This document shows, in pieces, positions 1-64,000 of a stretch of 64,000 nucleotides of DNA. This DNA is from Roseateles oligotrophus. Lineage in GTDB: Bacteria; Pseudomonadota; Gammaproteobacteria; Burkholderiales; Burkholderiaceae_C. The position numbers were made by a program, and so were the translations under genes. The notes under the pieces are model-generated. The model worked only from the letters and a program-made list of their open reading frames with translations. It did no database searches and was not told where the DNA came from. Position 1 is the first letter of the stretch; each line of letters begins with the position of its first letter. Location of the stretch: the NCBI RefSeq assembly GCF_014204525.1, contig NZ_JACHLP010000002.1:558001-622000 (forward strand), in the 5' to 3' direction.

Positions 1-2043
1 AGCACCCAGGGCTTGCGCGCACGCCTGAGCCTGGACGAGCGCACCCATGTGATCACCGCCACCGGCATCGGCTCGGCCGAGCTGGCCCGGCGCCTGGCGG
101 CCGACGGCGAGGTGGAGCTGGCCGTGGTCGACCATCTGCGCCGCCACACCGTCGTGCCCAATGACGCGCTGTATGTCGGCAATGGCGGCACCCCGCCCAG
201 CTCGGGCAATGGCTCGGCCAATGGCCAGTGGTATCTGAAGGCCCCGAGCGCCTCGGTGCCGTCCAGCATCAATGCTCCGGCGGCCTGGGACATCACGACC
301 GGCAGCGCCTCCGTCGTGGTGGCGGTGCTGGACACCGGCGTGCGTTTCGACCACCCGGATCTGGCCGGGCAGTTCATCAGCAGCAGCGCCTTCTCTACCG
401 GCAAGGTGGGTTACGACATGGTGGGCCTGAGCTATGCCAACGCTCTGGCCGCCGCCAATGACGGCAACCGCAATGACGACGACCCCAGCGACCCCGGCGA
501 CTGGGTCAGCCAGGCCGACGTGGATGGCGGCGCCCTGGGCGCGGAATGCAAGGCCGACAGCATAGGCAATAGCTCCTGGCACGGCACCCGGGTGTCCGGC
601 CTGATCGCGGCGGCCAGCAATAACGCGCAAGGCATTGCCGGCGTGGGCTGGGGCGTCAAGCTCTTGCCCGTGCGGGTGCTGGGCAAATGCGGGGGGTACG
701 ACTCCGACATCATGGCCGGCATGCTGTGGGCGGCCGGCATTGCCGTGCCGGGCCTGCCCAGCAACCCCAACCCGGCCAAGGTGCTCAATATGAGCTTGGG
801 CAGCCCGAGCGCAAGCCCTTGCACAGGCAGTGGCAGCGGCAGCTACCCGGGCACCATTGCCCAGGTCCAGGCCAAGGGCGTGACGGTGGTTGTGGCGGCG
901 GGCAATAGCGAGGGCTTGGGTGTTGGCGTTCCCGGCAACTGCCCCGGAGTGATCACCGTTGCCGCCCTGCGCCATGTGGGCAGCAAGGTGGGTTTTTCCA
1001 GCCTGGGCCCGGAGGTTTCGATCGCAGCCCCTGGCGGCAACTGCGTCAACACCACGGGCGCCTGCCTCTACCCCATGCTCAGCAGCACCAATAGCGGCAC
1101 GACCAGCCCGGTGGTGGGCGATAGCAGCTACACCAATAGTGTCGCTTCGGTGGGCACCAGCTTCTCGGCGCCCATCGTGTCGGGTACGGTGGCCTTGATG
1201 CTGTCGGTCAATCCGACCATGTCGCCGACCCAGGTGCTCAGCACCTTGAAGAGCACGGCGCGACCCTTTGTGACGACGGGTGGCTCGGCCGGCATTCGGC
1301 AATGCTCGGCGCCGACCGCTACCGTGCAGGATGAGTGCTACTGCAGCACCAGCACCTGCGGCGCCGGCATGCTGGACGCGGCGGCTGCGGTGGCTGCTGC
1401 CAAGGCGAGCAACCCGGCCGCAACTCCGCAGAGCATCAGCTTTGCCGCCCCAGCGATGCAGACCGTGGTGGCCTCATCATTGACGCTCAATGCCACAGCC
1501 AGCTCAGGGTTGACGGTTGACTTCAGTGCCTCGCCTTCTACTGTTTGCACGGTTAGCGGCAATTCTTTGGCTCTGTGGGCGCCGGGAACTTGCTCAGTAG
1601 CAGCTCAACAAATTGGTAACAGCACTTTTGTAGTGGCGAACAAGGTGGTGCAGATGATCGAGATCAGCCAGGGCGCGCAAACCATCAGCTTCCCGGCCAT
1701 CGCCACCCAGACCCTGGGCACGACGCCGCCGGCCCTGAGCGCCACGGCCAGCTCGGGCCTGACTGTCAGCTACAGCTCCACCAGCACCTCGGTCTGCACC
1801 GTCTCCGGCAGCACGCTGACGCTGCTGGCGGTGGGCAATTGCAGCATCACGGCCACTCAGGCCGGCAACGCGGCCTATGCCGCGGCCAGCCCGGCGGCCC
1901 AGACCTTTGCGGTCGTGGCCGCAGCTGTGACGACGACGAGTTCAGGCGGTGGTGGCGGCGGCGGCGCTTTTGGCGCCGTCTGGGTGGCCTTGCTGGGCTT
2001 GGCCAGCTTTGTGTTGCGGCGGGGTGCTAGCCGCATAGCATGA
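1..2043 (+). CDS. S8 (subtilisin-like) serine peptidase with GlyGly-CTERM tail, 5' partial
   Basis: The reading frame is open from base 1, so the true start and any signal peptide lie outside the window. The catalytic triad of family S8 is visible: Asp in VLDTGVRFDHPDL (about 325-365), His in SSWHGTRVSG (about 571-600) and Ser in GTSFSAPIVSG (about 1156-1188). After the protease domain come two tandem Ig-like repeats (about 1430-1660 and 1675-1910), each with a short pattern around VCTVSGS. The protein ends in a poly-Gly stretch, a hydrophobic helix and an Arg-Arg stop, which is the GlyGly-CTERM layout cut by rhombosortase in type II-secreted proteins. It is probably an exported, surface-released protease. 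The first Ig repeat is visibly more AT-rich than the second. Confidence 0.93.
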   Translation, partial: STQGLRARLSLDERTHVITATGIGSAELARRLAADGEVELAVVDHLRRHTVVPNDALYVGNGGTPPSSGNGSANGQWYLKAPSASVPSSINAPAAWDITTGSASVVVAVLDTGVRFDHPDLAGQFISSSAFSTGKVGYDMVGLSYANALAAANDGNRNDDDPSDPGDWVSQADVDGGALGAECKADSIGNSSWHGTRVSGLIAAASNNAQGIAGVGWGVKLLPVRVLGKCGGYDSDIMAGMLWAAGIAVPGLPSNPNPAKVLNMSLGSPSASPCTGSGSGSYPGTIAQVQAKGVTVVVAAGNSEGLGVGVPGNCPGVITVAALRHVGSKVGFSSLGPEVSIAAPGGNCVNTTGACLYPMLSSTNSGTTSPVVGDSSYTNSVASVGTSFSAPIVSGTVALMLSVNPTMSPTQVLSTLKSTARPFVTTGGSAGIRQCSAPTATVQDECYCSTSTCGAGMLDAAAAVAAAKASNPAATPQSISFAAPAMQTVVASSLTLNATASSGLTVDFSASPSTVCTVSGNSLALWAPGTCSVAAQQIGNSTFVVANKVVQMIEISQGAQTISFPAIATQTLGTTPPALSATASSGLTVSYSSTSTSVCTVSGSTLTLLAVGNCSITATQAGNAAYAAASPAAQTFAVVAAAVTTTSSGGGGGGGAFGAVWVALLGLASFVLRRGASRIA

Positions 2044-2099
2044 AAGTTATGCATCGACCGTTGCGGTAAGCTGCTGCACCCTTTGCCAAGGCCCAGCCG

Positions 2100-2165
2100 G
2101 GATTTCGCCCCGGCGGGCGACCTACTTTTTTGCTTCGCCAAAAAAGTAGGCAAAAAAGGCGACCC
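2100..2165. repeat. Intergenic hairpin repeat in the 2044-2376 gap
   Basis: The 333-bp gap between the S8 peptidase and the SPOR-like gene holds no convincing gene. It contains a perfect inverted repeat, CCTACTTTTTTG (2121-2132) and CAAAAAAGTAGG (2139-2150), with the 6-nt loop cttcgc. It is followed by another A-run. A similar hairpin is, from memory, a common dispersed intergenic element in Burkholderiales. It could also act as a bidirectional terminator, since the genes on both sides end here. Confidence 0.6.
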
Positions 2166-2376
2166 GAATGCCTGGCCCCTTCGGGGTCCGCTCTGTGCTC
2201 GAATTCGCCGGGCCGCGCCCAACTCTCTCCGCTACGCTCCGTTCAGACAGGGGGCGCGAGTCAGATCACGAAGTCGCTGCGCGACGCCCGCCGAATTCTG
2301 CGCGCCTCGCCCAGGCAAAACGGGGAATGCGAAAACCACACGGCTCGCTGCGCGTCGCCTCGATCAAACGTTATGT

Positions 2377-3132
2377 TTAACGCGCTGGCACCGCCGTCGC
2401 CGCCGCCGCGCTGGCCGGGACGGTGGGTGTGAGGCTGGTGGAGGCCGGGGCGGACGCAGCTTCGGCGGCTGGAGCGGCAGGGCAGGGCCGGAAGCCCGGG
2501 GCCAAAGCCGGGTCCTTGCTGAGCTGGGCCAGCTTGGCGCGCAGCAGGCCATCGGCCTGGGGCACCAGCAGGCGGTGGCGCTTGACGGGCTCTTGCAGCG
2601 TCAGCACCCGCAGGCCTTTGAGCTGGCGGCGGTCCAGCGCCTCCATGGCGTTGGCGGCGGCCTTCTCGCTGCCGTGGCGGCTGAGGATCAGGCTGGGCAT
2701 CTCGTCCGGCATGCCTTGCAGATACTCAAAATTGATTTTCATCTTGCGATAGGTTTCTTCCTTGCGCTGCTGGAAGTCCTTGTTGGGCAGCTTGATGCTG
2801 GCCACGGCCCAGACGCCGGGCTCCTCGCTGTGCTGGGGCTGGAAGTCGGTGGGCGTGATGCCGGAGCGGGCCAGCAGGCTTTGCGCCGCCTGCAGGGCCG
2901 CATCGCCCACCAGGGGCAGCTCCAGGCAGCTGCGTGCTTCGCTGGCCTGAAGCTGGGTCAGGCTCTGGGGCGTGAGCAGGCGGACGTGTTCGGGGTTGAC
3001 CTGGCGGGCCACACGCTCGGGCTCGCGGTCGCCGCGGGCCTTGAAGCTCAGCACCTCGTCCAGCCAGCCGCGCGTCCAGCCGAACAGCAGGGCGTTGAGC
3101 GCGATCAGAATCAGCAGCAGGGCGCGCAGCAT
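2377..3132 (-). CDS. SPOR-like domain membrane-anchored protein
   Basis: 251 aa. Residues 1-24 form one hydrophobic N-terminal segment (LLLILIALNALLFG), so the protein is probably an inner-membrane anchored periplasmic protein. The middle (about residues 65-190) has the alternating pattern of a SPOR (septal peptidoglycan-binding) fold, with LELPLVGD near the start. The C-terminus is a low-complexity Ala/Pro/Thr tail. It starts 4 nt after the birA stop, so the two are co-transcribed. A SPOR protein downstream of birA is a usual Burkholderiales arrangement. The domain call rests on pattern and context and is moderate. Confidence 0.6.
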   Translation of the reverse strand: MLRALLLILIALNALLFGWTRGWLDEVLSFKARGDREPERVARQVNPEHVRLLTPQSLTQLQASEARSCLELPLVGDAALQAAQSLLARSGITPTDFQPQHSEEPGVWAVASIKLPNKDFQQRKEETYRKMKINFEYLQGMPDEMPSLILSRHGSEKAAANAMEALDRRQLKGLRVLTLQEPVKRHRLLVPQADGLLRAKLAQLSKDPALAPGFRPCPAAPAAEAASAPASTSLTPTVPASAAAATAVPAR

Positions 3133-3136
3133 GGCG

Positions 3137-4030
3137 TCAGTTGCCGCTGCCGGAGCTTCCGCCGCTGAAGCGCAGGCTCACCTCGCCGCCGCTGACCGGC
3201 TGCAGGCCTTGTTCGGGCGATTCCACCAGCAGCTCGCCCGTCGCGCTGATGCCGCGCGAGATACCGTGCAGGCTGCCGGCGCTGACCTGGCGGCCCAGGG
3301 TCAGGTCGCGTCTTGCATAGGGCGCTTGCCAGGGGGCGAAGCCCTCGTTCTGAAAACTATTGAGGGCGCGCGCCAGGGCCGGGGCGATCAGGGCCAGCAC
3401 CTCGGGGGCCTGGATGCCGGGGCGGAATTCCTGCAAAGCGGCAAAACCGGTGCTGAAGGCGGCAGGTGAGGGCTCGGGCGCCGCGCCGCCACCCAGCTCG
3501 TGGATATTGAGGCCCACGCCGATGATGACCATGCGCTGGCTGCCGGCCGGCACCGTCTCGATCAGGATGCCGCCCAGCTTGCGGCCGTCCAGCCAGATGT
3601 CATTGGGCCATTTCAGCATCAGGCGCGGCGCTTGGGGCCCCGGGATCTGGTCCACCGGCTCCAGCGCATCGGCGATGGCGCAGCCCACGGCCAGGGACAG
3701 GCCCGACCAGTCCGCCACCTGCATGGGGAGACCGAGCGAGAAGGTCAGCGAGCTGCCGCCGTGGCTGGACAACCAGGCCCGGCCCATGCGGCCGCGGCCA
3801 TGGCTTTGCTGCTCGGCCACCAGCAAGCAGGGCTGCATATCGTGCGAGCGCCGGCCATAGGGCTGGGGCGAGCCGCCGCGGGCCTCGTTCTTGACCCGCT
3901 CCAGCAGGGCGGTGTTGGTGGAGTCCACGCGGGCCAGCACCTCGATGCTGATGCCCGGCAGCAGGGGGGTCAGGGCTTGCCAGAGCGCTTCGGCTTGCCA
4001 GTCTTGGTAAGGGGTTTCTTGGCTGGGCAT
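3137..4030 (-). CDS. birA: Biotin--[acetyl-CoA-carboxylase] ligase
   Basis: 297 aa. The enzyme activates biotin to biotinyl-AMP and transfers it to the biotin carboxyl carrier protein of acetyl-CoA carboxylase. The biotin/ATP-binding motif GRGRMGR is at residues 78-84, followed by KWPNDIWLDGRKLGGIL (140-156), the family signature. A short C-terminal domain follows (about 245-297). There is no N-terminal helix-turn-helix, so this is a ligase only and not the E. coli type repressor-ligase. It is the first gene of a pair with the SPOR-like gene. Confidence 0.95.
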   Translation of the reverse strand: MPSQETPYQDWQAEALWQALTPLLPGISIEVLARVDSTNTALLERVKNEARGGSPQPYGRRSHDMQPCLLVAEQQSHGRGRMGRAWLSSHGGSSLTFSLGLPMQVADWSGLSLAVGCAIADALEPVDQIPGPQAPRLMLKWPNDIWLDGRKLGGILIETVPAGSQRMVIIGVGLNIHELGGGAAPEPSPAAFSTGFAALQEFRPGIQAPEVLALIAPALARALNSFQNEGFAPWQAPYARRDLTLGRQVSAGSLHGISRGISATGELLVESPEQGLQPVSGGEVSLRFSGGSSGSGN

Positions 4031-4048
4031 GGCTGCTGATTTTTGAGG

Positions 4049-4561
4049 TTAGCGCTTGGGCGCCAGCATGGTGCCACGGCAGCGGGGGCTGCCGCAGTAG
4101 CAGGCGAATTCTTTTTTCAGCTTGGCCGTGTAGCGCTCGTCAATGGTGAGGCCGTAGTCGTAGAACAGCTCTTCGCCGGGGTTCAGATCGACCAGGGCCT
4201 TGATGTAGACGCGGCCGTCCACCTCGTCGGCCTCGCAATTGGGTTCGCAAGCGTGGTTGATCCAGCGCGAGCTATTGCCGCCGAACAAGGCGTCGATGAC
4301 GCGGCCGTCGTCGATATGGAAGTAAAACGTGTGGTTGGGCTGGCTGGGGTCGTGCGGATGGCGGTCCATGGCCTCGTCCCAGCTGATGCGCTCGCCGGTG
4401 TACTCGATGATGGTCTCGCCAGCGGCGATGGCCTGGAGCGCATAGACTCCGCGCCCATGCACACCCGAATTGCGCACCTGGATCCGGCGGCCCTTGGCCG
4501 TCGCTGGGGCTGCGGGCTTGGCGGCAGCGGCCGGGGACTTTTTACGAGCGGCTTGCGTCAT
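4049..4561 (-). CDS. SET-domain protein-lysine methyltransferase
   Basis: 170 aa from the ATG at 4561 (MTQAARKK). The frame stays open upstream, but an earlier start would run into the divergent topB gene, and the SET homology begins at about residue 25. Residues 2-25 are Lys/Ala-rich and histone-tail-like. SET motifs are clear: HGRGVYA, the NHxxxPN motif (INHACEPNC), the ELFYDYG motif and a post-SET Cys cluster (CYCGSPRCRG). The NH...P, Tyr and post-SET cysteines needed for SAM and lysine binding are all kept, so an active enzyme is likely. The substrate is unknown. Confidence 0.9.
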   Translation of the reverse strand: MTQAARKKSPAAAAKPAAPATAKGRRIQVRNSGVHGRGVYALQAIAAGETIIEYTGERISWDEAMDRHPHDPSQPNHTFYFHIDDGRVIDALFGGNSSRWINHACEPNCEADEVDGRVYIKALVDLNPGEELFYDYGLTIDERYTAKLKKEFACYCGSPRCRGTMLAPKR

Positions 4562-4685
4562 CGAGTTTGTGGTTACATTGAATTCATGGGTGCGCGCGTG
4601 CGTGTGCGCATGCGCGAGGCCGCAATTGTAGGCAGAGCTCCGGCCAAGCTGCCGACTGAACAGAAGAAAACACCAAACCGACACT
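4562..4685. promoter_or_regulatory. Divergent promoter region between the SET gene and topB
   Basis: 124 bp separates two outward-facing genes, so both promoters must lie here or just inside the genes. It contains the perfect 10-bp palindrome GCGCATGCGC (4606-4615) inside an alternating GC/GT tract. No clear -35/-10 pair could be assigned. Confidence 0.35.
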
Positions 4686-7328
4686 ATGAGCAAAACACTG
4701 ATCATTGCCGAGAAGCCCTCCGTGGCCCAGGACATCGTGCGTGCGCTCACTCCGAGCGCTGGCAAGTTCGAGAAACATGACGAGTACTTTGAGAGCGAGC
4801 ACTATGTGGTCAGCTCGGCCGTCGGCCATCTGGTGGAGATCAAGGCGCCGGAGGAATTTGACGTCAAGCGCGGCAAGTGGAGTTTTGCCAATCTGCCGGT
4901 GATCCCGCCGCATTTCGACTTGAACCCCATCGACAAGAGCAAGGGCCGGCTGAACGCCCTGGTCAAGCTGATCCGCCGCAAGGATGTGACGCAGCTGATC
5001 AATGCCTGCGACGCGGGCCGCGAGGGCGAGCTGATCTTCCGCCTGATCGTGCAATACGCCGGCAGCAGCAAGACCGCCACAACGAAACCGGTGCAGCGCC
5101 TGTGGCTGCAATCGATGACGCCGCAAGCCATCCGCGAGGGCTTCGAGAAGCTGCGCACGGATGCGCAGATGCTGCCCCTGGCCGACGCGGCGCGCTGCCG
5201 CTCCGAGGCCGATTGGCTGGTGGGCATCAACGGCACGCGCGCGATGACGGCCTTCAACTCGCGCGACGGCGGCTTCTTCCTGACCACCGTGGGCCGGGTG
5301 CAAACGCCCACGCTGTCAATCGTGGTGGAGCGCGAGGAAAAGATCCGCAAGCATGTGGCGCGCGACTACTGGGAGGTGCGCGCCAGCTTCGACGCGCAAG
5401 CCGGCCAGTACGAGGGCAAGTGGTTCGACCCGGCCTGGAAGAAGAATGCCGAGGACGCCGAGCTGAAGGCCGACCGCGTCTGGAGCCTTGCCCAGGCCGA
5501 GGCCATCGCGGCCGCCTGCCAGGGCCAGCCCGCCAGCGTGACGGAAGAGAGCAAGCCCAGCAGCAGCAGCTGCGGCGGCCTCTACGACCTGACCACCTTG
5601 CAGCGCGAGGCCAACTCGCGCTTCGGCTTCAGCGCCAAGACCACGCTGAGCCTGGCCCAGGCCCTGTACGAAAAGCACAAGGTGCTGACCTACCCGCGTA
5701 CCGATTCGCGCTACCTGCCCGAGGACTATCTGAGCGTCGCCAGGCAGACGGCCGAGATGATCGCCTCGGAGGACATGCCCGGCCCGCTGCGCGAATTGGC
5801 TCCGCACGCGCGCAAGGCCTTGCAAGAGGGCTATATCAAGCCGACCAAGAAGGTCTTCGACAACAGCAAGGTCTCGGACCACTTCGCCATCATCCCCACG
5901 CTGCAAGCGCCCAAGAGCCTGAGCGATATCGAGGCCAAGCTCTACGATATGGTCGTCAAGCGCTTTCTGGCGGTGTTCTTCCCGCCGGCGGAGTTCCTGG
6001 TCACCACCCGTATCAGCACCGTCAAGGCTGCGGGTCAGGCTTACAACTTCCAGACCAATGGCAAGGTCTTGGTCAAGCCGGGCTGGTTGGCCGTCTACGG
6101 CAAGGAGGCGCAGGAGGACGATGCCAGTCTGGTGGCCGTGGGTGCGGGCGAGGTGGTGCGCAGCGAGAGCGTGGATGTGAAAGCCCTGGCCACCAAGCCG
6201 CCGGCCCGCTACACCGAAGCGACCCTGCTCTCCGCCATGGAGGGCGCGGGCAAGCTGATCGAGGACGAGGAGCTGCGCGCCGCCATGACCGAGAAAGGCC
6301 TGGGCACGCCCGCCACCCGCGCCGCCACCATCGAAGGCCTGCTGACCGAGAAATACATGTTGCGCGACGGCCGCGAGCTCATCCCCACGGCCAAGGCCTT
6401 CCAGCTGATGACGCTGTTGCGCGGCCTGCAGGTGGACAACCTGACCAACCCCCAGCTCACCGGCGAGTGGGAATTCAAGCTGGCCGAGATGGAAAAAGGC
6501 CGGCTGAACCGCGATGCCTTCATGGCCGAGATCGCCGCCATGACGGCCCGCGTGGTGCAAAAAGCCAAGGAATACGACCGCGACACCATCCCCGGCGACT
6601 ACGCGACGCTGAAAGCCCCCTGCCCCAAATGCGGCGGCGTGGTGAAGGAAAACTACCGTCGATTTACCTGCTTAGGCCAAGAAGGGGCGGCCGAGGGCTG
6701 CGGCTTCTCCATCGGCAAGATCCCGGGCGGCCGCAGCTTCGAGCTGCACGAGGTGGAGCAGTTCCTGGTCGACAAGAAGATAGGCCCGCTGGAAGGCTTC
6801 CGCTCCAAGGCGGGCTGGCCCTTCACGGCCGAGCTGGCCCTGGTCTTTGACGAGGAGACCCAGAACTGGAAGCTGGAGTTCGACTTTGGCGAGGACGCCA
6901 AAAAGGCCGAGGCGGACGGCGAGCCGGTGGACTTCAGCGCCCAGACAGCGCTGGGCTCCTGCCCCAAATGTGGCGGCGGCGTGTTCGAGCATGGCAGCAA
7001 CTACGTCTGCCAGAACGCGGTGGGCTCCGCTTCTTCCTGCGACTTCAAGAGCGGCAAGATCATCTTGCAGCAGCCCATCGAGGCGGCTCAGATGCAAAAG
7101 CTCTTGAGCACCGGCAAGACCGAGCTGTTGGAGAACTTCGTCTCCAACAAGACACGTCGCAAGTTCAAGGCTTTCCTGGCCTTTGACAAAAAGGAGGGCA
7201 AGGTGGTGTTCGAGTTCGAGCCGCGCGCGGCCAAGCCTGGCGCCAAGCCGGCGGCCAAGGCCACGGCCAAGCCTGCCGCCAAGGCTCCGGCCAAGAAGGC
7301 GGCCGCCAGGAAAACCGCCAAGGCCTGA
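4686..7328 (+). CDS. topB: DNA topoisomerase III
   Basis: 880 aa, a type IA topoisomerase that decatenates and relaxes negatively supercoiled DNA. The Toprim domain shows the catalytic Glu in IIAEKPS (residue 9) and the DxxxxE site in ACDAGREGE (D109, E113). The active-site Tyr is Y336 in LTYPRTDSRYL. Two C-terminal Zn-ribbon-like modules follow, each starting CPKCGG (about 645 and 760). The last 35 residues are a repeated Lys/Ala/Pro tail like a histone H1 tail, a common DNA-binding extension in beta-proteobacterial proteins. The family is usually shorter; the extra length is in the Zn modules and the tail. Confidence 0.97.
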   Translation: MSKTLIIAEKPSVAQDIVRALTPSAGKFEKHDEYFESEHYVVSSAVGHLVEIKAPEEFDVKRGKWSFANLPVIPPHFDLNPIDKSKGRLNALVKLIRRKDVTQLINACDAGREGELIFRLIVQYAGSSKTATTKPVQRLWLQSMTPQAIREGFEKLRTDAQMLPLADAARCRSEADWLVGINGTRAMTAFNSRDGGFFLTTVGRVQTPTLSIVVEREEKIRKHVARDYWEVRASFDAQAGQYEGKWFDPAWKKNAEDAELKADRVWSLAQAEAIAAACQGQPASVTEESKPSSSSCGGLYDLTTLQREANSRFGFSAKTTLSLAQALYEKHKVLTYPRTDSRYLPEDYLSVARQTAEMIASEDMPGPLRELAPHARKALQEGYIKPTKKVFDNSKVSDHFAIIPTLQAPKSLSDIEAKLYDMVVKRFLAVFFPPAEFLVTTRISTVKAAGQAYNFQTNGKVLVKPGWLAVYGKEAQEDDASLVAVGAGEVVRSESVDVKALATKPPARYTEATLLSAMEGAGKLIEDEELRAAMTEKGLGTPATRAATIEGLLTEKYMLRDGRELIPTAKAFQLMTLLRGLQVDNLTNPQLTGEWEFKLAEMEKGRLNRDAFMAEIAAMTARVVQKAKEYDRDTIPGDYATLKAPCPKCGGVVKENYRRFTCLGQEGAAEGCGFSIGKIPGGRSFELHEVEQFLVDKKIGPLEGFRSKAGWPFTAELALVFDEETQNWKLEFDFGEDAKKAEADGEPVDFSAQTALGSCPKCGGGVFEHGSNYVCQNAVGSASSCDFKSGKIILQQPIEAAQMQKLLSTGKTELLENFVSNKTRRKFKAFLAFDKKEGKVVFEFEPRAAKPGAKPAAKATAKPAAKAPAKKAAARKTAKA

Positions 7329-7364
7329 ACTCAGGGGCCTATGCGCCCCGTTACATCAATTCGG

Positions 7365-7382
7365 ACGGGCCGGCTGGCCCGT
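7365..7382 (+). terminator. Hairpin downstream of topB
   Basis: ACGGGCC (7365-7371) pairs with GGCCCGT (7376-7382) across a 4-nt loop, 40 bp after the topB stop. There is no U-tract, so intrinsic termination is only possible. Confidence 0.35.
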
Positions 7383-7419
7383 TCGCTTATCGTGATGATG
7401 ATTCCTGGGGAGGGATCGC

Positions 7420-9279
<1,860 letters not shown>

Positions 9280-9370
9280 CCTTTGACACTTGCTGGACAT
9301 GCGGCGCTTCCCTAGCGTTCGTCGCTTAGTTCATTCAAACCACTTCAACCAAGAAAGCGCTATCCCCATC

Positions 9371-12235
9371 ATGAGTTCCAAGCGTCTTGTCCGAATTGCA
9401 AGCCTCACGGCCATCGGCGCCGCCTGTGCCGGCCTGCTGAGCCCCGCCCTGGCGGCCTCCGCGCCCGCGGCGGCCAGTGGCGCCGTGGTGTCCGCCGAGG
9501 GCCGCCTGGCCGTCAAGTTCGAGAAGATCCGCCTGGCCAATGGCTTCGAGGTGATCCTGGTGGAAGACCACCGCCTGCCCCTGGTGGCCTTCAATCTATG
9601 GGTGCATGCCGGGCCGCAGAACGAGGCCAAGGGCCAGACCGGTTTTGCCCATCTGTTCGAGCATCTGCTGTTCGCCGGCACCAAGCACATCCCGCGCGGC
9701 GAGGCCGACAAAATCGTCGAGGCCGCCGGCGGCACCGATGCCAATGGCTCGACCAACTTCGACCGCACCAACTACTTCTTCACCCTGCCCAGCAATCAGC
9801 TGGAGCTGGGCCTGTGGATCAAGTCCGATATGCTGGGTTACATGATCGACAAGGTCGATGCCGTGGCCCTGGCCAACCAGCAGGACGTGGTGCGCAACGA
9901 GCGCCGCCAGTCCGTCGAGAACCGGCCTTACGGCATCGTCGAGGAGGCCGTCTACCAGGCCTTGTTCCCTGAGGGCCACCCCTACCGCGCCACCGTGATC
10001 GGCTCGCATGCCGACATCCAGAGCATCAAGCTGGAGGATGTGAAGGCCTTCTCGCGCACCTATTACCGCCCCAATAACGCCACCCTGGTGCTGGCCGGCG
10101 ACTTCAAGCCGGCCGAGGCCAAGCAGCTGCTGCAAAAGTATTTCGGCACGCTCAAGGCCGGCGGGCCGGTGCCGCCCGCCCAGGCGGCCCAGCCCCTGAT
10201 CACGGCGGAGAAGCGCGTCAAGGTGAGCGACCGCATCGAGCTCTCGCGCCTGAACCTGGCCTGGCACACGCCCGCCATCTTCCAGCCCGGCGATGCCGAT
10301 CTGGACGTGGCCGGCTACATCCTGGGCGGCGGCAAGGCCAGCCGCTTGCACAAGAAGTTAGTCTACGAAACCCAGCTGGCGCAGACGGTGCAGGTGGCGC
10401 AGGAGTCGCTGGCCCTGGGTTCGGTGTTCGGGGTGGAGGTGGTGGCGCGGCCCGGCAAATCACTGGACGAGATCGAGGCCCTGGTCGACGCCCAGCTGGC
10501 CGAGCTGGTGCAGACGCCGCCGTCGAATGAGGAGTTGCAGCGCGCCCTGGCCGCCATCGAGACCAATCTGCTCTCACGCATGGAAAAGGTCGGCACCCTG
10601 GCCGATCTGATGAACCACTACAACCAGATGGCCGGCGACCCCGGCTTTGTCGGCCAGGACCTGGCCCGCTACCGCGCGGTCACCCCCGAGTCGGTGCGCG
10701 CCGCGGTGATCAAGTATCTGGGCAAGCAAAAGCGCGTCGTCGTGCAGGCCACGCCGGGCGACAAGGTGCTGGCCGCCGAGGTGCCGACCCCGCCCATGCC
10801 CACGGGCAAGGCGCCCGCGCTCAGCGCCGCCGAGCGCGCCCAGCTCAACCCCAATGAGCCCTGGCGCAACAAGCAGCCCAAGGCCGGCAAGGCCCTGGCC
10901 CTGAGCCTGCCCAGCGGCAAGCGCATCGCGCTGAGCAATGGCCTGACCCTGGTCCATGTGCCCAAGCCCGGCCTGCCCCTGGTCAGCGCCAGCCTGATCG
11001 TGCGCGCCGGCCAGCTGAACAACCCGGCCGGCCAGCCCGGCCTGGCCGGCTTCACCGCCAGCATGCTGCAGGAAGGTACGCAAACGCGCAGCGCCCAGCA
11101 GCTGGCCGACCAGATCGCCAACCTCGGGGCCCAGCTGAGCAGTGCCGCCAGCCTGGAGGATTCGCGCATCGAGCTGAGCAGCCTCAAGTCCAATTTCAGG
11201 CAAGGCCTGGCCCTGCTGGCCGATGTGGCCCAGCATCCGGCCTTTAGCGAAGAGGAGTTGCAGCGCAAAAAGGCCGCCCGCCTGGCCGCCCTGGCCCAGC
11301 AGCGCGAGCAGCCCGCGGCGGTGGCCGCCGTCATCGCCAACCAGGCGATTTATGGCGAGGGCCACCCGCTGGCCTTCAGCGCCCTGGGCAATGAGGCGGC
11401 GATCCAAGCCACCGATGCCGCCGCCCTGCGCCAGTTCTGGCAGCAGCAATACCGCCCCGAGCAAGCGGCTTTGGTGATCGCCGGCGACGTCAGCGAGGCC
11501 GAGGCGCGCGAGCTGGCCGAAAGCCTGTTCGGCGCCTGGAAGCCGGCCGCGGCGGCGCAGGTGCAAGCGCCGGCCATTCCACAGGCCAAGCCCGGCGCGG
11601 CCCGCGTGATCGTGGTCGACAAGCCGGGCGCGCCGCAGACCGCCCTGGCCGTGGTCTCCGCCGGCCCGCTGGCCAAGGATCCGCAGGCGGCGGCCATCCA
11701 GGTGATGAATAGCGCCCTGGGCGGCGCCTTCACCTCGCGCATCAACCATCAGCTGCGTGAGGTCAAGGGCTATACCTATGGCATCTACTCCAACTACCAG
11801 ATGGGGCGGCAGGTCGGTGACTTCGCCATCCGCGGCAGCGTGCGCACCGATGTGACGGGCGCGGCGCTGAAGGATATGTTTGCCGAGATTGCCGCCGTGC
11901 GCGCCCAGGGCCTGCAGCCCGCCGAGGTGGAACGCGCCCGCAATGCCCAGCTGCTGACCCTGCCCGGCCTGCTGGCCACCAACCACGTCGTGGCCGCCAG
12001 CTTCGCCGGCTTCTGGTCGCGCGGTTTTGGCGAGGACTATGTCGCCCAGCTGCCGGCCCGCTTTGCCGCGGTCACGCCCGCCAGCGTTCTGCAGGCCGCC
12101 AAGACCCATGTGGATGCCGAGGGCCTGATCGTCGTGGCCGTGGGCGACAAGGCCAAGATCCTGCCCCAGCTGCAGGCTTTTGGCCGCAAGCCCTTGGAAC
12201 TGCGTGACGCCGAGGGCCGACTGATCAAGCCCTGA
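9371..12235 (+). CDS. Secreted/periplasmic M16 (pitrilysin-type) zinc protease, two-domain
   Basis: 954 aa from the ATG at 9371. An in-frame start at 9290 exists, but the ATG at 9371 is followed directly by a signal peptide (residues 1-30, cleavage near ALAAS). The inverted zinc motif HxxEH is at residues 94-98 (HLFEH). Two M16 repeats follow one another: an active N-terminal half and a C-terminal half from about residue 520 without the motif. This arrangement forms the usual clam-shell in one polypeptide. It is likely a periplasmic or outer-membrane peptidase that degrades oligopeptides. Confidence 0.94.
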   Translation: MSSKRLVRIASLTAIGAACAGLLSPALAASAPAAASGAVVSAEGRLAVKFEKIRLANGFEVILVEDHRLPLVAFNLWVHAGPQNEAKGQTGFAHLFEHLLFAGTKHIPRGEADKIVEAAGGTDANGSTNFDRTNYFFTLPSNQLELGLWIKSDMLGYMIDKVDAVALANQQDVVRNERRQSVENRPYGIVEEAVYQALFPEGHPYRATVIGSHADIQSIKLEDVKAFSRTYYRPNNATLVLAGDFKPAEAKQLLQKYFGTLKAGGPVPPAQAAQPLITAEKRVKVSDRIELSRLNLAWHTPAIFQPGDADLDVAGYILGGGKASRLHKKLVYETQLAQTVQVAQESLALGSVFGVEVVARPGKSLDEIEALVDAQLAELVQTPPSNEELQRALAAIETNLLSRMEKVGTLADLMNHYNQMAGDPGFVGQDLARYRAVTPESVRAAVIKYLGKQKRVVVQATPGDKVLAAEVPTPPMPTGKAPALSAAERAQLNPNEPWRNKQPKAGKALALSLPSGKRIALSNGLTLVHVPKPGLPLVSASLIVRAGQLNNPAGQPGLAGFTASMLQEGTQTRSAQQLADQIANLGAQLSSAASLEDSRIELSSLKSNFRQGLALLADVAQHPAFSEEELQRKKAARLAALAQQREQPAAVAAVIANQAIYGEGHPLAFSALGNEAAIQATDAAALRQFWQQQYRPEQAALVIAGDVSEAEARELAESLFGAWKPAAAAQVQAPAIPQAKPGAARVIVVDKPGAPQTALAVVSAGPLAKDPQAAAIQVMNSALGGAFTSRINHQLREVKGYTYGIYSNYQMGRQVGDFAIRGSVRTDVTGAALKDMFAEIAAVRAQGLQPAEVERARNAQLLTLPGLLATNHVVAASFAGFWSRGFGEDYVAQLPARFAAVTPASVLQAAKTHVDAEGLIVVAVGDKAKILPQLQAFGRKPLELRDAEGRLIKP

Positions 12236-12250
12236 TCCTGTGGCCCGGCC

Positions 12251-12278
12251 CCGGCCCCGGCTTGGCCGGGGCCGGTTT
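12251..12278 (+). terminator. GC-rich hairpin after the M16 protease gene
   Basis: CCGGCCCCGGC (12251-12261) and GCCGGGGCCGG (12265-12275) form a perfect 11-bp stem with loop TTG. It is followed by only three T residues, and it lies 15 bp past the stop codon. Confidence 0.55.
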
Positions 12279-12295
12279 GGCGGCACACTGAGCGC

Positions 12296-13291
12296 ATGAG
12301 CGAGACCGTTTTCTACAAGCTGCTGGCCATCTTCATCGCGGTGGCCATAGGCTGGTTTGTGGGCCGCATGCGCTGGTTGGGCGACGCCACGGCCGGTGGC
12401 AGCGGGGGCGACCCCGCGCGGGTGCTGTCGGCCGCGGCTTTCTACATCTTTGTGCCGGCCCTGCTGTTCCGCACCACCGCGCGGGTGGACTTCGCCACGC
12501 TGCCCTGGCTGACGCTGGCAGCCTTCTTCGGCCCCGTGCTGGGCTTGATGCTGGCCGTCTACGCCCTGCAGCGTTGGCGGGGCGCAGGCCGGGCCGGCGC
12601 CGCCGCGCCCAGCGTGCAGGCCATCACGGCCGTGTTCGGCAACACCTTGCAAGTGGGCGTGCCGATGGCGGCCGCCGTGTTCGGCGAGGCCGGCCTGGCC
12701 ATCCACATCACCGTGGTCAGCCTGCATGCGCTCAGCATCCTGACCCTGCTGACCGCCCTGGTGGAGTTGGACCTGGCGCGCGAGCGCGCCGCCGCCGATC
12801 AGGCACAAAGCCTGGGCCAGATCCTGGCCACCACGCTGCGCAATACCGTGGTTCACCCCGTCGTGCTGCCGGTGTTGGCGGGCCTGGGCTGGAACGCCCT
12901 GGGCCTGCGCCTGCCCGCCGTGCTGGACGAGGTCTTGCAAATGCTGGGCACGGCCGTCGTGCCTCTGTGCCTGACGCTGATCGGCATGTCGCTGGCCTAC
13001 TACGGCTGGCCCAAAAGCCTGCGGCCGGTGCTGGGCCTGTTGCTGGCCAAGCTGATCCTGCTGCCGGCCCTGGTGCTGGGCTTTGCGCACTGGGGCCTGG
13101 GCCTGAGCGGCATGCCCTTGGGCGTGGTCGTGATGATGGCGGCCCTGCCCACCGGTTCCAACGCCCTGATCTTTGCCCAGCGCTACCGCTGCCTGGAGGG
13201 TCAGACGACGGCCGCCATCGTCGCTTCCACCCTGTTATTCATGCTGACGGCACCGCTGTGGCTGGCGCTGCTGCATCACTTCAACCCCTGA
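12296..13291 (+). CDS. AEC-family (auxin efflux carrier-like) transporter
   Basis: 331 aa, almost wholly hydrophobic, with about ten predicted membrane segments in the two-bundle layout of the Mem_trans/AEC family. Features include GNTLQVGVPMA in the first half and the late LPTGSNALIFAQRY segment, which is typical of the family. AEC proteins export or import small organic acids such as malate. The substrate cannot be told from the sequence. Confidence 0.88.
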   Translation: MSETVFYKLLAIFIAVAIGWFVGRMRWLGDATAGGSGGDPARVLSAAAFYIFVPALLFRTTARVDFATLPWLTLAAFFGPVLGLMLAVYALQRWRGAGRAGAAAPSVQAITAVFGNTLQVGVPMAAAVFGEAGLAIHITVVSLHALSILTLLTALVELDLARERAAADQAQSLGQILATTLRNTVVHPVVLPVLAGLGWNALGLRLPAVLDEVLQMLGTAVVPLCLTLIGMSLAYYGWPKSLRPVLGLLLAKLILLPALVLGFAHWGLGLSGMPLGVVVMMAALPTGSNALIFAQRYRCLEGQTTAAIVASTLLFMLTAPLWLALLHHFNP

Positions 13292-13306
13292 TTCGAGGTT
13301 TGGCAA

Positions 13307-13990
13307 ATGGGTGAATTTGCAGGCAGCGGGCCGGGTGAGCAAACGAATGACGGCTGCTCAGTCGAGTTCTATTGTCGCCAACCCTATCTGGGCGAGCTGG
13401 ACGAGATCATGGCCTTGCTGCCTGCGAATTCCAGCGTCCTGGAGCTGGGTTGCGGCACCGGCCGGCTGGCCGCGCATCTGGCCGAAGCCGGGCACCGCGT
13501 GGTGGGCGTGGATGATTCCGCCGCCATGCTCAGCCATCTGCCGCCATCGGTGACCGGCGTTCAGGCATCGATTGAAACCATGGACTTGTCGCCGCAGCGT
13601 TTCGACGTGGTACTGCTGCCCAGCCATTTGATCAATCACCCAGACGCAGCGGTCAGGGCGGCCTTTGTGCGCTGTGCCGCAAGGCATCTGGCACCCGCCG
13701 GGGTGTTCTACCTGAAGCGGCACGACCCGAGCTGGTTGCGCATGGTGCAGACCGGCTTCCTGGCTGAGAAGAATGGCGTCAAGTACAGCGCCGAGGCCGT
13801 CAGGCGCCAGGGCGACTTGCTCAGCATCACCCTGGTCTACCAGGCTTTTGGCGAGCGCTGGACGCAGAGCTTCACGGCCGAGGCCCTGGAGGCTGGCGCT
13901 ATCGAGGCCTTGTTGGCCGAGCAGGGTTTTGGCCCCGTGCAGTGGCTGGGCGAGCAGAGGCTTTGGGCCGCAGCCCGTCTGATGGCTTGA
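13307..13990 (+). CDS. Class I SAM-dependent methyltransferase
   Basis: 227 aa. Motif I, LELGCGTGRLAAHLAEAG (about residues 44-61), and the acidic motif VVGVDDS mark a Rossmann-type SAM-binding domain. The remaining motifs are weaker and the substrate is unknown. It starts 15 bp after the AEC transporter stop, so the two may be co-transcribed. Soluble, cytoplasmic. Confidence 0.85.
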   Translation: MGEFAGSGPGEQTNDGCSVEFYCRQPYLGELDEIMALLPANSSVLELGCGTGRLAAHLAEAGHRVVGVDDSAAMLSHLPPSVTGVQASIETMDLSPQRFDVVLLPSHLINHPDAAVRAAFVRCAARHLAPAGVFYLKRHDPSWLRMVQTGFLAEKNGVKYSAEAVRRQGDLLSITLVYQAFGERWTQSFTAEALEAGAIEALLAEQGFGPVQWLGEQRLWAAARLMA

Positions 13991-14006
13991 AACCAAGCTC
14001 GACACG

Positions 14007-14882
14007 ATGAATCCGCAAGACCTGACCCCCTGCAAGATTGTGAGCGCCGCAGCCCTGCCGCCCGAGGCCTTGCGGCAAGCCTTTGTCGCGGCCTTTGCCG
14101 ACTATCTGATCGGCCCTTTCAAGCCCACGGCCGAGCTCTGGCCCGCTTTTTTGCAGCGTCAGGGCGTGGACCTGGGCTTGAGCCGCGCGGCCCTGCGCCT
14201 TGGCGAGCAGGTCAGTGTCGATGTGCTGGCCTTTGCCCTGGTGGCGCCGCGCGTCGAATTGGGCCGCTGGCGTCTGGCCACCATGGGTGCCCTGCCCGCC
14301 GCGCGCGGCAGCGGGGCCGCGCCGGCCTTGCTGGATGACTTCATCCGCCGCGCGCAGGCCCAGGGCCAGGCCGCCGTGGAGCTGGAGGTGTTTGCGCAGA
14401 ACCAGCGCGCCCTGCGCCTGTATCAAAGCCGCGGCTTTGTGGCCCGGCATGAGTTGCATGGCTACCAGGCCGAGCCCGGCCGCGTCCGCGGCCTGGATCA
14501 CCCGGTGCAGGAGATCGCCCGGCAGGAGCAGGCGCTGGCCTGGCTGCAGCAGCAAGCCCCAAGCGATCTGCCCCTGCAGGTCTCGCCGCCCATCCTGCGG
14601 CAGAGCGCCTTGCACAGCTGGCGCTGGGGCCGCGCCCAGCTGATGTTTGCGCTGCAGGGGGAGCACGGCCTGCAGATCAGCAGCCTGCTGGACGCCTCCG
14701 GCCCGGCGCAAGGCGACGCCCGTGTGCTGCTGCAAACCCTGGCCGCTCGCTATCCAGCGCGCAAGCTGCTGGTGCCGGCCCTGCAGCGGCCGGACCTGGG
14801 CGGAGAGGCCTTGCGTGAGCTGGGTTTTGAGCGGCAGGGCTTGCATCAGCTGTGGATGCTGCGAGATTTGTCCGGCGGCTGA
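14007..14882 (+). CDS. GNAT-family N-acetyltransferase
   Basis: 291 aa. An acetyl-CoA-binding GNAT fold lies in residues 1-150, with the pyrophosphate-binding region MGALPAARGSGAAPAL followed by LRLYQSRGF near the end of the domain. The second half (about 165-291) is a degenerate second GNAT-like unit, a frequent layout in this family. It follows the methyltransferase after 16 bp. The substrate is unknown. Confidence 0.82.
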   Translation: MNPQDLTPCKIVSAAALPPEALRQAFVAAFADYLIGPFKPTAELWPAFLQRQGVDLGLSRAALRLGEQVSVDVLAFALVAPRVELGRWRLATMGALPAARGSGAAPALLDDFIRRAQAQGQAAVELEVFAQNQRALRLYQSRGFVARHELHGYQAEPGRVRGLDHPVQEIARQEQALAWLQQQAPSDLPLQVSPPILRQSALHSWRWGRAQLMFALQGEHGLQISSLLDASGPAQGDARVLLQTLAARYPARKLLVPALQRPDLGGEALRELGFERQGLHQLWMLRDLSGG

Positions 14883-14898
14883 CTTCGTAGGAGAAGGA

Positions 14899-15630
14899 AT
14901 GGATCTGCATTTGCAAGGCCGACAAGCTCTGGTGACCGGCGGCTCCGCCGGCATTGGCTTGGCCATTGTTCAGGCGCTGGCCGCTGAGTCTTGCGCGGTC
15001 GCTTTCTGTGGTCGTGATGAGGCTCGCATCCAGGCTGCACTGCAAACCTGCCAGGGCTTGCCTGGCGCAGTGACGGGCCGAAAGCTGGATGTGCGGGACA
15101 TCCAGGCCTTTGGACGGTGGCTGGACGAATTGGGACGCCTCGATGTGCTGGTGCTCAATGTCAGCGCGCTGTCCGGGGACTGGGGCGAGGCGCTGAGCAC
15201 CGACGTGCAGGCGACGGTAGCTTGTGCGGAGGCGGCAATCCCAAAGCTGCTGCGCTCCGACGCTGCGGCCATCAGCTACATCGGGTCCATGGCGGGCTCG
15301 CTGGCGGCGCCCACTTCGGCCGCCTATGGCGCCGCCAAGGCGGCGATGGCTCATTACATGAAGTCCTTGTCCGCCCGGCTCCTGCCCAAGGTCAGGGTCA
15401 ACACGGTTTCGCCGGGTGACACCTTGTTCGAGGGCGGCCTGAGGGACCGTGTGCAGCGTGAAGAACCCGAAGTCTTTGCCAAAGTCTTGCAACGCAACCC
15501 CATGCAGCGTCTGGCCGACCCAGCAGAGGTGGCCCGTGTGGTGGCCTTTATTTCCTGCCCTGCCGCCAGCTTTGTGTCGGGGGCGAACTGGTATGCGGAT
15601 GGCGGTTCGGTTGCGCATGTGCAGTTTTGA
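14899..15630 (+). CDS. Short-chain dehydrogenase/reductase
   Basis: 243 aa. The ATG at 14899 is chosen because a strong ribosome binding site (aggagaagga) sits just upstream and the Rossmann motif begins directly after it. The NAD(P)-binding motif TGGSAGIG, the stretch after it, the catalytic Ser in SYIGSMAG and the YxxxK pair (YGAAK) are all present. The C-terminal VSGANWYADGG closes the typical SDR fold. It is probably an NAD(P)-dependent oxidoreductase of unknown substrate. The next gene starts 15 bp downstream. Confidence 0.93.
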   Translation: MDLHLQGRQALVTGGSAGIGLAIVQALAAESCAVAFCGRDEARIQAALQTCQGLPGAVTGRKLDVRDIQAFGRWLDELGRLDVLVLNVSALSGDWGEALSTDVQATVACAEAAIPKLLRSDAAAISYIGSMAGSLAAPTSAAYGAAKAAMAHYMKSLSARLLPKVRVNTVSPGDTLFEGGLRDRVQREEPEVFAKVLQRNPMQRLADPAEVARVVAFISCPAASFVSGANWYADGGSVAHVQF

Positions 15631-15645
15631 AGTTAGCAGCAGACC

Positions 15646-16206
15646 ATGAATCTTCGAATCCACGCCCTTGCCGAGGCTGACTTTGATCGCTTCGCCACTT
15701 ACCTCAATCGGCATTTGTCGGACAACGGCGCCCCGGGCACCGGCTACTTCCAGCCCATGCCGCGCCAGGCCTCTTTTTTCTCGGCGCCGCGCATGGCGGC
15801 CTTTCGTGAAGCGCTGGGGAAGCCGCTGCCGGGGCCGGGTTGGCGGCGGGCCTGGGTGGTCGTGGATGATGAGGAGGAGGGTGCGCAAGGCGCGATCGCC
15901 GGCCACATCGATCTGCGCGCTTGGGCCGAGCCGCATACCGAGCACCGCTGCCTGCTGGGCATGGGCGTGGACAAGGCTTGCCGGCGCGCCGGCCTGGGCC
16001 AGGCCTTGCTGAGCCATGCCCTGAGCTGGGCGCGGGAGGAGGCGGGGCTGGAATGGGTTGATCTGCAGGTGCTGGCCAGCAACGAGAGGGCGCGGCGCCT
16101 GTATGCGCGCGCCGGCTTTGAGCCGACGGGGCTGATCCCGGCGATGTTCAAGATCGATGGGCAGGTGTTGGATTACGTGGCGATGAGCCGGCGCTTGGGG
16201 GATTGA
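15646..16206 (+). CDS. GNAT-family N-acetyltransferase
   Basis: 186 aa. The GNAT core is seen in the beta4-alpha3 motif (GMGVDKACRRAGLGQALL) and in LASNERARRLYARAGFEPTG, the usual C-terminal motif. It may modify proteins or small amines. It closes the run of small enzyme genes that begins at 12296 and is spaced 15 bp from the SDR gene. Confidence 0.88.
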   Translation: MNLRIHALAEADFDRFATYLNRHLSDNGAPGTGYFQPMPRQASFFSAPRMAAFREALGKPLPGPGWRRAWVVVDDEEEGAQGAIAGHIDLRAWAEPHTEHRCLLGMGVDKACRRAGLGQALLSHALSWAREEAGLEWVDLQVLASNERARRLYARAGFEPTGLIPAMFKIDGQVLDYVAMSRRLGD

Positions 16207-16320
16207 GCCGCTTCGTTGTTATTTCTTGCCAAGGGTAGGACGGGCTCAATTGACGGGTGTCGCAGAAGTCAATGCCTGTGCTCCTTCCGCACTGAACGGC
16301 GAACCTCGGGCTGGCACGAC

Positions 16321-17259
16321 TCATCGCAAGGCCAGCCAAATTTCACTCTGCGCCTGCTGGCTCGGCACATCCGGCGCCATGCTGATGCGGCGTATGACGG
16401 GCGGGATGTTGCGCAGGGTCTCGCCGCTGGCGGGCAGCCAGTCGCGGTAGAGGCGCAAGACCTGCTCGAACAAGGCCGCGTCCGTGCCTTGATGGGCCAG
16501 GCAGGCCCAGCGGCCGGCGGGCAGTTCAGACGCTTCGAGGCCTTGGGTGTTGGCCGCCAATTCGCCGTGCTGGCCCTCGGGCAGGCCAGCGCCCAGGCCC
16601 AGGCGCCAGAGCTGCGCCGCCACCTGCTCGGGGTCGTCAAAGAGGATGTTGTAGGTGGCGCTGCGGCTGGGCGGCAGCCCGTTCTCGCGCCGCCAATCGC
16701 GAAAGCGCTGCAGGCTTTGCGGCAGGCTGGCGGGCGGGCCCTGGTGCATCAGCAGGGCGATGGGGATGGCCGGCTGCTGGGGCAGGATGCGGACTTGGCT
16801 GTCGAAGTCGGCGGTCTGGGCTGAAAGGCTGTTCATCATGGCGTGGAAGCTTGCGGTCAGGGTCTGGAACTGCGCGAGCGCGGGCCAGTCGGGCTGGCGG
16901 GCGCTGCGGCGCAGGGCGGAGGGCGTGAGTCCCAGTTCGCGGCGAAAGACACGGGCCAGGCTCTCCGGGCTGGCATAGCCGCAGGCCAGGGCAATCTCCA
17001 GCACCGGGAGCTGGGGCCTGTGCAGCAGCCAGGCCACCGCTCTTTGCAAACGGCTCATCAACACATAGCGCGCCAGCGGCATGCCTAGCAGGGCGCGGAA
17101 CTGGCGGTGGAAGTGGCAGGGCGAACAGGCGGCCAGGGCGCTGAGTTCTTGCAGATTCAGCGCCGCCTCGGGTTGGCGGTCGATCTGGTTCAGCACGGCC
17201 TGCATGCGCTTGTGCATTCTTTGTGCGGGGCTTGGCGGGGGCAGCGAATCGGTCTTCAT
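16321..17259 (-). CDS. AraC-type regulator with GyrI-like ligand domain
   Basis: 312 aa. Two AraC helix-turn-helix units lie in residues 15-120; the second contains LEIALACGYASPESLARVFRRELG, which fits the family signature. A GyrI-like effector-binding domain (about 150-312) follows. This is the DNA-binding-first order of Rob-like regulators. Such proteins often sense lipophilic compounds or antibiotics. It is divergent from proA and separated from it by 92 bp, but the target is unknown. Confidence 0.9.
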   Translation of the reverse strand: MKTDSLPPPSPAQRMHKRMQAVLNQIDRQPEAALNLQELSALAACSPCHFHRQFRALLGMPLARYVLMSRLQRAVAWLLHRPQLPVLEIALACGYASPESLARVFRRELGLTPSALRRSARQPDWPALAQFQTLTASFHAMMNSLSAQTADFDSQVRILPQQPAIPIALLMHQGPPASLPQSLQRFRDWRRENGLPPSRSATYNILFDDPEQVAAQLWRLGLGAGLPEGQHGELAANTQGLEASELPAGRWACLAHQGTDAALFEQVLRLYRDWLPASGETLRNIPPVIRRISMAPDVPSQQAQSEIWLALR

Positions 17260-17351
17260 CGGGGCTTGAATTTAGCGGCCTACGCGTGATTTGACCTGAC
17301 CGTTCTTGACTTGCTAAGCGTGCTTGGCCGCGCATGGCCGAGAATCCGGGC

Positions 17352-18671
17352 ATGAGCAAGAACAAAGCCCCCGCCAAATCCGCCGCCGCCAAGCCCGAGC
17401 TGGACCTGAGCGTTTATATGAAGGAACTGGGCCTGGCCGCCCGTCGGGCCGCCGGCCTGATGGCCGCGGCCCCCAGCGACCCCAAGAACCGGGCCTTGCT
17501 GGCCCTGGCGCGGCGCCTGCGCTCGGCCGGCAGCGGCCTGGCCAAGGCCAATGCCAAGGATGTGGCCGCGGCCAAAAAGGCCGGTCTGGCCGCGCCAATG
17601 GTGGACCGGCTCAAGCTCACGCCGGAGATCATCGAGACCGTGGCCCTGGGCTGCGAGCAGATCGCCGCCATGCCCGACCCTGTCGGTGAAATCAGCGGCC
17701 TGAAGCGCCGGCCCAGCGGCATCTCGGTCGGCCAGATGCGCGTGCCCTTGGGCGTGTTCGGCATGATTTACGAGAGCCGCCCCAATGTGACCATCGAGGC
17801 CGCTTCGCTGGCGATCAAGAGCGGCAATGCCTGCATTCTGCGCGGCGGCTCCGAGGCCATCCATTCCAATCTGGCCCTGGCCGAGATCGTCTCGGCGGCC
17901 CTGGCCGAGGCGGGTTTGCCGACCACGGCCGTGCAACTGATCAAGACCACCGACCGTGCCGCCGTCGGCCTGCTGATCACCGCGCCCGAAGCGGTGGACG
18001 TGATCATCCCGCGCGGCGGCAAGAGCCTGATAGAGCGCATCAGCGCCGAGGCCAAGGTGCCCGTGATCAAACATCTGGACGGCAACTGCCACAGCTATGT
18101 GGATGCCGAGGTGGACTTCGACCTGGCGCTCAAGGTCATCGTCAATGCCAAGACGCAAAAGGTCAGCCCCTGCAATGCCACCGAGTCCTTGCTGGTGCAT
18201 GTGGAGAGCGCGGCCGATTTCCTGCCCATCATCGGCCACCTGCTGGCCGACAAGGGGGTGGAGCTGCGCGGCTGCCCGCGCACGCTGGCCTTGCTGGGCC
18301 CGATCAAGGGCGCCAAGATCCGCGCCGCCAGCGAGGCCGACTGGAGCGAGGAGTACCTGGCGCTGATCCTCAGCATCAAGGTGGTGGACAGCCTGGACGA
18401 GGCGATCGAGCACATCAACCGCTATGGCTCGCACCACACCGATGCCATCCTGAGCAGCAACCACGCCAACGCCATGCGCTTTTTGCGCGAGGTCGATTCG
18501 GCCAGCGTGATGGTCAACACCAGCACCCGTTTTGCCGACGGCTTCGAGTACGGCCTGGGCGCCGAGATCGGCATCTCCACCGACAAGCTCCACGCTCGCG
18601 GCCCCGTCGGGCTGGAGGGTTTGACTTCCTTGAAGTGGGTGGTGCTGGGGCAGGGGGAAGTTAGGCGCTAA
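17352..18671 (+). CDS. proA: Glutamate-5-semialdehyde dehydrogenase (gamma-glutamyl phosphate reductase)
   Basis: 439 aa from the ATG at 17352; an in-frame ATG lies 18 bp upstream. This is the second step of proline synthesis, the NADPH-dependent reduction of glutamyl-5-phosphate. The aldehyde-dehydrogenase-like catalytic Cys is in [12 protein letters not shown] (about residue 275), and [11 protein letters not shown] and [20 protein letters not shown] are ProA signatures. The first 15 residues are a Lys/Ala-rich extension. Its TAA stop overlaps the stop of the convergent last eCIS gene. Confidence 0.96.
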
Positions 18672-19153
18672 GCCAACAACTTCCCCAATCTCCCCAACTC
18701 CCCTCCCAATAACTTCTGCATCTCCTCCAGCTGCGCCGCCGCCGTCTCGGCGGCTTTTTGGTCGGCGCTGGCTTGCTCGCCTGCTGCGTCCAACTGTTTC
18801 TTCAGCGCCGGGTCGGCGTCCTGCAGGCGTTTCAATGCGGCGCTCTTGAACAAGGTGGTGAGGCCCTGGCGTTCGGTTTTCAGGGTCTCGACCTGGCTGC
18901 GGGCGCGTTGATTCAGGGCGCTGAGGCTGCTGGTGGCGCGGGCCTGGAAGTCGTCCCAGCTGTCGGTGGCCAGGGCTTTGCCATCGCCCAGCTCGGCGCT
19001 GTCGGGCAGCAAGAGAACGCTGCCGGGCGCGAGCTTGTTCAGGTCCAGGTGGGGGTTGAGCTTTTGTGCCTGGGCCAGGGTGGCGGCGTTGCCGCTGATT
19101 TTCTTTGTTAGCGCCTGCAGATCGGCGGCCTTGTGGAGCTGGATGAAGCGCAT
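18668..19153 (-). CDS. LysM-like / coiled-coil protein, last gene of the eCIS operon
   Basis: 161 aa. Residues 8-52 look like a LysM-type fold (a run ending [19 protein letters not shown]). The rest is alpha-helical with heptad-like Ala/Leu/Gln spacing and is probably a coiled coil. There is no signal peptide. It lies 12 bp after the beta-helix gene and ends against proA. LysM-like domains serve as baseplate/tube adaptors in contractile tails, but here the position at the end of the operon suggests an accessory or fibre-related role. The function is not known. Confidence 0.6.
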
Positions 19154-19165
19154 GATGCGAACCCT

Positions 19166-22100
19166 CTAAGCGATCAGATTGAGAACCTGCATCTCGGGCT
19201 TGAGCGGCGCCTGGATGCTGCGGGTGGTGATATTGCCCAGGGCCGCGACCTGGGCCTTGGCGTCGGGCACGCGGATGGAGACCTCGCCGCCGCGCACGCG
19301 GTTGGCGTTGACCAGGGCCACGGGCGTGTCCAGCAGCACCACGACGGCGCTGTTATTGGCGCGCAGCTCGCAGCGGTTATCGCTGAACAGCAGCTCGCCG
19401 GCAGCGGCTATCAATACGGCCGAAGTGCGGCCACGCGCGTTCAGCGCATTGCCCAGCACCGAGGCGCGTGCACCCTCACCGGCCAGCAGGGCGGCGTCGC
19501 CCACCAGCTTGCGCGCCTGGCGGATGAAGGCGCGGCCGCCCACCATGACTAGGCTGCGGCGCTCGTCCAGCTTGAAGGCGCGCTGGCGGCCGATCAGATT
19601 GAAACCGCCGTTATCGCCCAAGCTCGGGTCGCCCAGCAAGAGCGCTACACAGCCGAGCCGGCTCTCGGCCTCGCTGCTTTGCTGTTCGCGCTCCACCTGG
19701 TTGCCTTGCACCTCGGCCTGCTCATAGGGCGAGCGCAGGGCCAGGCCTATCAAAGCACCGGCAAAGCCGCTGGCCGCCTCGTCCTGCGGGCCCACATCGC
19801 TGACAACGTTGTGCAGCAGGCGCGGCTGGGCCACGTCAAAGCCATAGATGCCGGCCACCAGCTGCTTGTCCTGGCCGGCTTGCAAGCCGATGGCGCGCAG
19901 GCTGTTGCCGGCCACCGTGACCTGCTCGCTGCGCTGCAAGCCTATGCCCAGCAGCATGCGCTCCTTGTCGTCGGCGCTGGCGCCGGCCACGGCGTCGATG
20001 GCGCTGATCTGGTTGTTCTCAATCACCAGGGCGCGGGCGCTGGCGCCCTCGCGCATGAGGATGCCATTGCCGCAATGGTCAATCAGATTGAGCTTGATCA
20101 GCAGGGCCGAGACGGGCGCGGTGATCAGGATGCCGGCCTCGGCAAAGCCGCTGATCTGGTTGGCCAGCACCTGGGCCTGGTCGCTGCCGGTTTTGTCCAG
20201 GCCTAGGGCTAACTCGATCCCTGCACCGGCCAGCACGCGCTCGCCGTCGCGGCTGGCGCGCAGCTTGTTTTGGCTGATCCAGGCGCCGTCTGTTGCGCAG
20301 CGTATGCCGCTGCCATGCACATTGAGGTGGTTATCGCAAAGGCGCAGGCTGGCGCCGGCGGCGCTCAGGCCCTCGGCGGCCAGGCCGACCTCGTGGCAGT
20401 TCAGCACCTGGTTGCCGCTGATGCTGCTGTCCAGCAAATGGGCGACGGCACCGCTCAGGCGCAGGCCGGCCGTGCTGCAGCTCATCAGGTTGTCGCAGAT
20501 GCGCAGGCCGGCGCTGATCAAGGCCCGGGGCGCGCCCTCGGTATTGGGCTCCAAGGCCTGGATGCCGGTGGGCGCGAGGATGAGGTTGTGGCTGATCTCG
20601 GTGGCGGCCACCAGGCCGCTGAGCGCAATCGCCGGGGCGCGGAAATCGCTATTGGCCAGCACCAGCAGCAGCAGGCGCTGCAGGCGCAGGCCCAGCACGG
20701 TGCGCACGGCGATGGCGGGCGCGCGCGCCAGCGACAGCAGGCTCAAATCCTCGATGGCGATGGCGGCGCTGCCTTCGATCACAAAGGCCGAGCCGGCCGT
20801 GATGAGGCGGCTGGCGGGGCCCTGGCCGTGGATGCGCAGCGAGCGGGCGCCGGCGATGCGAACGGGCTCGTTCAGCGTGTAGTCGCCCTCGTGCAGGCAG
20901 ACCGTGCCGCCGCTGCTCATCACCCGGTCCACCGCCGCTTGCAGGGTCAGGCGGCCGCTGGCATGGGACTCGGGCGTGACGCAGGCTGTACACATGCAGT
21001 CGCCGCCCTGGGTCTCGGGCGGCCAGGGGTGGCGGCAGTCGGACACGCTGGCCGCGCCCACATCCCAGAGCCCCAGGCGGGCGTAATGGTGGTGGATGCC
21101 GCGCGGCGGGGCGCGGTCCAGAATCTCGACCGAGGCATCCGCCGTGCGGGCGGCAAACACCCAGTAATCCCCGCTTTTGAAGCCGCGCCCGCTGGGGTCT
21201 GACACGCTGAATTCAACGGTGATGCCATGCTCCAACATCAGCTGCACGCCGCTGGCCGGCACGGGAATAGCGCCCGTGGCCGTGGCGGCGTCCAGGTCAT
21301 GCACTTGCACCGGCACGCCGCTGGCGTCGGTACGGAAGACCTTGCCCGCCTGGTCCCAGCGCCGCACGCGCAGATGGCGCTCGTGGGCCTGCGTGCTGTC
21401 GGGCAGGGTGGGGGGCAGCAGGTCGGCCGGCAGGGCGGGGGCGAAGCTGAGGCGGCGGGTGGCGTCGTCCACGGTGATGCGGCGCAGCTCGCCGGGGCGC
21501 TGGTCCAGCTCGCGCCAGTCGTCGGTGATTTCCACCCAGTCGCCGCTGTTGAAGCGCAGCAGCTCGTCGCGGCCCAGCGTGTCCAGCTCCAGCACCGTGG
21601 CCGACACCACGCTGGCCACGCCCGAGCCCACGCTGGCGTTCTCGCGTGACCATTTGAAGCTGGCCGTGCCCGGCTGGCCGGCCTCGTGCACCTCCACGCG
21701 GTAGAGCTGGTTTTCCAGGCCGCGGTAGCCGCCGGTGGGGGGCAGCTCGCAGGGATTGTCGGCCGGGGCCACCTCGTAGCTGCCGGTGCTCAGGCGTCCG
21801 CTGGAGGGGGCGGATAGCGCGCTCCAGCCGGGCAGCGTGGCGTCGGGTGTGGCGCAAGTGCTGCCGCCGGCGTCCTCGGGCAAGACGCGCACCTGCCAGA
21901 CGGTTTGCTGGCGCGAGCTGGTCTCCACGCCCAGGGCGATTTCCACCAGCTCCGGCCGCTGCAGATGCGTCAGCTCGCGCTGCCACACATCCAGGTAGAC
22001 CAGATGCCGCCCGGCCGTGGGCAGGGGCGCGGGCCGGGGCCAGTAGGGCTGGTTTGCATAACTGAGCGGGTCGGCGTACTGGGGCTCGGCCAGCAATGGG

Positions 22101-22408
22101 TCGAACAGGCGTTGGGCGGCCAGCAGGGAGGGCGCGCCATGGTTCTCGGCCAGCAAGCCGTCCACATAAAGCCGGCCCTTGGCGATCTGCAGGCCGCCGG
22201 CCACGGCCGTGATCTTGAAGGCCAGGGGCGTGGTGCTGGAGACGGTGGCGGGGCCCAGGATGTCGCTGGCCAGGGCGCGCAGGCGCCGGTCCAGCAAGGC
22301 CACCAGCTCGTTGGCATCGCCGTCCAGCAGCACGGCGCCTTGCTTGAGGTTGAGGCCGGCAAAGTCCAGCAGCGGGTCGAAGCGGACGCGGGAGAGATCG
22401 GTGCTCAT
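19166..22408 (-). CDS. Giant eCIS protein: DUF6519-like N-terminus plus parallel beta-helix
   Basis: 1080 aa. The N-terminal ~430 residues (starting RVRFDPLLDFAGLNLKQG, then YLDVWQRELT and FKWSRENASVG) match what I recall of a DUF6519-type domain seen in phage-tail-like clusters. A Cys-rich linker follows (DCMCTACVTP, about residue 470). From there to about residue 1050 the chain is a run of short repeats with buried Ile/Leu and Asn turns, typical of a right-handed beta-helix like those of phage tailspikes. It is likely a fibre, receptor-binding or baseplate-decorating part of the injection system. The start is 11 bp after the gpI-like gene. Confidence 0.72.
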   Translation of the reverse strand: MSTDLSRVRFDPLLDFAGLNLKQGAVLLDGDANELVALLDRRLRALASDILGPATVSSTTPLAFKITAVAGGLQIAKGRLYVDGLLAENHGAPSLLAAQRLFDPLLAEPQYADPLSYANQPYWPRPAPLPTAGRHLVYLDVWQRELTHLQRPELVEIALGVETSSRQQTVWQVRVLPEDAGGSTCATPDATLPGWSALSAPSSGRLSTGSYEVAPADNPCELPPTGGYRGLENQLYRVEVHEAGQPGTASFKWSRENASVGSGVASVVSATVLELDTLGRDELLRFNSGDWVEITDDWRELDQRPGELRRITVDDATRRLSFAPALPADLLPPTLPDSTQAHERHLRVRRWDQAGKVFRTDASGVPVQVHDLDAATATGAIPVPASGVQLMLEHGITVEFSVSDPSGRGFKSGDYWVFAARTADASVEILDRAPPRGIHHHYARLGLWDVGAASVSDCRHPWPPETQGGDCMCTACVTPESHASGRLTLQAAVDRVMSSGGTVCLHEGDYTLNEPVRIAGARSLRIHGQGPASRLITAGSAFVIEGSAAIAIEDLSLLSLARAPAIAVRTVLGLRLQRLLLLVLANSDFRAPAIALSGLVAATEISHNLILAPTGIQALEPNTEGAPRALISAGLRICDNLMSCSTAGLRLSGAVAHLLDSSISGNQVLNCHEVGLAAEGLSAAGASLRLCDNHLNVHGSGIRCATDGAWISQNKLRASRDGERVLAGAGIELALGLDKTGSDQAQVLANQISGFAEAGILITAPVSALLIKLNLIDHCGNGILMREGASARALVIENNQISAIDAVAGASADDKERMLLGIGLQRSEQVTVAGNSLRAIGLQAGQDKQLVAGIYGFDVAQPRLLHNVVSDVGPQDEAASGFAGALIGLALRSPYEQAEVQGNQVEREQQSSEAESRLGCVALLLGDPSLGDNGGFNLIGRQRAFKLDERRSLVMVGGRAFIRQARKLVGDAALLAGEGARASVLGNALNARGRTSAVLIAAAGELLFSDNRCELRANNSAVVVLLDTPVALVNANRVRGGEVSIRVPDAKAQVAALGNITTRSIQAPLKPEMQVLNLIA

Positions 22409-22419
22409 GGTTCTTATCC

Positions 22420-24498
22420 TCAGCTGGCGTAGAAGAGCCCGGCGTGCAGGCCGAAGCGCAGGTATTCATCCAGGCGCAGGCGCAGATTGCTTTCGCGCTG
22501 GGGCTGGTAGAGGCTGTGCAGCACGCCCATCTCGCTGCCGTCGTCCGCGCCCTCCAGCAAGGCCTTGCCGCTGGCGCGGCGCAGCTGGCCGTAGGCGGGC
22601 TGGCCATAGCGCAAGCTGGTGAATTGAGGCAGGGCATTCGGCTGCTCGGCGCTGGGCTGGCAGTGGTGGCGGCGCGGGGTGATGGCGCCGGGCGGGATGT
22701 AGGAGAAGCGCACACAGCCCTCTTGCCGGCGCTGGGCCAGCACGGGGTGGGACCAGGTTTCAAGCGGGGCGCTTCCTAAGCGGGCGTACAGAATGCTGTT
22801 GGACACCAGGCGCAGAATTTGCGCGTGGACCTTGCCGATGACGGTGCACTCCTGCAGCGTCAGCTCGGCCCCGGCGCTGCCGCTGCCATCACCATCAAAG
22901 GCGGTGTTGTGGGGCGCGCAGGCGTCGATGATGCAGTCATGCGCTTCCACCGTGGCGCCGGCCACCACCTGCAGCGGGCCGCAGATGCAGCGCTCCAGCC
23001 TGAGCTTGGCAAAGGGGTGGAGGATGCGCAGGCTGGGCTGGCCGGCCTGGGCGGGTGTGCCGTCTGGGTTCAGCGTCAGGCCCGGCACCAGGGTGCAGTC
23101 GCGCAGGATCAGCTCGCGGGGTTCGTCGTCCGCGCCCAGGGGCAGGACCAGGGCGCCGCCGCTGATCACCAGGCCTTCCAGCACGAGCTGGGCGCGGGCG
23201 CCCAGGGCCAGCGTCATGTCGCCGCTGGCGGCCAGCAGCGGGCGGCAGCCGGCGTCGGCGCTGATGACGACTTGGTGGCCGCTGGCGCCGGCCGTTAGCA
23301 CGGCGTCGATCTGGATCGTGGGCGTCTGGGCATAGCGCAGGCTGTCTTGCACCTTGAGCCGGCCGCCCTGGCGCAAGGCGTCCAGCTGGGGCTGCCAGGC
23401 CAGGCCCTGGCTGACGCTGCGCTGCTCGCTCAAGTCGGCGCCGCTGGGCAGGCGCGGGTATTCGCCGCCGCCGATGAGGCTGGGTTGGCCGTAGTGGAAG
23501 GTGGCGAGCAAGGGGCCGTCGGCACTGGCGCCCAGCAGCACGCGGCCGCGCTGCGGGTCCAGGCCGATCTGGCCGGGGAAGACGTCGGCCTCGTGGTTCC
23601 AGCCGACCACATTGCCGCCGGCATCCAGCATGTCGCGCAGATCGCAGATGCGGATCTCGTTGATGCTGACCGGCGTGGCCGGGGGGCGCATCAGCAGCAG
23701 GCTCAAGCCCGGGCCGTAGTCTTGCGCCAACTCCTTGCTCAGCAGGCGGATGTTCAAGGCCTCGGGCACATTGGCGGGCCGGGCCAGCTGGCTGATATCG
23801 GTCTCGGGCTCGGCATCGCGCCAGAGCTGGATATCGGCCCCTAAGGGGTTGACCCGCCAGCGCCGGCCGTTGGCGTCCAGGGGGTCGGGCTGCAAGGGCA
23901 GGGCCGTGAGCCGCAGGGCCAGCAGGCGCCACAGAAAGATGCCGATGTTCGGGATGTTGTAGCGGCCCGAGCCCGCCTCGGGGCGGCGCATCTCGGCCAG
24001 GTGGGTGGTGGCGTTGAAGGCGCTGTCCAGGCGCAGCAGGGCTTGGGTGTTGCGCAGATCGGCGCTGGCCGGGGCGTGCAGGCGCGGGTGGCGCATATGC
24101 TGGCTGGTGGCCAGTTGCTCAAAAAACTCCACGGCATGCGCCGGCCAGCCGCTCACATCCTGGGCCAGCTCTTCCAGCATCAGGGCCGTGCCCTTGCGGC
24201 GCCGGAAGGCGATGGTGTGGGCCACCTCGGCGCGCGGCGAGGCCACCTTGGGCACCACGCCATGCAAGGGCCGGTAGCCGATCAGATCGCCGATATAGGG
24301 CGCCACCCAGTCGGCGCAGGTCTCGATGAACTGGTCGTCCAGCAGCTGGTCCAGGTCTTCTTCCAGCACCTCGATCTCGCGCGCCAGCACGGCGATCAAG
24401 GCTTGCAGCGGCCCGCCCTGCTGGGCATCGCGGATGCGGTGGACGGCAGGCAGCAGCTGGTAGAGACGCTCGGCGGTGGGGCTTGGGTTCATCTTCAC
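22420..24498 (-). CDS. eCIS baseplate protein, gpI-like N-terminus (Afp12-type candidate)
   Basis: 692 aa. The N-terminal ~170 residues (LLPAVHRIRDAQQGGPLQAL, then EVLEEDLDQLLDDQFIETCADWVAPYIGDLIGY in parts) resemble phage tail protein I (gpI) and the equivalent eCIS baseplate protein. Residues ~360-620 carry short beta-strand repeats rich in Leu, Val and Gly that may form a beta-helix or beta-sandwich decoration. The C-terminus repeats the pattern LRLRLDEYLRFGLHAG. It would help join the wedge to the fibre. It is preceded by a 308-bp structured gap. Confidence 0.7.
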   Translation of the reverse strand: MKMNPSPTAERLYQLLPAVHRIRDAQQGGPLQALIAVLAREIEVLEEDLDQLLDDQFIETCADWVAPYIGDLIGYRPLHGVVPKVASPRAEVAHTIAFRRRKGTALMLEELAQDVSGWPAHAVEFFEQLATSQHMRHPRLHAPASADLRNTQALLRLDSAFNATTHLAEMRRPEAGSGRYNIPNIGIFLWRLLALRLTALPLQPDPLDANGRRWRVNPLGADIQLWRDAEPETDISQLARPANVPEALNIRLLSKELAQDYGPGLSLLLMRPPATPVSINEIRICDLRDMLDAGGNVVGWNHEADVFPGQIGLDPQRGRVLLGASADGPLLATFHYGQPSLIGGGEYPRLPSGADLSEQRSVSQGLAWQPQLDALRQGGRLKVQDSLRYAQTPTIQIDAVLTAGASGHQVVISADAGCRPLLAASGDMTLALGARAQLVLEGLVISGGALVLPLGADDEPRELILRDCTLVPGLTLNPDGTPAQAGQPSLRILHPFAKLRLERCICGPLQVVAGATVEAHDCIIDACAPHNTAFDGDGSGSAGAELTLQECTVIGKVHAQILRLVSNSILYARLGSAPLETWSHPVLAQRRQEGCVRFSYIPPGAITPRRHHCQPSAEQPNALPQFTSLRYGQPAYGQLRRASGKALLEGADDGSEMGVLHSLYQPQRESNLRLRLDEYLRFGLHAGLFYAS

Positions 24499-24806
24499 TT
24501 ACTCCATAGCGCCGTACGCCACCGATGGCGCATGAAACGGGCGAGGCCTCGGGCTGCGGGCGAAGGCGTCCACTCCATGCCAAAGCCCAAGGGCTTTGGC
24601 TCTCGCCAGGCATTGAGAGTCCACAGGACTCTCAATGTCCGGGCTCCATCCCCCGGGCGCTGCGCGCCCTCCTCCTTGACTTACGTGGCCGCCTCCACCC
24701 ACATCCCGAGGCAAACCAGCGCTGCTTGTTGCGGGCAAGCAGGGTGCCCCGCCGCCCTGCGTTGCCCGCATGTGCTCGCGCACTCGCCATTGGCTTTTAT
24801 TCAGGC
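24499..24806 (-). other. Structured intergenic gap inside the eCIS operon (three strong hairpins)
   Basis: 308 bp without a gene, in an operon whose other junctions mostly overlap. It holds three strong hairpins: GCCAAAGCCC/GGGCTTTGGC (24579-24600, 10-bp stem, loop AA), CATTGAGAGTCC/GGACTCTCAATG (24611-24637, 12-bp perfect stem, loop ACA) and a long one at 24730-24770 (TGCGGGCAA + GCAGGG pairing with CCCTGC + TTGCCCGCA, one bulge). They may adjust expression of the last three genes, act as a processing site, or be inserted repeats. Confidence 0.6.
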
Positions 24807-27401
24807 TCATGTCATCTCCGTCAATTCATCCAGCGGACCTGGGGCCAAACTCAGCAGCTCGGCCGGCAGCAGGCTCTGGCCTTGCACGCGCATGGCGGCG
24901 GCCAGCAGGCGGTCTTGGCAGGAGGGCAGGGTTTGGGCCAGAGGCTGGCTGCCGCCGTACAGACGGCGCAGCTCCACGGCGCGCACGCCGGGTACGGCTT
25001 GCACGCGCTGTATCAGTTCGGACTGCTGGACGGGCTGGCCCAGCTCTCGGGTCTCAAAGGCATAACGTGCTCGCAGCTCGGCTTCCACGGCGGCCAACAC
25101 CTCGGCCGGGACACGGTCGCTTTCCACCTTGACGCGCAGGCCGACGCGGAAATGACTCAGCTGGGCGCCCAGCAATTGCAGCTGAACCAATGGGTCGCCG
25201 CTGCGCAGCAAGGCGGCTTGCAGATGCTGCCAAACGGGGCTGGCGGCCGTGATGGCCGCGCCCCCAGGTGCCGCCAGGCTCAGGCAGATGAAGCGCTGCT
25301 GGCCGCGCTGCAGCACACGGGCCTGGGCCTTGGCGATGCCGCTGAAGGCGCGGGCAAAGTCTTCATAGTCTTGCAGGGACACGACCCGGCCCAAGGTGCG
25401 GGTGGCCAGGGGCATGTTTTGCCGGGCCGTCTCGGCCGCCTCGGGTTCGGTGCCGCCTTCGGCCGCCAGCGGGTTGGCCACACTCTTGAGGCCGAGTGGG
25501 CGGCTGAGCAGCTGGGTCAGGGTCTCGGCCCGCACATTGCCGGCGGCGCCCAGACCCTTGCGGTAGCTGGCGCGGATATTGTTGACGCCGCTGGGCAGGC
25601 GGGCGCCGTGGATGCCGTCGCCAAACAGGGCATAACGCTTGCCCTGCTCGTCCACCGTGAGGCAGTAGACATGGTCCTTGGGCCCGGCATCAAACAGGCT
25701 GGGCCGCTCCTGCCAGATCAGCTCGCCCACTTGCAGGCTCAGCTGCGCGGCCACGCCCAGCTCCTGGTCGGCGGCGCGGTAGCACAGCGGCGCCTGCTTC
25801 AGCTCAAAGCGCTGGAAGCGCTGCGCCCCCTGGCCCGAGCCCAGCAGCTCGGCCACGCTCTCACCATGCGAGGCCAGGGCCACATTGCCCCAGACCACCA
25901 CGCTTTCGCGCCGCAAGGCCGCCGGCAGGGCGGGGCTGACTTCCAGCTCGCAGCGCTGCGTGTCCACCGCATGGGCGGCCACCAAGGTCAGGGGGTAGCA
26001 AACGCTGGCCCCGTCGCTAACGCGCTGGCCACGCAGCAGCAGGCGGCGGCCGGGTAGCAGACCGTTGGCGGCGGCCTGCACCGGGATGCGCGCGCCGCTC
26101 ACGGCCGTATCCACCGGGTAGGGCGCCAGCTGCAAGGCCTCGGACTGGGCAAACACGGTGCTGCCGCGCACCTGGTCTTGAAACTGATCAAAGTAATTGG
26201 CGCCCTGCAAGAGCAGGCGGCTCACTTTGCCCGAGAGGCCGAACTCGGCCCGCGAGACCTCGGCCACATTGAGCACCTTGTACAGCTCCAGATAGCTGCC
26301 CGCCGGTGCCGGCTCGGCCGCGTAATTGAAGCCGCCCTTGGCCAGCACGGCATAGCTGCCGTTGACGACCTCGGCGGCCAGGCCTTCCAGGTCCACATGG
26401 CCGCCGCTGGCCGTGGCGCCGGCGGGTGAGAGGGTGTAGTGCGGCCACTCGCTGGCGCGCGTGCTGCCGTCCAGGCCCCCCGGGTAGTTATCGCGGTAGC
26501 TCAGCGGCATGGCCAGCCAGCTGGGCGCGTTATGGCCGTAGACGGCGCTGCGCCGCCGCAGCACAAAAAGGCTGGGCCGGGCCGCAGGGTTGGCGGGCGG
26601 GTTGATGGAACCCAGGCCGCGGCGCCAGCGCAGGCGAGTGCGGTCTTGCTCGGTCTGCAAATCCACGGCGTCCAGAAAGCGCAAATCCCAGGCATTGCTG
26701 TTCGGGTTGCTGAGGAACTCAGCTCCGACGAAGAGCAAGGCGTCACCGGGTTTGAGGTTGTTGCGCAGGCCGCTGACATAGGTTTCGGTGTCATAGCGCT
26801 GGGGCGAGACGGTTTCGCTCAGCCAGGGGCGCATGGCGTTCCACTCGGGCCTGGCCTCGGCCAAGGTTTCGACGGTCTCAAAGGTCTGGGCCTGCTCGCC
26901 AGGGCCGGCCAGGCTTTGCACCTTGAGGCCGCTGGCCAGCGTGAGGGCGGCCGGCACGCCGGTGACAAAGTTGCCGGGCTCGGGCGGCAGATTGGGCGGA
27001 GGCGCGGGTGGGGTTTCCAGCGCAAAGGCCAGCTGGGTTTCGGCGGCCACGCCGGGCTTGAGGGTGTAGGCGATCAGCTTGCCCATCTCTTGCAGGGAGA
27101 GCCGCTCGGTGGCCGTGCGCAGCCAGGACTCGTGGGCGATGCGCTCCTGGTAAAAGCTCAGTACCTCGGCGCTGCAGGCAAAGGCGTCGATCAGGGCGAC
27201 CGTGAAGTCATCGCTATCGCGGCTCTTCAGGCCGGCGAGTGGCGCGAACTGGCTGCTGCTGAGCTGGCTCAGCAAGGAGGCTTTGAACTGCCCATAGTCG
27301 CCCACCCGGTAGCGCAGCGTGGCCAGGCCGCTGCGGTTGGCGATGGGCTGCGGGGTTTGCAATTGCAGGCCGGTGCAGGCGCCGCAGTCTTCGGTACTCA
27401 T
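24807..27401 (-). CDS. eCIS baseplate wedge protein, J-like (second copy)
   Basis: 864 aa from the ATG at 27401, which overlaps the stop of the upstream gene (ATGA). A longer in-frame start would run through that gene and is rejected. The protein is a phage gpJ-like 'putative baseplate assembly protein': N-terminal domain with FTVALIDAFACSAEVLSFYQERIAHESWL, and the C-terminal wedge core containing NPLAAEGGTEPEAAE followed by ARQNMP and the DYEDFAR helix. The motif recurs in the gene at 27398-29956, so the two are paralogues. The N-terminus carries DCGAC. It would form the heterodimeric wedge of the baseplate ring. Confidence 0.83.
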   Translation of the reverse strand: MSTEDCGACTGLQLQTPQPIANRSGLATLRYRVGDYGQFKASLLSQLSSSQFAPLAGLKSRDSDDFTVALIDAFACSAEVLSFYQERIAHESWLRTATERLSLQEMGKLIAYTLKPGVAAETQLAFALETPPAPPPNLPPEPGNFVTGVPAALTLASGLKVQSLAGPGEQAQTFETVETLAEARPEWNAMRPWLSETVSPQRYDTETYVSGLRNNLKPGDALLFVGAEFLSNPNSNAWDLRFLDAVDLQTEQDRTRLRWRRGLGSINPPANPAARPSLFVLRRRSAVYGHNAPSWLAMPLSYRDNYPGGLDGSTRASEWPHYTLSPAGATASGGHVDLEGLAAEVVNGSYAVLAKGGFNYAAEPAPAGSYLELYKVLNVAEVSRAEFGLSGKVSRLLLQGANYFDQFQDQVRGSTVFAQSEALQLAPYPVDTAVSGARIPVQAAANGLLPGRRLLLRGQRVSDGASVCYPLTLVAAHAVDTQRCELEVSPALPAALRRESVVVWGNVALASHGESVAELLGSGQGAQRFQRFELKQAPLCYRAADQELGVAAQLSLQVGELIWQERPSLFDAGPKDHVYCLTVDEQGKRYALFGDGIHGARLPSGVNNIRASYRKGLGAAGNVRAETLTQLLSRPLGLKSVANPLAAEGGTEPEAAETARQNMPLATRTLGRVVSLQDYEDFARAFSGIAKAQARVLQRGQQRFICLSLAAPGGAAITAASPVWQHLQAALLRSGDPLVQLQLLGAQLSHFRVGLRVKVESDRVPAEVLAAVEAELRARYAFETRELGQPVQQSELIQRVQAVPGVRAVELRRLYGGSQPLAQTLPSCQDRLLAAAMRVQGQSLLPAELLSLAPGPLDELTEMT

Positions 27402-29956
27402 AGGCCGCCTCCCACATTCAAGACCAAGCGCCCGCGTTCGCGGAAATTGGCTTGGTTGGCAAGTTGGGCAATCTCCAGCGCGGCCATGGGCAGCTGGCCC
27501 TGGGCCAGGCTGGTCGCGCTGGGCTGCACCAGGCGCTGGAAGCGTTCGGCCCGCACGGCCGCCACGCCCTCCACGGCCTGGGCGGCGGCGATCACGCGGC
27601 TGAGGTAGACGGTGTCGCCAAAGCTGAAGCGGTCGGGGTGGAAGGCGCCCAGGCTGCCGTCGGGCAGCACGCCGCTGGACAGGGCATTCTGCAAGGCCTC
27701 GTGCACATCGGCGCGGAAGTAGCCGGGCTTGCAACAGATGTGCAAGGTGATGTCCAGGGCCGCATAGCGGGGCTCGCGCAAGGCCAGGTCGTAGCCGGCC
27801 ATGCGGAATCTCTCCAGGTGGCGGCGCAGGCGCAGGGCGAAGTCTTGCGCGTCCTGCGTTGTTTCGCCGTTATGGCCGAGGCGGTCGGCGCTGATCTGCA
27901 CGGTGTGCCAGCTGCCCGTCCAGCGATAGCAGGCGGCCGCGCGCTGCACCTCGGGCAGGCGCTCGGCCGCCGCCGCATAGTCGGCCGCCGTGACGGCACG
28001 CTCCTGGCGCTTGAAGGCCTGCGGGGCGTCGCGCCGGGCGGCTTCCACATCCTCCGGCTCCACGCCGCCGGCAGCGGCCAGGGGGTTGCGCAGGCTCAGG
28101 AAAACGCCGGATGTGGGGCTGACGATATGGGCCAGGGCCTCCGGCCCCACATTGCCGGCCTGGCCATTGCCGACGCGGTAGCGGGCGGCAAACTGCAGGC
28201 CCTCGGCCGGGCGGCGGCCATGGGCGTCGTCGCCAAAGCGCAGGTGGGCGCGGCCGGCGTCGTCCACCTCGACGACGAAGTGCCTGTCATCCGCCGCGCT
28301 GGACAGCAGCTCGCGGCGCGGGCGCCAGTCTTCCTTCGCGGCGGTGGCCGTGGGGCCCTGGCTGCTCAGGCGCAGCTGGGGCAGGGCCTGGCGCGGGTCA
28401 CGCTGCAAGATGGCGCTGGCGGGGTCTAGGCTGCCGGTCAGGGCATACCCATGGGTCAGCGCCAGCTGGGCCAGGCTGGGGCGGTAGCGTGGGGCGATCC
28501 AGGGCGGCTGGGACGTGCTGGCGTCGGTGCAGCCGCAGTCGTTCTCGCTGCGGGCTTGCTGCAAGCGCGGTGCGGGCACAGTGCCCAGGTTCTCGGCGGC
28601 CAGGCTTTGCCCATGGTCGGCCAGCAAGACATTGCCGCGCGCCACACTGATGCGCAGCTCGGGCCGCTCGGCCACCGAGAGGCACAGGGGGAAGGGCAGG
28701 GCATCGGCGGCCAGCCATTCGATCTCGGTCAGCTCCAGCGGCGCGTTCAAGGGCGGCTCGTCAAACAGCTGGCCGCTGGGGTCGGCCGTTAGCGCGACGC
28801 GGCTCAGGCGCACCACCCAGCGCTGGTTGGGGTCGCGGTCCTCGGCGGCGCCGGTGCTGGGGCTCAAGACTTCTTCCAGCAAGAGCAGGTCGCCGGCCTG
28901 CAGCTGGGCCTGGTGGCCGCGCAAAGTGGCGCGGGTGGCGCCTCTGGGCAGGCAGCAGGCGCGCTCGCCCCAGGTGTAGAACAGCAGCTCGTTGAGCCGC
29001 TCATCCAAATGGGCAGCATCCACGGTTTCGAACACCAGGGCGCCGGCCGCCAGGGCTTTGCTCAGATCGGCGCTGGCGGGCGCGATCTCGGTGGGCAGGC
29101 CGGGGCAGCGGCTCAGCAGCGGCGTGGCGGCCGGCAAGATGATGTTTTGCCCCATGACTTGCAGCTGCACAAAGACGCGGGCATTGCAGCCCTCGTGCAA
29201 GGCATAGTCCACCAGCAAGGCGTGGCGGCGCACGGAGATGCGTTGGCGGGCCGTGGCCAGATAGGCCTCATTGGCGATCACGTCCTGGCGGTAGCTGAGC
29301 TGGTCGGCCGCATAGGCCAGCAGCTCCACCAGGGTGATGCCAAGGTCGGCGGCGCTGCGCTCCGTCCAGCCGGGCATGAGCAGGCTGAGGCGGTCCAGCA
29401 TCAGGCGCCGGAAGCCGGCGTAGTCCTTGGCCAGATAGTCGATCACCGGGGCCGCAACGGGCTCGGGCGGGCAGTCGCAGCGCGGGGCGCAGTCAAAGTC
29501 CGAGGGGCATTCCACCTTGAAGGAAAAGGCGATGCTGGACAGGCGCGGGTCGAAGCCGGCCGGGGGCAGGGTGGTGCCGGAGTTGGCGCGCAGGCTCAGG
29601 GTGTAGGTGGAGAAGTCGCCATTGCCCTCGGTGCGTATCACCAGGGTGCGGGCCAGGTCGTCCACGCTATCGACCAAGCCGGGTTCGGCCTGTGGGGGCA
29701 GGGCGTTGGCGGGGGCGCACCAGCGGATGCCCACGCGGGCAATGCGCTCGCCGCCGCTGATGCTGATCTGCTCAGGCGTGAGCGCGGGCGCGGCGCGCAG
29801 CAGGCGCAGGAACAGGGTTTGCTGGCGCGGCGCGCCGGGGGGCGAGGCGAGGTCCAGCACCTCGATGAAGTGGATGGCGTTGACGCCCGGAGCAGCGGCG
29901 CGCAAGACCTCCAGGCGGCGCAGGTCGCAGCAGTGGAAGCGGCGGGGCTTGTTCAT
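27398..29956 (-). CDS. eCIS baseplate wedge protein, J-like (Afp11-type)
   Basis: 852 aa. The N-terminal CxxLRR-type start (RRFHCCDLRR), a Cys-rich linker (DCAPRCDCPP, about 155-165) and then the J-like region: VIDYLAKDYAGFRRLMLDRLS, then SAADLGITLVELLAYAADQLSY, which is the hallmark of 'putative baseplate assembly protein' families. The core motif NPLAAAGGVEPEDVEAARR is near residue 625. A second DCGC cluster is near residue 480. It starts by ATGA overlap with gp25 and is likely the main wedge subunit. Confidence 0.87.
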   Translation of the reverse strand: MNKPRRFHCCDLRRLEVLRAAAPGVNAIHFIEVLDLASPPGAPRQQTLFLRLLRAAPALTPEQISISGGERIARVGIRWCAPANALPPQAEPGLVDSVDDLARTLVIRTEGNGDFSTYTLSLRANSGTTLPPAGFDPRLSSIAFSFKVECPSDFDCAPRCDCPPEPVAAPVIDYLAKDYAGFRRLMLDRLSLLMPGWTERSAADLGITLVELLAYAADQLSYRQDVIANEAYLATARQRISVRRHALLVDYALHEGCNARVFVQLQVMGQNIILPAATPLLSRCPGLPTEIAPASADLSKALAAGALVFETVDAAHLDERLNELLFYTWGERACCLPRGATRATLRGHQAQLQAGDLLLLEEVLSPSTGAAEDRDPNQRWVVRLSRVALTADPSGQLFDEPPLNAPLELTEIEWLAADALPFPLCLSVAERPELRISVARGNVLLADHGQSLAAENLGTVPAPRLQQARSENDCGCTDASTSQPPWIAPRYRPSLAQLALTHGYALTGSLDPASAILQRDPRQALPQLRLSSQGPTATAAKEDWRPRRELLSSAADDRHFVVEVDDAGRAHLRFGDDAHGRRPAEGLQFAARYRVGNGQAGNVGPEALAHIVSPTSGVFLSLRNPLAAAGGVEPEDVEAARRDAPQAFKRQERAVTAADYAAAAERLPEVQRAAACYRWTGSWHTVQISADRLGHNGETTQDAQDFALRLRRHLERFRMAGYDLALREPRYAALDITLHICCKPGYFRADVHEALQNALSSGVLPDGSLGAFHPDRFSFGDTVYLSRVIAAAQAVEGVAAVRAERFQRLVQPSATSLAQGQLPMAALEIAQLANQANFRERGRLVLNVGGGL

Positions 29957-30333
29957 GGGCTGACTCCCGGTGCCTGCAGGCTGGCCGTTTGCAAGCTGCG
30001 GTCACGCAAGAGGCTGTAGCGCACATCGACCTTCAGCGCGCCTTCCTCGTTATGGACCTCCACGCCGTGCACGGCGATCAAATGGGACAGATGCTCTTGC
30101 AGCGCCGCCTGTACCAGGGCCTGGGTGGCGGCGGCCAGGGGGCTGCTATTGGGCTCGAAGAGCAGGGCGGCCAGGCCGCTGCCAAACTCGGGCCGCATCA
30201 CGCGCTCGCCCGGCGCGGTGAACAAGACCTGCTCCATCAGCTCGCGCACATGCTCGGTGGCCGTGGCCTGCGCCGTGCGGCCCCGGCCGTCGAAGTGGTA
30301 GGGGAACTGGATGTTTTGCTGGGGCTGGCTCAT
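29953..30333 (-). CDS. GPW/gp25-family baseplate protein (Afp9-type)
   Basis: 126 aa, the usual size for gp25 of contractile tails. The start is followed by FPYHFDGRGRTAQA, and the hallmark EQVLFTAPGERVMRPEFGSGL (quoted in part: FTAPGERVMRPEFGSG) is the conserved EPR-containing gp25 core, with GERVMRPEFG the key stretch. Gp25 nucleates sheath assembly at the baseplate. It overlaps the next gene by ATGA. Confidence 0.93.
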   Translation of the reverse strand: MSQPQQNIQFPYHFDGRGRTAQATATEHVRELMEQVLFTAPGERVMRPEFGSGLAALLFEPNSSPLAAATQALVQAALQEHLSHLIAVHGVEVHNEEGALKVDVRYSLLRDRSLQTASLQAPGVSP

Positions 30334-30343
30334 GGGCTGATCC

Positions 30344-30661
30344 TCAAGTTGCCAAAACGCGCACTTGCGCCACCAAGGGCAGCATGGGCGTGCCGGTGGG
30401 GATGCAGGTGGAGCTGCCGGCCTGGGTGGCCACCGGCGTGCCGCCGGCCAGCACGCGCAGCGCGCCCGTGAGCCACTGGCCAGTGGCGCAGGGCGGGTTG
30501 GGCGAGCCGGTCAGGGCGCAGCCGGCGATGGCATAGGGGCTGGCCAGCGTGACCACCGGCTGGCCCGAGACCAGCACGCGCGGGAAGGGCGCCAGGGGCT
30601 GGGCCTGGCCGGCGTGGCTGCACAAGACGGTGGCGCCGAGGTGGAGGATGGGGGCGGGCAT
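30344..30661 (-). CDS. PAAR-like spike-tip protein (Afp10-like candidate)
   Basis: 105 aa, rich in Pro, Gly and Val, with four Cys (residues 14, 48, 58 and 85) and His 7 and His 16. Small beta-rich proteins with this make-up and location (after the gpV-like gene, before gp25) are PAAR-type tip proteins that bind metal and sharpen the spike. The classical PAAR repeat is not evident, so this is a position-based call. It starts 9 bp downstream of the spike gene. Confidence 0.55.
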   Translation of the reverse strand: MPAPILHLGATVLCSHAGQAQPLAPFPRVLVSGQPVVTLASPYAIAGCALTGSPNPPCATGQWLTGALRVLAGGTPVATQAGSSTCIPTGTPMLPLVAQVRVLAT

Positions 30662-30670
30662 GGTGGGCTT

Positions 30671-31189
30671 TCAGACAATGGTCAGCGCGCCGAGATTGAT
30701 GTCCACCGTGGGCCCGGTCATATTGATGACGGCGCCCTTGCCGTTGGAGATGAGGATGCCCACATCGCTGACCGAGATCATGGCGCCCGTGCTGGTCTGG
30801 ATCAGGATGCCGCCGCTGGGGCCGGGCACATCGCTGATGACCAGGCCGTTCTTGGCCAGGGTCTGCAAGGTGAAGCCGCTGACGCCCGGCGGCACGATGC
30901 GCGCCAGCACCGGCACCTCGGCCGCCGTGCCCCAGAAGCCGCCCACCCAGACGGGGTAGTCCGGGTCGCCGCGCTCAAACTCCACCCACACGCCCGCGCC
31001 CAGCATGGGCACGGTGAACAGGCCGCTGTTGATGCCGGCGGCAGGCAGACAGGGCAGGGCCCAGGTGCCGGGCACAAAGCCGGCCACATCGGCCACCATC
31101 ACCTGGATGCGGCCGATCTGCATCGGGTCCACGTTATTGACCACGGTGCCGCGGTATTTGCCCAGCAGAGGGCTTTGGCTATCGCTCAT
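30671..31189 (-). CDS. Spike protein, gpV / VgrG C-terminal-type (OB-fold and beta-prism)
   Basis: 172 aa from the ATG at 31189. The in-frame extension to 31312 would translate the inserted repeat and is rejected. The OB-fold pattern (LLGKYRGTVVNNVDPMQIGR, then WALPCLPAAG, then VPMLGAGVWVEFERGDPDYPVWVGGFWG) is the gp5/gpV core. The C-terminal ~70 residues, with repeated short strands (ILIQTSTGAMISV, ILISNGKGAVINM), form the needle prism. With the gpD-like gene it makes one VgrG/Afp8 equivalent split in two. Confidence 0.9.
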   Translation of the reverse strand: MSDSQSPLLGKYRGTVVNNVDPMQIGRIQVMVADVAGFVPGTWALPCLPAAGINSGLFTVPMLGAGVWVEFERGDPDYPVWVGGFWGTAAEVPVLARIVPPGVSGFTLQTLAKNGLVISDVPGPSGGILIQTSTGAMISVSDVGILISNGKGAVINMTGPTVDINLGALTIV

Positions 31190-31209
31190 GAGAGATACGC
31201 CCTCGAAAT

Positions 31210-31291
31210 GCAACCACAGAGGCACAGAGTCACTGAGGAATGCAAGCTGAAGATCTTGTTCATCTCTGTGCCTCCGTGTCTCTGTGGTTGC
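31210..31291. repeat. Inverted repeat of the dispersed CACAGAGGCACAGAG type
   Basis: Left arm GCAACCACAGAG-GCACAGAG (31210-31229) and right arm CTCTGTGCCTCCGTGTCTCTGTGGTTGC-like sequence (31264-31291, given here as its arms) form an imperfect inverted repeat of 82 bp. The right arm carries an 8-nt insertion relative to the left. It lies in the 156-bp gap between the two spike genes. The unit resembles a short repeat I recall as dispersed in many bacterial genomes. Confidence 0.65.
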
Positions 31292-31345
31292 AATTGAATT
31301 GAAATTTCCCATGCGAGGGTGGGACGGAGGTATAGTCCAGCGGGC

Positions 31346-32470
31346 TCATACCGGCACCGTGGGCAGGGTGGAGACCAGGCCGTTGCGGGCCAGCGAGAAG
31401 TTCTGCTTGTAGCTGCCGCGCGCGATCTCGTGGCTGACGCTGCTGACGTAGTACAGCCCGTCAAAAGGCAGGCCGGCGCCGCGTACGCCCACCAGGGCGC
31501 GGGACTTGAGCAGGCGGCCATAACGGCCCACATCCAGGCTGCCGGTGCCGAACACCGAGTCGCTGTGCTGGCCGGCATAGGCCAGGCCGGCCATCAGGGC
31601 GGCGGGGGCGCTGAGGTGGGCCGTGGCCGTGAGCTTCTGGATGCGCGGCGGCAGGGGCGGGACCAGGCCCAGCGGCGGGTTCAGCGGCGTGATGTCGGGG
31701 ATGGGCACGGCGATGGGCAGCTTGCTCGTGCTCTCCTGGAAGAACACGATGGGCATGGACTTGCGCTCGCGGTCGAAGTTGAAGGAGATGTTCTCGACGT
31801 TGTCCAGCGCGTCCATATTCGTCGTTAGCGCTGGCTGGGCCTCGCCGACGCGGATCTCCGGCCCCCAGTAAGCCTTGGAAGTGCCGGGCGTGGGGCCGGG
31901 CTCCAGATAGAAGACATAGCCGGACTCATCGGCCAGGCGCTTGATATAGGCGTAGTCGCTGCCGCGCTGCTGGGGGATTTGCTGGATGGGCAGGGGCGGG
32001 ATGTCGGCCAGGCTGGGGACGACCAGGGGGATGACGCCCAGGGCCGCATACTTGGCCAGGCACAGCAGCACTCTGGCCGAGGGCGGCATGGCGGGGTAGG
32101 GCAGGCCGGGCAGCTCGATCACGTCCATCAGCGCCGACAAATCCTTGCCCTTGACCACCAGGCGCGCCACTCCGCCCTGGCCGGGCTGGGTCTCCACATG
32201 GGTGGTGACGCCGTCGATGATGGACTGGCTGCGCCCGTTGATGGCCACCACCAGCACCACGCGTATCAGCGGCAGGCTGCCGCCGCCGCTGATCAAGAAC
32301 AAGGTGCGCAGCGGCGAGCGCGCCGATAGCTCGAACACCAGCTCAAAGCCCGACTGGCTGGCGCCTGACGCACTTTCTACCTTGGCCTGCACCAGGGCCT
32401 CGACGACCTCGCGCGGCGCCGGCACCGGCACGGGGCCGATGTAGAGCGAGAGCTGGATGCCGGATTGCAT
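31346..32470 (-). CDS. Spike-hub protein, gpD / VgrG N-terminal-type (Afp8-like)
   Basis: 374 aa. The beta-rich hub fold of phage late-control gpD/gp27: SGFELVFELSARSPLRTLFLI at the N-terminus, then QQIPQQRGSDYAYIKRLADESGYVFYLEP (in part RGSDYAYIKRLADESGYVF), which is the conserved hub helix, and a C-terminal VSSVSHEIARGSYKQNFSLARNG, the usual closing motif. It has no gp5/needle region, which is in the next gene. It forms the trimeric hub on which the tube sits. Confidence 0.88.
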   Translation of the reverse strand: MQSGIQLSLYIGPVPVPAPREVVEALVQAKVESASGASQSGFELVFELSARSPLRTLFLISGGGSLPLIRVVLVVAINGRSQSIIDGVTTHVETQPGQGGVARLVVKGKDLSALMDVIELPGLPYPAMPPSARVLLCLAKYAALGVIPLVVPSLADIPPLPIQQIPQQRGSDYAYIKRLADESGYVFYLEPGPTPGTSKAYWGPEIRVGEAQPALTTNMDALDNVENISFNFDRERKSMPIVFFQESTSKLPIAVPIPDITPLNPPLGLVPPLPPRIQKLTATAHLSAPAALMAGLAYAGQHSDSVFGTGSLDVGRYGRLLKSRALVGVRGAGLPFDGLYYVSSVSHEIARGSYKQNFSLARNGLVSTLPTVPV

Positions 32471-32484
32471 GGTGAGTCCCTGAC

Positions 32485-32835
32485 TTAAAAGCCGGGCGGT
32501 AGCGGGATCAGGATATGTGCGCCCAGGGTGAGGGTCAGCTCATGCGGGGCGCTCACGTTGTTGGCGTCCGCCAGGCGCCAGTAAAGCTCGGGCTCGCCCA
32601 GGGTTTGGGCGGCCAGCAGCTCGGGGCGCTCGCCGGCCTGCACGATGTGCTCGGCGGCGATGGCGATATCGCGCCGCTGCGGGATGAAGCGGCGCCTCAC
32701 ATAGGCCTGCGCTTGTACCTCGGGCCCGGCCTGGTAGAGCGCCAGGGCCAGGCCCCGGTAGCGGCTGTTGGCGGCAAAGCTCTCGGCCGGCAGGGCGCCG
32801 GCGTTGATGAGCAGCTGGATGGGGTCGGTTGTCAT
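32485..32835 (-). CDS. LysM / gpX-like tail adaptor
   Basis: 116 aa from the ATG at 32835. A start at 32862 would overlap the upstream gene, and the ATG at 32835 lies 13 bp after its stop. The C-terminal half (AEHIVQAGERPELLAAQTLG to ILIPLPPGF) has the LysM-like fold of P2 gpX, with ANN and the terminal IPLPP. In Afp7 this unit is fused to the CIS tube domain; here it is a separate gene. The N-terminal half (RYRGLALALYQ) is of unknown role. Confidence 0.75.
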   Translation of the reverse strand: MTTDPIQLLINAGALPAESFAANSRYRGLALALYQAGPEVQAQAYVRRRFIPQRRDIAIAAEHIVQAGERPELLAAQTLGEPELYWRLADANNVSAPHELTLTLGAHILIPLPPGF

Positions 32836-32848
32836 GATGTTGTTCGAT

Positions 32849-33508
32849 TCAGAACAAGCCATTCAAGCCCAGCGTGCTCAGGCTGGCGTTGGTGGCTTGG
32901 GCGGCCAGGGCCTCGCGCCCGCGCAGATGGCTGATGAAGAGGCTGGCGCCTTTTTGCGCGAAGCCCAGGTCATCGCTGCTGAGCACGCGCAGGCCCAAGG
33001 AGACCTTGGCGCGCAAGGGGTTCAGACCGGGGTCGAAGGCCTGCTCGATGATGGAAAACTCGCTCACCCGCACCGGCACCACCCGGCTCTTGCTCCAGAC
33101 GAAGAGCACGAGCGGCGCCTCGGGCGGCAAGATCTCCAGCATGCCCTGGGCGCTCTGGGCCGCCAGGCTCACCAGCTGATCTACCGAGGGGTTGATGAGC
33201 GACTCCAGCAGGGCCAGCTGGGGTGCGATGCCATGGGCCACGGTGCTGGCATGGGCCTCGGGAGTCTCCAAATGGTCGGTGGCGTCGATCTCGGCATCAA
33301 GCCTGAAGGTCTCGATGGCCGGGCCTTTGAGCCGGTAGGGCTGGGCGCGGCCGCTGCTGGCATCGCCGCCGCTGCCCTGCACCTGGTAGCTGCGCGTCAA
33401 GGTGTCGGGGTTGTATTGCAGGGCGATGCTGCGGCTCACGCCGCTGCCATTGGGCGTCAGCACGACGAGGCCGCCTTTGAGCAGCTTGGGGCTGTTGGCG
33501 AGGCTCAT
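32849..33508 (-). CDS. CIS tube-type adaptor protein (Afp7 N-terminal-like)
   Basis: 219 aa from the ATG at 33508, which overlaps the stop of the upstream small gene by ATGA. A longer frame is rejected because it would overlap that gene. The early segment VLTPNGSGVSRSIALQYNPDTLTRSYQ matches the CIS_tube N-terminal family, with the key pattern YNPDTLTRSY. The rest is a beta-rich tube-like fold (LVLFVWSKSRVVPVRV; FSIIEQAFDPGLNPLRAKVSLGL). It probably joins the tube to the spike hub. Confidence 0.83.
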   Translation of the reverse strand: MSLANSPKLLKGGLVVLTPNGSGVSRSIALQYNPDTLTRSYQVQGSGGDASSGRAQPYRLKGPAIETFRLDAEIDATDHLETPEAHASTVAHGIAPQLALLESLINPSVDQLVSLAAQSAQGMLEILPPEAPLVLFVWSKSRVVPVRVSEFSIIEQAFDPGLNPLRAKVSLGLRVLSSDDLGFAQKGASLFISHLRGREALAAQATNASLSTLGLNGLF

Positions 33509-33711
33509 GGCTGCTCGCCTTCTTGAATGACATAACGCCCATCCCGCAGCGCCACGCGCTGGCCCAGCGCGGCCAACTCCGCAATCAAGGCCTGGATGCG
33601 GCTGCCCACCTCGCCGGTATCGGCCAGGGGGTCTTGGCCCGGCGGCGCCTCGCGCTGCGCCGCCCATTCATTGAGCGAGCGCAGCAGGCGCTGGATGTGA
33701 GCGCTGTTCAT
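33505..33711 (-). CDS. Small eCIS protein, Afp6-sized
   Basis: 68 aa. Mostly helical and Ala/Glu/Leu-rich (RIQALIAELAALGQRVAL), with an acidic Pro-rich middle, and no domain that I recognise. It overlaps both neighbours by ATGA (33708-33711 and 33505-33508). Afp6 in the Afp/PVC systems is of similar length and sits just before Afp7, as this does, so position rather than sequence suggests the match. Confidence 0.55.
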   Translation of the reverse strand: MNSAHIQRLLRSLNEWAAQREAPPGQDPLADTGEVGSRIQALIAELAALGQRVALRDGRYVIQEGEQP

Positions 33712-34373
33712 AGCACCGGGTGGGAGAGGGCGCCGGTGGTGGCGTCGGCCAGCACCGAGTACTGCCAGGGCAGCTCGCTGATGGGGGCGGCCGCCAGCGT
33801 GCCCGTGGTGGTGGTGGGCACATCGGCCGTGCGGTAGAGGCCGATGTGGAACTTGACCTTGGCTTCGTCGCCCTTGGCAAAGCTGTGGCCGGGTGGGCCG
33901 GGGTCGTCGGTGGCGCTGAATCCTCCGGACTCGGCCGTGTAATTGCGGCGCTGGCTGGCGTCGCTCCAGTAAATGGGGTCGGCGTCCACCGAGTCCACCT
34001 GCTCGCTGGCGAAGTTGAAGGGGACAACGCTGCCATACATGCGCACATTGTGGAAAGTGCCGTCGGCCTTCTTCATATGGCCTTGCAGCTTGTTGACCAG
34101 GCAGTAGTCGGCGGCGGTCAGGCTGCTGGGCACAGTGACGTTGAACTTGATCAGCTTGTTGGAGACATTGCCGCTGTCGGTATAGCTATCGCCCGACAGG
34201 CTCAGGCTGGGCGTGGCCGGCGGCGCGGCCGGGCCGGGGGCGGGGCCGGGCGCTGGGGCAGGGGTTGGTCCATCGGCCACGGCCTTGCGGCCGCCGCTGC
34301 TGTCGGAGCGGGCCAGGCCGCTGTTGCTGCTCTTGGCGGGGCCGGGGGCTTGGAGTTGGGTGTGGATTTTCAT
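33708..34373 (-). CDS. Unrecognised eCIS-linked protein (candidate cargo)
   Basis: 221 aa from the ATG at 34373 (MKIHTQLQAPG). A longer in-frame start is rejected as it would run through the two upstream genes. Residues 1-60 are a low-complexity Ala/Pro/Gly/Ser linker (APAPGPAPGPAAPP). Residues ~65-221 form an apparently single globular beta-rich domain (SLSLSGDSYTDSGNVSNKL, then FNFASEQVDSVDADPIYWSD, then VKFHIGLYRTADVPTTTT). I do not recognise it. A flexible N-terminus plus compact domain next to the ATPase fits a cargo or lumen-loaded protein, but this is inference. Confidence 0.5.
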   Translation of the reverse strand: MKIHTQLQAPGPAKSSNSGLARSDSSGGRKAVADGPTPAPAPGPAPGPAAPPATPSLSLSGDSYTDSGNVSNKLIKFNVTVPSSLTAADYCLVNKLQGHMKKADGTFHNVRMYGSVVPFNFASEQVDSVDADPIYWSDASQRRNYTAESGGFSATDDPGPPGHSFAKGDEAKVKFHIGLYRTADVPTTTTGTLAAAPISELPWQYSVLADATTGALSHPVL

Positions 34374-34579
34374 GCTGAGCCTCCTGGGTCGGCGGCGAAG
34401 GCGCGCTGGACTGCTAACGCAATCGCTGCGCGGGCTTCGGCCTGGGTGTCCGGCGCGGCGGCAATGCGCGGCGCGGCGCGCTGCACTTCCTGCTCTATGC
34501 AGTCCCGCAGCCGGGTCTGGAGCTGGGCCCAGTCTTGCGGGCCCCAGCTTTCGGGCAGTTCGATCTGGAGTTTCATCAT
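34370..34579 (-). CDS. Small eCIS-linked protein between ATPase and candidate cargo
   Basis: 69 aa from the ATG at 34579, which overlaps the ATPase stop (TGATG). GTG 34582 and ATG 34576 are alternative starts. Helical, with a run of Arg/Glu and Ala (RLRDCIEQEVQRAAPRIAAAP), and a single Cys. It overlaps the next gene by ATGA. No family is recognised. Its place next to the candidate cargo suggests a small chaperone/adaptor, but it could equally be a structural piece. Confidence 0.5.
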   Translation of the reverse strand: MMKLQIELPESWGPQDWAQLQTRLRDCIEQEVQRAAPRIAAAPDTQAEARAAIALAVQRAFAADPGGSA

Positions 34580-36519
34580 CACGCAGCCTCCTCACGGCAG
34601 GCCAGGCCGGGTGGACGGTCCAGCTTGGCGTATTCGCCACGGGCGGCTTGCAGCAGCAGGGCTTGGTGGATGGGCTGACCCAGTTCGGCGGCGCGGAAGG
34701 CTGCGGCCAGCACCACATTGCGGATATGGCCACCGCTGAGGTCCAGCCGGGCCAGGGTGGCGATGTCGATCTCGCCCAGCGGCGCGTTAGCGGGGAACTG
34801 GCGCTGCCAGATCAGCGCCCGGGCGGCAGCGTCCGGGAAGGGGAAGTTGACGATGAAGGGGATGCGGCGCAGAAAAGCCCGGTCCAGCGCGCTCTTCATA
34901 TTGCTGGTGAGTATGGCCATGCCGCGGTAGGACTCGATGCGTTGCAGCAGATAGGCCACCTCCAGATTGGCGTGGCGGTCATGGCTGTCCTTGACCTCGC
35001 TGCGCTTGCCGAACAAGGCATCGGCCTCGTCGAACAAGAGCAGGGCGCCGCCGGCCTCGGCGGCGTCGAACAGCTGCTTGAGGTTTTTCTCGGTCTCGCC
35101 GATGTATTTGCTGACCATCAAGGCCAGGTCGATGCGGTAGAGGTCCAGGCCTAACTCATGGGCGATGGCTTCGGCGGCCAGGGTCTTGCCGGTGCCGGAG
35201 TCGCCCGCGAACAGGGCGCACAAGCCCTGGCCGCGCGAGCTGCCGGCCCCAAAGCCCCAGTCCTCAAACACGGTGCGGGCCTGGCGCAGCTGGCCGGCCA
35301 TATCGCGCAAGGCCTGCATCTGGGCGGGTGGCAGCACCAGGCCGGCAAAGCCCTGCTTGGTTTCGATTCGCGTGGCCAGCTGGGCCAGGCCGGCCAGGCG
35401 GGCGCGGGCGGCTTGGGCGGCGGCGGGCCAGACTTGGGCCGGGCGCTCGGCCGCTGGGGTCTGCTTGAGTTGGCGACTCAGCTCGACTATGGCATTAGGC
35501 GCCAGGCTGAACTGCCGCGCCGCGCGGCCCAGCTCGGCGCGCAGATCCGGGAGTTCGTCGCCACAGGCTCGCAAGGCGGCCTCGGCGGCGCGGCGGCAGG
35601 ACTCAGCCGTGGCTTGCAGCTGCAGCAGGCGATGCGGTGTGGCTTGCAACAGGCCGCTGGGCGGGGCGCCTAACAGCAAGGCCGAGCTGTGCAGATGCTC
35701 GATCAGCCGGGCCAGGCGGGGCTCGTTCTCGCCCGCCCGCAGCAGGGGCCAGAAGCCCGTCAGCAGCGCCTCCCGGTCCAGCAGGCGGGCACATCTCAGC
35801 AGCTCGGCGGGCCCTTCGGGCAGGGCTTGGGCGTTCAGCAGCAAGAGGCCGCGCGGGGCCAGGGCCTGGCGGCATGTGGCCAGCAAGGCCTCCTCATGGC
35901 CGACGGGGGCTTGCAAGCAGATCAGCTGGGGGCCGCTTCTTTCCTGGCTGGCTTCGCGCAGGGCTTGTTGCAGCTCGGGCAGGGGCGCGGGGGCAGTGGC
36001 AGGGGCGGCGAGGACGCTGACGATGCCGTCCAGCAGGGTCTCGCGGGCTTTGACGCCGGCGATGTGATGCAGCAAGCGCTCGGGCATTTGCAGGGGCGAG
36101 TCGAGCAAAGCGCTGCCGGCCTCGATCAGCAGCCTGTTGCGCAAAGGCGCTTGGTTGGAGAGCGCGTCCCAATGCGGCTCGGGCAAGACGCTCATGGCCT
36201 GGCTGAAGCAGAGTGCTGTGGACGGCGGGAACAGCCGGCCCAGCAGCGTGCGCAAGCGCTGGTCCAAGTGCACACCGGCCAGCAGCAGCAGGAGCTGGGT
36301 TTCAAAGCCTGAGAGGCCGAAGCGCTGGCTGATGTTCAGCAAGGCCGGGCAAAAGCCGGCGGTGGCGGGGGGCAGCGGCTCGGCCGGTGGGTTGCGCCAG
36401 TCGGCGCCTGCCGTCAGCGCTTGCTCCAGGCGTTCTCGCAGCTGGGCCAAGGCCTGGGTGAGCCAGGCCTGGTTGAGCGTGGCCCAGTCGGCGTTGGTGA
36501 AGGCTTGCGGCGCATTCAT
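34579..36519 (-). CDS. eCIS AAA+ ATPase (Afp15-type)
   Basis: 646 aa. The C-terminal ~220 residues are an AAA+ domain: Walker A GDSGTGKT (about 439-446, Lys 445), Walker B LLFDEAD, and the sensor region ILTSNMKSALDRAFLRR. The N-terminal ~400 residues are helical and of the type seen in CIS/phage-tail ATPases rather than ClpV. The ATPase of eCIS is needed for assembly and possibly cargo loading. Its stop overlaps the small downstream gene, and its start overlaps the cap protein gene (ATGA). Confidence 0.9.
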   Translation of the reverse strand: MNAPQAFTNADWATLNQAWLTQALAQLRERLEQALTAGADWRNPPAEPLPPATAGFCPALLNISQRFGLSGFETQLLLLLAGVHLDQRLRTLLGRLFPPSTALCFSQAMSVLPEPHWDALSNQAPLRNRLLIEAGSALLDSPLQMPERLLHHIAGVKARETLLDGIVSVLAAPATAPAPLPELQQALREASQERSGPQLICLQAPVGHEEALLATCRQALAPRGLLLLNAQALPEGPAELLRCARLLDREALLTGFWPLLRAGENEPRLARLIEHLHSSALLLGAPPSGLLQATPHRLLQLQATAESCRRAAEAALRACGDELPDLRAELGRAARQFSLAPNAIVELSRQLKQTPAAERPAQVWPAAAQAARARLAGLAQLATRIETKQGFAGLVLPPAQMQALRDMAGQLRQARTVFEDWGFGAGSSRGQGLCALFAGDSGTGKTLAAEAIAHELGLDLYRIDLALMVSKYIGETEKNLKQLFDAAEAGGALLLFDEADALFGKRSEVKDSHDRHANLEVAYLLQRIESYRGMAILTSNMKSALDRAFLRRIPFIVNFPFPDAAARALIWQRQFPANAPLGEIDIATLARLDLSGGHIRNVVLAAAFRAAELGQPIHQALLLQAARGEYAKLDRPPGLACREEAA

Positions 36520-37865
36520 GGCGGCACCACCAGCTGCTGTGTCGGGTCATAAACCGGCGCCGGGCCGCTGAGGTCCAGCAAGAGGCTGTCTACCCCGTCC
36601 ACCCGCAGGCGCAGGCGCTGAGGCCCAGCGACCAGCGAGTCAGGGAATTCGAACTGCAGCGGCGCGCTGGCGTTGGTGCGCGGCAGGGCCGTGGCTTCCA
36701 TATCGCCCAGCATCAGCTGGGCGCTTTGCTGCGGCAGCACCTGGGGCCGGCAGTGCAGGGCGACCGTGACGCGGGCAGGCGCGCCGCCCCGGGCAAGGCT
36801 GGCGGCGGGCAGGCCCAGGCCGGCGTCGGCCGTGATGACGGCGTCGGGCGCCAGCAGCAGGGCCAGGCTATTGGTCTCGCGCGGCAGGGGCTCGCCCGTG
36901 GGCGTGAAGCGCAGGCGCAGGCTCCACAGGCCGGGGGCGTAGCGGCTTTGGTCGGCCAGCAAACCGGGCAAGGTGAACGTTAGCTCGGTGCCGGCCGCGT
37001 TGATGGCGCTGGGCGTCAGCAGTACCGGGACGGGCTTGAGGCGGTGAGTCAGCAGCAGCTGGTGGCCGCTGCCGGCCAGGCGTGCGCCTTGCAGCGTCAG
37101 CGTGTCGCCCAGGCGGGCGTTGGCTTGGGCCTTGGGCTGCAGCAGCTGCAGCAAGGTGGGCATGGCCGGCAGCATATCGGCGTGGACGAGCACGCCACGG
37201 TCGCGCCCGGTTCCCGGATCAATGGGGCCGCGCGAGAGCACGGGCAGGGCGCGTCGGCCGGGCTTGCTGCCCTCGATCAGCACGACCGAGATCAGATAGG
37301 CGGCCGAGGGGCGGTAATGGCATTGCAGGGCGGACCAGAGCTTGCTGGTGTCGTCCAGATTCGTCACGGCGGGGGTGATCTTGATCAGCTCCACCTGCTC
37401 GGCCAGGTCAGAGGCGGCGAGGGCCTGGAAGGCGGGCGGCAGCAGGGCGGTGTTGACGGGGTTGGACTGCAGGGCGCGGCGGATGGCGGCGCGGTCCAGC
37501 ACGGCGCGTTCGTGCAGCAGGTGCATGGCATAACCGAGCAAGATCTCGGCATGGAAATCGGCCTGGGCGTAGGCGGTGATCACATAGTGCAGGTCCAGGG
37601 CCAGCGGGGCATTGCTGAGGCGCTCGCCGCTGACGCTGCTGCGGCTGGGCAGGCCGTTGTTGCGCCAGGCGGCGTTGTGGCTGAGCTGGTGCAAAAAGAT
37701 ATTCAGCTGGGGGCTGGCCTGGGGGTCTTGCAGATTGATGGTGTCGGGTGCCACGGCCGTGACCTTGACCACATTGCCCACGGCCGCGCCGGCCTCGATC
37801 AAGCCGTTGTCCAGCAGATTGCGCAACACGGCGCTGACGGCGGCCACGGCCAGGGGCGAACTCAT
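36516..37865 (-). CDS. DUF4255 (Pvc16-type) cap/terminator protein
   Basis: 449 aa. The N-terminal ~190 residues (VAAVSAVLRNLLDNGLI, then LNIFLHQLSHNAAWRNNGLP, then LALDLHYVITAYAQ) are the DUF4255/Pvc16_N family that caps the distal sheath end in Afp/PVC. The C-terminal ~240 residues add an Ig-like beta-sandwich region (LLQPKAQANARLGDTLTLQG, and later LALLLAPDAVITA), larger than Afp16. It overlaps both neighbours by ATGA. Confidence 0.9.
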   Translation of the reverse strand: MSSPLAVAAVSAVLRNLLDNGLIEAGAAVGNVVKVTAVAPDTINLQDPQASPQLNIFLHQLSHNAAWRNNGLPSRSSVSGERLSNAPLALDLHYVITAYAQADFHAEILLGYAMHLLHERAVLDRAAIRRALQSNPVNTALLPPAFQALAASDLAEQVELIKITPAVTNLDDTSKLWSALQCHYRPSAAYLISVVLIEGSKPGRRALPVLSRGPIDPGTGRDRGVLVHADMLPAMPTLLQLLQPKAQANARLGDTLTLQGARLAGSGHQLLLTHRLKPVPVLLTPSAINAAGTELTFTLPGLLADQSRYAPGLWSLRLRFTPTGEPLPRETNSLALLLAPDAVITADAGLGLPAASLARGGAPARVTVALHCRPQVLPQQSAQLMLGDMEATALPRTNASAPLQFEFPDSLVAGPQRLRLRVDGVDSLLLDLSGPAPVYDPTQQLVVPP

Positions 37866-38560
37866 GACCGGCCTCCCGCGCTTTTGCGCTGGCGCAGATA
37901 GTCGGCCAGGGAGAGGGTGCCGCCGGGGCTGGGCCGGCTGGCTGGTGGGGGCGGCGGGGTGGCCTGGGGCTGGGCGGGCTGGAGCTGGATGTCGATGCGA
38001 CCGATGTGCAGTTGCAAGCTGAGAGGCGGCGGGCTGTGGTGCTGGCGGCGTGTGGGCGGCAGGGCTGTAGCGGGCCGCAGCGCGGTGTTGGGGGGGCGCA
38101 GTTGCGGGGTGACTGAGGGGGCTTGTTTGGCGATGGGCTCGAGGGCGAGGCTGGGGTGGCTGGAGGGCTCGGCCATGATGGCTATGCCTGACTGGGACAG
38201 CGGCTGTTCAGCTGGCTTGCGGACGATGGCGGGCAGGGCGGGTGTAGGCGGCGTGGGGCTATTGCGGGCTTGAACAAGGGCCTGGGCTGCTGATTCGACG
38301 ACCGCAGGGTGCCGCTCAGTCTGGGGGCTAGGCTTAGATGCAACGGGCGCTTGGGGCTTGCTGACAGGGCGCGGGCTGGCCTGGGGCGGAAGACGTATCT
38401 CAGGCAAGGACTCAAGCCCTTCCTCTGCCGCCACAGGCGCCGTCCAGGTCTGGGTGTAGCGGCTTTGCAGCCGGGGCCGCAGGGCCGCAGCGCCGCAGGC
38501 CGGGGCCAGGGCTTGCAGCCAGGCCAGCGCGGGCAGGGTTTGCAGCGCCGGCTTGTTCAT
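37862..38560 (-). CDS. Proline-rich eCIS-operon protein, unrecognised
   Basis: 232 aa from the ATG at 38560 (longer frames overlap the upstream gene). It begins with a short hydrophobic-aromatic segment (LPALAWLQALAPACGAAAL), followed by ~170 residues dominated by Pro, Ala, Ser and Gln, likely disordered. A short ordered stretch (LSLQLHIGRIDIQLQP, about 180-195) lies before the Pro run, and the C-terminus ends LSLADYLRQRK. It could act as a ruler, an anchor or a linker, but no function can be assigned. ATGA overlaps join it to both neighbours. Confidence 0.55.
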   Translation of the reverse strand: MNKPALQTLPALAWLQALAPACGAAALRPRLQSRYTQTWTAPVAAEEGLESLPEIRLPPQASPRPVSKPQAPVASKPSPQTERHPAVVESAAQALVQARNSPTPPTPALPAIVRKPAEQPLSQSGIAIMAEPSSHPSLALEPIAKQAPSVTPQLRPPNTALRPATALPPTRRQHHSPPPLSLQLHIGRIDIQLQPAQPQATPPPPPASRPSPGGTLSLADYLRQRKSAGGRS

Positions 38561-39288
38561 GCCAGCACCCCGCTGCTCAGCTGCAGATAGTGGCCGCGCC
38601 GCTGCGGGCTCATGGCCAGGATGTGTTCTTCGCTCCAGCCATAGGCCTGGGCCAGGGCCGCCACCTCGGCCAGCAGGCGCTCGGCCTCGGCGCGCAACTC
38701 CTGCCACAGCAGGGCGGCCGGGGCCAGCGGGGCCGACCAGGGGCGGGCGCAGTCGGGGCATTGCAGGGCCAGGCTGAGCTGGGCGGCGGGATCCAGCTGC
38801 TCCAGGCGCTGGGCCAGGGCCGTGCTCAGCGCCTCGGGCATGGGGCTGTCGTCGGGCGCTTGATAGTCCAGGATGCAGCGCTGCAGGAGCAAACGCGAAA
38901 ATTCGGCGGCGTCTTGCTTGGCGCTGGCGCGCACATCGTCAATGCAGGGGCGGCGGAATTGCAGGCGGTAACTGTCTACTTCCAGACACTGTGGAATATC
39001 CGGCTCTGGCTCGCCCAGCTGGGCCAGCAAGGCGGGGCAGTCCAGCTCAAATTCCAGCTCACTGGCGCAATGCGGGCAATCGGCCTGCAGGGCGATGTGG
39101 GGGCCCAGCAAGCGGGTGCGCAGGGCCAGCAGCGCCTTGTTGCGCTCGCCCAGGCCCTGGGGCAGATCCAGGTTTGCGTCTTGGCCAAAAGCCAGCAGCA
39201 AATCCTCCCGCCTCTCGGCCGATGCGCGGCCGGCCTGCTCCCAAAGATCGAGCAGGCGTGCGCCGAGCAGGGCGGAGTTGTCGAGCAT
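38557..39288 (-). CDS. T4-baseplate-hub-chaperone-like protein with paired CxxC motifs
   Basis: 243 aa. Two separated CxxC motifs (CPHC near residue 70 and CPDC near 183) may bind zinc. The N-terminus (RREDLLLAFGQDANLDLPQGLGERNKALLALRTRLLG in part) and the C-terminal helix (EVAALAQAYGWSEEHILAMSPQRRGHYL) match what I recall of the T4 gp26/gp51-like baseplate hub assembly family common in such operons. It probably assists hub assembly. It starts 6 bp after the tube stop. Confidence 0.65.
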   Translation of the reverse strand: MLDNSALLGARLLDLWEQAGRASAERREDLLLAFGQDANLDLPQGLGERNKALLALRTRLLGPHIALQADCPHCASELEFELDCPALLAQLGEPEPDIPQCLEVDSYRLQFRRPCIDDVRASAKQDAAEFSRLLLQRCILDYQAPDDSPMPEALSTALAQRLEQLDPAAQLSLALQCPDCARPWSAPLAPAALLWQELRAEAERLLAEVAALAQAYGWSEEHILAMSPQRRGHYLQLSSGVLA

Positions 39289-39294
39289 GATGGA

Positions 39295-39819
39295 TCAAGC
39301 CGGCTCGGTGAAGCTGGGCTCGCTGGGTTCGCCCACCTCGACGTCGCGCTCCCAGCCCTCGTGCTCCAGCTTGATGCTCTGGATGGCGACGGCGTTGGCA
39401 TTGGCGTCCAGATCGGGCAGGGCCTGAAATTCGGACACCCAGGCGCGGAAGACCTTGTAGGCCAGCACCAGCTGGCCGGTCTCGTTATAGACCTCGATGA
39501 TCAGGTCTTTGCGGAAGTCTTTCAGCGAGACCTCGGCGCCCAGGCCGGCGCCGAAGTTCCAGACCTTGTTGGCCCATTGCTCGAACTCTTTGTCATGTGT
39601 GACGCCGCGCTCCAGCGTGATGGCCTCGAACTTGCTGCGGCCCGGTGATTTGCGGCCGGTGGAGGGGTCGCCGCCCTCGCGGTGCTCCACCACCTCGGTG
39701 CTGCGCTTGAGGGCCGAGACCTTGCTGATGCCGGCCACAAAGCGGCCGTCCCACTTGACCCGGAACTTGAAGTTCTTGTAGGGGTCGAAGCGCTGCGGGT
39801 TGACGGAAAACTGGGCCAT
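39295..39819 (-). CDS. Inner tube protein (T4 gp19/Hcp-like; Afp1/5-type)
   Basis: 174 aa, typical of the tail tube family. It begins with a short SD-preceded ATG (TGGAGA upstream); FDPYKNFKFRVKWDGRFVAGISKVSALKRSTEVVEHREGGD in part (NFKFRVKWDG..AGISKVSAL..STEVVEHREGG) is the conserved T4 gp19 pattern. The middle has ITLERGVTHDKEFEQW and the C-terminus a YKVFRAWVSEFQALPDL motif. It polymerises into hexameric rings inside the sheath. Only one tube gene is present. Confidence 0.94.
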   Translation of the reverse strand: MAQFSVNPQRFDPYKNFKFRVKWDGRFVAGISKVSALKRSTEVVEHREGGDPSTGRKSPGRSKFEAITLERGVTHDKEFEQWANKVWNFGAGLGAEVSLKDFRKDLIIEVYNETGQLVLAYKVFRAWVSEFQALPDLDANANAVAIQSIKLEHEGWERDVEVGEPSEPSFTEPA

Positions 39820-39841
39820 GAGAGTCTCCAGAAATAATGGG

Positions 39842-41323
39842 TCAGGTCGCCAGATCGCCAGCTATCTGCTGCAGCTTGAGCACCACGAACTCGGCCGGCC
39901 GCAGCGGCGCAAAGCCGACGATGATGTTGACGATGCCTTGGTTGATGTCCGCTTGCGAGGTCGTCTCGCCATCGCATTTGACGAAGTAGGCTTCGCGTGG
40001 CGACTTGCCCTGGAAGGCGCCTTGGCGGAACAGGCTTTGCATGAAGGCGCCGATGTTCAGCCGGATCTGCGCCCAGAGCGGTTCGTCGTTAGGCTCGAAC
40101 ACCACCCACTGCGTGCCACGGTAAAGACTCTCCTCGATGAAGAGGGCCATGCGGCGCACGGGCGTGTACTTCCATTCGGAGCCGCGGTCGTTCTGCCCAT
40201 GCATGGTGCGGCCGCCCCAGACCACATTGCCGTAGATGGGCAGGGTGCGCAGGCAGTTGATGCCCAGCAGATTGAGCGGGCCGTTCTCGGCATCGCTGAG
40301 CGTGGTGGCCAGACCGGTGGCGCCGTTCAGCGAGGCGTCCGAGCCGGCGGGCGCCTTCCACACGCCGCGCGCGCTGTCGGTGCGGGCAAACACGCCGGCC
40401 ACAAAGCCGCTGGGCGGGAAGCTGGCCAGGGCCATGTCTTGCAAGGGGTCGGGCGCCTTGACCCAGGGGAAGAAGATGGCCGAGTAAGAGGCATCCACCC
40501 CGGTCAGCGTGGCGGCGAGGCCTGCCCCAAGGCTGGTGGTGCTGGCGTTGGCGGGGGTGTCGGCAATCAGGAAGGCGCGGCGGTTCTTGCAATGGGTTTG
40601 CAGGGCGCCCAGTGTGGCGCCATCGGTCTCGCCGGGCACGACCAGCAGGTTGAAGAGGTCGATGCGGTCCGTCACCGAGCCCTGGCCGAACTGGGCCAGC
40701 AAGGCGGTCTGGAAGCCGGCCGTGCCGGGCGTTAGCACCGTGCCATCGGCGCCGGTGGCGAGGTTGTTGACGCCGGCCGCCGGCGGTGTGTTGGTGCCGA
40801 CGGTGACGCGCACAAAGGCCGATCGGTCGTTGATGACGCTGGGGGCGAAGCGCGGGTCGGCGCTGTTCATGGAGAGGTTCTCGAAGCTCTCCAGCACGGC
40901 GTTGCTGTGGTTGCGATCCAGCACATCGAGCTTGAAGCGGGCGGCGTCGGGTGCGGGGCGCAGGGTGATCTGGGCGGCCAGGCCGTCGCCCCACAGGCCG
41001 GGCGAGCTGGCATCAATCGTCAGCTGGCCCGTCACCACGCGCGAGGCCGCAGCCCCCGCGCCCAGCAGGCGCAGCACATAGGCGTCGCCGCCGCCGTTGT
41101 CGAAGAATTGCTTGACGCCATAGCTCAGCGGCGAGCGCCGGTCCAGCGGGCCGAAGCTGCGTTGGTAGTCGGAGAAATTGTGGATGCGCACGGCGCGGTC
41201 GCCGGGGCCGCGCGCGGCCCAGCCGACGAAGAGGGCGATGGAGGTGGGCACGCTGGCGATGCTGCGCACGCCACTGGCCACTTCTTCGATGTAGACGCCG
41301 GGGTAACTCAGTGCTTGAGGCAT
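39842..41323 (-). CDS. Contractile sheath protein (phage tail sheath family)
   Basis: 493 aa from the ATG at 41323, preceded by an AAAGGA ribosome binding site; an in-frame start at 41491 would overlap the upstream gene. N-terminus PQALSYPGVYIEEVASGVR and SIALFVGWAARGPGD are sheath hallmarks. The C-terminus (EPLWAQIRLNIGAFMQSLFRQGAF and YFVKCDGETT) and the final GFAPLRPAEFVVLKLQQ are the conserved domain that bears the contractile contacts. It is the only sheath gene, whereas Afp/PVC have several. Confidence 0.96.
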   Translation of the reverse strand: MPQALSYPGVYIEEVASGVRSIASVPTSIALFVGWAARGPGDRAVRIHNFSDYQRSFGPLDRRSPLSYGVKQFFDNGGGDAYVLRLLGAGAAASRVVTGQLTIDASSPGLWGDGLAAQITLRPAPDAARFKLDVLDRNHSNAVLESFENLSMNSADPRFAPSVINDRSAFVRVTVGTNTPPAAGVNNLATGADGTVLTPGTAGFQTALLAQFGQGSVTDRIDLFNLLVVPGETDGATLGALQTHCKNRRAFLIADTPANASTTSLGAGLAATLTGVDASYSAIFFPWVKAPDPLQDMALASFPPSGFVAGVFARTDSARGVWKAPAGSDASLNGATGLATTLSDAENGPLNLLGINCLRTLPIYGNVVWGGRTMHGQNDRGSEWKYTPVRRMALFIEESLYRGTQWVVFEPNDEPLWAQIRLNIGAFMQSLFRQGAFQGKSPREAYFVKCDGETTSQADINQGIVNIIVGFAPLRPAEFVVLKLQQIAGDLAT

Positions 41324-41589
41324 GGCTTGGGTCCTTTGTCGGGCGCGGGTAAGTGCCTGGGGTGTTCGGCGTGGAAGGTCAGCTGGCCGTCCGGCCCGCT
41401 GCGTGCTTGCATCTCGCCCCGCTCCACCAGCAGTTGCAGGGCCGCGGCCACCTCGTCCTGGGCTTCGATCAGGCGTTGCTGCGGGATCCACCAGGCGCAG
41501 ATGCCGTCCAGGGTGTCGCAGGCATCGGGCCGCGTGCCGATGTAGCGGCTGATGGTGTCTGCCAATGCCTCAAGCCTGTTGTTGGCCAT
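41308..41589 (-). CDS. Small first protein of the eCIS operon, winged-helix-like
   Basis: 93 aa, first gene after the promoter. Residues 15-75 (GTRPDACDTLDGICAWWIPQQ, then AALQLLVERGEMQARSGPDGQLTF) look like a winged-helix arrangement: helix pair, turn, and a beta wing with RSGPDGQL. Its stop overlaps the sheath start by 16 bp. It may regulate the operon or be a structural adaptor. I know no function, and the fold call is by eye. Confidence 0.55.
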   Translation of the reverse strand: MANNRLEALADTISRYIGTRPDACDTLDGICAWWIPQQRLIEAQDEVAAALQLLVERGEMQARSGPDGQLTFHAEHPRHLPAPDKGPKPCLKH

Positions 41590-41628
41590 GGTGTGCTGGG
41601 GGTGGTGGATGCGTCACCCGCCGGCTGA

Positions 41629-41644
41629 TGCGAGAAACGTGCCA
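41629..41644 (-). promoter_or_regulatory. Sigma-54 (RpoN) promoter of the eCIS operon
   Basis: On the minus strand the sequence reads TGGCACGTTTCTCGCA. It matches consensus TGGCAC-N5-TTGCA at all positions except T-to-C in the -12 element (TCGCA). The GG and GC dinucleotides are 10 bp apart, the required spacing. The predicted start site is near 41618, 29 bp upstream of the first gene ATG (41589). The divergent sigma-54 activator gene makes this far more credible than an isolated match. Confidence 0.82.
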
Positions 41645-41677
41645 AGCCCTTGCCCTGGGGCGGGGCCGGAGTCGCCG

Positions 41678-41754
41678 TGTGCCTGGGCGCACAGGCTTGT
41701 CGAGGCGCTTGTCTCTGACCTGGCCGCTGTGCACAAAGCGACACAGCTGTGTCG
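41678..41754. promoter_or_regulatory. Palindromes in the eCIS upstream region (candidate activator sites)
   Basis: Three inverted repeats lie upstream of the promoter: TGTGC-N6-GCACA (41678-41693), TGTGCACA (41728-41735) and the perfect 16-bp CGACACAGCTGTGTCG (41739-41754). The last lies about 120-135 bp upstream of the predicted start site, the usual distance for a sigma-54 activator site. Confidence 0.5.
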
Positions 41755-41851
41755 ACGCCGACATGGGTTTTGCCCCTACCCTTGGGGATAAGCAAAGCGG
41801 GGGCTTGGGTTAGGCTAGCGGCGCCAAGGATTGGATCTTTTTTGGTTGTCG

Positions 41852-41963
41852 GAGCGGCTAACAAAACTCTCCTGGCCGCGTTGCCTTGCCTTGCCGTACG
41901 GTTTGTACTGTCTGCGGCAAGGCGCCTTGCCAGGACCGCTTCGCTGAGTTTTGTTAGCCGCTC
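41852..41963. repeat. 112-bp inverted repeat element before the sigma-54 activator gene
   Basis: GAGCGGCTAACAAAACT (41852-41868) is exactly inverted as AGTTTTGTTAGCCGCTC (41947-41963). Inside, GCCTTGCC and GGCAAGGC also form an inverted pair. The element ends 35 bp before the activator start codon. It may be a MITE-like insertion, or a stem-loop in the leader of the activator mRNA. No clear target duplication was seen. Confidence 0.6.
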
Positions 41964-41998
41964 TTGATCCGGGGCGGAAGTCGGTAAAGGTGAGGTCG

Positions 41999-42985
41999 AT
42001 GTCATGTTCTAGCCCGGGTCTGGACGAGCACCTGCTCAAGCAGCTGGTGGGGGAGTCCCCGCGCTTCAAGGAAGCGATTGCCTTGATCGGCCGTTTTGCC
42101 AAGTCCAAGGCGCCGCTGCTGATCATGGGTGAGACCGGCACGGGCAAGGAGCTGGCCGCCCATGCGGGCCATTACCTGAGCGAGCGGCGCAACGCGGCCT
42201 TTGTGCCGCTGAACTGCGGCGCCATGCCGGATGCCTTGTTCGAGAGCGAGCTGTTCGGCCACGCCAAGGGCGCTTTCACCGACGCGGCGCGCAGCCGCAG
42301 CGGCTTGATACGCCAGGCCGAGGGCGGCACGCTATTCCTGGACGAGGTGGAGGCGCTGTCACCGCGCGGCCAGGTGGTCCTGCTGCGCTTTCTGCAGGAC
42401 CAGGCTTATCGTGCCTTGGGTGAAGAACAGCTCAGGCAGGCCGATGTGCGGGTGATTGCGGCCTCTAACGTCAATCTCAGGCAGATGGTGAGCCGGGGCG
42501 AGTTCCGTGCCGACCTGTTGTTCCGCCTGGACGTGTTGTCGGTCGAGCTGCCGCCGCTGCGCGAGCGCCTGGAAGACCTGCCCGCCCTGGCCCAGCATCT
42601 GCTGGCCAAGGCGGCGGCCAGCGAGGGCGGCGTGGCCAAGCCGCTCAGCCCCGCGGCCCTGGCTCAGCTGCTGAGCCATGACTGGCCGGGCAATGTGCGC
42701 GAGCTGGCCCATGTCTTGCTGCGCGCCCATCTGCTGGGTGCCGGGCCCTGCATACAGGCGGCCGATCTGCAGCGCTGCGGCCTGGGCGTCGCGCCCGAAC
42801 TGGCCTGGCAGCCGGGCCGCTTGCGCGAGCAAAAGCTGCTGGCCGTCTTGCAGGTGGAGCGTCGCTTTGTCGACGGCGCCATGGCCTTGAGCAAGGGCAA
42901 TATCAGCGCCGCCGCACGCCTGTGCCATATGGAGCGGGCGGCCTTCAGCAAGATGGTCAAGAAGTGCCGGTCTCCGGAGGCCTAA
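41999..42985 (+). CDS. Sigma-54-dependent activator (bEBP) lacking a sensory domain
   Basis: 328 aa from the ATG at 41999, with an aggtgagg-type ribosome binding site upstream. The AAA+ domain starts after about 14 residues: Walker A GETGTGKE (44-51), the loop GAFTDA (91-96, in place of GAFTGA), Walker B GGTLFLDEVEAL, and the arginine-finger region. The C-terminus has a Fis-like helix-turn-helix (GNISAAARLCHMERAAFSKMVKK). There is no N-terminal receiver, GAF or PAS domain, as in PspF. It is divergent from the eCIS operon and its likely dedicated activator. Confidence 0.92.
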   Translation: MSCSSPGLDEHLLKQLVGESPRFKEAIALIGRFAKSKAPLLIMGETGTGKELAAHAGHYLSERRNAAFVPLNCGAMPDALFESELFGHAKGAFTDAARSRSGLIRQAEGGTLFLDEVEALSPRGQVVLLRFLQDQAYRALGEEQLRQADVRVIAASNVNLRQMVSRGEFRADLLFRLDVLSVELPPLRERLEDLPALAQHLLAKAAASEGGVAKPLSPAALAQLLSHDWPGNVRELAHVLLRAHLLGAGPCIQAADLQRCGLGVAPELAWQPGRLREQKLLAVLQVERRFVDGAMALSKGNISAAARLCHMERAAFSKMVKKCRSPEA

Positions 42986-44589
42986 CGCAGACCACTGACG
43001 GCCGCATCCTTGGGGTAGCTCACCGTGTATTCCGCCGTGTAGCGCTGCGACTGGCCCGGCGCTAGCTGCTGCTGCCAGAGGATCTGGCCGGCCTGCTTCT
43101 TCCAGGCCTCGCTGGTGGGCTTGGGGCTGAATTGGGTCGTGACCTTGATGTCTTCGTGCTGGGACAGCGGAGCGGCTTCCAGCAGCTGCACCGTAACGGC
43201 GGATTTGTGCTGATTCTCCAGGCGGTAGGCGCGGGCGTATTTGTGCTCGATGCGAGCGCCGATGAAGCCGGTGTTGGCGCCCTCGCGCTTTTCGGGTTCC
43301 AGCGTCACGCGCAGCATCTCGTCGCGGCCGAAGAAGAGCTCCAGCCGCTCGTCCTGGCCCAGGTTCAAGACGCTCTGGCCGATGAAGCCGCCGTCGCGGT
43401 AGAGCTGCAGGCTGCCGCTGGGCCAGGAGCCGGCGGGCCGGGCGGCGTCGGCCAGCAGATAGGCCTGCGCCTCTTGCTGGGGCTGGATGCGGGCGTAGAG
43501 CTTGGCCTCCAAGGCCGTGCTGCCAAGGGCGAAACTGCTGCGTTGCTTGTCGCTGGCGACGCTGACCAGACCGGGTACTTCGAACTCGGCGGCGTACTCT
43601 CCTTGCAGCTGGCTGGCGTCGAAATTGGGCAGAGGTTGGTCCGCGTTGGCGTCCGCTGGAGCGCTGGGGCGGGCCAGGGTCATGGCTTTTGGCGCGGGGG
43701 CCGCGCGCATCGCCATGGACTCATTGAACTGAGCCATCACCGGCTCCTGGAATCTCAGCGTCCAGGGCTGTAATGGGTTAGGCCGGCTGGCCTGGCGCGG
43801 CTGGCTGGTGCTCAGCCGGAGCTTGATCTTGTGCCAGTCCTCGCCGCTGCTTTGCGCCACTTGCGCCAGGCGCTCCAGGCGCAGCTGCTGGTTGCTGGTG
43901 TCCAGATGGGCGCGGTACAGCGGCGACCAGCCGGCACCGGGCACGCGGTAAGTCAGGCGCAGCTCGCCCTCGCGCTGGGCGGCCACTTGAATTTGCAGGC
44001 TGCGCAACCGGGGTGAGGTCTGCTGCAGGCGATCGCGTTCGGCGCGCAGCGGCGCCAACTCCTCCTCCAGCGCCTGCTTGGCTCGCGCCAGCTGGTGCTG
44101 GCGTTGCAAGGCCTCCTGGCCGCTGCGTTTGATGCTGTCCAGCGTGGCGCTGATGGCGGCCGGGGTGGCTTTGTCATGGCCCAGATTCTTCAGATAGCCC
44201 AGGGCCAGGTCTTGCGCCTCGCTCTCGGCCTTGACGCCGGCCAGCTTGTCCTCCAGCTCGCGCAGGCGGGTGTCCAGCGGGCTCTTGCCCAGGCATTCGG
44301 GCGCGGCCTCGCGCTCCACCGTCTGCAGATTGATCTCGCCGATGGCGATGCCGGGGTCGGCCTGCAGCTGCAGGGAGTCGGCGTCAAAGCGCTCGGGCAG
44401 GCAGATCAACCGCAGTTCGCGGCTGCCGGCGGCCACGCGCGCGGCCCGCTCCACCGTGGCACCGCCGGGGTAGACCAGCACTTGGGTGATCTTGCTGGGC
44501 GTGCTGGGCGTTTGGGCCTGGGCCGCTTGACCCAGGCAGAGCAAGGTGGCGGCCAGGGCGGTGCAGGACAGAGGCAGAATCTTTTTCAT
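42982..44589 (-). CDS. DUF4139/DUF4140 (MuiA-type) secreted protein
   Basis: 535 aa from the ATG at 44589 with a signal peptide (residues 1-26, cleavage near AQAQT). The N-terminal part (TQVLVYPGGATVERAARV) is the DUF4140 start, followed by a coiled coil (about 105-200) and the DUF4139 region beginning LRLTYRVPGAGWSPLYRAHLD. The family is known as mucoidy inhibitor MuiA, but its biochemical role is unknown. Its stop shares the CTAA tetramer with the convergent activator gene. Confidence 0.86.
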   Translation of the reverse strand: MKKILPLSCTALAATLLCLGQAAQAQTPSTPSKITQVLVYPGGATVERAARVAAGSRELRLICLPERFDADSLQLQADPGIAIGEINLQTVEREAAPECLGKSPLDTRLRELEDKLAGVKAESEAQDLALGYLKNLGHDKATPAAISATLDSIKRSGQEALQRQHQLARAKQALEEELAPLRAERDRLQQTSPRLRSLQIQVAAQREGELRLTYRVPGAGWSPLYRAHLDTSNQQLRLERLAQVAQSSGEDWHKIKLRLSTSQPRQASRPNPLQPWTLRFQEPVMAQFNESMAMRAAPAPKAMTLARPSAPADANADQPLPNFDASQLQGEYAAEFEVPGLVSVASDKQRSSFALGSTALEAKLYARIQPQQEAQAYLLADAARPAGSWPSGSLQLYRDGGFIGQSVLNLGQDERLELFFGRDEMLRVTLEPEKREGANTGFIGARIEHKYARAYRLENQHKSAVTVQLLEAAPLSQHEDIKVTTQFSPKPTSEAWKKQAGQILWQQQLAPGQSQRYTAEYTVSYPKDAAVSGLR

Positions 44590-44713
44590 GCGGCTTGCTC
44601 CGTGAGCTTGGGCGGTGGTGACGCGGCAAACATAGCATGGCCGGCCCGGCACGCCTCGGGCAGACCCTGGCACACTCTGGCTTGCCTTTTTGTTCGATTC
44701 ATTGTTGTCAGCC

Positions 44714-45451
44714 ATGTCCTCCCCCCATACCGCCCCCCCGCAAGCCAGCTCCCAGCGCCGTGCCCTCGTGCTGTTTTCCGGCGGCCAGGATTCCACCGCC
44801 TGCCTGGCCTGGGCGCTGCAGCGTTTTGCCTCGGTCGAGACCCTGGGTTTCGACTACGGCCAGCGCCACCGGGTCGAGCTGGACTGCCGCCAGACCCTGC
44901 GGCATGAGCTGCAAGCCCGCTTCCCGCAATGGGCGGCCAAGCTGGGTGAGGACCATCTGCTGGATCTGAGCCTGCTGGGCCAGATCTCCAACACCGCGCT
45001 GACCGAGGCGCGCGCCATCGAGATGCAGGCCAATGGCTTGCCCAATACCTTTGTGCCGGGCCGCAATCTGCTCTTCCTGAGCTTTGCCGCCACCCTGGCC
45101 TACCGCCGTGGCGCCTCGGTGCTGGTGGGCGGCATGTGTGAGACCGATTACTCCGGCTACCCCGACTGCCGCGACAACACCCTCAAAAGCCTGCAAGTGG
45201 CGCTGAGCCTGGGCCTGGACACGCCCATGACGGTGGAGACGCCGCTGATGTTCCTGACCAAGGCCCAGACCTGGGCCTTGAGCGAGAGCCTGGGCGGCGC
45301 GGCCCTGAACGAGCTGATCATCGAGCACAGCCACACCTGCTATCTGGGCGAGCGTACGCAGCGCCATGCCTGGGGCTATGGCTGCGGCAGCTGCCCGGCC
45401 TGCGAGCTGCGCGCGCGCGGTTACGCCGAATTCAAGGCGGGGCAGGTATGA
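44714..45451 (+). CDS. queC: 7-cyano-7-deazaguanine synthase
   Basis: 245 aa from the ATG at 44714; an in-frame ATG at 44690 is less likely. It makes preQ0 from 7-carboxy-7-deazaguanine in queuosine biosynthesis, with ATP and ammonia. The PP-loop [10 protein letters not shown] is at residues ~25-34, FDYGQRHR follows, and the C-terminal zinc cluster is [10 protein letters not shown] with the preceding SHTCYLG. The next gene overlaps it by ATGA. Confidence 0.97.
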
Positions 45452-45993
45452 GCGGCTTGGCCTGGTTTGCTTGGGGCCTGGCGGCCCTGCTGCTGTTCTG
45501 GGGCATTGGCGCTTACAACCGGGTGATGAGTTTGCGCAATGCCATCGCCAGCGCTTTTGCGCAGCTGGACACGCATCTGAACGAGCGCGCCCAGCTCTGC
45601 AACAAGCTGCTGGATCTGCTGCGCCCCTTGCTGCCGAATGAGCAGGCCACGTTCGCGGCGCTGGAGGCGGCCCAGGCCGAGTCGCAAACGCTGGCCCAGG
45701 CCGTGCGGGCCCGGCCTTGTTCCGGCGACCCGGTGGCCAGCCTGGCCGTGGCCCATGCGGTGCACGCCGCGGCGCTGACCCGGGTGATGTCCATGCTGGA
45801 CCATCATGCCGAGCTGCGCGAACACAGCGAGCTGTATGCCTTGATGGATGAGCTGAAGCTGGTCGAACGCCAGCGCTCCTTTGCCCGCCAGGTCTTCAAC
45901 CAGGCCGTGGGCGTCTACAACCATGCCGTCGGCCAGTTCCCGACCCGGGTGCTGGCGAGCTTGTACGGCTTTGGCGAGGCGCGCTCGCTGTAG
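45448..45993 (+). CDS. LemA-family protein
   Basis: 181 aa. An N-terminal membrane helix (about 4-23) is followed by a helical region. The LemA pattern [26 protein letters not shown] near residue 25 is characteristic. LemA proteins are membrane-anchored helical proteins of unclear function. It overlaps queC by 4 bp, so the two are probably one transcript. Confidence 0.85.
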
Positions 45994-45999
45994 GCGAGC

Positions 46000-46422
46000 T
46001 CAGCTGCAGACGATGGCCCCGGAGCTGACCAGCTCATGGAAGAGCGCCAGCAGTGACTTGCCGCTCATGCGGTAGGGGTCCAGGCGGCCGGTTTCCGAGT
46101 ACTTCAGCACCAGGCCGGGGTTGAGACGCTGCAGGTTGACGCTGCCCATGGACCAGCCGGCGAACTGGCGCTCGCTCATCTCCTCGTAGCTGAGCAGGAT
46201 GGCGTCGCGATGGCGCGGATCGGCGACGATGGCCTTGTAGCGCGCGTTGACGGCGTCGCGCCCGCCCTCCAGCAACTGGATGAAGATGCCGTCGGCATAA
46301 CAGAGCAGGCCGGTGACGCCTTCCGCGAGATTGTGCTCGCGCGACTGCTTGAGGATGGCGGCCAGCGTGGCCTCGTCCATCGGGGCGGTGGCGCGGCTGG
46401 CGTAGAGGAGGCGGACTAGCAT
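46000..46422 (-). CDS. BLUF-domain blue-light photoreceptor
   Basis: 140 aa, a single BLUF (FAD-binding) domain with a short tail. The residues that form the AppA photocycle keep their spacing: Y7, N31, Q49, W90 and M92 (AppA: Y21, N45, Q63, W104, M106). The typical FIQLLEG and ADPRHRDAILLSYEEMSERQF also fit. With no output domain, it must act through a protein partner. It starts 18 bp after folE and is likely in the same transcript. Confidence 0.93.
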   Translation of the reverse strand: MLVRLLYASRATAPMDEATLAAILKQSREHNLAEGVTGLLCYADGIFIQLLEGGRDAVNARYKAIVADPRHRDAILLSYEEMSERQFAGWSMGSVNLQRLNPGLVLKYSETGRLDPYRMSGKSLLALFHELVSSGAIVCS

Positions 46423-46440
46423 GGGATTTGGGCTCCGGGG

Positions 46441-47169
46441 TCAGTTCTTCACCAGGGACAGGAACTCGCGGCGCAGATTGGCATCCTTCAGGAAGGCGCC
46501 GCGCATCACACTATTGATCATTTTCGTCTCGGTGTCCTTGACGCCGCGCCAATGCATGCAGAAATGGTCGGCCTCCATCACCACGCCCAGGCCATCGGGC
46601 TGGACCCGCTCCTGCAACTCATTGGCCAGCATGGTGACGGCCTCTTCCTGGATCTGCGGGCGGCTCATGATCCAGTCGCAGATGCGCGCGTACTTGGACA
46701 GTCCGATCAGATTGGAATGCTCGTTAGGCAGCAGGCCTATCCAGATCCGGCCCATGATGGGGCAGAGGTGGTGGGAGCAGGCGCTGCGCACGGTGATGGG
46801 GCCGACGATCATCAGCTCGTTCAGGCGGGTGACGTTGGGGAACTCGGTCACCGCGGGCGCGGCGGTGTAGCGGCCCTTGAAGACCTCCTGCACAAACATC
46901 TTGGCCACGCGCTTGGCGGTGTCCTGGGTGTTGTGGTCGCTCTCGGTGTCTATCACCAGGGCGCGCAAGACCTCTTGCATCTTGGCCTGCACCTCGGCCT
47001 GCAGCTCCTCCAGCTCGCCCGCCTCGATGAAGGCGGAGATATTGTCATTGGCATGGTGGCGGCACTCGGCGCTGACCAGCCGATAGCGCACCCGCTCCGA
47101 GGCGGGCAGGGCGGCCAGCTCATCCTGGCTGAGTGACAAGGGCTTGGAAGGGGTGAGGGCGCCGGTCAT
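46441..47169 (-). CDS. folE: GTP cyclohydrolase I
   Basis: 242 aa. It converts GTP to 7,8-dihydroneopterin triphosphate, the first step of folate and queuosine synthesis. The Zn-binding CSHHLCPIMG region and the GLSKYARICDWIMSRPQIQE helix are diagnostic. The N-terminus (about 1-40) is a longer extension than the E. coli enzyme. It lies directly upstream of the BLUF gene. Confidence 0.96.
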   Translation of the reverse strand: MTGALTPSKPLSLSQDELAALPASERVRYRLVSAECRHHANDNISAFIEAGELEELQAEVQAKMQEVLRALVIDTESDHNTQDTAKRVAKMFVQEVFKGRYTAAPAVTEFPNVTRLNELMIVGPITVRSACSHHLCPIMGRIWIGLLPNEHSNLIGLSKYARICDWIMSRPQIQEEAVTMLANELQERVQPDGLGVVMEADHFCMHWRGVKDTETKMINSVMRGAFLKDANLRREFLSLVKN

Positions 47170-47293
47170 AAGGGGGTTCTCGCTATTTTCTGGAGGTTCT
47201 CTTTGCGTCCGGCATTGTGTCTGGATTGAGAAGCCCGTGCCTGGCAGGGGCGCTTGGCCCGGCCGGGCAGAGGCTCTCGCCTACACTGAGCCC

Positions 47294-48652
47294 GTGTCTT
47301 CATCATCCTCTTCCCCCAGCTCTTCCGCCCAGTCCGCCCCTCTGCAGCGCCTGATCGCGCAGGTGGCCGACGCCGTGCAGGCCGTGCGCGGCGGGCGCTC
47401 CCTGACCGACTTGCTGGCGCGTTGCCCGGCCGAGCTGCGGCCCGCCACCCAGTCCCTCAGCTTTTATGTGCTGCGCCTCTTGGCGAGTGCGGAGGGCGCA
47501 CGCGTCTTGCTGGCGCCCAAGCCGCCGCCGCCCAAGGTCGAAGGCCTGCTGCTCAGCGCCCTGGCCCTGCTGTGGCCGGCCGAGGCCGCACCCTACGATG
47601 CCCACACGGTGGTGGACCAGACGGTCAGCGCCGTGCGCAAGCGCTTGCCGGCCAGCGCCGGCTTCGTCAACGCGGTGCTGCGCCGTTTCTTGCGCGAGCG
47701 CGAGGCCATCGTGGCCGCGGTGCAGGCCGACCCGGTGGCCCGTTACAACCATCCGGCCTGGTGGATAGAGCGCCTGCAGCAAGACTGGCCCGAGCAGTGG
47801 CAGGACATCCTGGCCGCCAACAACCAGCATCCGCCGATGAGCTTGCGCGTCCATGCCCGCCAGGGCAGCGCGGCAGCCTATGTGCAGCGCCTGGCCCAGC
47901 AAGGCATTGCGGCCCGTGCCCTGGGCGATTGGGCGCCGCAGGCGGTGGTGCTGGAACGCGCCGTGCCGGTCACCGCCTTGCCGGGCTTTGCTCAGGGCGA
48001 GGTCTCGGTGCAGGACGTGGCGGCCCAGCTGGCCGGCCCGTTGCTGGTGCAGGCCCAGGGCGAGCTGCCCCGCCTGCCCGAGCATGCCCGCGTGCTGGAT
48101 GCCTGCTCGGCGCCCGGCGGCAAGACGGCCCATATCCTGGAGCTGGGCGATTTTGATCTGACCGCCCTGGACAGCGATGCCCGCCGCCTGAGCCGGGTGC
48201 AGGACAACCTCGCCCGCCTGCGCTTGCGCGCCCGCGTGCAGGCGGCCGATGCCCGCCAGACCGCGGGCTGGTGGAATGGCGAGCGCTTTGACGCGATCTT
48301 GCTGGACGCGCCCTGCAGTGCCTCCGGCATCGTGCGCCGCCACCCGGATGTGCGCTGGCTGCGCCGCGACAGCGATATTGCCCAGCTGGCCCAGATTCAG
48401 GCCGAGTTGCTGCATGCCTTGTGGCCCACGCTCAAGCCCGGTGGCCGCCTGCTCTATGCCACCTGCTCGGTTTTCAAGACCGAGGGGCAGCAGCAGATCG
48501 ATGCATTTTTGCAACGGCAGACCGATGCCAAATTGATAGAAGTGAGCGGCTTGTCCGGCCATCTATTGCCCCTGGCCGACAATGGCGGCGAGGCGGCGCC
48601 GGGGCCGGCCGTGCTGGACGGTTTTTACTACGCCCTGCTGGCCAAGACCTGA
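47294..48652 (+). CDS. rsmB: 16S rRNA (cytosine(967)-C(5))-methyltransferase
   Basis: 452 aa from the GTG at 47294. An in-frame start at 47144 would run into folE, and the Ser-rich N-terminus begins at the GTG. An N-terminal NusB-like domain (about 15-140) precedes the methyltransferase domain. SAM-binding CSAPGGKTAHILEL and the double-Cys active site (DAPCSASG; ATCSVFKTEG) mark the Rsm family. First of a conserved four-gene order with DUF4390 and the NtrYX-like pair. Confidence 0.95.
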   Translation: MSSSSSSPSSSAQSAPLQRLIAQVADAVQAVRGGRSLTDLLARCPAELRPATQSLSFYVLRLLASAEGARVLLAPKPPPPKVEGLLLSALALLWPAEAAPYDAHTVVDQTVSAVRKRLPASAGFVNAVLRRFLREREAIVAAVQADPVARYNHPAWWIERLQQDWPEQWQDILAANNQHPPMSLRVHARQGSAAAYVQRLAQQGIAARALGDWAPQAVVLERAVPVTALPGFAQGEVSVQDVAAQLAGPLLVQAQGELPRLPEHARVLDACSAPGGKTAHILELGDFDLTALDSDARRLSRVQDNLARLRLRARVQAADARQTAGWWNGERFDAILLDAPCSASGIVRRHPDVRWLRRDSDIAQLAQIQAELLHALWPTLKPGGRLLYATCSVFKTEGQQQIDAFLQRQTDAKLIEVSGLSGHLLPLADNGGEAAPGPAVLDGFYYALLAKT

Positions 48653-48742
48653 ACGCTGGCCCGGTCCCTTCCTGCTGCCATTGCCCATTCACTGCACTTG
48701 AACTCGCCACGCCACGCCTCTGCCAACGCGCCATGCCGGCCA

Positions 48743-49336
48743 ATGACTGTCAACAGTCTTTGGCGGCAGGGCTGTCTGGCCTTGCTGCTGGGCTTGGCGA
48801 TGTGGCTGGCCCTGTTGCCGGCGGCCCGGGCGCAGGGGGTTGAGCTGGCCCAGGTCAGCGCGGCCAAGGCGGAAGACGGGCTGGAGCTCAGCTTCAGCAC
48901 CCGCTTCAGCCTCTCGCCTGCGGTGGAAGACGCCTTGATGAAGGGGGTGCCGGTTTATTTTGCGGCGGACGTCAGCGTCTACCGCAACCGCTGGTACTGG
49001 CGTGATGTGCGGGCCGCCCGCAGCTCGCGCAGCTGGCGGCTGGAGTGGAAGTCGCTGACCCGGCAGTTCCGCGTCAGCAACGAGGGCCTGAGCCGCAGCT
49101 ATGCCACGCTGTCCGAGGCCTTGAGCTCGCTGCGCGGGGTGTCCAGCTGGCATGTCGCTGATCTCAAGGACATCGAGGACGATGGCCGCTACTACCTGGA
49201 GTTCAGTTATCGCCTGGACACCAGCCAACTGCCCAAGCCCATGCAAATCGGTCTGGGCGCGCCCCAGGGCTGGACGATGAATGTGGAGCGCACATTCCAG
49301 CTCAACCCCGACTTCAGCATTCGCAACGGTTCCTGA
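48743..49336 (+). CDS. DUF4390 protein, membrane-anchored or secreted
   Basis: 197 aa from the ATG at 48743. Signal-like N-terminus (QGCLALLLGLAMWLALLPAARAQG) with cleavage near AQG. The domain runs to the end: LSFSTRFSLSPAVEDALMKGVPVYF and SWRLEWKSLTRQFRVSNEGL are typical. It lies 3 bp before the kinase gene, as in other Burkholderiales, and may aid its sensing, but its function is unknown. Confidence 0.87.
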   Translation: MTVNSLWRQGCLALLLGLAMWLALLPAARAQGVELAQVSAAKAEDGLELSFSTRFSLSPAVEDALMKGVPVYFAADVSVYRNRWYWRDVRAARSSRSWRLEWKSLTRQFRVSNEGLSRSYATLSEALSSLRGVSSWHVADLKDIEDDGRYYLEFSYRLDTSQLPKPMQIGLGAPQGWTMNVERTFQLNPDFSIRNGS

Positions 49337-49339
49337 TCG

Positions 49340-51607
49340 ATGAGCAAAGCGGCGCGCTGGGCGTGGTTGGTTTCCATGGTGGCCGTGATGGGGGTGTGCG
49401 GCGTACTCGCCTTCCTGCTGTCCATCAGCGCCACCTCGCAGCGCGGCTTTCTGGAGCGGCAGTCGGTCTGGCTGTTCTGGGTCAATGCGGTGGTGGCCAC
49501 CGTGCTGCTGCTGGTCATCACCGCAGCCGCCATACGGCTCTTGCTGCGGGTGCGGCGCGGCAAGTTCGGCAGCCGCCTGCTGCTGAAACTGGCCGGCATC
49601 TTTGCCCTGGTGGGGGTGGTGCCGGGCCTGCTGATCTACGGCGTTTCCTATCAATTCGTCAACCAGAGCATAGACAGCTGGTTCGATGTGCGTCTGGCCA
49701 GCGCGCTGGAGTCCGGCCTGACCCTGGGTCGCGGCACCCTGGACGATTTGCGCAGCGATCTGGCCGGCAAGACCCGCGACGCCGCCGAGCGCCTGGCGGC
49801 CGGCGACGCCGTCGTGCCCCAGCCCCTGGCCCTGGACCGGCTGCGTGAGCAACTGGGCCTGCGCACCGTGGCCCTGGTGGGCGGCAACGGGCAGATCCTG
49901 CTGTCGGCCGGCGGCGACGCCAGCCTGCTCACCCCCGATAGGCCTAGCGACACCATGCTGCGCCAGGCCCGTGCCAACAAGGTGATGAGCGAAATCGAGG
50001 GCCTGGAGGACGAATCCACCGCCCTGCAAGGGCGGGCGCAAATCCGTGCCCTGGCCCTGCTGCCCAGCGCCGACCTGCGCCTGGGCGAGAGCAGCGGCGG
50101 CGACCGTTTCCTGATGGTGGTGCGCCGCATCCCCACCCATGTCTTGCGCAATGCGCTGGCGGTGCAGGCCGCCAGCAGCGAGTACCAGCAGCGCAATCTG
50201 GAGCGCGGCGGCCTGCGCCGCATGTATCTGGGCACCCTGACCCTGGCCCTGGTGCTGGCGGTGTTCACCGCCTTTTTGCTGGCCATGACCCTGGGCAATC
50301 AGCTGGCGCGGCCCCTGCTGCTGCTGGCCGAGGGCGTGCGCCAGGTGGCCCAGGGCGATCTGAGCCGCAAGCCGGTGCTGGCCTCGCGCGACGAGCTCAG
50401 CGGCCTGACGCGCAGCTTTGCCGATATGACCGAGCAGCTCTCCGATGCGCGTGGCATGGTGGAGCGCAGCGTGGCCCAGCTGGAGAGTGCGCGCACCAAT
50501 CTGCAGACCATTCTGGACAATCTGACGGCCGGCGTCATCGTGTTCGACGCGCAGCAGAACATCGACACCGTCAACCCCGGCGCCACCCGCATCCTGCGCC
50601 TGCCGCTGTCGGCCTACCGCGGCCGCCGCCTGGACGAAGTGCCCCAGCTGCAGGCCTTTGCCCAGGCCGTCTGGCAGCGCTTCGAGCAGTCCAACCCCGA
50701 GGTGGGGGAGCGCGACCATTGGCAGGACGCCTTCGAGCTGCAGCTGGAGGCGGGCCAGGACGTACTAACCCTTCTTGTGCGCGGCGCCCAGTTGCCGCAC
50801 GATGCCCGCCTGATGGTGTTTGACGATATTTCAGAAGTGGTGTCTGCGCAGCGCTCGGCCGCCTGGAGCGAAGTCGCCCGGCGCCTGGCGCATGAGATCA
50901 AGAACCCGCTGACCCCCATCCAGCTCTCGGCCGAACGCCTGCAGCACAAGCTAGAAACCAAGCTGGAGGGTGCCGACCAAGCCATGCTGGTGCGCTCGGT
51001 GGCCACCATCGTCAACCAGGTGCAGTCGATGAAGCAGCTGGTCAACGAGTTCCGCGACTACGCCCGCCTGCCCTCGGCCAATCTGAAGGACCTGGACCTC
51101 AACGGCCTGGTGGCCGAGGTGCTGAGCCTCTATGCCGAGGCCCAGGATGCCGGCCATCTGCATGCGGAATTGGCGCCGGACTTGGTCCAGATCAAGGGCG
51201 ACGCCAGCCAGTTGCGGCAAGTCATACACAACTTGGTACAGAATGCGCTCGACGCCGTGCAGGACCACCCCGATGGCCAGGTGGTGGTGCGCACCCAGCA
51301 AGCCTTTACCGATAGCGGCGAGCCGCGCGCCCTGCGTCTGCTGATCAGCGACAACGGCCCCGGTTTTGCCGAGAAGGTGCTCAAACGCGCCTTCGAGCCC
51401 TATGTCACGACCAAGAGCAAGGGCACCGGCCTGGGCCTGGCCGTGGTGAAGAAGATTGCCGATGAACACGGCGCCCGCATCCGTCTGGCTAACCTCCATT
51501 CGGGGGGGGACGAGGCGGCGGCCGTGATAGGTGCACAAGTTTCGTTATCATTTTCAAAACTCGCGACTGCAGCGGCCGAAGTGGGCACTGCCCATAAGCA
51601 AGAGTGA
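49340..51607 (+). CDS. NtrY-like membrane sensor histidine kinase
   Basis: 755 aa. Three membrane segments (about 8-30, 45-68, 75-100) lie before a periplasmic domain, and another (about 295-318) after it. A HAMP (about 320-370), PAS (about 385-480) and HisKA follow, with H518 in RRLAHEIKNPLTPIQLSAERL. The HATPase C-terminus has DNGPGFAEK and GTGLGLAVVKKIADEHG. This is the NtrY architecture, paired with the response regulator 11 bp downstream. Confidence 0.92.
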   Translation: MSKAARWAWLVSMVAVMGVCGVLAFLLSISATSQRGFLERQSVWLFWVNAVVATVLLLVITAAAIRLLLRVRRGKFGSRLLLKLAGIFALVGVVPGLLIYGVSYQFVNQSIDSWFDVRLASALESGLTLGRGTLDDLRSDLAGKTRDAAERLAAGDAVVPQPLALDRLREQLGLRTVALVGGNGQILLSAGGDASLLTPDRPSDTMLRQARANKVMSEIEGLEDESTALQGRAQIRALALLPSADLRLGESSGGDRFLMVVRRIPTHVLRNALAVQAASSEYQQRNLERGGLRRMYLGTLTLALVLAVFTAFLLAMTLGNQLARPLLLLAEGVRQVAQGDLSRKPVLASRDELSGLTRSFADMTEQLSDARGMVERSVAQLESARTNLQTILDNLTAGVIVFDAQQNIDTVNPGATRILRLPLSAYRGRRLDEVPQLQAFAQAVWQRFEQSNPEVGERDHWQDAFELQLEAGQDVLTLLVRGAQLPHDARLMVFDDISEVVSAQRSAAWSEVARRLAHEIKNPLTPIQLSAERLQHKLETKLEGADQAMLVRSVATIVNQVQSMKQLVNEFRDYARLPSANLKDLDLNGLVAEVLSLYAEAQDAGHLHAELAPDLVQIKGDASQLRQVIHNLVQNALDAVQDHPDGQVVVRTQQAFTDSGEPRALRLLISDNGPGFAEKVLKRAFEPYVTTKSKGTGLGLAVVKKIADEHGARIRLANLHSGGDEAAAVIGAQVSLSFSKLATAAAEVGTAHKQE

Positions 51608-51618
51608 ACTAGGTATCC

Positions 51619-52353
51619 ATGGCAACAATTCTTGTAGTCGACGACGAACTGGGCATTCGCGCCCTCTTGTCCGAAATCCTCAGCGATGAGGGTCACACGA
51701 TTGAACTGGCTGAGAACGCAGCGCAGGCCCGCGCCGTGCGCGAGCGCTTGCGCCCCGACCTCGTCTTGCTGGACATCTGGATGCCCGATGTCGACGGCGT
51801 CACCCTCTTGAAGGAGTGGGGCGGAGCCGGCCTGCTGACCATGCCCGTCATCATGATGAGCGGCCACGGCACCATTGACACGGCGGTCGAGGCCACCAAG
51901 GTCGGCGCCATCGCCTTCCTCGAAAAACCCATCACCTTGCAGAAACTGCTGCGTGCGGTCGAGCAAGCCCTGGTCAAGACCGCGCCGCGCCCGGCGCCGG
52001 CGCCCTTGGGCGCGCCGCTCAGCTACGGCGGCGGCCGCAGCGAGGTCGGTGGCCTGGGGGGCGCGGTGCAGTACCAGCCGGCCCTGCCCGTCAACCACGG
52101 CTCGGCCTTGATGGCGCAGCCCATGCTGCCGCAGCTGGGCCTGGCCTCCGAGCAAAGCTTTGAACTGGACCGCCCGCTGCGTGAAGCGCGCGATGCCTTC
52201 GAGAAAAGTTATTTCGAATTCCACCTCGCCAAAGAGAACGGCTCGATGACCCGCGTGGCCGAGAAAACCGGGCTGGAGCGCACCCATCTGTACCGCAAGC
52301 TCAAGCAACTCGGTGTCGATTTGAGTAGAAATAAACGCGGCACTGGACTTTGA
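51619..52353 (+). CDS. NtrX-like response regulator without AAA+ domain
   Basis: 244 aa. A receiver domain (1-120, phospho-acceptor D52 in LVLLDIWMPDVDG; conserved DD at 8-9, K near 105) is joined through a Pro/Ala-rich linker to a Fis-type DNA-binding C-terminus (MTRVAEKTGLERTHLYRKLKQLG). The AAA+ module that NtrX usually has is absent, so it is not a sigma-54 activator, as in other Burkholderiales. It is the cognate regulator of the preceding kinase. Confidence 0.9.
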   Translation: MATILVVDDELGIRALLSEILSDEGHTIELAENAAQARAVRERLRPDLVLLDIWMPDVDGVTLLKEWGGAGLLTMPVIMMSGHGTIDTAVEATKVGAIAFLEKPITLQKLLRAVEQALVKTAPRPAPAPLGAPLSYGGGRSEVGGLGGAVQYQPALPVNHGSALMAQPMLPQLGLASEQSFELDRPLREARDAFEKSYFEFHLAKENGSMTRVAEKTGLERTHLYRKLKQLGVDLSRNKRGTGL

Positions 52354-52364
52354 CCGAAAAACGG

Positions 52365-52400
52365 TGCTATAGTTGCGGTCTTCGCTGAGTTGCAGCGAAG
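52365..52400 (+). promoter_or_regulatory. Extended -10 promoter and leader hairpin of the tRNA cluster
   Basis: TGCTATAGT (52365-52373) is an extended -10 element. No good -35 lies at 16-18 bp. CTTCGCTG (52380-52387) and CAGCGAAG (52393-52400) form an 8-bp hairpin in the leader, just ahead of tRNA-Phe. Confidence 0.6.
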
Positions 52401-52413
52401 AAAAAAGAAAGAT

Positions 52414-52489
52414 GGCCTGGTAGCTCAGTTGGTAGAGCAGCGGATTGAAAATCCGCGTGTCGGTGGTTCGATTCCGCCCCAGGCCACCA
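52414..52489 (+). tRNA. tRNA-Phe (GAA)
   Basis: 76 nt with an encoded CCA end. The 7-bp acceptor stem GGCCTGG/CCAGGCC is complete, D-loop and T-loop (GGTTCGATTCC) are normal, and the anticodon loop TTGAAAA gives anticodon GAA. Confidence 0.98.
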
Positions 52490-52524
52490 AACATCGTCAA
52501 ATCCGTTCGCAGCGGGTTTGTTGG

Positions 52525-52561
52525 GCGGCCAAGCTCTTGGCCGCGGGCTCGGCAAGAGCCC
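52525..52561 (+). other. Two hairpins between tRNA-Phe and tRNA-Gly
   Basis: GCGGCCAAG/CTTGGCCGC (52525-52544; 9-bp stem, 2-nt loop) and GGGCTC/GAGCCC (52545-52561; 6-bp stem). They lack a U-tract, so they are more likely processing or spacing structures than terminators. Confidence 0.45.
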
Positions 52562-52579
52562 CTCGCCAGGATGAACAAT

Positions 52580-52655
52580 GCGGGATTAGCTCAGTTGGTA
52601 GAGCGATACCTTGCCAAGGTATAGGTCGAGAGTTCGAGTCTCTTATCCCGCTCCA
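52580..52655 (+). tRNA. tRNA-Gly (GCC)
   Basis: 76 nt. Acceptor stem GCGGGAT/ATCCCGC, encoded CCA, T-arm GAGTTCGAGTC and anticodon loop TTGCCAA give anticodon GCC. Confidence 0.98.
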
Positions 52656-52659
52656 AATT

Positions 52660-52734
<75 letters not shown>

Positions 52735-52756
52735 TGGACTCAGGGCACAAAACAGC

Positions 52757-52790
52757 AAAAGGCTTGACTCATCGGAGTCAGGCCTTTTTT
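52757..52790 (+). terminator. Bidirectional terminator between the tRNA cluster and the DTW gene
   Basis: AAAAGGCTTGACTC and GAGTCAGGCCTTTT form a ~14-bp stem with loop ATCG, ending in T6. The flanking A-run makes it work from both strands; it ends 5 bp before the convergent DTW-domain stop. Confidence 0.88.
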
Positions 52791-52794
52791 GTTT

Positions 52795-53526
52795 CTAGCA
52801 CCGGCTCAGCTCACGCAGCGTCCGGTGCGCCGCATTCCCCTCATCCACCGGCAGCGTCTGCTTGGCCTGCAGATAGCGATGGGTGAAGACGTCGAGATAG
52901 GCGTCCAGGGTCTGGGCGGCATGGGTCTCGCCGGCCAGTTCCAGGCACAGGGCCGCGACTTCGGCGGTGCAGAAATGGTTGTCGCGGATATGGCGGCGCA
53001 GGCGATAACGCGATAACTGCTCGGGCTGCAGGCTCAGCACCGGCAAGGTGCTCAGATATGGGCTTTTGCGGAACATCTTGCGGGCCTCGGCCCAGGTGCC
53101 GTCCAGCATCACCAGCAAGGGGCGGCGAGCGGCCGTATCGGTGGCGCAGGCCGGCAAGGTGTTCACGACCCGTTCGGGCTCGGCAAACTCGCCCGGGAAG
53201 ACCACAAAAGGCTGCCATTGCGGATCGCCAAGCATGGCCAGCAGGGCGGGGTCGACCGTGCTGCGGGCCCAGCCGAAGGCGGCCGTGTCCGGCAGCACGT
53301 CGGCGATCAGCCAGCCGGTGTTGCTGGGCTTGAGCGCTTCGAACTCGGCCATGATCAGGCAGACGCCGACGCGGGTCTGCAAACGCGGCCGCAGCGCACA
53401 CATGCAATAGCCCGGGCCGAGGCGGCAGCCGGGGCAGCGCGGCTTGCGTGCATCGCCGCGGTCCAGCTTGGGTCTGGTGTCTAGCGCCATGCGGGCGCTG
53501 CGCAGGCGGGATACGGCGTGGGGCAT
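52795..53526 (-). CDS. DTW-domain protein, tRNA-uridine aminocarboxypropyltransferase-like
   Basis: 243 aa. The DTW motif is seen as DGTW in LLVMLDGTWAEARKMF, and an N-terminal zinc-like cluster (CPGCRLGPGYCMC) is typical. Members such as TapT add an acp group to U47 of tRNAs. The neighbouring tRNA genes are a striking context, but the pairing may be chance. Convergent with the tRNA cluster. Confidence 0.88.
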   Translation of the reverse strand: MPHAVSRLRSARMALDTRPKLDRGDARKPRCPGCRLGPGYCMCALRPRLQTRVGVCLIMAEFEALKPSNTGWLIADVLPDTAAFGWARSTVDPALLAMLGDPQWQPFVVFPGEFAEPERVVNTLPACATDTAARRPLLVMLDGTWAEARKMFRKSPYLSTLPVLSLQPEQLSRYRLRRHIRDNHFCTAEVAALCLELAGETHAAQTLDAYLDVFTHRYLQAKQTLPVDEGNAAHRTLRELSRC

Positions 53527-53539
53527 GGCGGCAGTTTAG

Positions 53540-53700
53540 GGCAACGCTGAACAAGTCCCTCGTGCGCTGCGCATCCTCGCTTCGGGCGTCCAACTGCGTT
53601 GCAAATCCTCGCCATAGCTGGGGCTATGGCTGCGGCTTGCGCCTTGTTGGCCATCCCGAATCGAGGCGCGCCGCATCATGGGGACTTATTCAGCGTTGCC
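53540..53700. mobile_element. IS5-type MITE (161 bp) with TTAG target duplication
   Basis: The ends are GGCAACGCTGAACAAGTCCC (53540-53559) and GGGGACTTATTCAGCGTTGCC-type sequence (53680-53700), inverted with one mismatch over 20 bp. TTAG is duplicated on both flanks (53536-53539 and 53701-53704), the YTAR target of the IS5 subgroup. An inner hairpin GCCATAGC/GCTATGGC is present. There is no transposase, so it is non-autonomous. It lies between the DTW gene and an RlmI-like gene. Confidence 0.82.
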
Positions 53701-53787
53701 TTAGTCGGCGCAGCCAGACGAAAAGGCCCGGAAGGCAGGCACACTAGCGCCCCCGCACGCAAATGCCCGCCCGACGCTCGTCCATTT

Positions 53788-54708
53788 ATGCAAGCCTTGT
53801 TGAACACCATCGCGACGATGGACCTGCCCACCGATGCCTGCCGCATCTTCCACGGCCGTGGTGGCCTGTTCCCGGGCTGCGAACAGCTCGCGCTCGAAGC
53901 CTATCCGCCCCTGCTGCTGCTGACCAGTTTCGAGCCTCTGGAGGCCGCAGCCTTGCAGGCCGTGGGCGAGGCCCTGGCCCAGCGCTGGGCACAGCTGGCG
54001 CCGGGGCAGGCGCTCAGCTGGGTCTATCAATGCCGGGCCGAGGGTCAGGCCGAGACCCGCTTGATGAGCGGCAGCGTGCCCGAGCCGCATCTCGTCAGCG
54101 AGGCCGGCAGCCTCTACCAGGTGCATGTGCTGAAGGGTCAGAACCATGGCCTGTTTCTGGACATGGCCGCGGGCCGGCGCTGGGTCAGCGAGTATTTGGC
54201 GGGGCGGCCGGGCCTGCGGGTGCTCAATCTCTTTGCCTACACCTGCGCCTTCTCGGTCGTGGCCTTGCGGGCCGGTGCGCAGCAGGTGGTCAATGTGGAC
54301 ATGAGTGCCGGCGCCCTGAGCATAGGCCGCAAAAACCATCAGCTCAACGGCCTGACCCAGGGCGCCAGCTTTCTGGCCCACGACATCTTCAACTCCTGGG
54401 GCAAGATCGGGCGCAGCGGGCCTTTCGACCTGATCGTGCTGGACCCGCCCAGCTATCAGAAAGGCAGCTTTGTCGCGAGCAAGGACTACGCCCGCCTGAT
54501 GCGCCGCCTGCCCGGCCTGCTGGCACCCGGCGGCCATGCCATGCTCTGCCTCAACACGCCCAAGCTGGACACGGCTTTTTTACAGGACCAGATGCGCGAG
54601 CTGGCGCCCGAGCTGAGCTTTGTCGCCCGCGTCGCCAATCCGGCGGTGTTTGCCGATGTGTCGGAAGAGCGCTCGCTCAAGGTGCTGGTCTACAAGGCAG
54701 CCGACTGA
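53788..54708 (+). CDS. Class I SAM methyltransferase, RlmI-like
   Basis: 306 aa from the ATG at 53788; ATG 53818 is an alternative. The motif VLNLFAYTCAFSVVALRAGAQQVVNVDMS and the active motif DPPSYQKGSF are characteristic of the RlmI/RlmK-type rRNA methyltransferase group. It lacks the N-terminal PUA domain of RlmI. The substrate is not certain, though rRNA cytosine is likely. It lies 87 bp after the MITE. Confidence 0.85.
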   Translation: MQALLNTIATMDLPTDACRIFHGRGGLFPGCEQLALEAYPPLLLLTSFEPLEAAALQAVGEALAQRWAQLAPGQALSWVYQCRAEGQAETRLMSGSVPEPHLVSEAGSLYQVHVLKGQNHGLFLDMAAGRRWVSEYLAGRPGLRVLNLFAYTCAFSVVALRAGAQQVVNVDMSAGALSIGRKNHQLNGLTQGASFLAHDIFNSWGKIGRSGPFDLIVLDPPSYQKGSFVASKDYARLMRRLPGLLAPGGHAMLCLNTPKLDTAFLQDQMRELAPELSFVARVANPAVFADVSEERSLKVLVYKAAD

Positions 54709-54724
54709 GCAAGATCCGCGCGGC

Positions 54725-55276
54725 CTATTTGCGCCGGAAGTCCCAGGGGGCCACCGGGCTGCTCTCCTGCCACAGGCCGGCGCCGCCACTGCGGGCGGCC
54801 TGCTCGGCCTGGGCGTAGCTGAGGCGATCGGCCAGGGGCAGATCCTTGTTGTACTGCTTGTAGTGCCAGGCCATGCCGCTTTGCAGCTGGCTCAGGCAGA
54901 TATCGGTGTCACCGCGCCAGACCTTGCCGATGATGCGGCCGTAGCGGTCGCGCTTTTGCCATTCCACCGCCACCGGCTGGCCGTAGACCAGATCGGAGAG
55001 GCGCTTTTTTGAGCTCTGGCCATAGGGCTGTTTCTTCTCCGGCGCATCGATGCCGGCCAGGCGGATCTTGTGCTGGGCCTTGTCGGCATCGAGCACGGTG
55101 ATGGTGTCGCCGTCGGCCACGCCGACCACCCGGCCGTGCAGCATCTCGGCCCAGGCGGGGGCGAGGGCCAGCAGGGACAAGAGCAGCGCGCACAGCGGTG
55201 CGCGCAGGCGGGGGAGTGAAGAGAAGAGGCTGAAGAAAGCAGTGAGGGTCAGTGCAAGGCGCGGCAGCAGGGACAA
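54725..55276 (-). CDS. Secreted thermonuclease (SNase-like)
   Basis: 183 aa. Signal peptide to about residue 43 (ALAPAWAEM). The SNase fold shows VADGDTITV, IRLAGIDAPEKKQPYG and KRDRYGRIIGKV, giving Asp, Arg and Glu positions of the staphylococcal nuclease active site. It is probably a Ca-dependent extracellular nuclease. Convergent with the RlmI-like gene after 16 bp. Confidence 0.93.
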   Translation of the reverse strand: MSLLPRLALTLTAFFSLFSSLPRLRAPLCALLLSLLALAPAWAEMLHGRVVGVADGDTITVLDADKAQHKIRLAGIDAPEKKQPYGQSSKKRLSDLVYGQPVAVEWQKRDRYGRIIGKVWRGDTDICLSQLQSGMAWHYKQYNKDLPLADRLSYAQAEQAARSGGAGLWQESSPVAPWDFRRK

Positions 55277-55581
55277 GAGAGGAATCCTTGGTTCTAGTTC
55301 TAGCTCTTGATTTGAGCGGACGCCATCATCCCATTGCCCGCCGCGCGGGCGGCGTCAAAAGTTTGTTGAGCGCACGCCAGCGCGGCGGCGAGCTCCTCGC
55401 TGCCAACAAGCCTTGCGCCGGGGCTGCAAGGCCTTGACCTTTGGCACGGGAGCGGCTTTGCGGATGGCGGCACAATGCCGGTCAGCGCGCGGCGCCTGCC
55501 CCCAAGCCCGGCGACGGATGCGCCCGCAGCCCCTGCAACCCAGGGCGGGCCACAAGCCCGCTCCAACAAGCTCAGCCCCTC
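55277..55581. other. 305-bp gap between the nuclease and pepF-like genes
   Basis: Divergent spacer. No convincing ORF, repeat or promoter could be assigned; it is GC-rich and holds a short CCGCGCGGGCGG-type tract. Both genes probably have their promoters here. Confidence 0.4.
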
Positions 55582-57474
55582 ATGAAACTCACCGTGATTG
55601 CTTTGGCAGCCGCTTTGTCGCTGCTCTCTACCGCTGCTGCCCCGGCCCTGGCGGCCCCGGCCGCCACCGCCAAGACGGAGACCAGCGCCACGGCGGTCGG
55701 CCAGGCCGTGTGGGACTTGGCGCCCCTGTACGCCAGCGATGCCGCCTGGGAGAGCGAGCGTCTGGCCATCCAGGCCGAGCTGCCCAAGCTCAAGGCCTTG
55801 CAGGGCAAGCTGGGTGCCAGCGCCGCCAGCCTGGCCGAGGGCCTGGACGCCATCTCCAGCGTGCGCCGCCGCCTGGGCCGCCTGATCACCTATTCCAGCC
55901 TGAAGGCGGATGAGAACACCCAGATCACCGCGAACCAGGCCCGCAATCAGCAGGCCTTGTCGGCCTATAACCAGTTTGGCGAGGCCGTGTCCTTCGTCAA
56001 CGCCGAGGTGGCGGCCATGGGGCCTGAGAAGGTGCAGGGCTTTGTGGCCGCCGAGCCGCGCCTGGCCAGGCACAAGCAGGGCCTGACGACGATTCTGCGT
56101 CTGGCCAAGCACACCCTCTCGCTGAAGGAAGAGGCCTTGATGGCCGGCGCCGCCGAGGCGCTGCAGCAGCCGCAAAGCATTTACGGCCTGCTGACCAATG
56201 CCGATCTGCCCTGGCCCAGCGTCAAGATCGGCGGCAAGACGGTCACGCTGGACCAGGAGCAATACGTGGCTTTCCGCGCCGACCCGGACCCCAAGGTGCG
56301 CGAGCAGGTGTTCAAGGCCTTCTGGCCCGTTTACAAGGCCTATGAGCGCACCCTGGGCGCCGTCTACGCCGCCAGCTTGCGTGGCAATGTGTTCCAGGCG
56401 CGTGCCCGCGGCTATGCCTCCAGCGTGGCCATGGCCCAGGCCGGCGACAACATCCCCAATGCCGTCTACCAGACCCTGGTGCAGGAGGCCAATGCCGGCC
56501 TGCCCACCTTGCATCGCTATTTCAAGCTGCGCAGCCAGATGCTGGGGCTGAAGAGCGCCGGCTACCAGGACGTCTACGTGCCCCTGGCCAAGGCCACGCG
56601 CAAGTACACGCTGGCCGAGGCCGAGCAGCTGACGCTGGCTTCGCTGGGGCCCCTGGGCCAGGACTACACGGCGAAGCTGGCCGAGGCCTTCAAGGGCGGC
56701 TGGATGCACTCGGTGCCGCAGCGCGGCAAGCGTTCGGGCGCTTATATGAACCCGGCCGCCTACGACGTCCACCCCTACCTCTTGATGAGCTTCAACGGCG
56801 AGTACAACAGCGTGTCCACGCTGGCGCATGAGTGGGGCCATGCCATGCACTCGGTGCTGTCCAACGCCGCCCAGCCTTTTGAGACCGCCGACTACTCGAC
56901 CTTCATCGCCGAGATTCCCTCCACGGCTAATGAGTTATTCCTGGTGGACTATATGGTCGAGAAGGCCGCCACCCGCGAGGAGAAGATCTTCGCCCTCAGC
57001 CAGGAGCTGGAAAACATCCGCGGCACCTTCTTCCGCCAGGCCATGTTTGCCGAGTTCGAGCTGAAGGCGCATGAGGCGGTGGAAAAGGGCGAGCCCGTCA
57101 CTGGCGAGTCGCTGAGCAAGATCTATCTGGACCTGCTCAAACGCTATCACGGCGATGCCCAGGGCGTGGTCAAGATCGACGATCTCTACGGCATCGAGTG
57201 GGCCTACATCCCCCACTTCTACAACGACTTCTACGTCTACCAGTACGCCACCTGCGTCAGCGCGGCCGCCTTCTTCGCCGAGGGCATAGTCAAGGGCGAT
57301 ACGGCTCTGCGCGACAAGTTCTTCGCCATGCTCAAGGCCGGCAGCTCGGCCGACGCCTATCCTCTGACCCGTGCCGCCGGCCTGGACCTGGCCTCACCCG
57401 AGCCCTACCGTGCCCTGATGCGCCGCATGAACGCCACGATGGACAAGCTGGAGGCCCTGAACGCCGGTCGCTAA
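55582..57474 (+). CDS. pepF: Secreted M3 oligoendopeptidase F-type peptidase
   Basis: 630 aa from the ATG at 55582 with a signal peptide (about 1-25, ALAAPAA). The HExxH zinc motif is HEWGH at residues 416-420 followed by AMHSV, and the third ligand region is NEL. The exported form is unusual, since classic PepF is cytosolic. It would cleave oligopeptides in the periplasm. Its stop overlaps the convergent kinase stop. Confidence 0.93.
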   Translation: MKLTVIALAAALSLLSTAAAPALAAPAATAKTETSATAVGQAVWDLAPLYASDAAWESERLAIQAELPKLKALQGKLGASAASLAEGLDAISSVRRRLGRLITYSSLKADENTQITANQARNQQALSAYNQFGEAVSFVNAEVAAMGPEKVQGFVAAEPRLARHKQGLTTILRLAKHTLSLKEEALMAGAAEALQQPQSIYGLLTNADLPWPSVKIGGKTVTLDQEQYVAFRADPDPKVREQVFKAFWPVYKAYERTLGAVYAASLRGNVFQARARGYASSVAMAQAGDNIPNAVYQTLVQEANAGLPTLHRYFKLRSQMLGLKSAGYQDVYVPLAKATRKYTLAEAEQLTLASLGPLGQDYTAKLAEAFKGGWMHSVPQRGKRSGAYMNPAAYDVHPYLLMSFNGEYNSVSTLAHEWGHAMHSVLSNAAQPFETADYSTFIAEIPSTANELFLVDYMVEKAATREEKIFALSQELENIRGTFFRQAMFAEFELKAHEAVEKGEPVTGESLSKIYLDLLKRYHGDAQGVVKIDDLYGIEWAYIPHFYNDFYVYQYATCVSAAAFFAEGIVKGDTALRDKFFAMLKAGSSADAYPLTRAAGLDLASPEPYRALMRRMNATMDKLEALNAGR

Positions 57475-59390
57475 CCTTTATTGACATCGGCGTCTGGATT
57501 CAAGGCAGCCTCATGGCGGGGCGGCAGCAGCCATTGCAGCTCGAAGCGGCAGCCGCCGCCGTCCAGATTGCGCACCATGAGGCGGCCCTTGAGCTGGCGC
57601 CAGGCCACGGCCTGGGCCTGGAACAGCCCCAGGCCGTTGCGGCCCTGGCCGAAGGTGCTGGACACATAGGGGTCGAACACATGCGGGAGCAAGGCCTCCG
57701 GGATGCCCGGTCCCTGGTCATCCACCCGCAGCCAGCCCCGGCCGTCTTTTTCGCCGCTGCTCAGGTGCACGCTGCCGCCGGTTCCCGGCGGGTAGGCATG
57801 GCGGGCGATATTGCTGAATAGCTGGACCAGGATCTGGTCGAACGCGTTTTTCTGCACCTGCAGCGGCAGGCTCTCTTCCAGCCGCAAGTGGATGTCTGGG
57901 CGTTGGCCCAGGGCTTCTTCCCAGGCCGGGACGATGGCCGTGGCCAGGGGCACGGGCTGGGGCGCGGCGGCCGGTAGCGGCAGTTCCAGCGAGCTGTAAT
58001 CCGCCATCAGCGCAGCCATGCGCTGCAGATTGCGCAGCGCTAATTCGCCGTTAGCAATGATGGTTTCCAGCGTTTGGGTCAGCAGGCTTCTGGTCAGCTG
58101 GCCGCGGGCCATCTGTTCGTTCAAGGCCTTGGGCAACTGCACCACCGCGCCCAGCGTCGTCAAGGCATTGCCCAGCGGCGTGTTCATCTCATGCGCCATG
58201 CCGGCCAGCATGGCGCCTAGCGAACCCAGACGGCTTTGTTCGATCAGCTCCTGCTGCATCTCGCGCTGCAGGGCCAGCGACTCCTGCAAGGCCATATTGC
58301 TGCGCTCCAGCACGCTGGCATGGGTACGGGCCTGCTCGGCAGCCGCTTCCGCATGCTGGCGCTGCAGGCGCTCGATCTTGACCTCCAGGGAAAGGCTGTG
58401 GATGCCCTGGATCTCCTGCAGCTTCAGCTCGTAGGCCTCGCGCAGGCTTTCGCGGGCCGGTAGCAAATGGCCGGCGCGGATCTGCATGTCCGACAGCTGC
58501 TGCAGGCGGCGGGCCGCCTGGTGACGGCGTTTGACCGAGTCGATATAGACCCTGGCGGAGGCGCCCAACAGGCGCATGCCCTCCTCGGCCTGCGCCTGCT
58601 TTTCTTTGAGAAAGGCGTCGGCCGCCATGATCTCGGCCGCCAGTATTCGAGCGGCATCCCCTGGCAGCGGCGCCAACTGCTCCAGCAAGCCATAGGCCTC
58701 GTCCACGGCTTGCTGGGCCGCCGTGAGTTCATCGTCGCGAGTCAGGCATTCGACCAGACCCGTCAGCGCGTTGCAGGTCGTGACCGGGTTGCCGGCCTGG
58801 CGGGCCGCGGCGACGGCATATTGCATGCTGTGGCGGCTGTCGGCATAGCGGCCGTCATGCTCCGCCAGGCGATACAAGGTGGTGCAGACATTGGGAACGT
58901 AGCGATGCACGCCGGCCTGCTCCAGGCAGGCGAGACCACGGTCGGCATGCAGCTGTGCCTGTTCCACCTCGCCACGAATGAATTCCAGCCTGGCCTGGGT
59001 CAGGCAGAGGCAGGCTTCGTTGAAGCTGCTCGGGCTTTTGTGGTGGATCAGGGCCAGCGCCGCAATATGGTCCGCCGCCTCGTCATTGCGGTCCTGGTTG
59101 AGCAGCCAGATGCAAAGCAGATAGTGCAATTCGGCCCGCCGGTCGGGTGAGGCGAGCAAGTCCTGCTGCGGCAGCAAGCGCTGCAGCAGTGCCGGCGCAT
59201 CGTCGGACATCCAGAGCGCGGTCATCATCACGGCCCGCAGCAACTGGTACTCCATCGCGGCGGGCGTTTGCAACTCGTCCGGCTCGGGCAGACGCATGGG
59301 CGGCAGCGTCAGCAACAAGGTGGCCTCATGGTCCACCCGCGCCCACAGCGCCGCCAGCGTGTCAGGGTTCAGGGCTAGGCTGAGTTCCAT
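57471..59390 (-). CDS. Soluble TPR-domain histidine kinase
   Basis: 639 aa, no membrane segment. Residues ~1-310 are helical TPR-like repeats, then a coiled coil (about 310-370), an atypical HisKA with H400 in AGMAHEMNTPLGNAL, and a HATPase with VDDQGPGIPEALL and FGQGRNGLGLF. The TPR part probably senses a partner protein. No response regulator is adjacent. The gene is convergent with pepF and ends on its CTAA. Confidence 0.9.
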   Translation of the reverse strand: MELSLALNPDTLAALWARVDHEATLLLTLPPMRLPEPDELQTPAAMEYQLLRAVMMTALWMSDDAPALLQRLLPQQDLLASPDRRAELHYLLCIWLLNQDRNDEAADHIAALALIHHKSPSSFNEACLCLTQARLEFIRGEVEQAQLHADRGLACLEQAGVHRYVPNVCTTLYRLAEHDGRYADSRHSMQYAVAAARQAGNPVTTCNALTGLVECLTRDDELTAAQQAVDEAYGLLEQLAPLPGDAARILAAEIMAADAFLKEKQAQAEEGMRLLGASARVYIDSVKRRHQAARRLQQLSDMQIRAGHLLPARESLREAYELKLQEIQGIHSLSLEVKIERLQRQHAEAAAEQARTHASVLERSNMALQESLALQREMQQELIEQSRLGSLGAMLAGMAHEMNTPLGNALTTLGAVVQLPKALNEQMARGQLTRSLLTQTLETIIANGELALRNLQRMAALMADYSSLELPLPAAAPQPVPLATAIVPAWEEALGQRPDIHLRLEESLPLQVQKNAFDQILVQLFSNIARHAYPPGTGGSVHLSSGEKDGRGWLRVDDQGPGIPEALLPHVFDPYVSSTFGQGRNGLGLFQAQAVAWRQLKGRLMVRNLDGGGCRFELQWLLPPRHEAALNPDADVNKG

Positions 59391-59438
59391 ATCGCCTCCT
59401 CGACGGGGCGCTTGCCAGCGCTTTGCGGCAAGCTGCGC

Positions 59439-59885
59439 CTACCAGTTGCCTGTGTTCGCCATCGAGGCCCAGGGCTCGGCCGGGGCCAGGGCGGCGCCGT
59501 CTTGCAGCAGCTCCACCGAGATGCCATCGGGCGAGCGCACAAAAGCCATGCGGCCATCGCGCGGCGGGCGCAGCACGGTCACGCCATGCTCGGCCAGGCG
59601 CTGGCAGGCGGCGTAGATGTCGGGCACGGCGAAGGCCAGATGGCCGAAGTTGCGGCCGCCGGTATAGGCCTCGGAATTGCCCTCGGCATCGGGCCAGTTA
59701 TAGGTCAGCTCGACCTGGGGCTGGTAGGGGCCGTCCTCGTTGCCGGGGGCGGCCAGATAGACCAGGGTGAAGCGGCCGGCCTCGTACTCATTGCGGCGCA
59801 CCTCCAGCAGACCCAGGGCATCGCGGTAGAACTTCATCGAGGCGTCCAAGTCATGGACGCGAACCATGGTGTGCAGGTATTTCAT
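59439..59885 (-). CDS. gloA: Lactoylglutathione lyase (glyoxalase I)
   Basis: 148 aa from the ATG at 59885; the longer frame upstream is non-coding. The VOC motifs (MVRVHDLDASMKFYRDALGLLEVRR, LVYLAAPGNEDGPYQPQVELTYNW, and GHLAFAVPDIYAACQRL) and the metal-binding H, E, H and E positions are seen. It converts the hemithioacetal of methylglyoxal and glutathione to lactoylglutathione. Confidence 0.93.
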   Translation of the reverse strand: MKYLHTMVRVHDLDASMKFYRDALGLLEVRRNEYEAGRFTLVYLAAPGNEDGPYQPQVELTYNWPDAEGNSEAYTGGRNFGHLAFAVPDIYAACQRLAEHGVTVLRPPRDGRMAFVRSPDGISVELLQDGAALAPAEPWASMANTGNW

Positions 59886-60146
59886 GGGGACTCTTTTCGG
59901 AAAGGGGAGTGCTTGATTGTCGCGCCTGGCCAGCTCCCGGCCGCTCGGTGTTGGCCGAGGTTTTGCTGCCCCGTTCATCCCGGTGCAGGCGCGCTTCGCC
60001 TCAAAACTCACAAAACCCTGGCTTAGCGCGCCACCATCTCGGCTGGCGATTCATCGGCCCGGCTGTCCATCCGTCGCCTGGGGCTCGGCCGGGCGGTCGG
60101 GGCCATCGAGACTGCAGACACTGACACCCCTCATCGGAGCCCCAGC

Positions 60147-60614
60147 ATGCTTTCCAAGACCTTCAAATTCGTGATTCTGAGCGCCGTGGTGGTGCTGAGC
60201 GCGCCGGCCCAGGCCGCTGCCGAGCCCGGCCAGATCGCCATCACCGCGCGCGGCAGTGGCCAGCCCGTCCTGATGATTCCCGGCCTCAGCAGCTCGGCCG
60301 CGGTCTGGGACGAAACCTGTGCGGCCTTGCAGCCCCAGGTGCAATGCCTGATCGCCCAGTTGCCGGGTTTTGCCGGCGCGGCAGCAGGCCCGCAGCAGGC
60401 GCGATACCTGGACGTCATGCGCGAGCAATTGCAGGCCGTGCTGAAGGCGCAAGCACCCAGGCGGGTGACGGTGATGGGCCACAGCCTGGGCGGCACGCTG
60501 GCGCTGATGCTGGCGGCCCAGCTCAAGCTCAGCCCGGCCGGCTACCACTTCCTGATGTGGGATGACCTCGCCCTGGTCCAGCAGTCCATCCACGCCTTCA
60601 TGGGCTTGAAGTAA
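60147..60614 (+). CDS. Truncated alpha/beta hydrolase, probable internal deletion
   Basis: 155 aa with a signal peptide (about 1-25). The N-terminal half is an alpha/beta hydrolase: VLMIPGLSSSAAVWDE, the nucleophile elbow GHSLGG (S113). After MLAAQLKL it jumps to the family's last piece (AGYHFLMWDD, H134, then QQSIHAFMG). The lid and the acid strand (about 100-120 aa) are missing, so it may be inactive. A healthy frame around the jump suggests a clean in-frame deletion. Confidence 0.75.
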   Translation: MLSKTFKFVILSAVVVLSAPAQAAAEPGQIAITARGSGQPVLMIPGLSSSAAVWDETCAALQPQVQCLIAQLPGFAGAAAGPQQARYLDVMREQLQAVLKAQAPRRVTVMGHSLGGTLALMLAAQLKLSPAGYHFLMWDDLALVQQSIHAFMGLK

Positions 60615-60645
60615 GCGCTCGGCAGAGCCGGGGTGGTCGGCATGA

Positions 60646-60668
60646 GATAATGCGAATAATTCTTATTT
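60646..60668 (+). promoter_or_regulatory. Fur box before the FecI-type sigma gene
   Basis: GATAATGCGAATAATTCTTA (60646-60665) matches the GATAAT-type Fur box with its AATAAT/CTTATT inverted halves. It overlaps a rejected early ATG at 60650, which places it properly ahead of the ATG at 60680. Confidence 0.7.
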
Positions 60669-60679
60669 GCGTAGTACCC

Positions 60680-61198
60680 ATGCCTGTTTCGATTGTGAGC
60701 GAGTCCACGCTAGTCCAGCTGTATCGCCAGCACCATGCCTGGTTGTTGGGCTGGTTGCATCGGCGCCTGAACCAGCCAGAGACCGCCGCCGATCTGGCGC
60801 AGGACACTTTTATGCGTCTGCTGCGGCCGGGCGTCGAGCTGCCGGAGACGCTGCGTGCGCCGCGTGCCTATCTCAGCACCATTGCGCACGGCCTGCTGGT
60901 CAATCATTGGCAGCGCCAGGATCTGGAGGCGGCCTATCTGCAGGCCTTGGCCGTCCAGCCGCCGGCCCTGCACCCCTCGGCCGAGGAGCAGGCCCAGACC
61001 CTGGAGTTGTTGCTGGCCGTGCAGGCCATGCTGGACGGTCTGGCCGAGCGCCCACGCCGGGCGTTTTTGCTGGCCAGGCTGGACGGCCTGGGCTATGCCG
61101 AGATCGCGGCCGAGCTGGGTGTCTCCGAGCGCATGGTCAAGAACTATATGGCGCAAGCCATGCTGCACTGCCTGCGCCTGCGCGGTGATGCGGCATGA
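60680..61198 (+). CDS. ECF sigma factor, FecI-type
   Basis: 172 aa from the ATG at 60680. The region 2 motif (LNQPETAADLAQDTFMRLL) and the region 4 helix-turn-helix (LGYAEIAAELGVSERMVKNYM) are typical of the FecI group. It is released by the FecR-type anti-sigma upon TonB-receptor signalling. It overlaps fecR-type gene by ATGA. Confidence 0.94.
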   Translation: MPVSIVSESTLVQLYRQHHAWLLGWLHRRLNQPETAADLAQDTFMRLLRPGVELPETLRAPRAYLSTIAHGLLVNHWQRQDLEAAYLQALAVQPPALHPSAEEQAQTLELLLAVQAMLDGLAERPRRAFLLARLDGLGYAEIAAELGVSERMVKNYMAQAMLHCLRLRGDAA

Positions 61199-62190
61199 AG
61201 GGCATGAAGGCCGAGCCGCCCCAGGCCCTGCCGCCCGAGGTGCTGGCCCAGGCGGCCGACTGGTTTGCCCGCCTGCAGGACCCGGCCGCCGATGCGGGCG
61301 AGCGCTCGCGCTGGTCGGCCTGGCATGCCAGCTCGCCCCGCCATGCCCAGGCCTGGCGCGAGGTGGAGGCGGTCTGGGGCGGCTTTGACGCCTTGCCTCC
61401 CGCGCTGGCCCAGCAGGCGCTGGAGCAGGCCGCCGGCCGCCTGCGCGCGCGCCGCCAACTGCTCAAACGCGGTGGTGCCGGCCTGCTGGGGGTGATGGGC
61501 GTGGGCGTGCTGGGTTGGCAGGCGCTGGCGCCGCAGGCCGCGCTGCAGACCGCCCATGGCCAGACGGGGCAGTGGACCCTGGCCGATGGCAGCCGGCTCT
61601 GGCTCAACACCGCCAGCCGCGCCGACCTGGCTTTTGGCCCGCAGCAGCGCCAGATCCGCCTGCTGGAGGGCGAGCTGCTCTTGCAGGCCGAGGCCGACCG
61701 CCAACTGCTGCCCCGCCCCCTGCTGCTGGACACCGGCCTGGCCCAGCTGCGCGTGCTCGGCGATGGCCCCAGCCGCTTGGCCTGGCGCGAGCTGGGCCGT
61801 CGCGAGGGCGGCCTGCTGAGCGTTTACCAGGGGCGGGTCGAGTTAGCACCGCATCGGGGCGATGGCCCGCCGCGCCGGGTCGGCGCCGGCCAGAGCCTGC
61901 AGCTGCGGCCCGGTGGCGAATTGGCCGAGGGCCGCGCCCTGGCCCTGCACGAGGCCTGGAGCCGCCGCCTGCTGGTGGCCGAGAACATGCGCCTGGACGA
62001 CTTCCTGGCCGAGCTCTCGCGCTACCGCCGCGGCTGGCTGGACTGCGAGCCCGCCCTGGCCTCGCTGCGCCTGGTCGGCAGCTTCCCGACCCAGGATGTC
62101 GAGCGCACGCTGCAGGCCCTGGCGGAGACCTTGCCCCTGCAAATCAGCCGCCCCTTGCCGGGCTGGACCCGGCTGCGCGCCCGCGCCTGA
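61195..62190 (+). CDS. FecR-type anti-sigma / signal transducer
   Basis: 331 aa. The N-terminal cytoplasmic region (DWFARLQDP, then WSAWHASSPRHAQAWREVEAVW) is the FecR_N anti-sigma domain. A membrane segment (about 96-114) follows, then the periplasmic FecR beta-region and the C-terminal signalling part (LLVAENMRLDDFLAELSRYRRGWLDC). It relays the receptor signal to the FecI-type sigma factor. Confidence 0.93.
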   Translation: MKGMKAEPPQALPPEVLAQAADWFARLQDPAADAGERSRWSAWHASSPRHAQAWREVEAVWGGFDALPPALAQQALEQAAGRLRARRQLLKRGGAGLLGVMGVGVLGWQALAPQAALQTAHGQTGQWTLADGSRLWLNTASRADLAFGPQQRQIRLLEGELLLQAEADRQLLPRPLLLDTGLAQLRVLGDGPSRLAWRELGRREGGLLSVYQGRVELAPHRGDGPPRRVGAGQSLQLRPGGELAEGRALALHEAWSRRLLVAENMRLDDFLAELSRYRRGWLDCEPALASLRLVGSFPTQDVERTLQALAETLPLQISRPLPGWTRLRARA

Positions 62191-62206
62191 AAAATATTTT
62201 TTCAGG
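62186..62206. terminator. Palindromic hairpin overlapping the fecR-type stop codon
   Basis: CCTGAAAAA (62186-62194) and TTTTTCAGG (62198-62206) form a perfect 9-bp stem with loop TAT, extended by GCGC pairs with one bulge. It includes the TGA stop. The U-rich side suits partial termination before the receptor gene. Confidence 0.6.
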
Positions 62207-62354
62207 GCGCTTCCCTTTTTGCCGGCTCGGCTGGCCTGGACCTTGAACGCCAGGCAGAACGAAGCGCAAGCGCCTTCGTCTCCCCCAGCCCTTTGTCCCG
62301 CCCCGAGACCCCAGCCGCCACCTTTTGCGCGGCCGTCTCATCACCTTTTTTGCC

Positions 62355-64000
62355 ATGAAAACCTTTGTCACCGATTCTTCGGCGGGCCGCGCCATGCGCC
62401 CGGCCGCCTTGCGGCGCAATGTGCTGCAAACCAGCCTGCGTCTGGCCTTGGCCAGCCTGCCCTTGCTGGCGGCCGCCGCCTGGGCCCAGCCGGGCGCCCA
62501 GCAGCAGGCCGCCCGCGCCTATGAAATTGCGGCCGGCCCGCTGGCCGAGGCGCTGAGCCGCTTCGGCGCCGCCAGCGGCCTCTTGATCTCGGTGGACGCG
62601 CGCCTGACCGCCCAGCGCCAAAGCCCTGGCCTGCGCGGCAGCTATGGCCCCGACGAGGGCTTGCAGGCCTTGCTGGCCGGCACCGGCCTGGTGGCCCAGC
62701 GCACGCCCCAGGGCGCGCTGGCCCTGGTGCCCGCGCCCCAGGCCGGCAAGGGCGCTTTGCAACTGGCGCCGCTGCGGGTGCAGGGCGCCGCCGGTTCCGC
62801 CGGCCTGGCCCTGCATGCGAGCGAGCAAGAGGCCGCGCTGGCGCCCTACCGCGAGGCGGGCTCCTCGGTGCATATCTCACGCGAGACGCTGGAGCGCTTC
62901 CGTGGCACCTCGCCGGGCGACATGCTCAAGGGCGTGGCCGGCGTGCAGCTGGGCGATGTGCGCAACGGCCACTCGCTGGACGTCAATATCCGCGGCCTGC
63001 AAGGCCAGGGCCGGGTGGCCGTGGTGGTGGATGGCAGCCAGCAATCGCTGGACGTCTACCGCGGCTATGCCGGCCAGCAGCAGCGCAGCTATCTGGACCC
63101 CGACCTGATCGGCAGCGTCACCGTGGAGAAAGGCCCGGGCCTGAGCCTGGACGGGGCCGGCGCCATCGGCGGTGTGGTCAGCATGCAGACCCTGGGGGTG
63201 GGCGATGTGCTGAGCGCCGGCCAGGACAGCGGCTGGCGCCTGCGCGGCGGCCTGGCCAGCAGCAGCGTGCGCGAGCAGCCCGGCTTCAAGGTCTTCAACC
63301 GCAGCCGGCCCGAGGGCGTGCATGCGCCGGCCAGCTACTTTGGCTCGGTCGCCTGGGCCCAGCGCAGCGAGAAGCTGGATCTCGTGGCCGCCTACGTCAA
63401 GCGCCGCCAGGGCAATTACTTCGCCGGCAAGGAGGGCGTGGAGCGCTACACCAGCACCAAGTCGGGATGGCGCGGCCCGATCGTCACGCCCGACAAGGTG
63501 CTGGAGCATTACCGTGCCGGCGAGGAGGTGCTGAACACCCACAGCGCCAGCCAGTCCCTGCTGCTCAAAAGCACCTGGCGCCCCAATACTGACCAGACGC
63601 TGGAGCTGGGCCTGCGCCATCTGGATGCGGAATATGGCGAGGTCATGCCATCGGCCATGGTGCGCACACCGGCCTCCACCCAATGGACGACTTACGTCGA
63701 TCCCGAGAACACCATGCAGCAGTTCGAGCCCGGCCGCATGAAGCTCAGCGCCCTGAGTGCCCAGCACCGTTGGCAGCCGGCCGGCCAGTCGCTGATCGAT
63801 CTGAAGAGCCGGCTCTGGTACACGCGCAGCGACAGCACCATGTTCAACGGCGTGGTGGGCACGAACCCGCTGGGTTCCGACCTGCCCAATAGTGCCGGTG
63901 GCGACCCGCAGGGCGAGGGCTATACCACCGCCCTGCGCTCCAATGTGCGCGGCCAGCGCTGGGGCGCCCAGATCGGCAACAGCTCGCAGTTCTTCTTCGG
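62355..64000 (+). CDS. TonB-dependent transducer receptor (3' partial)
   Basis: At least 548 aa, open to the end of the window. Signal peptide (about 1-44, AAAWAQPG), an STN signalling domain (about 48-125: YEIAAGPLAEALSRFGAASGLLISVDA), then a plug (SPGDMLKGVAGVQLGDVRNGHSLDVNIRG; VVVDGSQQSLDVYRG) and the start of the beta-barrel. STN plus FecIR genes means a transducer-type receptor. The substrate is iron-siderophore or haem; it cannot be narrowed here. Confidence 0.94.
   Translation, partial: MKTFVTDSSAGRAMRPAALRRNVLQTSLRLALASLPLLAAAAWAQPGAQQQAARAYEIAAGPLAEALSRFGAASGLLISVDARLTAQRQSPGLRGSYGPDEGLQALLAGTGLVAQRTPQGALALVPAPQAGKGALQLAPLRVQGAAGSAGLALHASEQEAALAPYREAGSSVHISRETLERFRGTSPGDMLKGVAGVQLGDVRNGHSLDVNIRGLQGQGRVAVVVDGSQQSLDVYRGYAGQQQRSYLDPDLIGSVTVEKGPGLSLDGAGAIGGVVSMQTLGVGDVLSAGQDSGWRLRGGLASSSVREQPGFKVFNRSRPEGVHAPASYFGSVAWAQRSEKLDLVAAYVKRRQGNYFAGKEGVERYTSTKSGWRGPIVTPDKVLEHYRAGEEVLNTHSASQSLLLKSTWRPNTDQTLELGLRHLDAEYGEVMPSAMVRTPASTQWTTYVDPENTMQQFEPGRMKLSALSAQHRWQPAGQSLIDLKSRLWYTRSDSTMFNGVVGTNPLGSDLPNSAGGDPQGEGYTTALRSNVRGQRWGAQIGNSSQFFF

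Follow-up and report, generated by a model that had tools for sequence, protein, structure and literature searches.

A contractile injection system operon of Roseateles oligotrophus with a likely sigma-54 control cassette and a candidate cargo gene

Genes of the operon

The window, i.e. the whole stretch of 64,000 nucleotides of Roseateles oligotrophus DNA that was analysed, carries a complete contractile injection system (CIS) of 21 co-directional genes (c01 to c21; positions 18668–41589, minus strand), each open from start to stop. This agrees with an earlier note on this DNA, which had described a 21-gene operon on a single strand: all 21 genes were found on the minus strand, and every one of the 21 ORFs is unbroken, with no frameshifted core gene. 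The true starts of the sheath, J2, spike, CIS_tube and cargo genes lie inside the longest ORFs.

The profile searches gave strong matches (all genes here and below on the minus strand unless stated) for the single sheath (c02, 39842–41323; PF04984 and PF17482, with PDB matches), for the single inner tube (c03, 39295–39819; PF06841 3.4e-46, with PDB matches), for the tail terminator or cap (c06, 36516–37865; Pvc16_N, DUF4255, PF14065 6.5e-44), for an Afp15/Pvc15-like AAA+ ATPase with a winged-helix region (c07, 34579–36519; PF00004 4.6e-23, also PF22977 3e-8), for the gp5-like OB-fold spike (c14, 30671–31189; PF04717 5.7e-19), for the gp25 wedge (c16, 29953–30333; PF04965 5.7e-17), for the baseplate J-like protein J2 (c18, 24807–27401; TIGR02243 2.3e-66) and for a fibre (c20, 19166–22408) that combines a DUF6519 (eBAP5) anchor (PF20129 8e-40) with a right-handed beta-helix (PF13229 1.1e-7). 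PF04984 has one match in the whole genome. Moderate matches identified a T4_baseplate-like protein with two CPxC motifs (c04, 38557–39288; PF12322 2e-6, phrog_150), the CIS_tube adaptor (c11, 32849–33508; PF19266 1.3e-6) and the baseplate J-like protein J1 (c17, 27398–29956; PF04865 1.5e-6), while c12 (32485–32835) resembles the gp53-like baseplate wedge (phrog_7145 3.9e-6). Most of the core assignments of the earlier note were thereby upheld; the hub (c13, 31346–32470; weak VgrG_rel match, 46–90% identity in 12 relatives), the PAAR-like spike tip (c15, 30344–30661; sub-threshold PF05488, 41–92% identity in 12 relatives) and the gpI-like baseplate protein (c19, 22420–24498; weak PF10076 match, 0.0092, 32–81% identity, some of it partial, in 10 relatives) are weak by profile, and these putative assignments follow from gene order and conservation in relatives.

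The proline/alanine-rich linker protein c05 (37862–38560), with C-terminal HIGRIDI ... LSLADYLRQ stretches, belongs to no family in Pfam, NCBIfam or PHROGs; a similar protein occupies the same position in 8 of the 13 relatives examined. The last gene, c21 (18668–19153), combines a LysM/tail-X-like start with a coiled coil and is 63% identical to its counterpart in Paucibacter sp. KBW04 (G144), a second species of the genus. Two other genomes (G208, G082) end the operon with a gene of 163–166 aa that is similar by eye and gives no tblastn match to c21, and in G208 it has a sub-threshold Phage_tail_X match (0.0038). No tape measure family was recognised among the 21 proteins with Pfam, nor among 10 of them with NCBIfam and PHROGs. 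A 103-aa ORF at 24499–24810 was considered as an extra gene, but it sits in an insert absent from G144, where J2 and gpI are 9 bases apart, and is probably not a gene; the insert DNA has one other match in the genome, of 55 bases.

G144 possesses counterparts of all 21 genes in identical order, and up to 16 of the 21 were found in operon order in more distant family genomes (tblastn). The order is kept in 14 family genomes and in the named loci as far as these reach, with a different arrangement in locus L061. Since gene order is conserved in G144 and the family genomes, a chance arrangement is excluded. The operon is, with good confidence, an intact CIS of a Paucibacter-type bacterium that would be transcribed as one unit from a sigma-54 promoter. 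The CIS itself is of a known broad kind, while the control cassette and the cargo gene look new; searches for a CIS in Paucibacter or Roseateles returned no such paper among the matches listed.

Relationship to known contractile systems

According to the available text of the survey by Geller (2021; PMC8213781), an eCIS has at least 10 CIS core genes together, including at least one of the eCIS-specific Afp12, 13, 14 and 16, and neither capsid-type phage genes nor T6SS membrane genes nearby (10 kb). With Pfam and NCBIfam profiles in place of Geller's HMMs, the operon was found to contain sheath, tube, T4_baseplate, CIS_tube, spike, gp25, two J, AAA, Pvc16_N (the Afp16 type) and DUF6519 proteins. 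An associated eCIS_core (PF13699) protein was not found, and in the same available text it counts as a core domain but is no filter. The earlier note had regarded the locus as neither a prophage nor a T6SS, in view of missing capsid, portal, terminase, integrase and T6SS membrane genes, and the gene content of the operon and the scanned flanks bears this out: profile scans of the 21 proteins and of the 20 larger flanking ORFs revealed none of these genes, the latter being 17 ORFs with ordinary families and 3 without a family (Pfam). No lysis gene of the sort that a prophage or R-type pyocin would carry was recognised among the 21 proteins with Pfam. TssB/C, Hcp and TssJLM of T6SS are missing from the operon proteins too, the sheath is of the Phage_sheath_1 type, and the shared folds are gp25 and the spike alone.

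The system shares the cap, AAA+ ATPase, tube adaptor, spike, gp25 and J-like parts with Afp/PVC, but those have several sheath and tube genes, whereas the window has one each, together with a DUF6519 fibre, lower sheath scores and no recognised Afp14-like tape measure. Judged by the scores of the sheath and tube, the window CIS is nearer to the CIS of Streptomyces, haloarchaea and Anabaena/Algoriphagus than to Afp/PVC. The best solved sheaths are Cis2 of Streptomyces coelicolor (8BKY, 254.9 bits), from a CIS assigned to class IId in the available text of PMC10020575, and that of Halogeometricum borinquense (archaeal T6SS, 9EZM, 254.8 bits), with lower scores for Pvc2 (176.4) and Afp2 (146.6). 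The sheaths of the Anabaena tCIS (7B5H, 140.9 bits) and AlgoCIS (7ADZ, 136.9 bits) are farther away, while the window tube is equally close to the tubes of both (73.8 bits each). The haloarchaeal cluster lies on an archaeal plasmid and has DUF4157 effectors encoded mid-cluster, while the window belongs to a bacterial 678-kb contig without DUF4157; homologs of the tape measure, plug and crown are not reported for the archaeal system in the accessible part of PMC11566945.

Is the machine then docked or free? There is nearly an even chance that it is a membrane-docked or cytoplasmic CIS, either T6SS-like as in haloarchaea or with an internal role as in Anabaena and Streptomyces: its two nearest solved sheaths come from such systems (for Streptomyces, the available text of PMC10020575), no tape measure is recognised in the operon, and its control cassette is common to T6SS operons, but the fibre argues against this mode, and so does the Kyte-Doolittle hydropathy of the 21 proteins, none of which has a clear membrane-spanning segment (the best 19-residue means are 2.07 in the hub and 1.89 in gpI). 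A classical Afp/PVC-like particle, assembled in the cytoplasm, released by lysis and acting at a distance, is a serious possibility as well, though a somewhat doubtful one. The absence of recognised T6SS membrane complex genes from the operon and the scanned flanks is consistent with it, as are a tube as near to that of 7ADZ as to that of Anabaena, where 7ADZ is AlgoCIS, presumably an extracellular system, and a fibre anchor of a type catalogued in eCIS (DUF6519, eBAP5, a known fibre class in the available text of PMC12923769). On the other side stand the operon's lack of a recognised lysis gene and a sheath nearest to Cis2 and 9EZM, not to Pvc2 or Afp2, the 9EZM system being membrane-bound and likewise devoid of a tape measure homolog. 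A remnant of a prophage tail, suggested by the phage-tail homology of most parts, is refuted for practical purposes by the absence of capsid, portal, terminase and integrase genes from the operon and scanned flanks, by the gene order kept in 14 family genomes and by the CIS-type cap and AAA genes.

Sigma-54 elements and the bEBP and c01 pair

Just upstream of the operon, on the plus strand, lies a gene overlooked in the earlier note (41999–42985), which encodes a sigma-54 activator (bEBP) of 328 aa (PF00158 3.6e-61) with an AAA+ domain and a short Fis-like C-terminus. The Walker sites are present and a receiver domain is absent. The loop reads GAFTDA instead of the canonical GAFTGA, and GA[FY]TGA occurs in none of 40 other bEBPs of contractile machines vs 8 of the 10 paralogs in the same genome. 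Identity to the contractile-machine relatives is 42–55% (86% in G144) and to the paralogs 40–47%, which hardly separates the two groups; therefore the link with c01 and the tree were used, in which a branch with SH-aLRT 99 separates 34 contractile-machine bEBPs from the 10 paralogs.

The predicted regulon is complete on sequence, with the bEBP, an rpoN gene in the genome and, upstream of c01, a -24/-12 promoter-like site (TGGCACGTTTCTCGCA, 41629–41644, minus strand) recognised from the sequence and from relatives and kept in G144. Counting the window, 20 of the 24 entries next to a bEBP have a sigma-54-like site ahead of the sheath, vs 4 of 44 others. On the operon strand, such a site also precedes c01 in 40 of the 43 entries that have both c01 and bEBP; the opposite strand gives 2 of 43. 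The site weights follow a general sigma-54 consensus, but the count of GGC-N8-TGC is independent of them: this is the commonest dyad before c01 and occurs in 32 of 40 loci after thinning, the mean for the 54,118 dyads seen being 2.2. Fisher values take no account of kinship. A perfect 16-bp palindrome (CGACACAGCTGTGTCG, 41739–41754) some 95 bp before the promoter, part of which (CAGCTGTGTC) is kept in G144/L057, is a candidate activator site. The region ahead of c01 (41590–42000) also contains a conserved block (TGCTTATCCCCAAGGGTAGGGGCAAA); a comparison of the palindromes ahead of the promoter gave no single motif that recurs in every locus.

The first gene of the operon, c01 (41308–41589), encodes a wHTH-like protein of 93 aa from an undescribed family (consensus HPxAADTxEGIRxWW) found in neither Pfam nor NCBIfam, for which we propose the role of a co-regulator. 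Among the 63 loci whose sequence covers 3 kb or more ahead of the sheath, 23 have both bEBP and c01, 3 have c01 only (L084, L086, L090, with no bEBP seen nearby), none has the bEBP only and 37 have neither. The 299 family genomes contain c01 at 26 places, all but one of which (24 CIS, 1 T6SS; 25 in total) are beside a contractile machine. Two T6SS operons, G299 (locus L154) and G504 (L156), resemble the window in having bEBP and c01 ahead of the contractile machine, but there the machine is a T6SS: each operon encodes Hcp and a sheath of fused VipA/VipB, as well as TssF (by Pfam in L154 and by tblastn in L156). Of the three T6SS-linked c01 loci, L154 has a promoter site, farther out at -180, while L156, unlike the window, and L211 have none.

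Could c01 be a sheath or assembly helper that merely accompanies sigma-54-driven clusters and regulates nothing? This is conceivable, but we consider it rather improbable. Its place as first gene, its overlap with the sheath start by 16 bases, its absence from Pfam and NCBIfam and its occurrence without a nearby bEBP in 11 of 54 entries (some at contig ends, G077, G100 and G450 not) are points in favor of a helper, but in the 37 CIS loci without c01 and bEBP the remaining structural genes are retained within the limits of each locus, and c01 also stands ahead of T6SS sheath genes, which encode very different proteins. The bEBP and c01, a two-gene control cassette that occurs beside syringes of several types in many bacteria, are probably the on-switch of the operon. 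The bEBP would bind upstream, remodel the sigma-54 RNA polymerase and switch on the whole machine, and c01, as the first product, would tune this switch. The on-switch of most CIS is little known, and a sigma-54 cassette common to CIS and T6SS offers a concrete handle, while the c01 family would serve as a new marker of contractile-machine clusters. The available text of PMC8213781 names the regulators GerE, BTAD and RfaH, with "sigma" absent from its main text; sigma-54 control is not mentioned for the Streptomyces CIS in the available parts of PMC10020575 and PMC11126660; and a search for literature joining eCIS and RpoN found none, other wordings for eCIS under sigma-54 control yielding no such paper among the matches listed. 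The chances are about equal for and against a wider reading, in which one bEBP subfamily without the GAFTGA loop and its undescribed partner of 90 residues form a dedicated, portable cassette of contractile machines that was passed among CIS of the window type, other CIS and T6SS, and the CIS of the genus swapped the near-universal DUF4157 cargo system for a new cargo class (c09 and c10). A single signal would then call up different weapons.

The slot between the ATPase and the adaptor

In 63 of 68 loci with a complete slot, the place between the ATPase and the adaptor holds proteins like eCIS_core (PF13699), which we take to be DUF4157. This domain has no match in the genome under study or in G144, and three each in G208 and G082. 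The window slot holds c08 (34370–34579), c09 (33708–34373) and c10 (33505–33711). The small protein c08 sits where relatives have a small HIDRLVL protein; comparison of the two did not establish homology (E 0.02 with two sequences searched, 0.5% probability in hhalign). In c09, a low-complexity N-terminus of about 61 aa precedes a conserved domain of 160 aa, with no eCIS_core/DUF4157. It is present in 2 of 18 genus genomes, its own included. No homologs were found outside the two species among 238 loci, none in viral contigs and plasmids, and none in 398 phylum genomes beyond three weak N-terminal matches, one of them in its own genome; PDB matches are at chance level. Of four members that the earlier note had called unfamiliar, the beta-helix proved to be of the known DUF6519/eBAP5 class, the proline-rich protein recurs in relatives and the wHTH-like one belongs to the control cassette; the cargo candidate c09 is, as far as searched, the sole one peculiar to the genus.

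From its position, c09 is a candidate for the injected cargo. It might instead be a structural part, such as a plug of the tube lumen, a tape-measure substitute or an adaptor; this we hold to be unlikely. The Streptomyces davawensis CIS has a similar cargo slot directly upstream of the baseplate genes, which holds the tape-measure-related effector Tme (available text of PMC11126660; Tme carries DUF4157, a domain that the window genome does not have), and the window operon has no recognised tape measure; but the slot is otherwise variable, loci L124 and L136 show a small protein alone there, so that a structural part seems unnecessary in these loci, and c09 is restricted to 2 of 18 genus genomes. 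In the proposed mode of action, the AAA+ ATPase c07 would aid its loading into the tube, the baseplate of J, J, gpI, gp25 and hub would be the platform for polymerisation of the tube and sheath, which the Pvc16_N cap c06 would terminate, and attachment of the fibre c20 to a target surface would lead to contraction of the sheath, driving the spike and c09 through the target. Such a DUF4157-free system would be a test of whether DUF4157 is required for loading. The small protein c10, whose gene shares 4 bases with the end of c09 and another 4 with that of c11, may be a partner of c09 (chaperone or immunity protein), and the domain of c09 itself is under purifying selection (dN/dS 0.27).

A proposed sigma-54 cassette before contractile machines

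The operon, a 21-gene contractile injection system (CIS), is preceded by a divergent gene for a sigma-54 activator (bEBP; 41999–42985, plus strand; PF00158, 3.6e-61), outside the interval given in the earlier note. Between this gene and c01, the first operon gene, which encodes a 93-aa protein, lies a sigma-54-like site, TGGCACGTTTCTCGCA (41644–41629, operon strand), scored with weights that we set from the sigma-54 consensus. The site is retained with one spacer change in the congener Paucibacter sp. KBW04 (G144, which is also locus L057), and rpoN was found in the genome carrying the window. A 110-base element near the bEBP start (41853–41962), with 17-base terminal inverted repeats (AGCGGCTAACAAAACTC), is missing in L057 and looks like a MITE.

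The comparison was extended to the best 80 of 268 confirmed relatives of the cap protein (Pvc16_N, DUF4255), of which 67, plus the window, could be scored. At a cut-off of at least 0.91 of the maximum score, the site was found in 20 of 24 bEBP-adjacent entries vs 4 of 44 others (L063, L064, L081 and L124, the last with c01). A profile of c01 made from 14 sequences (the window and 13 of the 80 loci) matched 27 of these best 80, including all 23 bEBP loci. In 63 loci the sequence reaches 3 kb or more ahead of the sheath gene. Of these, 23 have both c01 and bEBP, 3 c01 only, none bEBP only and 37 neither (Fisher 3e-14), and the site is present/absent in 25/1 loci with c01 and in 4/33 without (Fisher 2e-12); both values ignore kinship, with many Nitrospira loci present.

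Genome-wide searches, whose first-look step can miss weak matches, identified c01 in 25 of 299 family genomes (26 places) and gave four matches in 398 phylum genomes. Seven of the family places precede operons of the window type and 17 precede other CIS types; at one (G027) a divergent T6SS operon is ~2 kb away, and one of weak score (G221) has nothing recognised nearby. The three phylum matches from other genomes precede T6SS genes (G299, G504) or another CIS (G450). Pfam confirmed the T6SS assignment: L154 (G299) has a VipA-VipB fusion, Hcp and TssF, L156 (G504) has the fusion and Hcp, and L211 has Hcp. A bEBP lies within 4 kb in 43 of the 54 c01 entries, which contain duplicates (L027 = L070, L028 = L075, L197 and L198 from one genome, L083 and L085 near-identical). 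The site is on the operon strand in 40 of these 43 (not in L156, L205 and L030) and on the other strand in 2 (L083 and L085, a perfect match there); it is also found in 7 of 11 c01 entries without a nearby bEBP, and in L154 alone of the three T6SS-linked entries. In a matrix-free test of the 160 bases before c01, 54,118 three-base dyads were seen, and GGC-N8-TGC occurred in more entries than any other (32 of 40: the window and 39 others, the 15 dropped being duplicates, near-copies, or L211 and L212, which have no CIS, bEBP or site).

A quick bEBP tree (no mixture model) covering 34 contractile-machine activators and 10 paralogs of the window's genome, but no VasH or PspF, separated the two sets by one branch (SH-aLRT 99). 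The 34 come from window-type CIS (19 loci), other CIS types (13) and T6SS (2), and machine types are interleaved on their side. The GA[FY]TGA loop occurs in 8 of the 10 paralogs and in none of 40 contractile-machine bEBPs (GAFTDA 24, GAYTSA 11, others 5), nor in the window bEBP. The c01 protein matched no Pfam or NCBIfam family at a meaningful E-value; we infer that it is a co-regulator, and the earlier note had suggested a putative wHTH fold. Three CIS loci under the same bEBP and c01 cassette (L199, L202, L206) have tubes 61–62% and sheaths 52–58% identical to those of the window, and in two of them the cap is only 29–31% identical.

Operon integrity, chromosomal place and machine type

Twenty-one open, tightly packed genes with no internal stops lie on the minus strand between 41589 and 18668; the one-strand operon described previously holds, with unbroken core genes. 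Profiles support the sheath, tube, T4_baseplate, cap, AAA, CIS_tube, spike, gp25, two J-like and DUF6519/beta-helix assignments, and add a gp53-like wedge and a TIGR02243 match for J2; profile evidence for the hub, PAAR and gpI is weak, and these three are supported by gene order and conservation. The sheath is the single Phage_sheath_1 match in the whole genome (5.3 Mb, 67.8% G+C; window at G000:C2:558001-622000). A dispersed ~95-base hairpin repeat (49 matches genome-wide, many being one place on both strands) sits in the stretch that separates hub from spike (31190–31345), which are 9 bases apart in G144. A 308-base insert between J2 and gpI (24499–24806), missing from G144, contains a 103-aa ORF that is probably not a gene.

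A cap search matched 21 of 299 family genomes: 14, among them the window's own, have an operon of the window type with its genes in the same order, either complete or truncated where the contig or the retrieved stretch ends, and 7 gave weak matches within more distant CIS clusters. G144 has all 21 genes (34–99% identity) and the same neighbours (proA and a DUF4139 gene); in more distant family genomes at most 16 of 21 were detected (tblastn). The proA-queC spacing is 1.1 to 5.7 kb in 8 of 10 congeners examined vs 26 kb in the window; in the other two, queC was not seen within the stretch retrieved. The operon is thus either there or missing at a single chromosomal place. Consistent with the earlier exclusion of a prophage, a Pfam scan of the 20 larger flanking ORFs revealed ordinary or unnamed genes. 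Nearby are a BLUF blue-light sensor gene (46000–46422), adjoining folE and lemA, and, ~8 kb from the operon, a sensor kinase (weak NtrY-like N-terminus) with a response regulator carrying a Fis-type HTH (49340–52353). The relative L061 departs from the other loci: there the AAA gene and CIS_tube flank the sheath, tube and T4_baseplate genes.

Against solved structures, the tube scored equally (73.8 bits) with 7B5H (Anabaena) and 7ADZ, which we take to be AlgoCIS. The best sheath scores were those of 8BKY (254.9 bits), 9EZM (254.8) and 8BL4 (245.8), followed by Pvc2 (176.4), with Afp2 at 146.6. The available part of PMC11566945 identifies 8BKY as Cis2 of S. coelicolor and 9EZM as the H. borinquense sheath, and describes the H. 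borinquense CIS as acting bound to the cytoplasmic membrane and lacking plug, tape measure and crown homologs. We therefore do not regard "extracellular" as established for the window CIS. The beta-helix gene, previously listed as matching no known Afp/PVC part, encodes the fibre c20, which fits eBAP5 (DUF6519), a class of 658 genes with frequent C-terminal beta-helix folds according to the part of PMC12923769 available.

The slot between ATPase and adaptor

In relatives the gap between AAA+ and CIS_tube mostly holds proteins like eCIS_core (PF13699, DUF4157): the best 80 of 268 loci include 68 with a complete slot (12 incomplete ones excluded), and in 63 of these a custom-built profile found such proteins, the exceptions being L057 (this genus), L116, L124, L136 and L128. 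HELxH-type proteins occupy 11 of 12 family slots read, the twelfth being G144, and PF13699 has no match anywhere in G000 (the window's genome) or G144. The window slot consists of c08, c09 and c10, whose stop and start codons overlap from gene to gene. The 160-residue domain of c09, present in 2 of 18 genus genomes (G000 counted), shows a dN/dS of 0.27 between the two species, vs 0.55 for the c09 N-terminus and 0.69 for c08. Because of its slot position, its low-complexity leader and the parallel with S. davawensis, where Tme occupies the same place (available part of PMC11126660), c09 may be read as a candidate cargo. A small protein alone was seen in the L124 and L136 slots. L116, a Variovorax CIS, has a 315-residue Ala/Gly-rich slot protein with an FHTHT stretch and no Pfam family (13516–14460 and following), with a small downstream partner judged by eye, and the DUF4157-free slot of L128 (9288–10571) holds a clostripain-family protein (Peptidase_C11, 7.5e-53).
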